Of a stretch of 41,276 nt of DNA, positions 1 to 41,276 are shown piece after piece (within the stretch, counting starts at the first letter, position 1; every line of letters starts with the position of its first letter). The DNA lies in NCBI GenBank assembly GCA_903913645.1, contig CAIWMA010000294.1, positions 1 through 41,276 of the forward strand. The letters run 5' to 3'. Source of the DNA: an uncultured Bacteroidales bacterium. Lineage in GTDB: Bacteria > Bacteroidota > Bacteroidia > Bacteroidales > UBA4417. The position numbers and the translations under genes were made by a program. The notes below the pieces were generated by a model. It made no database searches. It was given only the letters and a program-made list of their open reading frames with translations, and had not been told where the DNA came from.

Positions 1-1338
1 AGGCGCTTCCTCAACAATGGCAAGCCCTGTCGTTATTTGATGCCGGCGTTCAAACACATTGCCCATGGCTACCGCCACATAATTCATATGGTCGTTGGTA
101 TAAGTGCGTCGCGGGATGGCAAGCCTGAGTAATTCAAGTTCCGGGTAGCGGTTTTCGCGGGTAACGGGATCTCGGTCAGCCATAATGGCGCCGATTTCAA
201 CACCTCTTACGCCTGCTTCAATATACAATTCAACAGCCAAAGTCTGTGCCCTGAAATGTTCCTTTGGCAGATGCGAAAGCACTTTGCTCGCATCCACAAA
301 AATGGCATGTCCACCGTAAGGCATCTGGACAGGAACACCAAATCCAGTCATTTTCTGTCCAAGCATTCCAACCTGGTTAATCCTGCTTTTTAAATAATTA
401 AACTCGGTTCCTTCGTATAAACCCTGTGCCATTGCATTCAGGTCGCGGCCGGCAAGTCCGCCATACGTTAAAAACCCTTCAAACATTATATTGAACACCG
501 ATGCCTGCCTGAAAAGTTCAGGATCGCGCAAGGCAATAAATCCGCCAATATTTACAATTGCATCTTTCTTGCTGCTCATGGTCATGCCATCGGCATACGA
601 AAACATTTCGGCAACAATTTCGCGGATGCTTCGGTCCTGCTGGCCTTCTTCCCTGGCTTTGATAAAATATGCGTTTTCGGCAAAACGAGCAGAATCGAAA
701 ATTACAGGAACATTATATTTATCGGCTAATAGTCTTACACCCTTTATGTTGGCAAGCGAAACCGGTTGGCCGCCCGACGAATTGCAGGTTATGGTAACAA
801 TAATCATCGAAACCTTTTCGCAGGGATATTTTTTAAGTACATCTTCAAGTTTACCGAGATCCAGGTTTCCTTTAAAAGGATGATCTATAGTTGTATCAAA
901 AGCTTCGTCAATAGTGCAATCGATGGCTTCGGCCTTTCGGAATTCTATATGGCCTTTGGTTGTGTCGAAATGGGAGTTTCCCGGAACAACATTTCCTTCT
1001 TTAACCAGGACGCTGAAAAGCACATTTTCGGCAGCGCGACCCTGGTGGGTTGGGAGGAAATAATCGAAACCCAGTAAATCCTTTATTGCTGATTTCAGCT
1101 TGTAATAAGATGAAGCCCCGGCATAACTTTCGTCGCCCAGCATCATTTCGCTCCATTGCCTGTCGCTCATGGCGCCGGTGCCCGAATCGGTTAGCAGGTC
1201 AATAAAAACCTGGTCGCTTCGAAGATTGAATAAGTTGTAACCGGCTTCTTTTATCCATTGTTCACGCTCTTCGCGTGTACTGCAGCGGATGGACTCCACC
1301 ATTTTTATCCTGTAAGGTTCTGCAAAAGGTAATTCCAT
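1..1338 (-). CDS. tnaA: Tryptophanase (tryptophan indole-lyase), C-terminus cut by window edge
   Basis: A PLP-dependent beta-eliminating lyase that splits L-tryptophan into indole, pyruvate and ammonia in the cytoplasm. The 446 residues visible run without interruption from an ATG at 1338 to the window edge. The family hallmarks are present: FIDLLTDSGT near residue 45, THQGR near 95, DSARFAENAYF near 215, and the PLP-lysine region MSSKKDAIVNIGG near 260. The close homologue tyrosine phenol-lyase is disfavoured at two specificity positions. An Asp stands in HFDTTKGH, where TPL has Thr, and Ile stands in GVEIG, where TPL has Arg. About 20-30 C-terminal residues are expected to lie outside the window. 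A minus-strand -7 box lies about 150 bases upstream. The tryptophanase call is firm from family knowledge; the physiological role is inferred. Confidence 0.93.
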   Translation of the reverse strand, partial: MELPFAEPYRIKMVESIRCSTREEREQWIKEAGYNLFNLRSDQVFIDLLTDSGTGAMSDRQWSEMMLGDESYAGASSYYKLKSAIKDLLGFDYFLPTHQGRAAENVLFSVLVKEGNVVPGNSHFDTTKGHIEFRKAEAIDCTIDEAFDTTIDHPFKGNLDLGKLEDVLKKYPCEKVSMIIVTITCNSSGGQPVSLANIKGVRLLADKYNVPVIFDSARFAENAYFIKAREEGQQDRSIREIVAEMFSYADGMTMSSKKDAIVNIGGFIALRDPELFRQASVFNIMFEGFLTYGGLAGRDLNAMAQGLYEGTEFNYLKSRINQVGMLGQKMTGFGVPVQMPYGGHAIFVDASKVLSHLPKEHFRAQTLAVELYIEAGVRGVEIGAIMADRDPVTRENRYPELELLRLAIPRRTYTNDHMNYVAVAMGNVFERRHQITTGLAIVEEAP

Positions 1339-1490
1339 GGTATTAATCTTTAGAAAAAATAAAAAATACGAAAGTAAATGAGCTAAACGAATAGACTCAC
1401 GAACTCGTCGCGTCTTTTTATATTTCTGAAAATCAACTTTTTAACCTTTAACATGATTCTGAAAGGGGAATTACATTAATTGTGAGATGT

Positions 1491-1498
1491 CAAATATA
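1491..1498 (-). promoter_or_regulatory. Candidate -7 promoter element for tnaA
   Basis: On the minus strand this reads TATATTTG, an exact match to the Bacteroidota -7 consensus TAnnTTTG. It would give a leader of about 145 bases before the tnaA ATG. A second, weaker box (TACTTTCG, 1369-1376 on the minus strand) lies closer to the gene. No convincing -33 TTG accompanies either box. Confidence 0.45.
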
Positions 1499-1553
1499 CA
1501 TTATTTTGTTACGAAACATTAAAAAGCGAACTTTGTGGAAGAAAATTTATCTT

Positions 1554-1609
1554 GAAGTAGGGAGTCGGAAGTCCGGAGTCGGAAGTCGGAAGCTGGGAAT
1601 TGGGAATTG
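1554..1609. repeat. Heptad tract 1 (words GGAGTCG / GAAGTCG / GGAATTG)
   Basis: Eight consecutive 7-base units fit the pattern G-R-A-R-K-Y-G and drift from GAAGTAG through GGAGTCG to GGAATTG. The period is exactly 7 with no indels. It lies between the divergent tnaA and esterase genes. Confidence 0.8.
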
Positions 1610-1727
1610 GAGATGAATGCGATGCGTGGTAGCAACTCATCTGATTTTGAACCATGTTATTGAAAGAAGCATAATACCAAATAACTGAAAAGAAAGCCTT
1701 AAAAGATCGCGCAAGCAATAGTCCGGG

Positions 1728-1755
1728 ATCTCCAGACCTCCGTCTCCCGTCTTCC
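1728..1755. repeat. Heptad tract 1b, pyrimidine-rich (GTCTCCC-like)
   Basis: Four 7-base units (ATCTCCA, GACCTCC, GTCTCCC, GTCTTCC) are rich in pyrimidines on the plus strand. They are roughly the opposite-strand counterpart of the purine-rich tract at 1554-1609 in the same gap. Confidence 0.6.
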
Positions 1756-1808
1756 AGCCATTTTTTACCCTTACTCTAATAAACATACTGAACCCAAAGA
1801 ACTGCATT

Positions 1809-3188
1809 ATGTTAAAACAATTCCTTTTCTCTGCATCATGTTTTTTGTTGATCATGACATCTGTTTCGTGTGTTTCGGGGCAACAACATAAATTTATGGA
1901 ATTCGAAAATTCAAAAGTTTATCCTTCTGTGGCCTGCACTGCGGATACGAATACAAGCTATGCCTTGTTCTTGCCGCCTCAATACGAAAAAAGCAAACCA
2001 TGCCCGATTCTTATTATTTTCGATCCTTCAGGCAGCGGGCTTCTGCCAGTGAACCTGTTTAATGCTGAAGCTGCAAAAAACGGATTTATCATTGCCGGCT
2101 CAAATAATTCAAGAAACGGGATGGCTTTTGAACAAACCAATGCAATTTACCACAAAATGCTTGCTGACATTACAGCAAGGTTCAATATTGAAAAGAAAGC
2201 TGTTTACCTCGCTGGATTTTCAGGTGGTTCGCGGGTTGCTGCTTCCATAGCCATAACCGAAGGTGGAATAGCCGGTATCATTGGCTGCAGCGCAGGTTTG
2301 CCGGATATAAAGCAGAATCCAGTCGGTCCATTCAGCTACCTGGCTGTCACGGGAACACAGGATTTTAATTATTACGAAATGCAGCAGCTTGACGAATCGC
2401 TCGAATCTGCTAAATATCAGCATCATTTGCTGGTATTCGACGGCAAACATCAATGGCCGCCAAAAGAGATGATTCCTGATATTTTCACATGGCTCCGGTT
2501 CGATGCCATGCGCCAGCAAGCCATTCCTACCGAAAGGGCAGAAATTAACCTCTTTATCGAAAAAAATGATAAAATCGCTGAATCACTCATTGGTAAAGGA
2601 CAACTTCGCGAGCGGCAGGCCATGTTTATCAAAATGTTGCATTACCTGCAGGGGCTTACTGATGTTGCTCCGCTACAGGCTGAAATCACAAAACTATCGG
2701 CTGAAAAAGAGATTATTGATTACAACAAACAGCAAAAAGAACTCTTTTACCTGGAACAGCAATTACAGCAGAAATATTTTCCTGAATTGCAGCTGAAAAA
2801 CGTTGAATGGTGGACTTCCGAAACCACACAACTCCAGGCGCTGACCAAAAACCCAAGGAAACCCGATTTAAACCATGTCTATCAAAGGCTGCTTGCATTT
2901 CTGAGTATGAATTGCTATATGTACTCAAACCATGCCTTTAAAGATGGGAACATGGAATTAGCTGCACGATTTATTGAAATTTATCGTCTAGTTGATCCAA
3001 CAAATGCGGAACATCGTTACATGGCAGCCAAAGTAGCTGCAATAAATCAAAATCCGGATGCTTGTTTTATTGCCCTGAATCAAGCCTTTGACCTGGGATT
3101 TAAGGATATTAACCGCCTGAAAAATGACGCAGATTTCAAGGCATACCGGGAGGATGAAAGATTTATAAGTCTTCTAAACAGGAAATAA
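1809..3188 (+). CDS. Secreted alpha/beta-hydrolase (esterase-like) with helical C-terminal region
   Basis: A 459-residue exported protein, probably a serine esterase or peptidase-like hydrolase; the substrate is unknown. A hydrophobic signal peptide covers residues 1-24. It could be cut after VSG or lipidated at Cys21 (SVSC, a poor lipobox). The alpha/beta-hydrolase core (about 45-230) has the nucleophile elbow GFSGG with Ser138. Asp185 (TGTQDFNY) and His214 (DGKHQW) follow in the right order for the triad. Residues 240-350 look helical. The last 80 residues resemble a TPR-like unit ending in the common pattern of an Asp-Phe/Arg-Phe pair before a short tail. It stands alone on the plus strand, and no good -7 box is visible upstream. 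The fold is well supported; the function is not. Confidence 0.72.
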   Translation: MLKQFLFSASCFLLIMTSVSCVSGQQHKFMEFENSKVYPSVACTADTNTSYALFLPPQYEKSKPCPILIIFDPSGSGLLPVNLFNAEAAKNGFIIAGSNNSRNGMAFEQTNAIYHKMLADITARFNIEKKAVYLAGFSGGSRVAASIAITEGGIAGIIGCSAGLPDIKQNPVGPFSYLAVTGTQDFNYYEMQQLDESLESAKYQHHLLVFDGKHQWPPKEMIPDIFTWLRFDAMRQQAIPTERAEINLFIEKNDKIAESLIGKGQLRERQAMFIKMLHYLQGLTDVAPLQAEITKLSAEKEIIDYNKQQKELFYLEQQLQQKYFPELQLKNVEWWTSETTQLQALTKNPRKPDLNHVYQRLLAFLSMNCYMYSNHAFKDGNMELAARFIEIYRLVDPTNAEHRYMAAKVAAINQNPDACFIALNQAFDLGFKDINRLKNDADFKAYREDERFISLLNRK

Positions 3189-3210
3189 TTATGCCTGCCA
3201 TTTCATAAAA

Positions 3211-3245
3211 GTTCCTAGTCCCAAATTCCAAGAACCAAATCCCAA
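3211..3245. repeat. Heptad tract 2 (ATTCCAA / ATCCCAA)
   Basis: Five 7-base units (GTTCCTA, GTCCCAA, ATTCCAA, GAACCAA, ATCCCAA) begin 22 bases after the esterase stop codon. The period is exact. Confidence 0.75.
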
Positions 3246-3290
3246 GGAGGAAGATAGAATTTTATTGTTAGTGTAATATCGATTTAAAGT

Positions 3291-3325
3291 TCTAGGAATT
3301 TGAAACTTGAGATTTGAAACTTAAA
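3291..3325. repeat. Heptad tract 2b (ATTTGAA / ACTTGAG)
   Basis: Five 7-base units include ATTTGAA twice, 14 bases apart, alternating with ACTTGAG and ACTTAAA. This is the second tract in the same gap and carries a different word from the first. Confidence 0.65.
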
Positions 3326-3363
3326 ACGCAACATTGATTAAATCCGGCAAAATATTTCATTCA

Positions 3364-3505
3364 TGGTGTAACTTTCCCTTCCGTTGATCGTCATAGAAAC
3401 AGAAAAGGAAGACACACGATGAAATTCTGAATTCTGATTAAAAATATCCGTTTACCCAACTATATGATCACCTGCTGTGGCGCAAAAACTTCAGCAGGTT
3501 TTTTT
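3364..3505 (+). ncRNA. Candidate small RNA element A, ending in an intrinsic terminator
   Basis: The element contains TGGTGTAACT (3364-3373) and AAATATCCGT (3442-3451). Both words recur in the same order, each upstream of a terminator, at 6910-6919 and 6967-6976. The terminator lies 280 bases beyond the preceding stop codon, which is far for a gene terminator and suggests a separate transcript. No promoter is confidently seen, so this is a suggestion only. Confidence 0.3.
3471..3505 (+). terminator. Intrinsic terminator upstream of mrdA
   Basis: A 7-bp stem CCTGCTG/CAGCAGG (3471-3477 with 3492-3498) is followed by seven T residues (3499-3505). It ends either the esterase transcript or the candidate small RNA, and isolates the mrdA promoter. 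Confidence 0.8.
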
Positions 3506-3560
3506 ATGCCATAAATGAGATAAATATTAAGAGATTGCAATATATGATCTCTGTATTCTG

Positions 3561-3568
3561 TATTTTTG
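3561..3568 (+). promoter_or_regulatory. -7 promoter element for mrdA-rodA
   Basis: TATTTTTG matches TAnnTTTG. Transcription would start near 3575, leaving a leader of about 45 bases to the ATG at 3619. This supports the downstream start for mrdA over the longer frame from 3535. Confidence 0.5.
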
Positions 3569-3618
3569 CACCACTTATTTATTTTGACTCCAGCTCATTT
3601 TACAATTTAATTCTTTCA

Positions 3619-5430
3619 ATGGCCAGCCGCATTTACGCCGATCGTAAACTTGTTATAATCACAACCTTCCTGGCAATCGGGTTTATCTATCTTATCCGGT
3701 TATTTTATATTCAGGTCATCGACAGAAGTTATACCCTTTCGGCTAATAACAATGTGCTTCGTTACGTTACACAGTTCCCTGCCCGCGGACTGATTTACGA
3801 CCGCAACGGTAAATTGCTTTTATACAACGAAGCAGTTTATGACCTTATGGTGATTCCCCGCCAGGTAAAAGACCTTGATACAGCCGAAATATGCCGATTA
3901 CTCGATATTTCTAAAGAGGGTTTTATGGAGCGGATGAAAAGAGCACGCGATTATTCGCCTATGCTGGCATCGCCATTTGAAAAACAAATTTCAAAAGAGA
4001 CATACGGCTACATTGAGGAAAAACTCTACCGCTTCAGGGGATTCTTCGTTCAGCCACGTACGCTGCGAAAATACCCCATGTCAATTGGAGCGCACCTTTT
4101 AGGGTATATTGGTGAAGTAACGCCAGCCCAGGTCGAAAAAAATGTGTATTACAAGCAAGGCGATTATATTGGCATTAGCGGAATTGAGCGTGCTTACGAA
4201 AAGGAATTGCGTGGTGTTAAAGGATTGAAGATCCGAATGGTTGATGTGTTTAACCGCGATGTAGGCAGTTTCGAAAATGGCCGTTACGATACAGCTTCGG
4301 TGATGGGCCACGATCTTTACACAGGTATAGACGCCGATTTACAGGAATACGGTGAAAAACTCATGGCTAACAAGCGTGGAAGTATTGTTGCTATTGATCC
4401 CAAAACAGGTGAAATACTTTGTTTCCTTTCAAGCCCGGGATATGATCCGAATCTTTTAGTAGGAAGAGTCCGTGGTAAAAATTTCGGTGACCTTATGAAA
4501 GACCCGGTCAAACCTTTGCTCAACCGCGCTATTATGGGGCAGTACCCGCCAGGGTCTACTTTCAAAATGGCAAATGACATGGTTGGTTTGCAAATGGGCG
4601 TTATTACGAAAGAAACGCGCTTTACCTGCCAGGGGCCAGGTTCATCGCCTATAAAATGTACCCATAACCATGTATCACCACTCGATGTTTACATGGCTAT
4701 CCAGCAATCGTGTAATCCATTCCACTGGCAGGTGTTCCGGGCTATTATGAGTGATCCGAATTACGAAACCGTAAAACAGCGCTACGATGTATGGCGTAAT
4801 CACCTCACAAGCATGGGATTTGGGAGGATACTGAATACTGACCTGGCATTTGAATTGAAAGGGAACCTCCCTCCTTCCTCCGTATTTGATAAAATCTACG
4901 GCAAGGACCATTGGAATGCAATGACGATACGTTCGCTGTCCATCGGGCAGGGAGAAGTTCTAACCACTCCCCTCCAACTTGTAAATTACGCTTCGATGGT
5001 AGCTAACAGGGGAATTTTTTATCCGCCTCATGTGGTTCGTTCTGTTGGAACTGATAAAACAAAATTTTCCTCGCAAAAGAATGTTGCCACTATTAATCCT
5101 GAGTATATTGATGTGGTAATCCAGGGAATGACAGAAGTATTTGCCGGGGAGCATGGAACCGCTAGGGCTTATAAAATTGACAGTATTACCATGGCAGGGA
5201 AAACCGGAACAGCGCAAACCTCCAGTGGAAAAGATAATTCGAATTTCATTGCCTTTGCCCCCGTTGAAAATCCACAGATAGCGATTTGTGTTATCGTTGA
5301 AGAAGCTGGCTTTGGTGCTACATGGGCTGCTCCTATTGCATCGTTAATGATCGAAAAATACATTAAACGCAAAGTTAAACGCAAAGAAATTGAGGATCGA
5401 ATGTTAAATGCTAACCTGTTGAACAATTGA
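3619..5430 (+). CDS. mrdA: Penicillin-binding protein 2 (elongasome D,D-transpeptidase)
   Basis: A class B PBP of 603 residues that cross-links peptidoglycan during cell elongation, anchored in the inner membrane. One N-terminal membrane segment lies at about 11-34. The dimerisation/pedestal region follows, with the typical RGLIYDRNG near 57. The transpeptidase motifs are complete: SxxK as STFK (Ser313, Lys316), SxN as SCN (Ser364) and KTG at 528-530. The ATG at 3619 gives a normal short cytoplasmic tail; the upstream in-frame extension overlaps the promoter and is rejected. It overlaps rodA by 4 bases. In many Bacteroidota mreBCD precede this pair, but here the upstream neighbour is an esterase. 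Confidence 0.95.
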   Translation: MASRIYADRKLVIITTFLAIGFIYLIRLFYIQVIDRSYTLSANNNVLRYVTQFPARGLIYDRNGKLLLYNEAVYDLMVIPRQVKDLDTAEICRLLDISKEGFMERMKRARDYSPMLASPFEKQISKETYGYIEEKLYRFRGFFVQPRTLRKYPMSIGAHLLGYIGEVTPAQVEKNVYYKQGDYIGISGIERAYEKELRGVKGLKIRMVDVFNRDVGSFENGRYDTASVMGHDLYTGIDADLQEYGEKLMANKRGSIVAIDPKTGEILCFLSSPGYDPNLLVGRVRGKNFGDLMKDPVKPLLNRAIMGQYPPGSTFKMANDMVGLQMGVITKETRFTCQGPGSSPIKCTHNHVSPLDVYMAIQQSCNPFHWQVFRAIMSDPNYETVKQRYDVWRNHLTSMGFGRILNTDLAFELKGNLPPSSVFDKIYGKDHWNAMTIRSLSIGQGEVLTTPLQLVNYASMVANRGIFYPPHVVRSVGTDKTKFSSQKNVATINPEYIDVVIQGMTEVFAGEHGTARAYKIDSITMAGKTGTAQTSSGKDNSNFIAFAPVENPQIAICVIVEEAGFGATWAAPIASLMIEKYIKRKVKRKEIEDRMLNANLLNN

Positions 5431-6686
5431 AAGAGCAAAAAGGTATATTCCGACATATCGACCGCACACTGGTGCTACTATACCTCACACTGGTTCTGAT
5501 GGGATGGGTAAGTATTTACGCCGCTGTTTACAACAACGAACACTCAAGCATTCTCGATTTATCGCAATCGTATGGCAAGCAATTGCTGTGGATAGGCACG
5601 TCATTGCTGTTGGCGCTGATGATAATGCTCACCGATGCGAAATTCTTCAACGCTTTTGCATACCCGATTTATATCGGGACTGTATTGCTGCTGGTTATTG
5701 TATTATTTGCCGGTAAAGAAATAGCCGGCTCCAAATCGTGGTTTCAGATCGGGGAATTCAGAATTCAGCCGGCCGAGTTTGCCAAGTTTGCCACCAACCT
5801 TGCACTTGCTCATTTCCTCAGCGTTTTGGATTTTGACAGCCGAAAACGAAAATCACAAATTATTCCTTTGGTTATCCTGGCGGTTCCATCATTACTTATC
5901 CTTTTGCAGAATGATACAGGTTCTGCCCTGGTGTATGCAGCATTTTCATTGGTATTGTTCAGGCAGGGAATGCCTGGCAGTATTCTGCTTTTAGGCGTGG
6001 CTATAGCGATATTGGCGGTTATGACCTTATTGTTTAACCAGTATATTGTTATTGTTTTTGTGGCTGTTATGCTTATTGTTTTTGTTTTCTTTATACGGCG
6101 GACCTGGCAAAATATCGTTAAGGTGATAGGGATTTTTATTGTGGCTTCGGTCTTCGTTTTAAGTGTTGATTATGCTTTCGACAATGTGCTCGAACTTCAT
6201 CAGAAAACACGTATCAACGTACTGCTGGGTAAACAAATCGACCTGAAAGGTGCCGGGTATAACGTAAATCAATCAAAGATAGCAATCGGTTCGGGTGGAT
6301 TCTGGGGAAAAGGCTTCCTGAAAGGCACACAAACCAAGTTCAACTTTGTACCTGAACAAAGCACTGATTTTATTTTTTGTACCGTAGGTGAAGAGTGGGG
6401 ATTTGTAGGCACAACCGTTGTTATGCTGCTGTTCATGGCGCTGATTGTGCGACTTATCATGATGGCCGAGCGACAACGCTCGGATTTCAGCCGGATTTAC
6501 GGGTATGGAGTTGCCTCCATATTGTTTTTCCATTTCTTTGTAAATGTCGGTATGACAATTGGCTTAATGCCGGTAATTGGCATTCCTCTTCCATTCTTCA
6601 GTTACGGGGGCTCTTCGCTCTGGTCCTTCACCATACTGCTGTTTATTTTTATTAAACAGGATTCGAACAGGCTGCAACTGGTGTAA
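5427..6686 (+). CDS. rodA: Rod shape-determining SEDS glycosyltransferase
   Basis: A 419-residue polytopic membrane protein of the SEDS family that polymerises lipid II into glycan strands together with PBP2. It starts with TTG inside the mrdA stop (TTGA, 4-base overlap), a clear sign of translational coupling. Family signatures are visible: WFQIGEFRIQPAEFAK near 105-120, QNDTGSALV near 161-169, PEQSTDF with the expected essential Asp at 314, and IPLPFFSYGGSS near 386-397. The loop between about 220 and 300 is fairly long. A short heptad tract and then a bidirectional terminator follow the gene. Confidence 0.95.
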   Translation: MKEQKGIFRHIDRTLVLLYLTLVLMGWVSIYAAVYNNEHSSILDLSQSYGKQLLWIGTSLLLALMIMLTDAKFFNAFAYPIYIGTVLLLVIVLFAGKEIAGSKSWFQIGEFRIQPAEFAKFATNLALAHFLSVLDFDSRKRKSQIIPLVILAVPSLLILLQNDTGSALVYAAFSLVLFRQGMPGSILLLGVAIAILAVMTLLFNQYIVIVFVAVMLIVFVFFIRRTWQNIVKVIGIFIVASVFVLSVDYAFDNVLELHQKTRINVLLGKQIDLKGAGYNVNQSKIAIGSGGFWGKGFLKGTQTKFNFVPEQSTDFIFCTVGEEWGFVGTTVVMLLFMALIVRLIMMAERQRSDFSRIYGYGVASILFFHFFVNVGMTIGLMPVIGIPLPFFSYGGSSLWSFTILLFIFIKQDSNRLQLV

Positions 6687-6753
6687 ATTAAACCACTTCC
6701 AGTAAATTCCGTAAAAGCAGCTTTTTACAAGAAAGTTTATGCCTAACTCGCCA

Positions 6754-6788
6754 TACTCTATACTCTATACTCTATACTATATACTCTG
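6754..6788. repeat. Heptad tract 3 (TACTCTA)
   Basis: Five 7-base units: TACTCTA three times, TACTATA, TACTCTG. This is one of the purest tracts in the window and lies 67 bases after the rodA stop. Confidence 0.85.
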
Positions 6789-6909
6789 GCAGAGGGATTT
6801 AAATAAGTATGGGATAAAACCCTGACAGAAATATATAGAAAGGGTACAGAAAATATTCATATCGCGTTATTCATCTCACTCACATGATGAGAAGAGAAAT
6901 AATATCAGG

Positions 6910-7011
6910 TGGTGTAACTCTGGAAAGTTGTTCAAAGAGCAACATAAAGCAGAAATAGTTCAGCAGAAATATCCGTATAAAAAAAACCGCCCCGTTTCCG
7001 GAGCGGTTTTT
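6910..7011 (+). ncRNA. Candidate small RNA element B, ending in an intrinsic terminator
   Basis: It shares TGGTGTAACT (6910-6919) and AAATATCCGT (6967-6976) with element A at 3364-3505, in the same order and before a terminator. A small hairpin with arms GTTG/CAAC lies between them. It could be the 3' part of the rodA transcript rather than a separate RNA. Confidence 0.28.
6979..7011. terminator. Bidirectional intrinsic terminator between rodA and ppiD
   Basis: Arms ACCGC/GCGGT are extended by CCG/CGG around a TTT loop. There are eight A residues on the left (6979-6986) and five T residues on the right (7007-7011). It works for the minus-strand ppiD transcript (T8) and plausibly for plus-strand transcripts arriving from rodA. 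Confidence 0.85.
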
Positions 7012-7032
7012 ATACCTATCAATTCATTGTAG

Positions 7033-9156
7033 TTAGTAGAACATTAACCTGTGGTCTTTAATATCAGCCTTTTCCTGGAGGATATTTGAAACCATTCCTG
7101 CACGGCCCTGGAAATACATTGCCATTTGCTTTTTCTGGCTTTCAAAATCAGTAGTTGCAGGTGGATCTTTCATATTGTCAAGAACGAAAGTATAAACTCC
7201 CTGTTCGCCTTGAATCGGTCCTGTTACCTGGCCTTTTTTAGCGGAGAAAATCTGTCCGGTAACTTTTGCTTCGTGTCCGTATTTAGGGATATTAGCGCTG
7301 GCAAACGAAACATCAACCGTATCAATCTTAGCATTAGGATATAGTTGTAAAATAGCATTCAGATCTTTAGTTTTGGCAAACTGATCGTTTACTTTCTTCA
7401 AAAGGTATTCAGCTTTCTTTTCTCGGATAACCAGTGGTTTAATCTGATCTTTAATCACCTCAAGAGGAATATCTCCTTTTTCAACCTTATTTTTCAGCGC
7501 CGCAACTACATAAGTCCCGTCAATATCGAATACATTTGATACAGTGCCTTTGTCAGTTTCGGCGTTGAATGACCAGCGTACCACTTCACGGGCAGCTTTA
7601 AGACCTGGAATAGTATTATCACTTTCGGCAAGTTTTGGAGCGCTGCGTAGGTTCAGGCCTTTGTCTTTAACTGCTTTCTCAAATTTCTCCAATGAATTGT
7701 TGGCTGCAGCAAAATTGCTTGCATCATTGTATAAAGCCTCAATGGTTTTTGTTCCTGGCTCCATAGCGAAATCAACACTTGCTACCTTTATTTTGGTTGA
7801 AGGATCTTTTTTACCAACAACTTTAATAATATGGTATCCAAACTGTGTTTCTACTTTTTTAATGTCACCAATTGCACCTTTTAAAACTGCTGCATTAAAT
7901 TCGGGCACCATAGCTCCGTCAGCAAACCAGCCAAGGTCGCCAAGTTTTGTTTTAGCTGCCTGGTCATCGCTTAAAGTACCGGCAATGCCTTCAAATGCTG
8001 CAGGATTCTTCTGAACAACAGTGAGGATACTGTCAGCTAACTTTGAGGCTGCTTCGCGGGTGCGGGTTGCGGTTTTAACAGGAGTGCCTGCATACGAAAT
8101 CAGGATATGGCTGGCGCGGAGTGAATCAGGTTTAGCCTGGCGATCCACCACTTTGAAAATCCTGAACATACCGTTATCTTCAATTGGTTGAAATACCTGT
8201 CCGATTGGAGCATTGAAAAGCATTGAATCAATGTTGGGAGAGAATTTCCCGCGACGGTGCCACGTGCTGTCGTACCGGTTATCAGAAGTTGAATTAACGA
8301 AACCTGCAACATCGGTAGCAACCAGGAATTCATCATACGCTTTTTGAATATTCGATTTCAACAAGGTCATGTCTTCTGCCGACATTTTAGGTTCGAACAA
8401 AACATAGTCGATATCACGTACAGGTTTATCCTGAGTGAATCTGAACTTGTTTTCGGTATAATATTTTTCGTAATCGGCATCTGTTACTTTTGCAGCGCTG
8501 TCCGAAACGTTTTGATAAGGAATACCGGCAATACGCACCTGGGCCATAGCATTCTGCTCGTTGTAGTTGCGTTTTGCAAAAGCAGTAGGAACATAAAATG
8601 CTTTGGTAATCAAATTATTGTATTTTGTTGATTGCCTGTCGTTTTTAATGTATTTTTCCATCTGCAGGTAACGCTGTTTGTTTTCAGGGGTTACCATTTC
8701 AGGATTATCCAGGTTCTGGAGGAAAGTATTTATCGCTTTAGGATCAAACTTGCCGGTTTTAGGATCAGTAAAGCTTTGCACAATAACCTGGTGTGGATTT
8801 TTACCACGTATCAGGTCATCAAGTTCTTCGACTGAAACGGAAACGCCAAGCAGTTCATATTGCTTGTTCATTACAATTTCGTTTGTCATCTGCTGCCAGG
8901 TCTGCTGACGGATCTGGTAGTTTTCTTCAGCCGTAAGATTTTCCTTGCCACTGTTATTTTTCTGCATTTCGCTGTTTTCATCAACACGCTTGTTGAATTC
9001 AGTAATTGCAATTTTTTCACCTGCAACAATTCCTATTGTATTGGTTTGTTTTCCCTTCTTGCGCTGAAAATCGCTGAGCACAAAAAGAAGCAGTGCAACC
9101 CCAATAATAGCTACAAGTAACCAGTAATGTTTTCGTATTTCGCCAATAATTGCCAT
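7033..9156 (-). CDS. PpiD/SurA-like membrane-anchored peptidyl-prolyl isomerase
   Basis: A 707-residue periplasmic folding factor tethered by one N-terminal membrane segment (about residues 10-32). A SurA_N-like chaperone region follows at about 35-190. One complete parvulin (PPIC) domain lies near 330-440, starting at RASHILISYAG and ending at FGYHIIKVVGKK, and a long C-terminal chaperone-like part follows. The start at the MAIIGEIRKHYW methionine is preferred. The longer frame, 13 codons upstream, lacks the family pattern and runs toward the -7 box. It is the last gene of the coaX-lptC cluster and probably helps outer-membrane protein folding. It ends in the bidirectional terminator. Confidence 0.9.
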   Translation of the reverse strand: MAIIGEIRKHYWLLVAIIGVALLLFVLSDFQRKKGKQTNTIGIVAGEKIAITEFNKRVDENSEMQKNNSGKENLTAEENYQIRQQTWQQMTNEIVMNKQYELLGVSVSVEELDDLIRGKNPHQVIVQSFTDPKTGKFDPKAINTFLQNLDNPEMVTPENKQRYLQMEKYIKNDRQSTKYNNLITKAFYVPTAFAKRNYNEQNAMAQVRIAGIPYQNVSDSAAKVTDADYEKYYTENKFRFTQDKPVRDIDYVLFEPKMSAEDMTLLKSNIQKAYDEFLVATDVAGFVNSTSDNRYDSTWHRRGKFSPNIDSMLFNAPIGQVFQPIEDNGMFRIFKVVDRQAKPDSLRASHILISYAGTPVKTATRTREAASKLADSILTVVQKNPAAFEGIAGTLSDDQAAKTKLGDLGWFADGAMVPEFNAAVLKGAIGDIKKVETQFGYHIIKVVGKKDPSTKIKVASVDFAMEPGTKTIEALYNDASNFAAANNSLEKFEKAVKDKGLNLRSAPKLAESDNTIPGLKAAREVVRWSFNAETDKGTVSNVFDIDGTYVVAALKNKVEKGDIPLEVIKDQIKPLVIREKKAEYLLKKVNDQFAKTKDLNAILQLYPNAKIDTVDVSFASANIPKYGHEAKVTGQIFSAKKGQVTGPIQGEQGVYTFVLDNMKDPPATTDFESQKKQMAMYFQGRAGMVSNILQEKADIKDHRLMFY

Positions 9157-9192
9157 CTGTATGTAATTTAATAGATTTCGTAAAAAGAGGTG

Positions 9193-9200
9193 CAAATTTA
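9193..9200 (-). promoter_or_regulatory. -7 promoter element for the PpiD-like gene
   Basis: On the minus strand this reads TAAATTTG, matching TAnnTTTG, about 37 bases upstream of the start codon at 9156. The -33 region is only T-rich. Confidence 0.5.
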
Positions 9201-9342
9201 CAATAATTCCTCAGTTGGAAAAATATTTTTTCATTCTTCTCTCCGTATTTGAAAAATGAAAGCATTTATAAATGAAAGCATTAAAGAATAGGCACTCCAA
9301 ACATGATATTGAGCTGGAAAATATAAAATCGGGATAGTAAAA

Positions 9343-9377
9343 ATTGGGGATTGCAGATTGGGTAATTGAGATTGAAT
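9343..9377. repeat. Heptad tract 4 (ATTGGGG / ATTGCAG)
   Basis: Five 7-base units (ATTGGGG, ATTGCAG, ATTGGGT, AATTGAG, ATTGAAT). It is slightly more degenerate than its neighbours. Confidence 0.6.
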
Positions 9378-9470
9378 AAAGCAGGTCAGATTTAGGATGT
9401 ACTTTAAAATTCCAAAACGATTCAGAAACTATTTTATTTTATATCAATAAAAAGAAAAGATACCTCATAA

Positions 9471-9505
9471 ATCCGAAATCAGAAATCAGAAATCAGAAAT
9501 TCCTT
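9471..9505. repeat. Heptad tract 5 (ATCAGAA), touching the CNNM stop codon
   Basis: ATCCGAA is followed by ATCAGAA three times and one degenerate unit. It runs straight into the stop codon of the minus-strand CNNM gene (9505-9507). The word ATCCGAA recurs in the tract at 27463-27553. Confidence 0.85.
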
Positions 9506-10770
9506 TACCCTTCAATCTTCATCATCACTTTATCAATCCTGCTGCCTGTTGCTTCGAGGATGGTAAATGTAAACCTGTCAATCTGAATTTGTTCGCGGAT
9601 TTCGGGAATGCTTTGGTGGTGATTCAGAATAAGTCCGGCAAGGGTTTCATATTCATCCGACTGAGGCAGGATCAGTAAATACTCCTGGTTAAGGTAATCG
9701 ATTTCGAGACGACCTGCCAGTATGAATTCGGTTTCGCTGATTTTTTTTACCAGCAATTCTTCCACATCAAATTCATCTTCAATTTCTCCGAATATTTCTT
9801 CAATCAGATCCTCTACCGTAACCATTCCTGCGGTTCCGCCGAATTCGTCTACTACCACGGCAACGCTTTTGCGCTGGCTTATCATCATATCAAGCACTTT
9901 GCTTGCTGCAATAGTTTCGGGAACAATAATTACCGGTCGCACAACGGTACTGATATCTGCGGGCTTTCCGAAAAGGTCGTATAAATGAACGTATCCCGTG
10001 AGATTATCAATGCTTTGTTTGTATACCGGTATTTTCGAATGCTGCGTTTCTATAAACAGGGAATGCAACTCTTCAATTTTAATGCTGTCATCAACGGCTA
10101 TAATTTCGTTCCGTGGCACCATACATTCACGAACTTTGGTTGAATGAAAGTCGCGGACATTTTGTATCATTTGCATTTCAGTAGCTTCATCCACCTGTGC
10201 GGCGGCAGGATTATAAAAATCACGTATATACTCATCAAAATCAATAGCAGTAAACTGGTACCTGACGGCTCCTGTTTTCATCCCGAAAATATACCTGAGT
10301 ATCAATTCGGACAATCCCAGGAAAAAATACATAAACGGATAAAGTATCAGGTAAACCAGGTAAACAGGCATCGCAAACGTATTCAGTAAGCCGTTAGGGT
10401 TGAGCCTGAACAGTATTTTGGGCAAAAATTCGGCTGTGATCAGTATCAGCAGTGTTGAAAGTATGGTTTGGAAAACCAGGATAATACTATCGGAAGCCAG
10501 TGGCGTAGGAAGCGAAATTTGAAGAACAGGGCCAAGTATAGCAGCAGCGGCTATACCATAAATAACCAGCGAAATGTTGTTGCCGATAAGCATGGCACCA
10601 ATAAACCGTGAAGGATGATGAACAAAACCGGATACAAGCCTGGCCGATAATAATCCTTTACCTTTTTCGAGTTCAATGCGGAGCTTGTTGGAACTTACAA
10701 ATGCTATTTCCATCCCCGAGAAAAAGGCAGAAGATGCAAGCGTAATAGCTATAATCACATAATTGTTCAT
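9505..10770 (-). CDS. CNNM/CorC-family membrane protein with CBS pair (HlyC/CorC, GldE-like)
   Basis: A 421-residue inner-membrane protein of the DUF21/CNNM family, linked to Mg2+/Co2+ handling. The gliding protein GldE belongs to the same superfamily. Residues 1-180 form the CNNM domain with several membrane segments (FFSGMEIAFVSSNKLR near the start is characteristic). A pair of CBS domains follows (MVPR near 205, a second around 265-320 ending in DEFGGTAGMVTVEDLIEEIFGEI). A CorC_HlyC C-terminal domain spans about 345-420. It sits between lptC and ppiD. The name GldE is not applied because sequence alone does not separate it from generic CNNM proteins. Confidence 0.9.
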   Translation of the reverse strand: MNNYVIIAITLASSAFFSGMEIAFVSSNKLRIELEKGKGLLSARLVSGFVHHPSRFIGAMLIGNNISLVIYGIAAAAILGPVLQISLPTPLASDSIILVFQTILSTLLILITAEFLPKILFRLNPNGLLNTFAMPVYLVYLILYPFMYFFLGLSELILRYIFGMKTGAVRYQFTAIDFDEYIRDFYNPAAAQVDEATEMQMIQNVRDFHSTKVRECMVPRNEIIAVDDSIKIEELHSLFIETQHSKIPVYKQSIDNLTGYVHLYDLFGKPADISTVVRPVIIVPETIAASKVLDMMISQRKSVAVVVDEFGGTAGMVTVEDLIEEIFGEIEDEFDVEELLVKKISETEFILAGRLEIDYLNQEYLLILPQSDEYETLAGLILNHHQSIPEIREQIQIDRFTFTILEATGSRIDKVMMKIEG

Positions 10771-10885
10771 CGGGTTTCGGCAAAAAAATTTCAGGTTGTT
10801 GATTCTGAATACGAAATAACTGAAATTCAGTAATTGCTTGCATTTCTCCGGATTGAATCAAACACGTGGATTACAAACAATTTGT

Positions 10886-10893
10886 CAAAGATA
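10886..10893 (-). promoter_or_regulatory. Candidate -7 element upstream of the CNNM gene
   Basis: On the minus strand this reads TATCTTTG, an exact TAnnTTTG match. It lies just after the lptC stop and about 115 bases before the CNNM start, so the CNNM gene may have its own promoter in the cluster. Confidence 0.45.
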
Positions 10894-10908
10894 AGAAACC
10901 TTTATTGA

Positions 10909-11487
10909 TTATTTGTTTTCTACTACATCAACTGTAGTTGAAACATTTTTAATAACCCAGTTGGAGAATAACTCATCCGATTCCATACCTTTTCCCAGTG
11001 TAATTTTGCCAGGCTGCGTAATTTTTATAAAATCGTTGGTCGAAACTTTTTTAAGCAGCCTGTTGTATGAAATGCTCTCTGTATTGAGTTGTTCCTGTTT
11101 CTGGAAATTACGCACTACTACATTACCATGGGCTTCCATAGTTTGTTTGTTATCCCAGCTGATGCCGTAGTTGGCTGTAATTTCACTTTTAGGCTGCATA
11201 ATAGAATCGTAAAACACGATTTTCAACCCATTCGGAAATTCGGTAAATGCTTCTTCTTTCTGAAAACTGATCATTTTGGGCGCAGTAAGTTCCATGGTAA
11301 GTTTGCCCAGCTCTGTCTGCTTCACATTTACATTGGTGATAGCTACATCGGGAATTGAATCTTTCGACGAAAGCTTCACTACGGTCGACATATCATTTTC
11401 GCACGAAAAAAGCATAGCTGCCAAAAAGAAGACAAGCGTGCTGAATATACTTCTGAATTTGAATATTGCAGAAAATTTACTGCTCAT
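10909..11487 (-). CDS. lptC: LPS export protein LptC (lipoprotein form)
   Basis: A 192-residue protein that should pass lipopolysaccharide from the LptBFG exporter to the LptA bridge. The N-terminus carries a hydrophobic segment and the lipobox-like MLFSC, so the protein is probably a lipoprotein, as is common in Bacteroidota. The body has the beta-rich LptC/OstA pattern (ITANYGISWDNKQTMEAHGNVVV near residue 100). It follows the barrel gene by 36 bases on the same strand. No other lpt gene is in the window. The LptC family call is solid; the transport role rests on family knowledge. Confidence 0.85.
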   Translation of the reverse strand: MSSKFSAIFKFRSIFSTLVFFLAAMLFSCENDMSTVVKLSSKDSIPDVAITNVNVKQTELGKLTMELTAPKMISFQKEEAFTEFPNGLKIVFYDSIMQPKSEITANYGISWDNKQTMEAHGNVVVRNFQKQEQLNTESISYNRLLKKVSTNDFIKITQPGKITLGKGMESDELFSNWVIKNVSTTVDVVENK

Positions 11488-11523
11488 CTTTACTTTAATA
11501 AAATATGACTTAGTATAGAAATC

Positions 11524-12813
11524 CTAGTTAAACTTACGTTTCAGGAACCATCGTTCCTGTAACGCAGTTCCTACGGTAAACTTCACGTAGGTTTCCTTTA
11601 TCAGTTCGTTTGCAGTGGTTCCTTGCTGTCCGAGTTCAACAGCAATATTCATAGTTGATCTTGACTTTTTCATCGGTAAACCGACTCCAAAACTTATGCC
11701 TATATCATTAATTCGGGTTTGCTTAATCTCGAGATAACTCTGTTCAAACCTGAATCCGGCACGATAATTTATGCGTTCGTAATATTTTCCCATATCAACT
11801 GCTGAAGGCTTAAACTGACCTCCCAGTGAAATCCGCAGATTATCCTTCATCCCTGGATTATTCCCCAGGTAGCGAAATTCACTCCATTTCTGCCAGTTAA
11901 TATCTGCCGTAGCAAACCAACGGTTGTTGCTTCCAACCATAAATCCGGCTCCGAAAGAGGTGGGTAAAGTTACTAAGCCCTTGTTGCCACTTTCGATACT
12001 TATAGTATCTCTTACTTTTTCAAGATTATTTGTGTAGTCCCATTTATAGCTATAGGCAATCTTTTCGGCTGTGCCGTCGACCGATTGTTTCGGATTATAC
12101 GTCATACCAAACTGTAGAAACCTGCCTTCCTTCATATCAATACGGTACATGAGGCCGAAGTCGAAGTTCACTTTAGTTAACCTGGCTGTACTTCTCTCCA
12201 TGGTATTGAAATAGCTGGCAGAGTCAGGGAATGTCAATGCACGTTCTTTAACAATATTTCCAAAAAGGTAGGCCATATTGATACCTATCGATAAATTCTT
12301 AACCGGCGAAAATCCGCTTCCGAAATAGGCTTTATTGAGTCCGCCGCTTCCTTTGTAAACGCTGACCATATTCCCGATATTTTCAACAACTTGGCTTCCC
12401 TGCATTTCAAAACCTACCTGTGAATACGGCATGATTCCAAGGCTGGCTCTCCACCATTTTGTAACCGGGAAACCGAAATAAAGGTTTGACAGTGTACCAA
12501 ACCTGGTTTTTTGTGATTCATCAACTGTTTTAAGTGTTCCTGAACGAACGTTAAAAGCACCATCGAACACAAAACTATTGGTATCGAATGACATGTATGA
12601 AGCCGGGTTGACAGGATTAATGAAAAACGGACTACTGAATGCTGTAGCGGCTCCGCCCACTGCCATGTTCATCTGGCTGCTGACACCATATAAATTACCA
12701 ATCCCAAAAAGCGAATACGGGGAAGAGATTTTAACCTGTGCTGTTGCCACAAAAGCAAAAGAAAAAAAGGCTACAGCCAGTAAAAATTTACGAAAAACTT
12801 TATTGTGTTTCAA
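11524..12813 (-). CDS. Outer-membrane beta-barrel protein (FadL/PorV-like architecture), function unknown
   Basis: A 429-residue exported protein. A clear signal peptide ends at VATAQ (about residue 26). The rest is a series of alternating amphipathic strands with many aromatic and Gly residues, as expected for a barrel. The N-terminal SPYSLFGIGNLYG and the stretch rich in Ala, Gly and Asn-Pro (GGAATAF, INPVNPASY) resemble Bacteroidota outer-membrane proteins of the FadL/OmpP1 type. It overlaps the 3' end of coaX by 14 bases, so the two are translationally coupled. It precedes lptC, which suggests a role in the envelope. No specific substrate can be named. Confidence 0.75.
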   Translation of the reverse strand: MKHNKVFRKFLLAVAFFSFAFVATAQVKISSPYSLFGIGNLYGVSSQMNMAVGGAATAFSSPFFINPVNPASYMSFDTNSFVFDGAFNVRSGTLKTVDESQKTRFGTLSNLYFGFPVTKWWRASLGIMPYSQVGFEMQGSQVVENIGNMVSVYKGSGGLNKAYFGSGFSPVKNLSIGINMAYLFGNIVKERALTFPDSASYFNTMERSTARLTKVNFDFGLMYRIDMKEGRFLQFGMTYNPKQSVDGTAEKIAYSYKWDYTNNLEKVRDTISIESGNKGLVTLPTSFGAGFMVGSNNRWFATADINWQKWSEFRYLGNNPGMKDNLRISLGGQFKPSAVDMGKYYERINYRAGFRFEQSYLEIKQTRINDIGISFGVGLPMKKSRSTMNIAVELGQQGTTANELIKETYVKFTVGTALQERWFLKRKFN

Positions 12814-13531
12814 TGTTGAAATCGAGTATTAGGTTTAACCCCTCAAGAACCAGGTTGGGGGCTGCAAAGGTCTTAATTTTTAATCTTTTATCAAAATAAT
12901 TATGATCACCGCCTGTAATGATGATTTTAACGTCAGGATATAAATTCCGGTATTGCTGTATGATCCCTTCCATTTCAGCAACTGTGCCGTTCAATACTCC
13001 CGAAAAGATGCTGCTTGAAGTATCATCACCAATCAGTTTTGCATCACCATAAAATTCGAGTAATGGCAAGCGATCGGTGTATGTATTCAAAGCTTTGTAA
13101 CGCATAGCTATTCCGGGTGATATGGAACCTCCCAGGTATTCGCCTGAAGCTGTAACAAAATCATAAGTTATGGCTGTTCCGGCATCAATAACAAGAATAT
13201 CGTTTGCCGGTATCAGTTGTCGTGCGCCAACCACTCCAGCCAGCCTGTCCTTGCCTAATGTTTCGGGAGTACAATATTTATTAACGACAGGAACTGATGT
13301 AAATTGACCAAACAAAAAAGTAGTATAGCGCTGTTGGAGGTAGGCATCAATTTCGGGTGAATATTCCTTCACTGAGGACAGTATTGCATTTTTAATGAAT
13401 GAGTTAGACTCACAGAATTGTATGATATTTTTTTCATCAATACCCTCAAAGCTCGAAAATGCAACCATCTCCCGGCCTTGAAACAGAGCGAGTTTGGTAC
13501 GTGTATTCCCGGTATCGATTATTAAATTCAT
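12800..13531 (-). CDS. coaX: Type III pantothenate kinase
   Basis: A 243-residue ASKHA-fold kinase that phosphorylates pantothenate in the first step of CoA synthesis. Motifs in order: DTGNTRTKLAL at 6-16 (phosphate 1), GKDRLAG near 93-99, VIDAGTAITYDF near 114-125 (phosphate 2), and GGSISPGIAMRYKAL near 134-148. Length is normal for CoaX. It is the first gene of the minus-strand cluster, with its own -7 box about 40 bases upstream, and is divergent from the thioredoxin-like gene. Confidence 0.95.
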   Translation of the reverse strand: MNLIIDTGNTRTKLALFQGREMVAFSSFEGIDEKNIIQFCESNSFIKNAILSSVKEYSPEIDAYLQQRYTTFLFGQFTSVPVVNKYCTPETLGKDRLAGVVGARQLIPANDILVIDAGTAITYDFVTASGEYLGGSISPGIAMRYKALNTYTDRLPLLEFYGDAKLIGDDTSSSIFSGVLNGTVAEMEGIIQQYRNLYPDVKIIITGGDHNYFDKRLKIKTFAAPNLVLEGLNLILDFNIETQ

Positions 13532-13569
13532 TGCTTCCGGTTTAATAAAAACGGCAAATCTTTGAAAGA

Positions 13570-13577
13570 CAAAATTA
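13570..13577 (-). promoter_or_regulatory. -7 promoter element for coaX
   Basis: On the minus strand this reads TAATTTTG (TAnnTTTG), leaving a leader of about 32 bases before coaX. It forms a divergent promoter pair with the element at 13616-13623. Confidence 0.55.
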
Positions 13578-13615
13578 GAAAAAGCAATAACCCCTTTTTA
13601 CATGCCGGGAGTTTA

Positions 13616-13623
13616 TACCTTTG
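13616..13623 (+). promoter_or_regulatory. -7 promoter element for the thioredoxin-like gene
   Basis: TACCTTTG matches TAnnTTTG. The leader to the ATG at 13728 would be about 98 bases. Confidence 0.5.
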
Positions 13624-13727
13624 CAATTGTGAATTTTTAACAGGAAACCTTTATTCTATTGCAGTCATTCTTACTGTTAATCTGTTAATTTTGAAGCGGA
13701 AATAAAATCTAAAACACTCATTACAGA

Positions 13728-14225
13728 ATGAAACGAAACATCACTCTTACTTTAATTATCGGGCTTTTAAGCCTGGGCTTATCGGCACAACAAGCGGTAA
13801 AAATATATAACCCGGATGCGGATGCAAAAAAAGATATCGCTTCGGCTGTTGCTAAAGCTTCTGCCGAAGGGAAACATGTTTTCCTACAAATTGGAGGAAA
13901 CTGGTGTCCCTGGTGTGTGCGATTTCACAAAATGGTAGCCGAAGATATGAAACTGGACAGCCTGGTGAAAGCAAATTATGAAGTAGTGGAAGTGAATTAC
14001 AGCAAGGAAAACAATAACCACGAAATATTGGCAACACTTGGTTTTCCTCAGCGGTTCGGCTTCCCGGTTTTTGTTATTCTTGATGGAACAGGTAAAGTAA
14101 TTCACACCCAGGATAGCGGCTACCTTGAACAGGATAAAGGCTATAGCCAGGAAAAATTGGAGCGCATGTTTCTCAATTGGTCAGCTTTTACGATGAAAGA
14201 AGCTGCAGTGAAATACGGGAAGTAA
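13728..14225 (+). CDS. Exported thioredoxin-like protein with CPWC motif
   Basis: A 165-residue periplasmic or secreted protein of the thioredoxin fold. A signal peptide covers residues 1-20 (ending LSAQ). The redox motif is Cys60-Pro-Trp-Cys63 in GGNWCPWCVRFHK, which is typical of DUF255/Thioredoxin_7 proteins. The cis-proline loop is FGFPVFVI near 104-111. It is likely to act on disulfides or as a reductase in the envelope, but the partner is unknown. A tract of heptads begins 10 bases after the stop codon. Confidence 0.85.
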   Translation: MKRNITLTLIIGLLSLGLSAQQAVKIYNPDADAKKDIASAVAKASAEGKHVFLQIGGNWCPWCVRFHKMVAEDMKLDSLVKANYEVVEVNYSKENNNHEILATLGFPQRFGFPVFVILDGTGKVIHTQDSGYLEQDKGYSQEKLERMFLNWSAFTMKEAAVKYGK

Positions 14226-14234
14226 GGTTTTGAA

Positions 14235-14262
14235 ATGGCGGATGTTTAATGGCGGATGTTGG
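14235..14262. repeat. Heptad tract 6 (ATGGCGG / ATGTTTA)
   Basis: Four 7-base units with ATGGCGG twice, alternating with ATGTTTA and ATGTTGG, so a 14-base super-period is visible. It starts 10 bases after the thioredoxin-like gene. Confidence 0.75.
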
Positions 14263-14307
14263 TGTTAGAATTATACTGAACACTATCCTTCAACCCCCAA
14301 TCCCTTC

Positions 14308-14355
14308 GTCTCTCAGTCTCCCTGTCCCTCAGTCTCCCTGTCTCAAAGTCTCCAC
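14308..14355. repeat. Octad tract 7 (GTCTCCCT), the only 8-base-period tract
   Basis: Six units of 8 bases: GTCTCTCA, GTCTCCCT, GTCCCTCA, GTCTCCCT, GTCTCAAA, GTCTCCAC. The period is 8 throughout. It ends 12 bases before the -7 box of the S41 peptidase gene. Confidence 0.85.
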
Positions 14356-14367
14356 CCACTTTCATCA

Positions 14368-14375
14368 TACTTTTG
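14368..14375 (+). promoter_or_regulatory. -7 promoter element for the S41 peptidase gene
   Basis: TACTTTTG matches TAnnTTTG. Transcription would start near 14382, with a leader of about 48 bases. Confidence 0.5.
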
Positions 14376-14429
14376 CCGTTCATTTCTAAAAAATCAATTC
14401 TCTTTTAATTAAAATACCCAAAACACCAA

Positions 14430-16043
14430 ATGGAAAATAACCGCCGATCTTATATTTATTTGCCTATTGCTTTTGCGCTTGTACTTGTTGTCGGAATTCT
14501 GGCAGGGTTTTACATGATGCGAAGCTCATTTATCCAGAATCACCTGCTTTTAAATGGCATGAAGGGCCAAAATACACTCAGCGAACTTATCCGGTTTATC
14601 GACAATAATTATGTTGACAGCGTTGACACCAAGAAACTGAACGATGAAGCCATAACCGGGATGTTATTGAGCCTCGACCCGCATTCGGTATATATTCCTG
14701 CTTCCGATTTTGCCGAGGCAAATGATCCGCTTATGGGCAATTTCGAAGGAATAGGAATTCAATTCAAGATTGAGCGCGATACGGTGATGGTGATCAACAC
14801 AATTCCCGGCGGGCCATCAGAAAAAGTAGGTTTACTAGCCGGCGACCGGATTGTGAAAGTTGATGGTAAAAACATTGCTGGCATTAAACTGGAGAACGAT
14901 AAAGTCATGAAACTCCTTAAAGGTCCGAAAAACACGAAGGTTACGGTCAGTATTTTCAGAAGAGGTTTGAAAAAAATGAACGATTTTACTATTACCCGTG
15001 GCGTTATTCCAACCTGGAGCATCGATATTTCGTATGCTGTAAATGCTGAAGTCGGATATATAAAACTCAGCAAATTCAGTGCTACTACAGGCGACGAACT
15101 GCACGAAGCACTTACCGGGTTGAGAGCAAAAGGAATCCGCAAACTTATTCTCGACCTTCGGGGTAATTCCGGTGGTTATCTCCAGGAAGCTATCGCGGTA
15201 GCCGATGAGTTTTTACCTGATAATAAACTGATCGTATACACACAAGGACTGCACCGTCCGAAACAAATTGCCAAATCAACTGCCGACGGGCTCTGGGAAG
15301 ATTTACCTGTGACAGTACTTATTGATGAAGGATCCGCTTCGGCAAGCGAAATTGTAGCTGGAGCATTACAGGACAATGATCGTGGAACTATTATCGGAAG
15401 GCGCTCGTTCGGCAAAGGGCTTGTACAGGAACAAATCGGCCTCAGCGACGGATCGGCACTCCGGCTTACCGTGGCTCGGTATTACACTCCAACAGGCCGT
15501 AGCATTCAGAAACCTTATACCAAAGGAGCTGAAGAGTATTATATGGAATATTACCACCGCATGACCGATGGCGAACTTGACAATGCAGATAGCATCAAAC
15601 TGAATGATTCCCTGAAATTTAAAACCCCTGGAGGAAAAACAGTTTATGGCGGGGGCGGGATTATGCCCGATATTTTTGTTCCTGTAGAGCGGACTGCAGC
15701 ATTGAAATTTTATAACGAATCGGTAAATAAAGGAATTCTATACCAGTTTGCTTTTGATTATACGGATGGAAACCGATCAAAGTTCAGTTCCTACAAAGAT
15801 GCAACACAGTTCGACAAAACATTCAATATCAATAGTGGGATGTATAGCGAATACATTGCTTATGCAGAAAAGAACGGCATAAAATATTCACCAGCCGAAA
15901 CAGCTGCATCACAATTGAAAATAAATGAGCTGATGAAAAGTTATATTGCCAGGAATCTTTATGATGCTAAAGGATTCTACCCCATTTACCTGCGCACAGA
16001 TAAAACTTTCGTTAAAGCTATTGAGGAATTTGCAAAGAAATAA
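14430..16043 (+). CDS. Carboxyl-terminal processing peptidase (S41 family, PDZ domain)
   Basis: A 537-residue periplasmic serine protease anchored by one N-terminal membrane segment (about 10-31). The N-terminal tail-specific-protease helix region with SLDPHSVYI lies near 81-89. The PDZ domain is at about 105-185 (GIGIQF, PSEKVGLLAGDRIVKVDG). The catalytic domain follows, with LDLRGNSGGYL near 241-251. The catalytic dyad fits Ser304 (GSASASEI) and Lys329 (SFGKGLVQ), 25 residues apart as in other CTPs. The C-terminal 150 residues form an extra helical domain common in Bacteroidota homologues. A strong terminator follows. Confidence 0.94.
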   Translation: MENNRRSYIYLPIAFALVLVVGILAGFYMMRSSFIQNHLLLNGMKGQNTLSELIRFIDNNYVDSVDTKKLNDEAITGMLLSLDPHSVYIPASDFAEANDPLMGNFEGIGIQFKIERDTVMVINTIPGGPSEKVGLLAGDRIVKVDGKNIAGIKLENDKVMKLLKGPKNTKVTVSIFRRGLKKMNDFTITRGVIPTWSIDISYAVNAEVGYIKLSKFSATTGDELHEALTGLRAKGIRKLILDLRGNSGGYLQEAIAVADEFLPDNKLIVYTQGLHRPKQIAKSTADGLWEDLPVTVLIDEGSASASEIVAGALQDNDRGTIIGRRSFGKGLVQEQIGLSDGSALRLTVARYYTPTGRSIQKPYTKGAEEYYMEYYHRMTDGELDNADSIKLNDSLKFKTPGGKTVYGGGGIMPDIFVPVERTAALKFYNESVNKGILYQFAFDYTDGNRSKFSSYKDATQFDKTFNINSGMYSEYIAYAEKNGIKYSPAETAASQLKINELMKSYIARNLYDAKGFYPIYLRTDKTFVKAIEEFAKK

Positions 16044-16381
16044 ATGAAGCCTGGCCGACAAGCCTTTTACTTACTGAAAACTTTTTTATTTAACCCGGAA
16101 AACCTGCCTTACAGCGGGTTTTCTTTTTTATTACCGCTAGTTTTTTCAAAATTTATTGGCTGATTCCCTTTAGTTTTAATTAATCCTTATCCAGAAGAAT
16201 ACGGATCAGGAATGTAACCATCTGCCCGTTTATTAAAATCTGTTTTAATCCTAATAAACCAAATCAGGTCTGACTAAAAATAAATTCCTTACTTTAGCCC
16301 TTCAAATTTGGCTGATAATCCAATTTCGATAAATCCTGGCCTCAAATAATTTCCTTTGCCATCATCAGAACCATAAACATT
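16044..16381. other. Gap between S41 peptidase and MFS gene
   Basis: 338 bases holding the terminator at 16098-16129 and AT-rich sequence. A weak -7-like box TACTTTAG (16290-16297) lies about 85 bases before the MFS start. Nothing else is recognisable. Confidence 0.5.
16098..16129 (+). terminator. Intrinsic terminator after the S41 peptidase gene
   Basis: A 10-bp stem GAAAACCTGC/GCGGGTTTTC with one G-T pair and a 6-base loop is followed by six T residues (16124-16129). No heptad tract is present in this gap. Confidence 0.9.
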
Positions 16382-17623
16382 ATGTCAAAACCAACAACTT
16401 TCAAAGTCTACCGCTTTCGCTGGACCATCCTGAGTATTTATATGTTTTTAGTTGCTGTGAACCAGATGCTCTGGATCACTTTTGCGCCTATTACCAGCGA
16501 CGCAACAAAGTATTACGGCGTTTCGGATCTGTGGATAGGAATCCTTTCGATGTGTTTTATGATCGTTTTTGTTGTGTTCTCTATTCCCGCCTCATGGATT
16601 ATAGATAAATACGGTATCCGCATTGGTGTTGGAATAGGTGCTGCTTTTACAGGAATATTCGGGCTGATGCGTGGATTTGTCACCACCAATTTTGAACTTC
16701 TATTGATTGCCCAGGTAGGTATTGCAATCGGGCAGCCGTTTATTCTGAATGCAATTACAAAATTTGCGGCCCGTTGGTTTCCCATTGCAGAACGCGCTAC
16801 AGCTGCAGGGCTTGGAACACTGGCAATGTATGTTGGAATTCTGGCCGGCATGATAGTTACACCACACCTTATAATTGGTTCGGGAATTAGCGGCATGCTT
16901 TATATTTATGGTATAGTTGCAATGGCTGCTGCAGTGGTTTTCGTTATATTTGCGAAGGAAGGCCCTCCAACGGCGCCTTGCCGTCCCGACCAAGAGGAGC
17001 GCTCGCTGGTTTATGATGGCATTAAAAATATTTTCAAGGTCAGAGACTTTAACTGGCTGTTATTTATCTTTTTTATAGGATTAGGCGTTTTTAACAGTGT
17101 TACCACATGGATTGAAAACATTCTGAATCCGCGTGGTTTTTCGAACCTCCAGGCCGGGATTACAGGTGGGCTTATGATTGCAGGAGGAATTCTTGGTGCA
17201 TTAATTATCCCTATCCTTTCGGACCATTACCGCAAAAGAACTCCATTTATAATATTGGCTTTGGCAGGAGCTACAATCAGCCTTGTTGGAATTACATTTG
17301 CCACTTCATACTGGCTGCTGCTGGTTTCAGGAGCCGGGCTTGGTTTCTTTTTGCTGAGTTCTGGTCCGATTGGATTCCAGTATGGTGCCGAAATTACTTA
17401 TCCAACCTCCGAAGGCACTTCTAACGGCATGATGCTGCTGATGGGACAGATTTCCGGGATCGCTTTTATTTTCGCCATGGACATCTTCAAATCACCGAAA
17501 ACCGGCTCAATGACTCTCCCTCTAATGGTGCTTATTGGCCTGATGGCAATTGGTATACTTGTGTCGACACAATTAAAAGAATCGTCGCTGATGAGCAAGG
17601 AAAATGTTCATAAAGCTGCCTGA
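16382..17623 (+). CDS. Major facilitator superfamily transporter, substrate unknown
   Basis: A 413-residue inner-membrane transporter with about twelve hydrophobic segments in two halves. The cytoplasmic loop after segment 2 reads IIDKYGIRIGVG, the usual MFS loop 2-3 signature. A matching loop in the second half reads LSDHYRKRTPFI. A central hydrophilic stretch around 205-220 separates the halves. The N-terminus (RWTILSIYMFLVAVNQMLWITFAPI) resembles the FLVCR/DIRC2-like branch of the superfamily, but that assignment is only by resemblance. The following gene starts 50 bases downstream, so the two may share a transcript. Confidence 0.85.
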   Translation: MSKPTTFKVYRFRWTILSIYMFLVAVNQMLWITFAPITSDATKYYGVSDLWIGILSMCFMIVFVVFSIPASWIIDKYGIRIGVGIGAAFTGIFGLMRGFVTTNFELLLIAQVGIAIGQPFILNAITKFAARWFPIAERATAAGLGTLAMYVGILAGMIVTPHLIIGSGISGMLYIYGIVAMAAAVVFVIFAKEGPPTAPCRPDQEERSLVYDGIKNIFKVRDFNWLLFIFFIGLGVFNSVTTWIENILNPRGFSNLQAGITGGLMIAGGILGALIIPILSDHYRKRTPFIILALAGATISLVGITFATSYWLLLVSGAGLGFFLLSSGPIGFQYGAEITYPTSEGTSNGMMLLMGQISGIAFIFAMDIFKSPKTGSMTLPLMVLIGLMAIGILVSTQLKESSLMSKENVHKAA

Positions 17624-17672
17624 TTACACGCGAATGTTATTACCCATACCCACATTCACCTAAATTGAAATT

Positions 17673-18416
17673 ATGGACGATGCCCGTAAGACTATACTCA
17701 CCAAAATTACTTCGGGAACTATTTTCTTCCTGTCTTTTTCAATTCTTCAGGTTACACAGTTATTTGCACAAAATGAAATCCCGGATTCCCTTGTAAAAGA
17801 ACGTATTAATTACATTCAGAATATGCTGAATCAGGGAAAACCTGCTGCAAATTTGTGGTGGAATGGCTGGCTTTACGGCTATAGCGCAGCAACAGTGGTG
17901 CAAGGTGCTGTTTTCCTGAGCAATGAACAGTTAAAGAATCGTCAGGATATGGCACTTGGTGCTGCAACTACGTTAGTTGGCGCTGTAGGACAATTAATTA
18001 TGCCTATGATTCCGGCTAAAGCACCTGGTAAAATTGCCTTTTTGCCTGGCCAAACTCCTGAAGAACGGATTAATAAACTCAATAAGGCAGAAGAATTATT
18101 TGAAGCGAGTGCTTTAAGAGAAAAAGACGGCAGATCCTGGAAAATGCATGTCGCATCGAGTGCTGTAAATCTCAGCAGTGGATTGGTAACCTGGCTGGGA
18201 TTCGACCGTACAATCCAGGCAGGACTAGTCAACTTTGCCATTAATGAAGCCATCACCGAAGCTCAGATCTGGACTCAGCCTACCAGGGCAATTAAAGACT
18301 ATAAAAACTACTGCGAAAAATATAAAAGCGGCCTGCCCTCATCAATGTCTACACCAAAGTCCCAATTGTTTGTGAGTGCATTCCCGGGTGGATTAACAAT
18401 ACGGTTCGTATTTTAA
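17673..18416 (+). CDS. Exported hypothetical protein, 247 residues
   Basis: I do not recognise a family. The N-terminus has a Lys/Arg start and a hydrophobic stretch (about 14-33) ending LFAQ, consistent with a signal peptide that has a slightly long n-region. The mature part has a Trp-rich patch (NLWWNGWLYGYSAATVV near 60-76), a hydrophobic Gly/Ala-rich segment (about 93-112), and a helical charged part near 128-150. It ends in GGLTIRFVF, a terminal aromatic residue reminiscent of outer-membrane or surface proteins. It may share a transcript with the MFS gene 50 bases upstream. Confidence 0.6.
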   Translation: MDDARKTILTKITSGTIFFLSFSILQVTQLFAQNEIPDSLVKERINYIQNMLNQGKPAANLWWNGWLYGYSAATVVQGAVFLSNEQLKNRQDMALGAATTLVGAVGQLIMPMIPAKAPGKIAFLPGQTPEERINKLNKAEELFEASALREKDGRSWKMHVASSAVNLSSGLVTWLGFDRTIQAGLVNFAINEAITEAQIWTQPTRAIKDYKNYCEKYKSGLPSSMSTPKSQLFVSAFPGGLTIRFVF

Positions 18417-18499
18417 AATCTGCCAAAAAACCATTGAATCGCCAAAACCATTTTTATTAAGGTTTGTTGTATGGTAATTAGAAATCAATAATTTACACC

Positions 18500-18907
18500 A
18501 TGACCATAGAAACTGGAACCAAAGAAAATCCCTGGAAATTAAAAACTCCTCCCGGAACATCGGAATACCAGATGTACAAATCCGAAAAAGACGGCAAAGA
18601 AATATTGGTCTGCACAGTTGGCACCACGATATTGCATTACGATTACCGGTGCCTTTCCGATTTGCACGACATGCTTAAGAAACACAATGACTGGTTGGAC
18701 CTTGGCAGTGCCGATGAACAAAAACCAGCCAAAGACGGAACTGTTGAAGCCTGGGGTCGTTCACCCGAAAATCCGGTTGGTGGCTGGTATGGTTTGAAAA
18801 AAGGATTTCGCGGACGATTTGGCATGTACATTCCTCCTTTGATGGAATTGCTAGGGCTTGCAGAGGTAGAACACAATCCTAAAAATAACCGGATGAAAGC
18901 AATTTAA
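18500..18907 (+). CDS. Small hypothetical protein, 135 residues
   Basis: A cytoplasmic-looking protein without signal or membrane segments. It begins with a Thr/Lys/Pro-rich stretch (WKLKTPPGTSEYQMYK) and continues with a beta-rich part (GKEILVCTVGTTILHYDYRCL). A Gly/Trp-rich C-terminal half (VEAWGRSPENPVGGWYGLKKGFRGRFGMYIPPLMELLGLAEV) follows. This layout is typical of small conserved proteins found in many bacteria, but I cannot name a domain with confidence. It is 11 bases upstream of the TfoX-N gene, so the two probably form an operon. Confidence 0.7.
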   Translation: MTIETGTKENPWKLKTPPGTSEYQMYKSEKDGKEILVCTVGTTILHYDYRCLSDLHDMLKKHNDWLDLGSADEQKPAKDGTVEAWGRSPENPVGGWYGLKKGFRGRFGMYIPPLMELLGLAEVEHNPKNNRMKAI

Positions 18908-18918
18908 ATTGATTATTC

Positions 18919-19269
18919 ATGGCATACGACGAACAATTAGCAGATCGTATCAGGGAAATCCTGGTTGATCAATCCGTGACAGAAGAAAAGCAAATGATGG
19001 GCGGATTGGCTTTTATGGTCAACAATAAAATGTGTGTCGGGGTAATAAAGAATGACATGATGGCTCGTATCGATCCTGATGTTTACAATGAAGCGCTCGA
19101 AAAACACGGTTGCCGCCCGATGGATTTTACTCACAAAACGATGAAAGGCTGGGTATTTATAAGTCCTGAAGGTATTGATAACGTTAAAAACCTTGAATAT
19201 TGGATCGGACTTGCTCTCGAATTTAATGTTAAAGCTAAAGTTTCGAAAAATAAAATCCAGAAACCATGA
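18919..19269 (+). CDS. TfoX N-terminal domain protein
   Basis: A 116-residue protein covering only the TfoX/Sxy N-terminal domain. It starts AYDEQLADRIREIL and has EKQMMGGLAFMVNNKMCVGVIKNDMMARI near 22-52. A C-terminal part, MDFTHKTMKGWVFI, ends the domain. The competence-regulating C-terminal domain of Sxy is absent, so a competence role should not be assumed; such standalone domains are common and uncharacterised. It overlaps the next gene by 4 bases (ATGA). Confidence 0.85.
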   Translation: MAYDEQLADRIREILVDQSVTEEKQMMGGLAFMVNNKMCVGVIKNDMMARIDPDVYNEALEKHGCRPMDFTHKTMKGWVFISPEGIDNVKNLEYWIGLALEFNVKAKVSKNKIQKP

Positions 19270-19451
19270 AACCCTTTTACCGTAACATTGCTTTTATAGC
19301 AGTTCTTCTGTTAATGAGTATTGGCAACTATTTCAGAATGTCTTCAGGCGCTGCAAACATTCGTACTGTCGATTTTATATCCATTTTTGCAATCGGCGCA
19401 TTAGCCGGATTACTTATCGGACTTGTGGTATCTCCTAAGCGGTCAGAATAA
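19266..19451 (+). CDS. Small membrane protein, 61 residues
   Basis: The ATG overlaps the stop codon of the TfoX-N gene (ATGA), which argues that this is a real, coupled gene. Two hydrophobic segments (about 8-18 and 38-56) flank a short polar loop, and the C-terminus is basic (VSPKRSE). No family is recognised. Confidence 0.6.
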   Translation: MKPFYRNIAFIAVLLLMSIGNYFRMSSGAANIRTVDFISIFAIGALAGLLIGLVVSPKRSE

Positions 19452-19520
19452 GACAGGTTCTTCAATTCAAATAACTTTTCTTAGTTCGGAGGATTTAAAT
19501 CTCATGCATTTCTTTTTATG

Positions 19521-19528
19521 TACCTTCG
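19521..19528 (+). promoter_or_regulatory. Candidate -7 element for the methyltransferase gene
   Basis: TACCTTCG is the TAnnTTCG variant of the Bacteroidota -7 box, about 90 bases before the ATG at 19617. Confidence 0.35.
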
Positions 19529-19616
19529 CAAAAGAGTTAACAAAGCCGGCTATTGTTCTTTTTATTCAGGCCAATATTCTATTCAAATGGCTTAAAATCA
19601 GAAAACCTATTTTATC

Positions 19617-20804
19617 ATGCAACTCAGCGAAAAAACAAATGAGTTTATGCTTTCCGTGCAAAGCAGCCTGGCAGACAATACGTTCGTAAAATTATCATTA
19701 GGCAATTATAAAGGTAAGGAAGAGAATCTAAAAAACATTTATGCAAAACGAATTGCCATTAAAGGCGAAGAAAAACTAAGCTTTACCTACCGGTATAAAA
19801 CCCGCGATGTTGTTAAAAACTACCCATTTGAGCAGGGCATCCAAAAAACTCATGATTTCCTGAACCAGAAATTTTATGTGGCAACATTGTTTACCACAGT
19901 TTTCGATTTGAATTTTGAAAATCTGCACGACAGGAAATACATACTCCGTAAAAATGCTCCAACCATTTTAACTGTCCCTTCAGCCGATCACGACAGGAAT
20001 AAAAACCGCCTGATCACTTCGAATGAAAAACCGTATTTAACTGAGTTGAAGATTACAGATGAAACCGGTAAAGTTCTTGCCAATTCGCAGGATAAATACA
20101 AGCAGATCAACCATTATATTGAAATCCTTAGCACACTTATCAAAGAAATTCCTCCAAGGGAAATAGTAAAAGTAGTTGATATGGGCTCAGGTAAAGGCTA
20201 TCTCACTTTTGCACTCTACGACTATCTGTCTAATGTTCTGAAAATAAAATCAGAAGTTACCGGTGTCGAATTCCGCCCTGAATTGGTAGAGCTATGCAAT
20301 AAAATTGCTAAAAACACCGGGTTTACAAATTTGGGTTTCGAACAGGGAACGATTGAAAATTACAAAAGCTCTGAAACCAATATCCTGATTGCTTTGCATG
20401 CCTGCGATACCGCTACTGACGAAGCAATTTATAAAGGAATAACTTCACAAGCCGATTTAATAGTTGTGGCTCCGTGCTGCCACAAACAGATCAGGCGTCA
20501 GATGGAAGCAGGCAAAGCCGGAAACGATTTGAATTTCCTAACCAAATACGGTATTTTCTTGGAACGGCAGGCTGAAATGGTAACAGATGGAATCCGCGCC
20601 CTGATTCTGGAATATTTTGGCTACAAAACCAAAGTTTTTGAGTTTATCTCTGACGCACATACCCCTAAAAATGTGATGATTGTAGGAATAAAGAATCAGA
20701 AGATATTACCTAAGGATGAGAAGATTTTACAGAAGATTAAAGAATCGAAAGCCTATTTCGGAATTAAATACCATCACCTGGAAAAACTGATGGACATTTT
20801 GTAA
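19617..20804 (+). CDS. SAM-dependent methyltransferase, METTL25/RRNAD1-like
   Basis: A 395-residue class I methyltransferase. Residues 1-160 form an alpha/beta N-terminal region. The SAM site VVDMGSGKGYLTFAL is at 186-200, followed by VTGVEFRPELVELC (acidic ribose-binding Glu) and IALHACDTATDEAI. The motif VAPCCHKQIRRQM is diagnostic for the family that includes eukaryotic METTL25/RRNAD1 and uncharacterised bacterial homologues. The substrate is unknown; rRNA or protein is possible. It leads a run of four same-strand genes with gaps of 39, 6 and 6 bases. Confidence 0.8.
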   Translation: MQLSEKTNEFMLSVQSSLADNTFVKLSLGNYKGKEENLKNIYAKRIAIKGEEKLSFTYRYKTRDVVKNYPFEQGIQKTHDFLNQKFYVATLFTTVFDLNFENLHDRKYILRKNAPTILTVPSADHDRNKNRLITSNEKPYLTELKITDETGKVLANSQDKYKQINHYIEILSTLIKEIPPREIVKVVDMGSGKGYLTFALYDYLSNVLKIKSEVTGVEFRPELVELCNKIAKNTGFTNLGFEQGTIENYKSSETNILIALHACDTATDEAIYKGITSQADLIVVAPCCHKQIRRQMEAGKAGNDLNFLTKYGIFLERQAEMVTDGIRALILEYFGYKTKVFEFISDAHTPKNVMIVGIKNQKILPKDEKILQKIKESKAYFGIKYHHLEKLMDIL

Positions 20805-20843
20805 ACACTAACCTGATTTTTTACCTGTACATCCTGATTTGCG

Positions 20844-21698
20844 TTGAAAGCTTTTGGTTTCATTATTCATTCAAATATTCTGATTTCTCTGGCAGCGCTT
20901 GCACTAACGTTGGCAACTCAGGTTCAACTTGGTATGAAACCAGAATTGAATGCATATTTAGCAGTTATTTTCCTAGCAACTTTGTTCGATTATAATCTGC
21001 ATCGGTATATTACTATTTATAAGAATCCTGCAGCCATTAAAAATGACAAGTTAAAATGGGCAGCGGCACATCTGTCGGTTTTTATACTCCTTATCATTTC
21101 ATCTTTCACCGGACTGGTATTTGTTTTGTTTTTCGTTAAGGTTGAGAGCCTGTACCTTCTGGTACCACTGGCTTTGCTTTCATTTCTTTATTCGTTTCCG
21201 GTAAAACAAAAGCACCACTTCCGGTTGCTGAAAATTACAGGAATGAAAACATTTCTTATTGCTTTTGTCTGGAGCAGTGCAACGGTATTTATTCCTGTAA
21301 TTTGTGGAAATCGATCTTTCGAGTACTGGCAGATCATGGTTCTTTTCGCTGAGCGTTTTACCTATATTTTTGGTATCGCCATTCCGTTTGATATCCGTGA
21401 TATGGAGGCCGATACGCTTTCATTACTGAATACTATTCCAATTAAGTTTGGAGAAAGTAATGCACTCAAAATTTCGAACAGTGCCTTGCTCTTATCATTA
21501 TCCATTGCCGCCTTCCATTATGTTAACATAAATATGCTTTTTGTTCTTTCGGCTTACCTGTTTTCGATTGTCAGCACGTATTTTTTTATCAATAACAAGG
21601 CACTTAGAAATATGACTTTTTATTATCACGGGATATTGGATGGAAGTATTTTATTACATGGAATTATGATTTTCCTGAGCTTTTATTTAACTTTATAA
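20844..21698 (+). CDS. UbiA-like membrane protein (prenyltransferase superfamily)
   Basis: A 284-residue polytopic membrane protein with about eight hydrophobic segments, starting at TTG. The second aspartate motif of UbiA enzymes is recognisable as PFDIRDMEAD (Asp183, Asp186, Asp190) followed by TIPIKFG. The first motif, normally NDxxDxxxD, is reduced to LFDYNLHR with only Asp49. The protein is therefore either a divergent prenyltransferase or a non-catalytic relative. It follows the methyltransferase by 39 bases and precedes the DUF3788-like gene by 6 bases. Confidence 0.65.
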   Translation: MKAFGFIIHSNILISLAALALTLATQVQLGMKPELNAYLAVIFLATLFDYNLHRYITIYKNPAAIKNDKLKWAAAHLSVFILLIISSFTGLVFVLFFVKVESLYLLVPLALLSFLYSFPVKQKHHFRLLKITGMKTFLIAFVWSSATVFIPVICGNRSFEYWQIMVLFAERFTYIFGIAIPFDIRDMEADTLSLLNTIPIKFGESNALKISNSALLLSLSIAAFHYVNINMLFVLSAYLFSIVSTYFFINNKALRNMTFYYHGILDGSILLHGIMIFLSFYLTL

Positions 21699-21704
21699 TC
21701 TGAA

Positions 21705-22157
21705 TTGAATACAACAGAATTCAGTTTTTCCCACATTATGGTCACAAGCATATTTACAAACAAAGCTGAAATTCCGAATGACTTTGTGCTTAGTGAAGCA
21801 TTAGGCGAATTATTAGGAGCATGGATGAACTTACGGGAATATGTTTTCGAGAATTACCCAAAAGCAACACAAGAATGGAATCTCCCTGGACAAAAGTATA
21901 GCTGGAGTTTCAGAATAAAGGATAAAAAACGGGCAATCATCTATTTACTTCCCAGAGATAAATTCTTCCTGGTCGCTTTTGTTTTTGGTGAAAAAGCTTC
22001 AAAAGAGGCGCTGGATAGCTCTATTGCTCCCGAAATTAAAACCATTATTGAATCGGCCAGGGTATATGCCGAAGGTCGGGGATTCAGAATTGAGGTGAGA
22101 ACCGAATCCATAGTTGAAGATATTAAATCACTGATTGACATTAAGTTGAAATATTAA
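21705..22157 (+). CDS. DUF3788-like protein
   Basis: A 150-residue soluble protein if it starts at TTG 21705; an ATG at 21738 would give 139 residues and suits the family better. The central part, LGAWMNLREYVFENYPKA, followed by EWNLPGQKYSWSFRIKDKKRAIIYLLP and then FFLVAFVFGEKASKEAL, matches the layout of DUF3788 proteins. Their role is unknown. It lies 6 bases after the UbiA-like gene and 6 bases before the next, in a tight operon. Confidence 0.75.
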   Translation: MNTTEFSFSHIMVTSIFTNKAEIPNDFVLSEALGELLGAWMNLREYVFENYPKATQEWNLPGQKYSWSFRIKDKKRAIIYLLPRDKFFLVAFVFGEKASKEALDSSIAPEIKTIIESARVYAEGRGFRIEVRTESIVEDIKSLIDIKLKY

Positions 22158-22163
22158 ATTGCC

Positions 22164-22946
22164 ATGAAACTACTACCGCGCAATTATAAAAGCGTTTTCA
22201 AAACAGAGGTCGCAAAAGCGCTTCAACTTCAGACAAGTCCCGGTATTGTCACCGAACAGGATATTAAACATCTGCCTGAACCGGTTCAGAAATACCTGAG
22301 ATATGTTGGTGCCATCGGGAAAGAAAAAATCCATTCGGTTAAGCTCGAATTTACCGGTGGCTTTAAGACTAATCCAAATAACAAATATGAGAAATTCATA
22401 TCCATACAATATAATTTCTTTGGAAGCCCAAAGCGGTTCTTTTACATGAAAATGCCGATGATGGGCATTCCCTGCTATGGATTACATGTTTATAAAGAAG
22501 GGACTGCATCGATGAAAATTAATTTATCCTCATTGATTGAAGTAGTTGATGCCATAGGAGAAATAATGAACCAGGGTGAAACCGTTACAGTATTTAACGA
22601 TCTATGCCTTATGGCTCCAGCTGCTTTGATTGATGCAGATATAAAGTGGCAAACAATCGACAAACTCATCGTAAAAGCGAATTATAAGAATGGCAAAAGC
22701 ACAATCTCTGCCACATTATATTTCAATGAAGCCGGGGAACTTATAAATTTCATTTCCACTGACAGGTTTCTGTCATCTGATGGTAAAACATATTTAAACT
22801 ACCCGTGGTCAACTCCGGCAATGAATTATAAAGATTTTAATGGACGAAAAGTACCTGCTTATGGCGAAACCATCTGGCAAATGCCAGAAGGTGATTTTGT
22901 TTACGGGAAATTCAACCTGAAAAGTATAGAGTATAATTGCAAATAA
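22164..22946 (+). CDS. DUF6544-like hypothetical protein
   Basis: A 260-residue protein with no clear signal peptide. It has LPEPVQKYLRYVGAIG near 36-51, a beta-rich middle with a Met-rich patch (FYMKMPMMGIPCYGLHVY), and NDLCLMAPAALIDADIKWQTID near 145-166. The end contains VPAYGETIWQMPEGDFVYGKFNLKSIEYN. The order of these blocks fits the uncharacterised DUF6544 family, recalled from memory rather than searched. It is the last gene of the methyltransferase-UbiA-DUF3788 run. Confidence 0.65.
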   Translation: MKLLPRNYKSVFKTEVAKALQLQTSPGIVTEQDIKHLPEPVQKYLRYVGAIGKEKIHSVKLEFTGGFKTNPNNKYEKFISIQYNFFGSPKRFFYMKMPMMGIPCYGLHVYKEGTASMKINLSSLIEVVDAIGEIMNQGETVTVFNDLCLMAPAALIDADIKWQTIDKLIVKANYKNGKSTISATLYFNEAGELINFISTDRFLSSDGKTYLNYPWSTPAMNYKDFNGRKVPAYGETIWQMPEGDFVYGKFNLKSIEYNCK

Positions 22947-23041
22947 ATCTTTCTGCCTTTAAATCTGAAATTTATATTAAATGCGGAGTATTCCACAGTT
23001 AACTTAAAAACATTTAGCTCCGGATTTCCAGGTAAACTGCC

Positions 23042-23049
23042 TATCTTTG
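23042..23049 (+). promoter_or_regulatory. Candidate -7 element 1 for the MMPL exporter
   Basis: TATCTTTG, an exact TAnnTTTG match, about 95 bases before the start codon. Confidence 0.4.
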
Positions 23050-23104
23050 TATCTCATCCCCTTACACATATGCATTGATACAAACTTTTTTATAAGAAAT
23101 ATTG

Positions 23105-23112
23105 TATCTTCG
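23105..23112 (+). promoter_or_regulatory. Candidate -7 element 2 for the MMPL exporter
   Basis: TATCTTCG, a TAnnTTCG variant, 33 bases before the ATG at 23145, which is the more typical distance in this window. Confidence 0.4.
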
Positions 23113-23144
23113 CCCATTCTTTCAAATAGAACTTTTACCAAGAT

Positions 23145-25547
23145 ATGTGGAAATTACTGGTTAGATTAATCCTTCGTAACCGTCCTGGAATTCTGATAGT
23201 TATAGGCATATTTACTATTGTTATGGCATGGCTGGGAACGGGCGTTACACTTTCGTACGACAACTCACGGATGCTTCCGCCCGACGACCCGACAGTGGTT
23301 GAATATGATTCATTTAAAAAACGTTTTGGTGAAGATGGAAGTATTCTCGTGATCGGGCTTACTAATCCTGATATTTTTAAACTAAACGAGTTTAACGCAT
23401 GGTACAATCTCACCATGGACATGCAGAAGATTGATGGCGTTGAAGGTGTTATGTCTATTGCCAAAGCGGCCAACATTGTTAAAAATGACAGCCTTCGCAA
23501 ATATGATTTTCTTCCTCTTGTCCCGGCAAAACCCACAACGCAGGCCGAAGCTGATTCGCTGAAAAAGAAAATTCTCTCGCAGAAATTTTATGAAGGCCTG
23601 TTATACAATCCCAAAACAAACACATACCTGCTTGCTATTACCCTCAACAAGAAAAGACTGAATGATAAGGGCCGGCTTGTTATAACCGACAACATAGTAG
23701 CACGTGCCGCTGCTTATACCGCGCAAACGGGGCACGAACTGCATTATTCGGGATTACCGTACATCCGATCAGTAATGGCCCGCAAGATTCAAAACGAACT
23801 TTTCCTTTTTATTTTTCTATCGATACTGATTGCGGCGGTTGTGCTTTTCTTCTTTTTCCGTTCGTTGAAAGTTGTTGCCAGTTCGCTTGTAGTTGTAGCA
23901 ATCAGCATTATTTTTACAGTCGGATTGATCGGGTTATTTGGATTTAAGATAACAATTCTAACAGGTGTTATCCCGTCGCTAATTGTGGTTATTGCCATCG
24001 AAAACTGCATCTATATCCTCAATAAATACCACTGGGAATATCGGCAGCACGGGAATAAAATTCTTGGACTTTCGCGCGTGGTTTCGCGTATAGGCTTTGC
24101 TTCGCTTATGGTGAATACAGCCACAGCCACTGGGTTTGCAGCCTTTATACTGGTTTCAAATCAAATGTTGCGCGAATTCGGTATCATAGCTGCCATCAGC
24201 ATTATGGTTGAATATGTTTTGTGTATTCTGCTGTTGCCAATAATATTCAGCTACATGGCGCCGCCCAGCGAAAAACACCTGAAACATCTTGATAACAAAA
24301 TCCTAAGCATCCTGCTCGATAAAATCATATATTTCATTCAGTATAAACGCAAATGGATATTCTCCATCGCAGGAATTCTGCTGGTGGTAGGAATCATCGG
24401 AATGTTGAATATGAAGACTTCCGGCAAAGTAGTTGACGATATCAGTCATACTAACATCCTGTATAAAGATCTGAAATTTTTCGAGCACCAGTTTGGAGGT
24501 GTTATGCCTTTCGAAATATCGGTTGATACAAAAAAGAAGAAGGGTGTCATGAAGCTACCGACTATTCAAAAAATTGACGAGCTGCAGGATGTTATCCTCA
24601 AACACAAAGAATTCTCCAAACCATTGTCCATAGCGGAATTGGCCAAATTTGCCAAACAGGCTTATTTTAATGGCAACCCCGAAATGTATAGTCTGCCTAA
24701 TTCGCAGGAAAAGAATTTTGTACTTTCCTATTTCCCCCGGAAAGCTGCCGGCCAAAAACATATGCTGAGCCAGTTTGTGGACAGTACCCAGCGTTATACT
24801 CGGGTAAGCTTCCAGATGGCAGATGTTAGCACCAAGGAGATGAATAGTTTACTTGACAGTATACGGCCGAAAGTGGCTGAGATATTCCCTGCCAAGGATT
24901 ACACTGTACAGATCACAGGAAACAGCGTAGTTTATGCCCGTGGTACTGAGTTTTTGATAAAACATTTGTTGGAAAGTGTGCTTATTGCAATAGGGTTTAT
25001 TTCATTGCTTATGGCACTCATGTTTTCGAGTGTTCGTATGATCGCAGTTTCGATGTTGCCGAATATCATTCCGCTTATCATTACCGCAGCCATTATGGGA
25101 TTTACCGGTGTTCCGGTTAAGCCTTCCACCATTATTGTATTCAGCATTGCACTTGGGATTTCGGTAGATAATGCCATACAATACCTTTCGAGGTACAGGC
25201 ACGAACTTAAAGTTACAGGAAACGATATTGGCCGCTCAACCATTAATGCTTTGCGCGAAGCCGGATTCAGTATGATTTATACATCAATCGTTCTGGTACT
25301 TGGATTCAGTGTTTTCATGGTTTCCAGTTTCGGAGGCACACAGGCACTCGGAATGCTGGTTTCCACCACTTTGTTTATTGCCATGTTTTTCAATATTATG
25401 GTACTGCCTTCGATGTTGCTTGTTCTTGATAAATTTGCAATAACCAAAGCATTTAAAGGAGAACAGATTATTGAGATCTATGATGGCGATGAAGATGAAA
25501 GCGGAAATCATAACGGTAATCACAACGGCAATAAACATAATCATTAA
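23145..25547 (+). CDS. RND-superfamily exporter of the MMPL/HAE3 type
   Basis: An 800-residue inner-membrane transporter with the duplicated RND plan. Membrane segment 1 is at about 12-33 and the first periplasmic loop at 35-210. Five segments follow at 215-385, then a second set begins near 405, with a second loop and a final block to about 775. The sterol-sensing/MMPL pattern is visible (GVIPSLIVVIAIENCIYILN near 280 and FSIALGISVDNAIQYLSRY near 675). Such proteins export lipids or hopanoid-like molecules, but the substrate here is not known. The C-terminal 20 residues are an unusual Asp/Glu then Asn/His/Gly-rich tail (see findings). Confidence 0.9.
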   Translation: MWKLLVRLILRNRPGILIVIGIFTIVMAWLGTGVTLSYDNSRMLPPDDPTVVEYDSFKKRFGEDGSILVIGLTNPDIFKLNEFNAWYNLTMDMQKIDGVEGVMSIAKAANIVKNDSLRKYDFLPLVPAKPTTQAEADSLKKKILSQKFYEGLLYNPKTNTYLLAITLNKKRLNDKGRLVITDNIVARAAAYTAQTGHELHYSGLPYIRSVMARKIQNELFLFIFLSILIAAVVLFFFFRSLKVVASSLVVVAISIIFTVGLIGLFGFKITILTGVIPSLIVVIAIENCIYILNKYHWEYRQHGNKILGLSRVVSRIGFASLMVNTATATGFAAFILVSNQMLREFGIIAAISIMVEYVLCILLLPIIFSYMAPPSEKHLKHLDNKILSILLDKIIYFIQYKRKWIFSIAGILLVVGIIGMLNMKTSGKVVDDISHTNILYKDLKFFEHQFGGVMPFEISVDTKKKKGVMKLPTIQKIDELQDVILKHKEFSKPLSIAELAKFAKQAYFNGNPEMYSLPNSQEKNFVLSYFPRKAAGQKHMLSQFVDSTQRYTRVSFQMADVSTKEMNSLLDSIRPKVAEIFPAKDYTVQITGNSVVYARGTEFLIKHLLESVLIAIGFISLLMALMFSSVRMIAVSMLPNIIPLIITAAIMGFTGVPVKPSTIIVFSIALGISVDNAIQYLSRYRHELKVTGNDIGRSTINALREAGFSMIYTSIVLVLGFSVFMVSSFGGTQALGMLVSTTLFIAMFFNIMVLPSMLLVLDKFAITKAFKGEQIIEIYDGDEDESGNHNGNHNGNKHNH

Positions 25548-25607
25548 TAGCATCGCAGAAACTTTTAATACATCTTAAAGAAATTTAAACCTATTAATTC
25601 TTTTCCC

Positions 25608-26474
25608 ATGAAAGGCATAATCCTAGCCGGTGGTTCCGGTACCCGTTTACACCCACTTACCCTGGCAGTAAGCAAGCAGTTGATGCCAATCTACGACAAG
25701 CCGATGATCTATTATCCTTTGTCTGTACTCATGATGGCTGGTATCCGCGAAATACTAATTATCAGCACACCATACGATTTACCAAACTTCGAAAAGCTCT
25801 TGGGTGATGGTTCCGAACTGGGTTGTAATTTCGTGTATGCTGAACAGGCTATTCCCAATGGACTGGCCCAGGCTTTTGTAATTGGTGAAAAGTTTATTGG
25901 CAAGGAAAAAGTAGCGCTTATTCTGGGCGACAATATTTTTTATGGCACTGGTTTGCAGGGATTGATTCAAGAGAATAATGATCCTGACGGCGGAGTTGTA
26001 TACGCCTATCATGTTTCAGATCCTGAGCGGTATGGTGTTGTAGAATTCGATCAGAATCAAAAAGCAATTTCGATTGAAGAAAAACCGAAACAACCCAAAT
26101 CAAATTACGCAGTTCCCGGACTTTATTTTTACGATAACAGCGTGGTTGAGGTTGCTAAAAATATCAAACCAAGTCCACGCGGCGAATATGAAATCACTGA
26201 TGTTAATCGATATTATCTCGAAAAGGGAAAACTCAAGGTTGGAATTTTGAGTCGTGGAACAGCCTGGCTCGACACCGGCACGTTTGCTTCGCTGATACAA
26301 GCATCGCAATTTGTTCAAGTGATAGAAGAACGCCAGGGTTTGAAAATCGGCTGTATCGAAGAACTTGCTTACCGCAATGGATTTATTAACAGGGCTCAGC
26401 TTGAAAAAATTGCCGCGCCACTGCTCAAAAGCGGCTATGGTGATTACCTGATGAATCTGCCCGAAAAGGAATAA
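25608..26474 (+). CDS. rfbA: Glucose-1-phosphate thymidylyltransferase
   Basis: A 288-residue sugar nucleotidyltransferase that makes dTDP-glucose from dTTP and glucose-1-phosphate, the first step towards dTDP-rhamnose. Motifs: nucleotide loop GGSGTRLHP at 8-16, Lys23 in SKQLMPI, GDN at 107-109, EEKP at 157-160 and WLDTGT at 220-225. Length and composition are normal. The usual partners rfbB, rfbC and rfbD are not adjacent. The upstream exporter ends 60 bases before it, and ispB starts 10 bases after it. Confidence 0.95.
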
Positions 26475-26484
26475 ACAAACGATA

Positions 26485-27456
26485 ATGAACCCAATTCAGG
26501 ATCTTCAGCTCCGTATAGATGAAGCCTTTAGCGCGATCCGGTTTCCTTCGGCTCCTGCTGATCTTTACAACCCGATTACATACACTCTAGGACTCGGAGG
26601 CAAACGTCTTCGACCTCTGCTTGTACTTGCATCATGCCAGATGTTTGGTGGAGAAATCGCCGACGCCATTAATCCGGCTATCGGCATTGAGCTGTTCCAT
26701 AATTTCACCTTACTCCACGACGATATAATGGACGAAGCTCCATTAAGGCGTGGAAAAGAAACTGTGTATAAAAAATGGAATTCAAATGTTGCCATCTTAG
26801 CCGGTGACACCATGTTTGCCGTTGCAAACAAATATATGCTGCGCACCCGGCCACAGGCTATTTCACAGGTTGTTGAACTGTTTAACCAAACTGCCATCGA
26901 AGTTTGCGAAGGCCAGCAATATGATATGGATTATGAGAAACAGCAGAATGTTTCAATTCCTGATTATATTGAAATGATACGATTGAAAACAGCCGTATTA
27001 TTAGCTGCCAGCCTTAAAACAGGCGCAATTATTGCCGGTGCCGTTGCCGTGGATTCCAATCATATTTATGATTTCGGTATTAACATTGGCCTGGCTTTCC
27101 AGATTAAAGATGACCTGCTTGATGTGTATGGTGACCAGGAAAAATTCGGGAAAGTTAGCGGAGGAGATATTATCGCTGGGAAGAAGACCTATTTATACCT
27201 CAAAGCGCTGGAATCAGCAGGATCACAGGCAGATTCTTTCCGGGGATTATATTCTTCCCACAAAATCCCAAGTTCAGAAAAAGTTTCCAGAGTGAAGGAG
27301 ATTTTTAACGAGCTGAATATTGAACAACTCACCAGACAACTGATTGATGATTATTACCAGAAAGCACTTCACAATCTGTCGTGTATCAGTTTACCGGTTG
27401 AAGCAATGGAAGATTTGAGTGATTATACGGCAGGGTTGATGGAAAGGGAAAATTAG
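26485..27456 (+). CDS. ispB: Long-chain polyprenyl diphosphate synthase
   Basis: A 323-residue trans-isoprenyl diphosphate synthase that builds the side chain of quinones from farnesyl diphosphate and IPP. The first Asp-rich motif is DDIMD at 79-83 with the downstream RRG, and the second is DDLLD at 209-213. GGKRLRP at 38-44 binds IPP. Product chain length cannot be read safely from sequence; menaquinone side-chain synthesis is the likely use in Bacteroidota. The gene follows rfbA by 10 bases and ends 7 bases before a self-complementary heptad tract. Confidence 0.88.
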   Translation: MNPIQDLQLRIDEAFSAIRFPSAPADLYNPITYTLGLGGKRLRPLLVLASCQMFGGEIADAINPAIGIELFHNFTLLHDDIMDEAPLRRGKETVYKKWNSNVAILAGDTMFAVANKYMLRTRPQAISQVVELFNQTAIEVCEGQQYDMDYEKQQNVSIPDYIEMIRLKTAVLLAASLKTGAIIAGAVAVDSNHIYDFGINIGLAFQIKDDLLDVYGDQEKFGKVSGGDIIAGKKTYLYLKALESAGSQADSFRGLYSSHKIPSSEKVSRVKEIFNELNIEQLTRQLIDDYYQKALHNLSCISLPVEAMEDLSDYTAGLMEREN

Positions 27457-27462
27457 CTATTG

Positions 27463-27553
27463 TAGATTTCGGATTGTAGATTTCGGATTGCAAAATGAAG
27501 ATCTGAAATAGGGGATTTAATCCGAAATCTGAAATCAAAAATCCGAAATCAAT
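27463..27553. repeat. Heptad tract 8, self-complementary, between convergent genes
   Basis: Thirteen 7-base units without indels. The left side has TAGATTT CGGATTG twice and the right side has AATCCGA-type units. AGATTTCGGATT (27464-27475 and 27478-27489) is the exact reverse complement of AATCCGAAATCT (27519-27530), and 11 of its 12 bases are matched again at 27540-27550. The tract fills the whole gap between ispB and the ABC-F gene and can fold into a long hairpin for either strand, without a T-run. Confidence 0.9.
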
Positions 27554-29503
27554 TTATTCCATCCCTTCTTTCTGCATTGCTTCTAATTCCTCATGAGCCT
27601 GTTCCCAAGCTTCCATTTTAAGTTCCAGTTCCTTTTTCAGTCCTTGATACTCCTGGAATAAGCGGGTGCTTTTTACTGTGTCCTTATGCGTATCAGGATC
27701 GGCCAGCAATATATCGTATCGGGCAATTTCAGTTTCTATGGCTTCTATATCCTGTTCGGCCTTTTCAACTTTCGAAGCCTGCTTACGGATTTCACGATCC
27801 AGCTGCTTGCGCTTAGCGTAGTTGAGTTTTTTGTCCGAAAGGTTTTCTCCTGCTTTTTGCTGTTCAGTCCGCTTTGCTTCCAGTTGAGCAAGATTGGCTA
27901 ATTTGCGTGATTTTATAAATTCATTGATATCGCACATCCAGGTTTTGATGGTCCGGTTGCGGAATTCGAAAATTTTATCAGTCAATCCCTGCAAGAAATC
28001 GCGGTCGTGCGAAACAATGATAAGTGTTCCATCATATCGAAGCAAAGCATTTTTCAAAATATCCTTGCTAACCATATCAAGGTGGTTAGTCGGTTCATCG
28101 AGAACCAGCAAGTTAACGGGAACAAGCAGTAATTTCGCTAGGGCCAGCCTTGCTTTTTCACCACCCGAAAGCACTTTTACTTTTTTATCAATGGCATCGG
28201 CACCAAACAGGAAACTTCCCAGGATATTCCTGATTTTAGTCCGGATTTCGCCGGTTGCGACATCATCAATAGTTTCGAAAACAGTTTTTTCAGGATTAAG
28301 CAGCTCAGCCTGGTTTTGGGCATAGTACCCTATTTTCACATTATGACCCAGTTTACACAGACCTTCATGATCCAGTCCTCCGACAATAATTTTAGCAAGT
28401 GTAGTTTTCCCTTCTCCATTCCTACCGACAAAGGAAACAAAATCGCCTTTTTCAATCGCCAGGTCCAGTTTGTCCAGAACCAGTTTTTCGCCATATCGCT
28501 TGGTAAGATCCTTGCATTCAACTACTACCCTTCCGGATGAAGGAGCCGGTGGAAATAAAAAATGAATAGCTGACGAATTTGGGTCATCTACTTCTACACG
28601 CTCCATTTTATCAAGCAATTTTATGCGCGACTGAACCTGCCTTGCTTTGGAGGCTTTATACCTGAACCGCTCCACAAAACTCTCGATTTGTGCTATCTCC
28701 GACTGCTGGTTATCGAAAGCCGCTTTTTGCAGTTCCATCTGCTCCTCACGAAGCTCAACGTACCTGGAGTACCCGGCTTTGTAATCGTAAATGCGGGCAT
28801 TCATTATTTCGATGGTTCGGTTGGTGACATTATCGAGGAAAGCCCTGTCGTGTGAAACCAATACTACTGAACCACTGTATGTGATCAGAAAATCTTCGAG
28901 CCATTGGATGGATTCAATATCCAGGTGATTGGTTGGCTCATCGAGAAGAATAACGTCAGGTTTTTTTAATAGGATTTTTGCCAGTTCCACCCGCATTTGC
29001 CAGCCACCGCTGAATGTACTGAGTGGCCTTTCGAATTCTATCGGCTCAAAACCCAGTCCTTTAAGCACTTTTTCGGCATCTTCCTGCATATTCTGTCCGC
29101 CAAGCAAATGGAAGCGGTCTGTGACTTCGTTCAGACGCTGGATAAGCTTCGAATAGGATTCACTTTCATAATCCGTTCGTTCCGCAAGTTCGGCAGAAAA
29201 TTTATCCATCAGGTGATGCTGATGCCGGGCTTCTTCAAAGGCAGTCATAGCTTCCTGAAGTACATTCAGTTTACTGCCGGTTGCCATTTCCTGCGGCAAA
29301 TAACCTACAGAACTTCCCGACGGACTTGCAACAACTCCGCCTTCGGGTTCCTGCATTCCGGCAATAATGCGCATCAGCGTAGTTTTGCCTGCACCGTTGC
29401 GCCCAACCAAGCCAATACGGTCACGGTCGCCAATCAGGAAACTCACGTTGCTGAACAGGTAATCGCCGGTAAAATGTACTGAAAGGTTGCTTACAGAAAT
29501 CAT
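27554..29503 (-). CDS. ABC-F family ATPase
   Basis: A 649-residue soluble protein with two ABC domains and no membrane part. Such proteins act on ribosomes in translation or resistance. Domain 1 has Walker A GRNGAGKTT (34-42), the signature FSGGWQMR and Walker B ILLDEPTNHLD. Domain 2 has GRNGEGKTT, LSGGEKARLALAKLL and LVLDEPTNHLD. A linker of about 80 residues and a C-terminal coiled coil (about 545-649, Lys/Glu/Gln-rich) resemble the Uup/YbiT-like groups. The ATG at 29503 is preferred over a TTG three codons upstream. Confidence 0.92.
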   Translation of the reverse strand: MISVSNLSVHFTGDYLFSNVSFLIGDRDRIGLVGRNGAGKTTLMRIIAGMQEPEGGVVASPSGSSVGYLPQEMATGSKLNVLQEAMTAFEEARHQHHLMDKFSAELAERTDYESESYSKLIQRLNEVTDRFHLLGGQNMQEDAEKVLKGLGFEPIEFERPLSTFSGGWQMRVELAKILLKKPDVILLDEPTNHLDIESIQWLEDFLITYSGSVVLVSHDRAFLDNVTNRTIEIMNARIYDYKAGYSRYVELREEQMELQKAAFDNQQSEIAQIESFVERFRYKASKARQVQSRIKLLDKMERVEVDDPNSSAIHFLFPPAPSSGRVVVECKDLTKRYGEKLVLDKLDLAIEKGDFVSFVGRNGEGKTTLAKIIVGGLDHEGLCKLGHNVKIGYYAQNQAELLNPEKTVFETIDDVATGEIRTKIRNILGSFLFGADAIDKKVKVLSGGEKARLALAKLLLVPVNLLVLDEPTNHLDMVSKDILKNALLRYDGTLIIVSHDRDFLQGLTDKIFEFRNRTIKTWMCDINEFIKSRKLANLAQLEAKRTEQQKAGENLSDKKLNYAKRKQLDREIRKQASKVEKAEQDIEAIETEIARYDILLADPDTHKDTVKSTRLFQEYQGLKKELELKMEAWEQAHEELEAMQKEGME

Positions 29504-29579
29504 AAGCGGCAAAGGTACTGCTTTTGGAGAAAAGAAAAAGGAGGCTATGTCGAGATTCCAACCTTCAGCACTTTTTCAT

Positions 29580-29621
29580 TTAGTCTTAAGTGTTATTTGT
29601 TTAGTGTCAAATGTTTTTCAT
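29580..29621. repeat. Heptad tract 9 (TTAGTGT / TAAGTGT)
   Basis: Six degenerate 7-base units (for example TTAGTCT, TAAGTGT, TTAGTGT) upstream of the ABC-F gene. TTAAGTGTT (29586-29594) is the reverse complement of AACACTTAA (29682-29690) in the next tract. Confidence 0.6.
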
Positions 29622-29666
29622 TCCTTCATTTACATTATGGCCAATGAACAAAGGCACCATATAAAA

Positions 29667-29701
29667 AAATGAAAAACACTCAACACTTAATAAAAAATGA
29701 T
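29667..29701. repeat. Heptad tract 9b (AAACACT / CAACACT)
   Basis: Five 7-base units (AAATGAA, AAACACT, CAACACT, TAATAAA, AAATGAT). The words are complementary to those of tract 9, as if the pair were an inverted copy. Confidence 0.6.
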
Positions 29702-29716
29702 AAAGTAACTGGAGAA

Positions 29717-31144
29717 TCAACAATTCTTCACTAAAAGTTTCGGCTCCATCATATCCAAAATCGCATACTTCACTCCTTCCCGTCCTGATCCGGAATCTTT
29801 AATTCCACCGTAAGGCATATGATCAACCCTAAAAGTGGGGACATCATTTATTATTACACCACCAACCTGTAACTTGTTAAATGCCATATTCATTTCATTA
29901 ATAGAATCCGTAAACACACCTGCCTGCAAACCAAACGGCCCGGTATTCACACGACTGATAGCTTCTGCAAATGAATCAACCGGTTCAATTACCACCACCG
30001 GTCCGAAAACCTCGGCTGAACAAACCTGCATAAACTCACTGGTACCTGTGATAACGGTAGGCTGCATAAAACTGCTTTCTCTTTTACCTCCAATTAGTAT
30101 TCTGGCTCCACCTTTCACAGCTTCGTTTACCCAGTTTTCAACCCTGACAGCATTAGCCTCATCAATCATTATTGCCATATCAGTTGCCGGATCAATCGGA
30201 TTGCCTTGTTTGAGTAGTTTTACTTTTTCGACAAACTTTGCTAAAAACAATTCGAATAAATCTTTCAGGACATAAATTCGTTGTGTATGAATACAAACCT
30301 GCCCGGAATACGCAAAGCCACCGGCAACACATTTGGCTACAACCGTTTCTATATCAGCGCCATACGAAACTATAACACCAGCATTTCCACCTAATTCCAA
30401 CACTACTTTTTTATTGCCGGCATGGCTTTTCATTTTCCATCCCACTTCAGGTGAACCAGTAAAGGAAAGAAGGTTTATTCGTTCGTCAGTTACCAGTTTA
30501 TTGCCGGTTTCCCGGTTCATGGGTAAAATGGAAACGGCACCTTTGGGCAAATCTGTACGATCGATGATCTGTGCCAGCATTAGAGTTGATAATGGTGTGA
30601 GGCTCGAAGGTTTCACGATTATTGAGCATCCGGCTGCAATTGCAGGAGCGATTTTATGCACAGCCAGGTTAAGCGGGAAATTAAAAGGCGCAATTCCTGC
30701 TACAATTCCAATTGGAAAATATTTTACAAATCCTTCTTTCCCGGCACCGGCTGCTGTCCAGTCGATACTGAAATACTCGGCTGGTAAACGTTTGCTTTCT
30801 TCGGCAGCAACAGTAAATGTCTGGATGGAACGATCCACTTCGGCCAACGCATATCGTATAGGTTTTCCTGATTCAAGGGTGATAAGTTCAGCAAACTGCT
30901 GACGAAGTGAAAACAACTCTTCACTTATCTGTTTGAGTATATTATATCTTAAGTATGAAGGAATACTTCGCATTTCCGCCGCTACGTTTTCTGCGGCCTT
31001 TATAGCCTGATCCAGTTCGTCATCTCCGGCCAGAAAACTAGTAGCAACTTCGCTCCCATCGTAAGGATTAGTAACACTATGCTTTGCAGAAGTTGAAATG
31101 AATTTTCCTGCACAGTATATTTTAAAAATTTGATTTGAAGACAT
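29717..31144 (-). CDS. NAD(P)-dependent aldehyde dehydrogenase, lactaldehyde/phosphonoacetaldehyde-type
   Basis: A 475-residue cytoplasmic enzyme that oxidises an aldehyde to its acid. Catalytic residues fit Asn155 (APFNFP), Lys178 (IVKPSS), Glu250 (LELGG) and Cys284 (GQVCIHTQR). The late motif NDVPTFRVDHMPYGGIKDSGSGREG is typical of the branch with lactaldehyde and phosphonoacetaldehyde dehydrogenases. No phosphonate or fucose/rhamnose genes lie nearby, so the substrate stays open. It is transcribed alone, away from the divergent YtxH gene. No clear -7 box is seen on its strand. Confidence 0.88.
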   Translation of the reverse strand: MSSNQIFKIYCAGKFISTSAKHSVTNPYDGSEVATSFLAGDDELDQAIKAAENVAAEMRSIPSYLRYNILKQISEELFSLRQQFAELITLESGKPIRYALAEVDRSIQTFTVAAEESKRLPAEYFSIDWTAAGAGKEGFVKYFPIGIVAGIAPFNFPLNLAVHKIAPAIAAGCSIIVKPSSLTPLSTLMLAQIIDRTDLPKGAVSILPMNRETGNKLVTDERINLLSFTGSPEVGWKMKSHAGNKKVVLELGGNAGVIVSYGADIETVVAKCVAGGFAYSGQVCIHTQRIYVLKDLFELFLAKFVEKVKLLKQGNPIDPATDMAIMIDEANAVRVENWVNEAVKGGARILIGGKRESSFMQPTVITGTSEFMQVCSAEVFGPVVVIEPVDSFAEAISRVNTGPFGLQAGVFTDSINEMNMAFNKLQVGGVIINDVPTFRVDHMPYGGIKDSGSGREGVKYAILDMMEPKLLVKNC

Positions 31145-31222
31145 GGCTTAAGATTTTATCGGATAAAATTACGATTGAAAATGAAACGACTGGATAGAAA
31201 CAAAAAATATCAATGAATTGAG

Positions 31223-31257
31223 GTACGATTTACGTGGTAAGATTTACGATTTTAAAC
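31223..31257. repeat. Heptad tract 10 (TTACGAT / GTACGAT)
   Basis: Five 7-base units (GTACGAT, TTACGTG, GTAAGAT, TTACGAT, TTTAAAC), giving a 14-base near-repeat. Confidence 0.65.
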
Positions 31258-31282
31258 TATAAAATTCCCTCTGTACTAATTT

Positions 31283-31324
31283 TTAACGATTAACCAATCA
31301 CGATTTACAACTAACGTCTTAAAA
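31283..31324. repeat. Heptad tract 10b (TTAACGA / TTAACCA)
   Basis: Six 7-base units related to tract 10 through the shared ACGA core (TTAACGA, ATCACGA). It ends 30 bases before the -7 box of the YtxH gene. Confidence 0.6.
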
Positions 31325-31353
31325 CCAAATTAATAAACTACCACTTTTAGTGT

Positions 31354-31361
31354 TATATTTG
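31354..31361 (+). promoter_or_regulatory. -7 promoter element for the YtxH operon
   Basis: TATATTTG matches TAnnTTTG, 22 bases before the ATG at 31384, a short leader. Confidence 0.6.
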
Positions 31362-31383
31362 TTACTACTTAAGAACGAAAATT

Positions 31384-31623
31384 ATGAGCAAAAACAATAA
31401 CAGCAAACTACTTATGGCTTTCCTGGCCGGCGCGGCAGTAGGCGCTGCCGTAGGGTATTTCCTGAATTCCGATAAAAAAGATGAATTGGTTGAAGATATG
31501 AAAGAAGGCGCTGCCAGTCTGAAGCAAACAATTGAAGACGGTCTTGGAAAAGTGAAAGAATTTGTGGATGCTTTCACTGACAGTGATTTCGAAACCGATA
31601 CTGATGTCCCAGCCAAATCCTGA
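31384..31623 (+). CDS. YtxH-like small membrane protein
   Basis: A 79-residue protein. One Gly/Ala-rich membrane segment (LLMAFLAGAAVGAAVGYFL at 9-27) is followed by the usual acidic/basic amphipathic helix (SDKKDELVEDMKEGAASL), the standard YtxH/gas-vesicle-type plan. Its role is unknown; homologues are often stress-induced. The stop codon lies 4 bases before the next gene, so these are cotranscribed. Confidence 0.85.
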   Translation: MSKNNNSKLLMAFLAGAAVGAAVGYFLNSDKKDELVEDMKEGAASLKQTIEDGLGKVKEFVDAFTDSDFETDTDVPAKS

Positions 31624-31627
31624 AGCT

Positions 31628-31996
31628 ATGAAAGAAAAATCTCCTGTTATCAGTGAGCTCAGGCAACTTATCACTGAATATTTTGATGCCAGGCTCAAGC
31701 TTTTAAAGCTTGAAACTTTTGAGAAAATCGCAAAAGTAACTGCTGTACTATTCTCCTCATTAGTTATGGCGTTGCTGGCCTTTTTTCTCTTGTTTTTCCT
31801 GAGCATGAGTGCCGGATTTTACCTTGGTAAAATTTTCGACAGTATGGCGCTTGGATTCCTTGCTGTGACTGGATTATATCTTATCCTGTTTGTATTAGTG
31901 ATGCTAATGAAAAAGGATCTGCTGGAAGAATTTCTTATCGAACGAATTATCGGTGAACTAACCAAAGAGGAGGGCGACGATGAACAAGCCGGTTAA
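31628..31996 (+). CDS. Holin-superfamily-like (DUF1469/Phage_holin_3_6) membrane protein
   Basis: A 122-residue protein. A charged N-terminal helix (ELRQLITEYFDARLKLLKLETFEKIAK, about 9-35) precedes two membrane segments (about 36-60 and 72-93), and an acidic tail follows. This is the Phage_holin_3_6 (DUF1469) layout. Despite the name, these are cellular proteins and no phage genes are nearby. The start MKEKSP is chosen because it follows the YtxH stop by 4 bases; the frame is open further upstream over ytxH. It overlaps the next gene by 17 bases. Confidence 0.82.
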   Translation: MKEKSPVISELRQLITEYFDARLKLLKLETFEKIAKVTAVLFSSLVMALLAFFLLFFLSMSAGFYLGKIFDSMALGFLAVTGLYLILFVLVMLMKKDLLEEFLIERIIGELTKEEGDDEQAG

Positions 31997-32303
31997 TAAA
32001 ATCAGCAACCTGGACAAACTGATCCGGGAAAAACATGAGTTGCAAACCTTTTGCACTTCGCAGGAAAAACTGATAGGTCTTAAATTCGATGAGTTAAGAA
32101 AGAACTTCCCTGAAATAATCACGAACGAAATCCTTCCTTATTCCCAGGAAAAGAATAACAAAATCCTTTCTATACTCGATATAGCCAACGAAATTATCTT
32201 CCGGTTTCTGCCTCCGCGCTTCAGGAACAGCATGTTTACCCGGATTGCATTAAAAGTGATACAGGTATTCGTTATCAGGGGATTCAGGAAAAAGAGTGAA
32301 TAA
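31980..32303 (+). CDS. Hypothetical protein closing the YtxH/holin-like operon
   Basis: A 107-residue, basic protein that overlaps the holin-like gene by 17 bases. The N-terminal half is a charged helix (KISNLDKLIREKHELQTF). The C-terminal half is mildly hydrophobic and Arg/Phe-rich (FLPPRFRNSMFTRIALKVIQVFVIRGFRKKSE), suggesting association with the membrane. No family is recognised; position in this trio is its best clue. Its final codons belong to the first unit of a heptad tract, so the end may have been reshaped by the repeat. Confidence 0.65.
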   Translation: MNKPVNKISNLDKLIREKHELQTFCTSQEKLIGLKFDELRKNFPEIITNEILPYSQEKNNKILSILDIANEIIFRFLPPRFRNSMFTRIALKVIQVFVIRGFRKKSE

Positions 32304-32352
32304 TGAACAGTGAATAGTGAACAGTGAATAGTGAACAGTGAATAGTGAATAA
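32297..32352. repeat. Heptad tract 11 (TGAACAG / TGAATAG alternating)
   Basis: Eight 7-base units. TGAACAG and TGAATAG alternate three times and are flanked on both sides by TGAATAA, a 14-base super-repeat with no other changes. The first unit contains the stop codon of the upstream gene (32301-32303). This is the cleanest tract in the window. Confidence 0.95.
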
Positions 32353-32369
32353 TAAAAGATTGAACAGTT

Positions 32370-32418
32370 CTCGAAATCCGAAAAGCCATAACCCCCAACT
32401 TCTAAAGCTCAAATTCCC
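32370..32418. repeat. Heptad tract 11b (TCCGAAA, then ACCCCCA-like)
   Basis: Seven degenerate 7-base units that change from a GAAA word to a C-rich word. The word TCCGAAA links it to the tracts at 9471 and 27463. Confidence 0.5.
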
Positions 32419-32520
32419 AATAAATACTTGCCAAATCACAATTTTATTTCCGTATTAGAAACATTATAAAAAAAAGTTGTAAAATTTTGACCTACATGCA
32501 TTTTCGTATCATTATTTTCG

Positions 32521-32528
32521 TAATTTTG
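32521..32528 (+). promoter_or_regulatory. -7 promoter element for rplU-rpmA
   Basis: TAATTTTG matches TAnnTTTG, with a leader of about 30 bases to the ATG at 32566. Confidence 0.6.
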
Positions 32529-32565
32529 CGCTCCATTTAACGGACAAAACACACAATATTCAAAA

Positions 32566-32877
32566 ATGATCGCGATAGTAGATATAGCCGGGCAACAGTT
32601 TAAAGTTGCAAAAGATCAGAAGTTTTATGTGAACCGCCTCAAAGGAGAAGCAGGTTCGATAGTTGAATTCAATGAAGTACTTCTTTTAGATAACGAAGGC
32701 ACTGTAACCATTGGCACACCGCTTGTTGAAGGCGCAAAAGTATCGGCAACCATACTGGCTCACCTGCGTGGCGACAAAGTAAAAATCTTCAAGAAAAAAC
32801 GTCGTAAAGGATACCAGAAGGAAAGTGGTCACCGCCAGAATCTGACCCAGGTAAAAATCGAAGCGATAAACGCATAA
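32566..32877 (+). CDS. rplU: 50S ribosomal protein L21
   Basis: A 103-residue large-subunit protein that binds 23S rRNA. It starts MIAIVDIAGQQFKV and contains KVKIFKKKRRKGYQKESGHRQNLTQVKI near 73-100, the L21 signature. Length is normal. It is followed after 31 bases by rpmA, the universal partner gene. Confidence 0.98.
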   Translation: MIAIVDIAGQQFKVAKDQKFYVNRLKGEAGSIVEFNEVLLLDNEGTVTIGTPLVEGAKVSATILAHLRGDKVKIFKKKRRKGYQKESGHRQNLTQVKIEAINA

Positions 32878-32908
32878 TTTTAATTGTAACTCATAATATT
32901 CAAAAGAT

Positions 32909-33172
32909 ATGGCTCACAAAAAAGGTGCCGGTAGTTCATCAAACGGACGCGAATCACATTCCAAGCGTCTCGGTGTGAAAATCTATGGCGGACAATTCGC
33001 CCAGGCCGGTAACATTATCATCAGACAGCGTGGCACAGTTCACAACCCAGGCCTTAACGTAGGACTTGGAAAAGATCATACCATCTTCGCTCTTTGCGAC
33101 GGATTGGTTCAATTCAAGAAACGCGCGAACGACAAATCATACGTTTCTGTTCATCCTATTCAGGGCGAATAA
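32909..33172 (+). CDS. rpmA: 50S ribosomal protein L27
   Basis: An 87-residue protein near the peptidyl-transferase centre. It begins [16 protein letters not shown] and has [27 protein letters not shown] near 23-48, diagnostic of L27. It has no cleavable N-terminal extension of the Firmicutes type. A terminator follows 45 bases downstream. Confidence 0.98.
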
Positions 33173-33216
33173 GCGCATTGGCAGTTTTTACTGCTGTTCA
33201 ACTCACTTATATGAAG

Positions 33217-33247
33217 TCTCCTGGTGGTTCACGTCAGGAGATTTTTT
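33217..33247 (+). terminator. Intrinsic terminator after rpmA
   Basis: Arms TCTCCTG/CAGGAGA (33217-33223 with 33235-33241) with an inner GTG/CAC pair and a two-base bulge, then six T residues (33242-33247). The end of the T-run overlaps a -7 box. Confidence 0.85.
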
Positions 33248-33254
33248 ATTTTTG
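33247..33254 (+). promoter_or_regulatory. Candidate -7 element between rpmA and serS
   Basis: TATTTTTG matches TAnnTTTG but starts on the last base of the terminator T-run. If used for serS, the leader would be about 235 bases and would include three heptad stretches. Confidence 0.3.
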
Positions 33255-33265
33255 TACTCTGAAAA

Positions 33266-33300
33266 GTGCCGGGTGCCAGGTGCGGGGTGCCAACAGTCCG
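33266..33300. repeat. Heptad tract 12 (GTGCCGG)
   Basis: GTGCCGG, GTGCCAG, GTGCGGG, GTGCCAA, then a degenerate unit. It is GC-rich compared with the surrounding DNA. Confidence 0.85.
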
Positions 33301-33321
33301 GCACTTCGACTCCACTCAGTT

Positions 33322-33349
33322 CCCGGATAACCTGGAAACCCGGAACAAG
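33322..33349. repeat. Heptad-like stretch 12b (CCCGGAT / AACCTGG)
   Basis: Four degenerate 7-base units with CCCGGA and CCTGGAA cores. The same cores recur at 33404-33431. Confidence 0.45.
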
Positions 33350-33403
33350 TCATTTATGCATACTTCGGCAAAGCTCTGTATTCTCCTCTCAGCTCCCTCG
33401 TAT

Positions 33404-33431
33404 ACCGGAACCCGGAACTCCGGCACCTGGA
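33404..33431. repeat. Heptad tract 12c (ACCGGAA / CCCGGAA)
   Basis: Four units; the first two, ACCGGAA and CCCGGAA, are clear, and the next two are degenerate. It is 65 bases upstream of the serS start. Confidence 0.6.
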
Positions 33432-33496
33432 ACCAAATCATAATGAATAAATATAATTAGAACATACAATACCCTGAACCATAAAATATTAAACAA

Positions 33497-34768
33497 ATGC
33501 TCGAATTATCCCTTTTACGCGAAAATGCTGAACTTGTTATTGAACGCCTTGCCATTAAACGTGTGGATGCACGCGAAACGGTTAAAAAAATCCTTGAAGC
33601 CGATTTAAACAGGCGCGAAACCCAGAAACTGCTGGATGATAACCTGGCTGAATCGAACCAGATAGCCCGTGAAGTGGGAAATCTTTTCAAAGAAGGCCGT
33701 CAGCAGGAAGCTAACGATCTGAAAGCCCGATCGGCAGAACTCAAAATAGCAGCCCGCGATCTGAGCGAGAAACTCGATGCTTTACAAAAAGAACAAAACG
33801 ACCTGCTCGTTACCTTGCCTAACCTTCCTCATCCTGAAACTCCGCTGGGACATTTACCCGAACATAATGTTACCATTTACAGCGAAGGCGAAATTCCGGA
33901 TCTGGGCGAAAATGCACTTCCTCATTGGGAACTGACTTCCAAATATGATATTATCGATTTTGAACTGGGCGTAAAACTTACAGGTGCCGGATTCCCCGTT
34001 TATAAAGGACAAGGAGCAAGACTACAACGCGCCCTGATCAATTTCTTTGTCAACGAAGGTGTTGATGCAGGTTATCTTGAAATACAGCCACCACTTATGG
34101 TTAATGAGGCTTCAGCCTATGCTACCGGCCAGTTACCTGATAAAGACAGCCAGATGTATCATGCTGACCTGGATAATTTTTACCTGATCCCGACCGCCGA
34201 AGTTCCTGTAACCAATATTTACCGCGACTTATTGCTGAAAGAAACCGATTTCCCTATCAAAAACGTAGCATATTCGCAATGTTTCCGTCGCGAAGCTGGT
34301 TCGTACGGTAAAGATGTAAGAGGCTTAAACCGTTTACACCAGTTTGATAAAGTAGAAATTGTGCAGATTCAGCATCCGGATCGTTCATACGCCGCATTGG
34401 AAGACATGAAGGCGCATGTAACCGGACTGGTTCGCAAGCTGGAATTACCTTTCCGTATTCTCAGACTTTGCGGTGGCGATATGAGTTTCACCTCTGCGTT
34501 AACTTATGATTTCGAAGTTTTCTCAGCAGCTCAGAAACGTTGGTTAGAAGTAAGTTCGGTTTCCAATTTTGAATCCTTCCAGGCTAACCGCATGAAACTT
34601 CGTTTTAAAGACAGTACCGGTAAAACCCGCTTTGCGCATACGTTGAACGGCAGCGCACTTGCTTTACCTCGTATCGTTGCCGCCTTACTCGAAAACAACC
34701 AGACACCCGAAGGAATCAGGATTCCGAAAGCACTTGTGCCATATACGGGATTTGAGTGGATTAAATAA
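33497..34768 (+). CDS. serS: Seryl-tRNA synthetase
   Basis: A 423-residue class II synthetase that charges tRNA-Ser. The N-terminal antiparallel coiled coil (about 25-105) grips the tRNA long arm. The catalytic core has TAEVPVTN near 233-240 (serine binding) and motif 2, FRREAGSYGKDVRGLNRLHQF, at 263-283. Motif 3 is NGSALALPRIVAALLEN near 390-406. The length is normal. Its stop codon is continuous with a heptad tract. Confidence 0.97.
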   Translation: MLELSLLRENAELVIERLAIKRVDARETVKKILEADLNRRETQKLLDDNLAESNQIAREVGNLFKEGRQQEANDLKARSAELKIAARDLSEKLDALQKEQNDLLVTLPNLPHPETPLGHLPEHNVTIYSEGEIPDLGENALPHWELTSKYDIIDFELGVKLTGAGFPVYKGQGARLQRALINFFVNEGVDAGYLEIQPPLMVNEASAYATGQLPDKDSQMYHADLDNFYLIPTAEVPVTNIYRDLLLKETDFPIKNVAYSQCFRREAGSYGKDVRGLNRLHQFDKVEIVQIQHPDRSYAALEDMKAHVTGLVRKLELPFRILRLCGGDMSFTSALTYDFEVFSAAQKRWLEVSSVSNFESFQANRMKLRFKDSTGKTRFAHTLNGSALALPRIVAALLENNQTPEGIRIPKALVPYTGFEWIK

Positions 34769-34795
34769 TTGCGGATTGTGGATGTAAAAATTTAA
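34768..34795. repeat. Heptad tract 13 (ATTGCGG / ATTGTGG), starting in the serS stop codon
   Basis: Four 7-base units. The first A of the first unit is the last base of the serS TAA. Confidence 0.6.
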
Positions 34796-34857
34796 AATTC
34801 ACTTTTTCTCCCAGTGTTCTTCGCCTTGTCTCCCCTCATTCTTACACCTAATGAACT

Positions 34858-36690
34858 ATGAAGCCTAAATTTCTTCTTCTGTTGATGCTAACAGGCTTAC
34901 TGATGACAGTTTGTCCGGGGAAAGTAATGGCTCAACAGACCGAGGAACAACTTGGTGTTCAATACTATAATAACAAAGAACTGGATAAAGCACTGGCGAC
35001 TTTCGAATCGTTATTCAACCGCAATCCTAGTCAGTTCAATTACCTTTATTATATCAATACTCTTTTTGAACTTAAAGATTTTGATAAAGCAGAAAAGGTA
35101 ATTAAAAAGCAATTGAAAGCCAACCCTGAAGATCCTCGTTTCCAGGTGGACCAGGGATACCTTAATATCATGCAGGGCGATATAACCAAAGGCCGTAAGA
35201 TATATGAAAACTGCCTGAAAGATCTTCATGCGGATAAGATGCAGATTTACAACCTCACTTACGCCTTCAGTAACCGGCGCGAAACAGATTATGTTATCCG
35301 GACCTACCTTCGCGGGCGTGCTTTGCTTAACGATCCGGCTGCATTTGCCTTTGAGCTGGCATATACTTATGAGGCATTGGGAAGTACGGAACAGATGATT
35401 GACGAATACCTGAATCTCCTGATCTCAAATCCTCAGCAAATGACAATGGTTCAAAACCGTCTGCAGGCATGGCTAAGTGATGATGTGGATAATACCAAAA
35501 ATGATACGTACCGTAAAGTTCTTCTGAAAAAATCGCAGCAAAATCCGGATGAAATACTGTACAACGAATTATTGCTCTGGCATTCCATCCAACAGAAAGA
35601 TTTTCCGTTTGCAATCCTGCAGGCTAAGGCACTCGATCGCAGGTATAGTGAGAACGGTCAACGGATTTTTGACCTGGCAGCTCTATGTGTGAGTAACGAA
35701 AACTATGATGCCGCTATTGATGGATACAACTATATTATTAAGAAAAAAGTAAACAGCGACCTTGCTTTGAGGAGCCGGATCGAGTTGATAAACACACAAT
35801 TCGTTCAATACAAAAAAACGTTTTCTCAGGACCAAAGCAGCCTGCTTTTAATGAAGCAGGAATATATCCAATTGCTTGATGAACTTGGGAAAATTCCTTT
35901 TACAATTCCGCTGATCCTTAACCTGGCTCATTTGCAGGCATTTTACTCTGGTGAAACTGATGCTGCAATTGCTCTGCTTTTACAAGCAATCAATATCCCA
36001 AACGTACCTCTGGCTAACCAGGCCGAATGCAAACTTGAACTGGCTGATATTTACCTGTTTTCGGATGAGCAATGGGAAGCCACTTTGCTGTATTCGCAGG
36101 TTGAAAAAACGTTTAAAAATGAACCGCTTGGCCATGAAGCTAAGTTCCGCAATGCGAAATTATCGTTTTATATTGGTGAATTTGGCTGGGCACTGGCTCA
36201 ACTTGATGTGCTTAAAGCTGCTACTTCCAAACTGATTGCCAATGATGCGCTCGAGCTTTCACTCTTAATAAGTGATAATATTGAAGAAGACAGCGTAACT
36301 ATACCATTGAGTATGTATGCAAAAGCGGATTTACTTGAATTCCGTAACCGTGATTCAGATGCTTTGGCAGTTCTTGATTCGATTAGCATACTTTATCCAA
36401 TGCATGCAATTGCTGATAACGTGCTGTTCAAGAAAGCGCAGATCTTTTCAAAAAACGGGAAATTTGACCTGGCAGCAGCCAACTATTCCCTGATCATTGA
36501 GAAATATCCTTACGACCTGCTTGCCGATGACTCCATGTATAACCTCGCTCTTTTATACGAAACTCAGCTGAACAATAAAGCCAAGGCCATGGAACTCTTC
36601 GAAAAAATCCTGACACAATATCCCGGAAGCCTTTATGTAGTTGATGCCCGCAAGCATTTCAGGGCACTGAGGAATGACCAGGTAAATTAG
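34858..36690 (+). CDS. Exported TPR-repeat protein
   Basis: A 610-residue protein with a signal peptide (about 1-25, ending VMAQQ). TPR units follow, with clear ones at 35-130 (YYNNKELDKALATFESLFNRNPSQ and KDFDKAEKVIKKQLKANPEDP). A less regular helical middle comes next, and two good C-terminal repeats lie at about 525-600 (NGKFDLAAANYSLIIEKYPYDLLADDSMYNLALLYE). The C-terminal pair resembles CpoB/BamD-type repeats, suggesting an envelope scaffold. It lies 90 bases after serS. Similar large TPR proteins next to serS occur in Bacteroidota, as far as I recall. Function is not established. Confidence 0.82.
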   Translation: MKPKFLLLLMLTGLLMTVCPGKVMAQQTEEQLGVQYYNNKELDKALATFESLFNRNPSQFNYLYYINTLFELKDFDKAEKVIKKQLKANPEDPRFQVDQGYLNIMQGDITKGRKIYENCLKDLHADKMQIYNLTYAFSNRRETDYVIRTYLRGRALLNDPAAFAFELAYTYEALGSTEQMIDEYLNLLISNPQQMTMVQNRLQAWLSDDVDNTKNDTYRKVLLKKSQQNPDEILYNELLLWHSIQQKDFPFAILQAKALDRRYSENGQRIFDLAALCVSNENYDAAIDGYNYIIKKKVNSDLALRSRIELINTQFVQYKKTFSQDQSSLLLMKQEYIQLLDELGKIPFTIPLILNLAHLQAFYSGETDAAIALLLQAINIPNVPLANQAECKLELADIYLFSDEQWEATLLYSQVEKTFKNEPLGHEAKFRNAKLSFYIGEFGWALAQLDVLKAATSKLIANDALELSLLISDNIEEDSVTIPLSMYAKADLLEFRNRDSDALAVLDSISILYPMHAIADNVLFKKAQIFSKNGKFDLAAANYSLIIEKYPYDLLADDSMYNLALLYETQLNNKAKAMELFEKILTQYPGSLYVVDARKHFRALRNDQVN

Positions 36691-36700
36691 TCGTGTGAAT

Positions 36701-36828
36701 AAGTTCTAAATTCAAAGTCTCAAAATCCAAATTCCAAGCTTTAAACTCCAAAAACATATCTCCATCTCTCCGTCTCCCATTCTCCCATTCTCACCAAACT
36801 CCAACCCCTAATCCCCAAACCCTCCACC
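36701..36828. repeat. Heptad tract 14, 128 bases, abutting the rsmA start codon
   Basis: About eighteen units of 7 bases, with one pair of 8-base units (CATTCTCC, CATTCTCA) in the middle. The word changes gradually from AAATTCC-like to CGTCTCC-like to CCAAACC. There is not one clear G-run, so the strand is strongly A/C/T. The last unit ends at 36828, directly before the TTG start of rsmA, leaving no room for a separate ribosome binding site. Confidence 0.85.
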
Positions 36829-37608
36829 TTGTACGAAGTAAGAGCAAAAAAACACCTGGGACAGCATTTTCTGAAAGATGAAAATATTGCAGCCAAAATA
36901 GCCGACAGCCTTTCACCAGCAACAAAACAAGTCCTGGAAGTCGGTCCAGGAACTGGTGTGCTGACCAAGTATTTACTGAAGAAGAATTTTGATAAATTCA
37001 TTGCGGTTGAAATCGACCGTGAGTCGGCTGCATTTCTTCGTATAAACTACCCCGAATTGGGTGATGGACTTATAGAAGCAGATATGCTCCGGATGGATAT
37101 TGCCGGTTTGTTTGAAGGTCAATTCTCAGTTATCGGGAATTTCCCTTATAATATTTCGAGCCAGATTTTATTTCGTGTTCTCGAAAACCACGACCAGGTT
37201 AACGAAGCAGTTGGAATGTTCCAAAAGGAAGTCGCGGTAAGAATTGCGGCACCTCCGGGCAAAAAAGATTACGGCATTCTGAGTGTTTTGTTACAGGCCT
37301 GGTACGATATTGAATACCTGTTTACAGTTGATCCCAGTGTTTTTAATCCGCCACCTAAAGTGCAATCGGCAGTTATCCGCTTACAAAGGAATCAGACAAC
37401 TGAATTAGGTTGCAGCGAAAAAATGCTTTTACAGGTTGTAAAAACCGCATTTAACCAACGCAGAAAAACCCTTCACAATGCGCTTAAACCTTTGGGAGAT
37501 TATATTGGCGAATTTGCCGGAAAACGTGCAGAACAATTGAGTGTTGCTCAATTTGTTAGCCTCACCAACGTAATGGAAGAGATTATTGCTGTAAATGGTA
37601 AAGTTTAG
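36829..37608 (+). CDS. rsmA: 16S rRNA dimethyladenosine transferase
   Basis: A 259-residue SAM-dependent enzyme (KsgA) that dimethylates two adenines near the 3' end of 16S rRNA. The start is TTG; the family-typical N-terminus YEVRAKKHLGQHFLKD follows at once, so the start is well fixed. The SAM motif is EVGPGTG at 37-43, the acidic EID is at 61-63 and the catalytic NFPYN is at 104-108. Length is normal. The leader consists entirely of heptad tract. Confidence 0.96.
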   Translation: MYEVRAKKHLGQHFLKDENIAAKIADSLSPATKQVLEVGPGTGVLTKYLLKKNFDKFIAVEIDRESAAFLRINYPELGDGLIEADMLRMDIAGLFEGQFSVIGNFPYNISSQILFRVLENHDQVNEAVGMFQKEVAVRIAAPPGKKDYGILSVLLQAWYDIEYLFTVDPSVFNPPPKVQSAVIRLQRNQTTELGCSEKMLLQVVKTAFNQRRKTLHNALKPLGDYIGEFAGKRAEQLSVAQFVSLTNVMEEIIAVNGKV

Positions 37609-37751
37609 TTCTATTTTTCAAAAATCGTCATTATTGTCAGATAATTGTTATATATACAGCATGCACACAGAGAATATCTTTTCAAGTGGGCTTAAAATGT
37701 TCCCAATTGAATGTAAAACAACAAGTCCATCTGGCTTAAAAAATCAATAAA

Positions 37752-38429
37752 ATGAAAATTTGTAAATACGGCATAACATTAAACCGCCTGAGGAAGGAAG
37801 ACCTGGAATTTGTACGTGAAAAACGTAATGAAAAAGAAGCTCTTTCCAATGATGAATCCCACCTTGAGATTACGCCTGAAATGCAATTTGAGTGGTTCGA
37901 AAGTGTCAATAACTTTGAAAATTTTTACTATATTATTGAATATAAAGGCGCTAAAATAGGAATGCTGAACAATAAGAAATTAGATTGGTCGGCGCGTACG
38001 TCAGAATCCAGCCTCTTTTTGTGGGACGAATCCCTGGTTGACACTATTATTCCAAACTTGGCCGCTCTTTGTTTGATCGAAATCGGGTTTTATTACCTGA
38101 ACTGGAACGTATGCTATATCAGGGTTCACAGTGACAATCCCAAAGCAATAGATAATGCCGTTAGCCTGGGGTACGAGCTTACCGAAGGAAAAGAAACTGT
38201 TGAAAACCATTTATATTACCTCACCCGTGAATTATTCGAGGCGAATGCTAATAAAACCCTGAAAGACGCCAAAGCTTTTATTGAAAAAGAATATGGTGAT
38301 GGCTACTTATTGCTCGAACCATCTGATTATGAATCGGGAATTGCTCAAAAAATTGAAACCTATTTTATCGAAAACGGGATCAACCTCCACAGGAAAGGAA
38401 AAGCAGGAAGCCGGACGTATTTCAGGTAG
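37752..38429 (+). CDS. GNAT-family acetyltransferase with C-terminal extension
   Basis: A 225-residue cytoplasmic protein. The N-terminus (LRKEDLEFVREKRNEKEA) and the later motif NVCYIRVHSDNPKAIDNAVSLGYEL at 119-143 match RimJ/RimL-type or PseH-like N-acetyltransferases. The first 160 residues would form the GNAT domain. About 65 further residues (KDAKAFIEKEYGDGYLLLEPSDYESG onwards) are not part of the standard domain. The substrate is unknown and no sugar-modification genes are adjacent. Confidence 0.75.
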   Translation: MKICKYGITLNRLRKEDLEFVREKRNEKEALSNDESHLEITPEMQFEWFESVNNFENFYYIIEYKGAKIGMLNNKKLDWSARTSESSLFLWDESLVDTIIPNLAALCLIEIGFYYLNWNVCYIRVHSDNPKAIDNAVSLGYELTEGKETVENHLYYLTRELFEANANKTLKDAKAFIEKEYGDGYLLLEPSDYESGIAQKIETYFIENGINLHRKGKAGSRTYFR

Positions 38430-39004
38430 AACCTAATGATTCTGATTCATTTCGGGCGTAAAGGCGTATGAAATGAAATTTAATTTTCTTTACACATCTG
38501 TTTTCTATAAATGTTTATTAACTGTACAGCAAGGGACTATTGTTTCCTCTAATTGATCTATAGTATTACTTCATTAACGCTTTGCTTTTCTGCATCAGTA
38601 TTGTAAACTCCTGAATTGCTTCGCTACTATTTAAATCCTTTTTACGAATAAAGTATTACCCTGCATTTTGCTATTTTTAAATTGGCTGTAAATCTGCGCT
38701 GCATTATCCGGAATATTTGCAACCTGGTTAAACCAGATACAACATGCAGGAATGATAGTCTGAATCTTATTTTATGCATCATTTATTCAAAACATAGCAT
38801 CTCTTGGTGTACATGTTAAATTTCTGGTTATACGTGTAATTTCTCATGAAAAGCACTTCTGAAGGCTCTGTTTTACCTTAACTCCTGAGCCTTATCGCAG
38901 CAGCAATCCAAATTCATTTTTGCTGAATGATCTATAGTACCTCCTATAAATTATAAGAAATTTTATTCCAAAGTATAAGTATTAAACCATTCAAAAAGAT
39001 ACGT
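38430..39004. other. 575-base gene-free region
   Basis: No reading frame of note, tRNA or known RNA is recognised. It is AT-rich and, unlike other gaps, shows no heptad tract. A 12-base direct repeat TGATCTATAGTA occurs at 38554-38565 and 38928-38939. Inverted terminal repeats were looked for by eye and not found. Confidence 0.5.
38446..38490 (+). terminator. Weak terminator candidate after the acetyltransferase gene
   Basis: An 8-bp AT-rich stem TTCATTTC/GAAATGAA (38446-38453 with 38470-38477) is followed by a T-rich but interrupted tail. Confidence 0.35.
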
Positions 39005-40327
39005 ATGAGAACTTTAAGATTTTTACTAAGCGTAATGCTCATCTGTTTTGTGGCATCCTGTACGAAAGATTTCCTTGATGAAAAAACACCTTTGGTATCG
39101 GATAACACAACCGATGAATTGAAATGCAAACCCCAGCAATTGAAAATTGCGGTGATATCCGACATTCATTACCTGGCTCCTTCCCTACTTAAAAATGGAG
39201 CTGAGAATGGAACAGCATTTCAAACTTACCTGAATTTCGACCCAAAACTCCTTGAGTTCAGCGACCCGATTTTAAGGAAAGTGATCTCGCTACTCAAACG
39301 CGAAAGACCAGACATAGTCCTCATTCCCGGCGACCTGACAAAAGATGGTGAAAAAGTCAGTCACGAGGCTGTTGTACGAATTCTAAATCAACTCGGCACG
39401 AAAGTGTTTGTGATACCAGGAAATCACGATATTAATAACCCAGAGGCAGTAGCATATAACGGAGACATTTCCAACCCGACACCTATAATCCAAGCCCGTG
39501 ATTTTCCGAAAATCTATGCCGATTTCGGGTATAGAAATGCCATTTCCCGCGATGCAAATTCATTAAGTTATATTAGCCAGCCATACCGGGGCTTATGGAT
39601 TCTTGCTATCGATGACTGTGAATATTACAATAACACAACAACTGCCCTGGTTCCCGGTAAAATAAAGCCTGAAACCATGGCATGGATTTTAGGAAAACTT
39701 CGTGAAGCCAGGCAAAAGAATATTACTGTGTTGAGTATGATGCATCATGGCATCATGGAACATTTTACAAATCAGGAAACTATTGATGCAGGATATGTTA
39801 CCAATGACTGGCAAAATCAAGCGGATAAACTGATGAATGCCGGGCTTAAAGTAATGTTTACAGGCCATTATCATGCAAATGATATCGCTATGCGCGGCTC
39901 GGACGAAACAAATGTTCTCTATGATATTGAAACAGGCTCCCTGGTTACACCTCCAAGTCCATACAGGTTGATCACCCTGACTAACAATGAATTGGAAATA
40001 ACCACCAGAAAGATCACTTCAATAAACTGTGCGATGCCAGGAGGATTAAGTTTTACTGATTATTCAAATGCTTTTATTACGGCTCATATGGACGGCTATT
40101 TTGAATATGTTTTTACGAATTTATACGGTATGGATCCCACAACGGCTGCAGGTTTAGCACCTTTCTTCAGGGATGGATGGATGGCACATTATGCAGGAGA
40201 TGAAATGATGCCTGAAGGGATAATGGACGTAATTGGAGGATTGCCCTACCCATTGGATGGCGCTCTTTACAGCATCTGGTCTGATTTACCGCCGGCAGAT
40301 AATAATCTGCATATAAACCTGAATTAA
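39005..40327 (+). CDS. Lipoprotein metallophosphoesterase (calcineurin-like)
   Basis: A 440-residue exported phosphoesterase. A signal peptide ends in the lipobox VASC with Cys19, so it should be lipid-anchored. The metal ligands are in order: SDIH at 52-55, GDLTKDGE at 109-116, GNHD at 139-142, MMHHG near 250 and TGHYHAND near 282-289. The C-terminal 120 residues form an extra domain. The substrate (nucleotide, phospholipid or polyphosphate) cannot be read from the sequence. It stands alone and converges on the surface-protein gene, with a shared terminator between them. Confidence 0.9.
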   Translation: MRTLRFLLSVMLICFVASCTKDFLDEKTPLVSDNTTDELKCKPQQLKIAVISDIHYLAPSLLKNGAENGTAFQTYLNFDPKLLEFSDPILRKVISLLKRERPDIVLIPGDLTKDGEKVSHEAVVRILNQLGTKVFVIPGNHDINNPEAVAYNGDISNPTPIIQARDFPKIYADFGYRNAISRDANSLSYISQPYRGLWILAIDDCEYYNNTTTALVPGKIKPETMAWILGKLREARQKNITVLSMMHHGIMEHFTNQETIDAGYVTNDWQNQADKLMNAGLKVMFTGHYHANDIAMRGSDETNVLYDIETGSLVTPPSPYRLITLTNNELEITTRKITSINCAMPGGLSFTDYSNAFITAHMDGYFEYVFTNLYGMDPTTAAGLAPFFRDGWMAHYAGDEMMPEGIMDVIGGLPYPLDGALYSIWSDLPPADNNLHINLN

Positions 40328-40410
40328 GTGAAAGAGAATGTCCTATGGCTGTGACTTGAATGATTTCAAAACAAGACATGCATACTGGTTCACTTTAACC
40401 TGGCAAAAAT

Positions 40411-40459
40411 AAAACTACCCATGATGTGCCATAATTTCCGGCATACCATGGGTAGTTTT
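40411..40459. terminator. Bidirectional terminator between convergent genes
   Basis: A perfect 13-bp inverted repeat AAAACTACCCATG/CATGGGTAGTTTT (40411-40423 with 40447-40459) has an inner TGCC/GGCA pair. A/T runs at the ends serve both the phosphoesterase and the minus-strand gene ending at 40479. No heptad tract is found here. Confidence 0.88.
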
Positions 40460-40478
40460 AATAAAGCGTGCTAACACA

Positions 40479-41276
40479 CTATTTATTCCAAACCGGCAAT
40501 CTTCCCGGAGTAACCGGAGCACCGAGTTTTTCAACTTCTTTTTCGAGCTCTTTCAAATCGGTTTCGCCAATGCGTTTAACCTGGTCATAAACCGGTGGAA
40601 ATTCAGCCATCAGGATAGTATAAGCATCAAGTTGCATTTGCGTTGGAGCGCCCGTTGAAGCCCAATGGGCCCACGCCATTTTCGAAAGACGGTTATTGAG
40701 TGTTACCGGAGCCGGAGGATTTTCCTCGTCGCTTGGCCTGTTGCTGTTATTATTAAATTTTAGCTTCACATCTTCAAGTTGCCCGGAAACTTTGCTGATA
40801 CGTGAACGCAAATCGGTATTAGCGCCGGGAACAGCATTCAGAGCTATCTGAAGTGCATAGGCTCTTTGCAAAAGGTCTTCTGTATAATTTTCAGTGCCGC
40901 TCATTACGCGTGAAAGTTCAGCCACTTTTTTCTGAAAATCCGCTACTGCAGCTTTGTCGGCAGCTGGTAAAGTGCTGTTATTCAATGTAACAGCATTAAA
41001 CTCAACCGGACCCGCCAATTGTTTTACGGTATCACGCACGGTAATTGAAAGACTTACTTTGTACTTACCTGGCATAACAGGAATGCCGCTTTTAGATGCA
41101 GCGAAAGGATCATATTTCTCTTTTCCATCAACTGTCGATTTATCCAGGTACCGCAAATCCCAGTTTATACGATTAATTCCTGAAGACGGTGCTTTATTGA
41201 TCCGGCAAATTTCATTACCTGAAATATCTGAAATTATGAAAGTAAGGTATGCCGGAATTTCTTCGCGTTCGGCACG
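40479..41276 (-). CDS. VPS10/BNR-type surface protein, C-terminal part, cut by window edge
   Basis: The frame is open from the window edge to the stop at 40479, giving the last 265 residues. The N-terminal part of what is visible (PAYLTFIISDISGNEICRI, then INRINWDLRYLD) is a beta-sandwich-like section. A Pro/Gly stretch, SGIPVMPGKYKV, and a helical region follow. The end, GAPVTPGRLPVWNK, resembles the conserved C-terminus of large Bacteroidota proteins annotated as glycosyl hydrolase or VPS10/BNR-repeat proteins, about 1000 residues long. The catalytic or propeller part is outside the window, so function is uncertain. Confidence 0.7.
   Translation of the reverse strand, partial: RAEREEIPAYLTFIISDISGNEICRINKAPSSGINRINWDLRYLDKSTVDGKEKYDPFAASKSGIPVMPGKYKVSLSITVRDTVKQLAGPVEFNAVTLNNSTLPAADKAAVADFQKKVAELSRVMSGTENYTEDLLQRAYALQIALNAVPGANTDLRSRISKVSGQLEDVKLKFNNNSNRPSDEENPPAPVTLNNRLSKMAWAHWASTGAPTQMQLDAYTILMAEFPPVYDQVKRIGETDLKELEKEVEKLGAPVTPGRLPVWNK

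Follow-up and report, generated by a model that had tools for sequence, protein, structure and literature searches.

Intergenic 7-base tracts in an uncultured Bacteroidales bacterium (UBA4417; GCA_903913645.1, contig CAIWMA010000294.1; genome G000) and its genus have a core anatomy: a stop codon is followed within ~13 nt by a 7-base run that is G-rich on the sense strand and sometimes, after a spacer, by an inverted C-rich run. We demonstrate an intergenic excess of these tracts, their anchoring at stop codons, a sense-strand G bias, replacement of the repeated word at ancestral stops, and partial inverted pairing. The stop-codon anchor, the strand bias and the word change at ancestral stops are new here, and give an unexplained class of bacterial repeats a testable position and direction. 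The window referred to below is the whole stretch of DNA analyzed (41,276 nt).

Period-7 signal in intergenic DNA

Intergenic matches in the window at lags 7, 14 and 21 were above expectation from 60 first-order Markov shuffles (z = 7.0, 10.2 and 5.8, respectively), whereas coding DNA showed no lag-7 excess (0.252 vs 0.249–0.252 at nearby lags not divisible by 3). The gene list for this test was hand-made, and later family searches identified genes at 31562–31996 (plus strand) and 32566–32877 (plus strand, rplU) that had partly been treated as intergenic, as well as an ORF at 31408–31806 (minus strand), treated as coding, with no family match. Counting two genes partly as intergenic and a family-less ORF as coding would, if anything, have weakened the test. 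Contigs sampled from G000 and from two genomes of the same genus carried, for every 10 kb of intergenic DNA, 4.7, 8.3 and 4.7 tracts with a lag-7 score ≥ 10; one shuffle gave 0.6, 0.0 and 0.0, and coding DNA gave 0.36, 0.28 and 0.37.

We examined 22 positions individually (the 20 originally listed, plus 14308 and 27519) with 300 shuffles and three lags each, p values being uncorrected. Fifteen gave p ≤ 0.003 at lag 7, 14 or 8; six were weak (1728, 29667, 32370, 33404, 34768 and 36701; best p 0.007 to 0.033), and position 33322 carried no period-7 signal against its 300 shuffles. At 14235, 27463 and 31223 two words alternate with a 14-base period, and these tracts by themselves give little or no lag-7 signal. 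The tracts of the window are as follows.

1554–1611, plus: G-rich tract within a divergent gap, word GGAAGTC drifting to GGAATTG; lag-7 score 23.8, p 0/300; reverse-complement partner score 15 vs ≤12 in 12 other tract neighbourhoods
1728–1757, minus: weak C-rich tract, inverted partner of 1554–1611; lag 7 p 0.013 only
3209–3246, minus: C-rich tract, mostly 14-base period, beginning 20 nt past the stop at 3188; lag 14 p 0/300
3298–3322, plus: heptad tract ATTTGAA/ACTTGAG, partner of 3209–3246; lag-7 score 10.8, p 0/300; inverted score 11–13
6753–6787, no strand: heptad tract ATACTCT, 66 nt past the rodA stop; partnerless, inverted score 7
9343–9374, plus: irregular tract GATTGNN, mostly 14-base; lag 14 p 0/300, lag 7 p 0.04
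9469–9500, minus: heptad tract, sense word TTTCTGA, 4 nt past the stop of a gldE-like gene (9505–10770, minus); lag-7 score 22.8
14234–14260, plus: 14-base tract AATGGCGGATGTTT, 8 nt past the thioredoxin-like stop at 14225; lag 14 p 0/300, lag 7 p 0.68
14308–14353, minus: 8/16-base tract GTCTCTCAGTCTCCCT; lag 8 p 0/300; word at many sites of G003
27459–27490, plus: tract GATTTCGGATTGTA, 2 nt past the polyprenyl-synthase stop at 27456; lag 14 p 0/300
27519–27550, minus: heptad tract, sense word GATTTCG, 3 nt (lag 7) past the stop of an ABC-F gene (27554–29512, minus)
29580–29615, plus: irregular tract TTAGTGT; lag 14 p 0.003
29667–29700, minus: weak tract, AAGTGTT being the sense word of the minus-strand ALDH gene; lag 7 p 0.033
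31222–31248, plus: 14-base tract GGTAAGATTTACGT; lag 14 p 0/300
31283–31337, minus: irregular tract AACGATT, partner of 31222–31248; lag 14 p 0/300; inverted score 14 vs ≤13
32292–32356, plus: longest tract, AGTGAATAGTGAAC; lag-7 score 33.8, lag-14 score 40.0
33266–33292, plus: tract GTGCCGG; lag 7 p 0/300
33404–33434, minus: weak tract CCGGAAC, inverted partner of 33266–33292; lag 7 p 0.007
34769–34783, plus: short remnant TTGCGGATTGTGG, immediately past the serS stop at 34768; lag 7 p 0.007
36705–36752, minus: C-rich tract CAAATTC/CAAAATC, 14 nt past a TPR-gene stop; lag 14 p 0.007

The reported dispersed family of strict 7-base tracts (some 14- or 8-base) with changing words, almost missing from coding DNA, is borne out. 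That the tracts fill the spaces between transcription units was too strong a statement, since many window gaps hold none. Their reported absence from gene bodies has one exception: the tract at 32292–32356 overlaps the last codons of the ORF at 31980–32303 and provides its stop codon (32301–32303).

Many tracts follow stop codons with a G-rich sense strand

Anchoring at stop codons, sense-strand G bias and inverted pairing had all been overlooked originally. Of the 122 tract-facing gene 3′ ends in the genus, 52 overlapped a tract or had one within 10 nt (19.9 expected), and 5′ ends with a tract likewise near were 11 of 104 (12.0 expected); in G000 by itself the counts were 13 of 28 at 3′ ends (4.8 expected) and 1 of 26 at 5′ ends (2.7 expected). 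Anchoring was not seen in the sampled Bacteroidales outside the genus (5 of 26 3′ ends, 4.8 expected) nor in G178 (1 of 14, 0.8 expected). Tracts lie nearer to the end of the upstream gene than to the next start and, as in Xanthomonas, are rare between divergent genes: they occupy 6 of 81 divergent gaps, 70 of 400 tandem gaps and 18 of 82 convergent gaps. One tract-bearing gap of the window, at 1339–1808, is divergent.

Among 54 stop-proximal tracts of the genus, the sense strand was G-rich in 47 and C-rich in 6 (p = 5.8e-9, with sister-genome orthologues that are not independent); the ratio was 13:1 among 14 such tracts in G000 (p = 0.0018), and 31:4 among 37 in G351, a distant relative that is 99% complete and the most extreme case. 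Post-stop sequence without a tract was balanced (G 0.176, C 0.173). The bias persisted for genes of ≥200 aa (34:4) and for tracts beginning 3–13 nt past the stop (21:6), and 8-base tracts near stops behaved alike (4:0 G-rich). It was not seen in near tracts lacking any sense stop triplet (7:5 of 12), although C-rich words seldom contain stop triplets. A G3 quadruplex motif on the sense strand was found in 0 of the 54 genus tracts and in 1 of the 37 from G351. With anchor and strand fixed and the word free, sequence-specific readers and G-quadruplexes are therefore unlikely as a general cause.

Words change at ancestral stops

The 38 tracts of G000 fall into 18 word classes, and the word after one ancestral stop codon is replaced between species. 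The stops are mostly ancestral, with the same C-terminal residue in 50 of 57 orthologue comparisons (10 window genes), tract present or not. At the stop orthologous to that of the gldE-like gene, GGATGTY words were found in G003 and G013 and no tract in G001, G005, G006, G007, G009 or G011, while a full tract begins 0–4 nt after the same serS stop in four of six relatives; such turnover, as after serS, provides natural replicates. Variation within tracts was not focused on fixed columns (119 seen, 120.5 expected). The idea that each tract has its own word did not hold, as the words at ~3205–3249, 9469, 14298–14352 and 32288–32368 recur elsewhere in same-genus genomes.

Origin and possible function

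Our tentative preference, held at somewhat less than even confidence, is that the heptad tracts belong to the broad class of intergenic heptamers known from Xanthomonas and cyanobacteria, as a Bacteroidota version with many words per genome, and that they originated by slippage. Tracts would be born and grow in 7-base steps through slippage or local duplication, where the transcript first runs free of ribosomes, with the G-rich coding strand left single as in an R-loop; they may arise just past the stop because this strand can stay single there and because codons and promoters are left undamaged. Inverted C-rich arms would be produced by fold-back of the displaced G-rich strand followed by copying, and the word would be a by-product, free to turn over. 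Stepwise slippage was not observed, because none of 13 indels in aligned tracts of G003 and G013 measured 7 bases. Arms matched in register in 17 of 18 cases in G351, so that they are copies rather than separate additions; arm-to-arm copying was seen only in that genome, because genus arms match no better in register than when displaced by one unit (5 of 10).

The main rival to slippage, which we consider possible but on balance unlikely, is that selection keeps the tracts as mRNA 3′-end structures (terminator, exonuclease block or insulator) composed of a G-rich arm, a loop and a C-rich arm, for which any pairing word would serve. The anchoring at stop codons is consistent with this, as are inverted pairs above mirror controls, modest in the genus (35 of 135 tracts vs 9 mirror matches) and strong in G351 (39 of 68 vs 2). 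Hairpins with tract arms were present in 29 of 53 tract gaps of G351, their 5′ arm being G-rich 28:1, and hairpins in tract-free gaps of the genus were unpolarised (28:33). The genus itself argues against such a role: tract-arm hairpins in 20 of 119 gaps are little above the mirror control (12 of 119), and most stop-proximal tracts are partnerless. Within the window, 27459–27490 and 27519–27550 are inverted partners with a predicted hairpin (27457–27553, RNA fold z −3.6 on the plus strand), and 29570–29700 reached the same z on the minus strand; however, only 2 of 12 tract segments gave z ≤ −3 on a strand, as did 1 of 9 control stretches, and the rodA gap has its tract beside a separate terminator-like hairpin. 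T-run terminators were fewer behind stop-proximal tracts (7 of 70 genes vs 90 of 428, p = 0.034; genus alone, 4 of 44 with vs 76 of 359 without, p = 0.07), which could be a sign of function. The tracts do not themselves have the form of intrinsic terminators: of the 44 gaps holding a stop-proximal tract, only 4 contain a GC-rich hairpin with a T run, a lower share than among tract-free gaps. Rfam gave no match in the window at gathering score.

It is improbable that the tracts serve as landing arrays for a protein reading RNA or single-stranded DNA in 7-base steps. Strict pitch, variable words and sense orientation would suit such an array, and one cold-shock protein per heptamer is discussed in a paper on TAACTGA repeats (PMC4679880); but a conserved core is lacking, variation is spread across columns, 8-base tracts occupy the same place, and RRM proteins, a candidate class, gave no match in any of six same-genus genomes searched.

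Still less probable is that the tracts are the termini of a small MITE- or REP-like mobile element. Some pairs do share internal sequence (9 pairs among 53 gaps in G351, both of 2 gaps in G209), and the gap at 1339–1808 has a near-empty site in G013. Non-tract sequence was shared, however, by no pair among 29 masked tract gaps of G000, by 4 pairs among 34 in G003 and by 2 among 28 in G013, and matches to the 32292 tract in relatives end at the tract edges; the original view that no single element has spread is thereby upheld for G000. REP/RAYT palindromes are also intergenic and occur in the same genomes, but are fixed palindromes beside a Y1 transposase with no 7-base period. Y1 transposase genes were found in 20 of 24 genomes; the five loci read had other palindromes or none, and no heptad tract within 420 nt.

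An artefact of chance or ORF calling is very unlikely. Since tracts carry stop codons in every frame, ORFs would end in them; indeed the ORF at 31980–32303 and its G003 orthologue terminate inside a tract, and G351 tracts are rich in stop triplets (0.110 vs 0.057 shuffled). Near tracts of the genus, by contrast, are not far above same-letter shuffles (0.091 vs 0.082; mirror 0.132), and both the C-terminal residues kept with or without a tract and the lag-7 excess disfavour this reading.

Least credible of all is a telomerase-like reverse transcriptase, such as DRT10, writing repeats into breaks: the G-first, C-second order is expected from two G-extended ends joined head to head, but RVT_1 is unmatched in 10 of 24 genomes, G351 and G013 among them, G351 arms match in unit order, and DRT10 products are described as 9-nt and non-chromosomal (PMC12632851). 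G351 rules out such an enzyme as a general resident cause unless a family beyond RVT_1 acts, so that the 7-base copying originally suggested, if understood as a resident repeat-writing enzyme, does not need a reverse transcriptase. Transcription-linked growth and a 3′-end role have become directly testable.

Relation to known heptamer repeats

Cyanobacterial heptamer repeats go by the name STRR. Intergenic heptamer tracts are in print for Xanthomonas (PMC4692102), cyanobacteria, Beggiatoaceae and a few Bacteroidetes (PMC4679880), and Geobacter (PMC2700814). To the original statement, which gave no described counterpart with changing words in Bacteroidota, can be added the Xanthomonas heptamers, which vary between close species, and the tracts of some Bacteroidetes that have further heptamers alongside; the form with many words in one genome differs from both.

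In the SPADE survey, tandem heptamers are the most abundant intergenic repeats in many prokaryotes, with no clue to function; its available passages do not give the position, strand or word turnover described here (PMC6344855). The "global regulator binding sites" of Geobacter metallireducens are likewise tandem 7- or 8-base units, mostly in opposite-strand pairs, but they have a fixed consensus per class and are read as protein-binding sites (PMC2700814). The TAACTGA direct repeats (MacGregor 2015, PMC4679880), intergenic heptamers present in Beggiatoaceae, cyanobacteria and five Bacteroidetes, are a single word mostly just 5′ of start codons, adjoined by other heptamers in Gramella, Aequorivita-type strains and Elizabethkingia, with shorter, repeat-free gaps in relatives; the tracts here are stop-anchored and not of this type, having other words and 5′ ends at expectation (11/104 vs 12.0). 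The GGGGAYT repeats of Nostoc are dispersed tandem heptamers, mostly intergenic (68%), and cyanobacterial heptamers as summarized there are unlike our tracts in being rarely paired, more often intragenic and made of few fixed G-rich words (PMC4692102).

A close likeness is to the GGGAATC heptamers of Xanthomonas campestris and X. axonopodis, 89–93% intergenic and of unknown function (Rehm et al. 2015, PMC4692102). Their mean distance is 28 nt to the ORF on the 5′ side and 160 nt to the downstream one. They are rare between divergent ORFs, form 70–75 convergent inverted pairs, and often sit between corresponding genes in both species while varying greatly in length and sequence; a coding-strand preference downstream of ORFs is given in the discussion. 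Our tracts are likewise intergenic tandem 7-base units with convergent inverted pairs, modest in the genus and strong in G351. They differ in that Xanthomonas has one G-triplet word (GGGNATC) per genome and a quadruplex interpretation, whereas here one genome uses many words, the word at a given stop changes from species to species, and the 54 stop-proximal tracts lack a G3 motif. A sense-G-rich 7-base run straight after stops may perhaps, though we would not put it at even chances, be a word-independent gene-end feature, constant in position, strand and pitch but not in sequence, whose cause would have to be something that the DNA or RNA encounters immediately beyond the final codon (nascent RNA newly free of ribosomes, for example), in Bacteroidota and, judging by the published placement, in Xanthomonas alike.

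Seven-base periodicity of intergenic DNA

The window belongs to a draft genome (G000) of 5.7 Mb in 593 contigs, and the nearest named records to its rodA are Bacteroidales MAGs from lake and other environmental sources. Family searches identified the following genes.

Genes of the window identified by family search (position, strand where minus, gene)
3535, mrdA
5427, rodA
9505, minus strand, GldE-like gene
14430, C-terminal processing peptidase
26485, polyprenyl synthase
27554, minus strand, ABC-F protein
29717, minus strand, aldehyde dehydrogenase
32566, rplU
33497, serS
34858, TPR protein
36829, rRNA adenine dimethylase

As the original prediction had proposed, intergenic DNA of the window exceeded Markov shuffles in matches at lags 7, 14 and 21 (z = 7.0, 10.2 and 5.8) and, less strongly, at lags 8, 9 and 15 (z = 2.5, 2.8 and 4.5); coding DNA of the window showed no lag-7 excess. 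Of 22 tract positions examined individually, fifteen were supported at p ≤ 0.003 (lag 7, 14 or 8); six were weak, and the one at 33322 was unsupported at period 7. In sampled contigs, tracts with a lag-7 score of at least 10 occurred per 10 kb of intergenic DNA at 4.7 in G000 (25 tracts), and at 8.3 (34) and 4.7 (22) in the same-genus genomes G003 and G013, with 0.28–0.37 per 10 kb in coding DNA of these three. A sample of other Bacteroidales outside the genus gave 2.9 (28 tracts), versus 0.9 in shuffles and 0.11 in coding DNA.

Placement and strand of tracts at gene ends

Within the genus, 52 of 122 tract-facing gene 3′ ends had a tract edge within 10 nt or overlapping, whereas uniform placement predicts 19.9; 5′ ends were at chance (11 of 104, 12.0 expected). 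G000 by itself gave 13 of 28 3′ ends (4.8 expected), and G351, a distant Bacteroidota genome found via one word, 37 of 60 (26.7 expected). Anchoring was not shown in other Bacteroidales (5/26 3′ ends, 4.8 expected) or in the further genome G178 (1/14, 0.8 expected). Past the stop codons of genes of at least 100 aa, tract start density was 2.79 per nt at offsets 0–13, 0.43 at 14–27 and 0.61 at 28–60. Gene ends were ORF caller output (at least 100 aa), with ten window genes checked in relatives as a control: 50 of 57 comparisons shared the C-terminal residue. Of the seven that did not, one concerned GldE, two ABC-F and four the small ORF 31980–32303, which differed in every comparison and whose own end lies inside a tract. 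At serS, four of six relatives carried a tract starting 0–4 nt past the stop, each with its own word series; the window has a short remnant, and no tract was present in G003 or G013. The gap after the polyprenyl synthase in G009 (L203) held a G-rich repeat of ~10 bases right past the stop codon, and that after a thioredoxin-like gene in G011 (L205) one of 8–9 bases, so the gene-end habit is not confined to period 7.

Tracts occupied 6 of 81 divergent, 70 of 400 tandem and 18 of 82 convergent gaps. T-run terminators accompanied 7 of 70 genes with a stop-proximal tract, versus 90 of the 428 that lacked one (p = 0.034, or 0.07 when the genus is taken by itself). All three frames were stopped within 36 nt for 20/54 tract genes versus 56/463 others in the genus, and 22/37 versus 8/113 in G351. 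Backup stop codons as the driver of the period were rejected in the genus, where sense stop triplets numbered 0.091 per nt, versus 0.082 shuffled and 0.132 mirrored; the G351 values were 0.110 and 0.057 shuffled.

On the sense strand, stop-proximal tracts of the genus (n = 54, start −25 to +13) were G-rich in 47 cases and C-rich in 6 (p = 5.8 × 10−9 if independent, sister genomes sharing some). The ratio was 13 to 1 in G000 and 31 to 4 in G351 (n = 37); for tracts farther from the stop it was 19 to 36 in the genus and 12 to 6 in G351, and tract-free sequence past stops was balanced (G 0.176, C 0.173). The G bias was kept in genes of at least 200 aa (34:4) and in tracts 3–13 nt past the stop (21:6), and was not seen in near tracts without sense stop triplets (7:5, n = 12). 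Near stops, 8-base tracts were G-rich 4:0 and 16-base tracts 7:0. Quadruplexes were ruled out as the source of the strand bias, the sense-strand G3 motif occurring in 0/54 genus and 1/37 G351 stop-proximal tracts.

Words and their turnover

Classes of exactly doubled words numbered 18 in 38 tracts of G000, 19 in 39 of G003 and 20 in 31 of G013. Across up to seven same-genus species the same orthologous gap, among those listed, carried different words or no tract, the middle gaps (about 14226–22946) being incompletely covered per species. Tracts 3205–3249, 9469, 14298–14352 and 32288–32368 matched other same-genus sites, with alignments spanning roughly the tract only. Once tracts were masked, 29 tract gaps of G000 had no other common sequence; a single dispersed element is thus ruled out in this genome, in agreement with the view that simple spread of one element is not responsible. 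A conserved core with free word positions was also absent (z = −0.3 in the genus, −2.0 in G351).

Among 296 genomes, GGATGTN tracts occurred in 16, versus 3 for the reversed pattern. GATTNACG occurred in 20, yet its reversed pattern in 13, hence no clear phylum-wide sharing, and AGTGAAN in 34, a figure that has no valid control, since reversing this word yields a pattern able to match the same tract. Fourteen of 47 word classes from four outside sets recurred in the genus versus 1 mirrored, a count biased because a GGATGT match was the criterion by which two of the sets had been chosen. A vocabulary common to the phylum was not upheld.

Inverted pairs and hairpins

The clearest window pair, 27459–27490 with 27519–27550, has convergent genes on either side (RNA fold z = −3.6). 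A nearby reverse-complement match beat all 12 other tract neighbourhoods for 24 of 110 tracts (8.5 expected); the same comparison with direct matches gave 20 of 110, mostly split arrays. Strong inverted partners were found for 35/135 genus tracts (mirror and complement matches 9 each, direct 32), for 39/68 in G351 (2, 3 and 7 in the same order) and for 1/14 in G178. Hairpins with tract arms occupied 20/119 genus gaps (mirror control 12/119) and 29/53 G351 gaps (mirror 2). Their 5′ arm was G-rich 15:4 in the genus (p = 0.019; 18:9 at a lower threshold, p = 0.12) and 28:1 in G351, whereas hairpins of tract-free gaps were unpolarised (genus 28:33, G351 10:7, others 36:26). Arms matched in unit order in G351 (0.90 in register, best shift 0.81, 17/18) and not in the genus (0.82 versus 0.81 shifted, 5/10).

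Several further structures were observed. G351 carries very long palindromes of GTGAGAC and GTGAATA words (L258:8523–8851, L260:7351–7619) with nearly identical loops, as if a hairpin had been copied. Another genome, G209, has two copies (L244:7788–8153, L247:8910–9183) of (AGTGAAG)n, a ~100 bp core with two hairpins and (CACTCTT)n, the two agreeing at 88% over 98 bp outside the tracts. Higher-order repeats of ~56 and ~52 bp, a heptad block alternating with other sequence, lie at L138:15–158 and L167:8–190. In the window, the tract-free gap 40328–40478 has a strong predicted fold on each strand (z = −3.6, −3.0), with a terminator-like hairpin then TTTTA; a terminator-like hairpin at 6980–7010, kept in relatives, shares its gap with the rodA tract. 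An Rfam search of the window gave no match for a known structured RNA.

Origin of the tracts

Place, strand and pitch are the constant features, and the word is free. We think that the tracts grow through 7-base slippage directly past the last codon. The slippage site would lie just beyond that codon, where nascent RNA would be free of ribosomes and the G-rich coding strand left single; inverted arms may be produced when the strand folds back and is copied. Against slippage, none of 13 indels in tracts aligned between G003 and G013 was of 7 bases, and selection for 3′-end structure is nearly as good an explanation of the tracts.

Sequence-specific readers, quadruplexes, a resident reverse transcriptase, RRM proteins and Y1 transposases do not account for the tracts. 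RRM proteins as readers had no match in six same-genus genomes, RVT_1 is missing from G351 and G013, and, at the five loci inspected, the palindromes of RAYT/REP systems (Y1 transposases; 15 matches in G003, 16 in G013) are separate from the tracts. Y1 transposase genes at L286 and L287 (G003, G009) have several flanking GCCCTACGGGC palindromes.

Relation to known repeats

A search of the open-access literature, covering Bacteroidota and other groups, gave no account of tracts that sit at stop codons and draw on many interchangeable words. Xanthomonas heptamers are intergenic, lie near the upstream gene, are rare in divergent gaps, form convergent pairs and vary between species (PMC4692102). 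The tracts here resemble them in intergenic placement near the upstream gene, convergent pairs and species variation. Since Xanthomonas heptamers already show these traits, the general layout is of a known kind; what is apparently new is the anchoring at stop codons combined with a free choice among many words.
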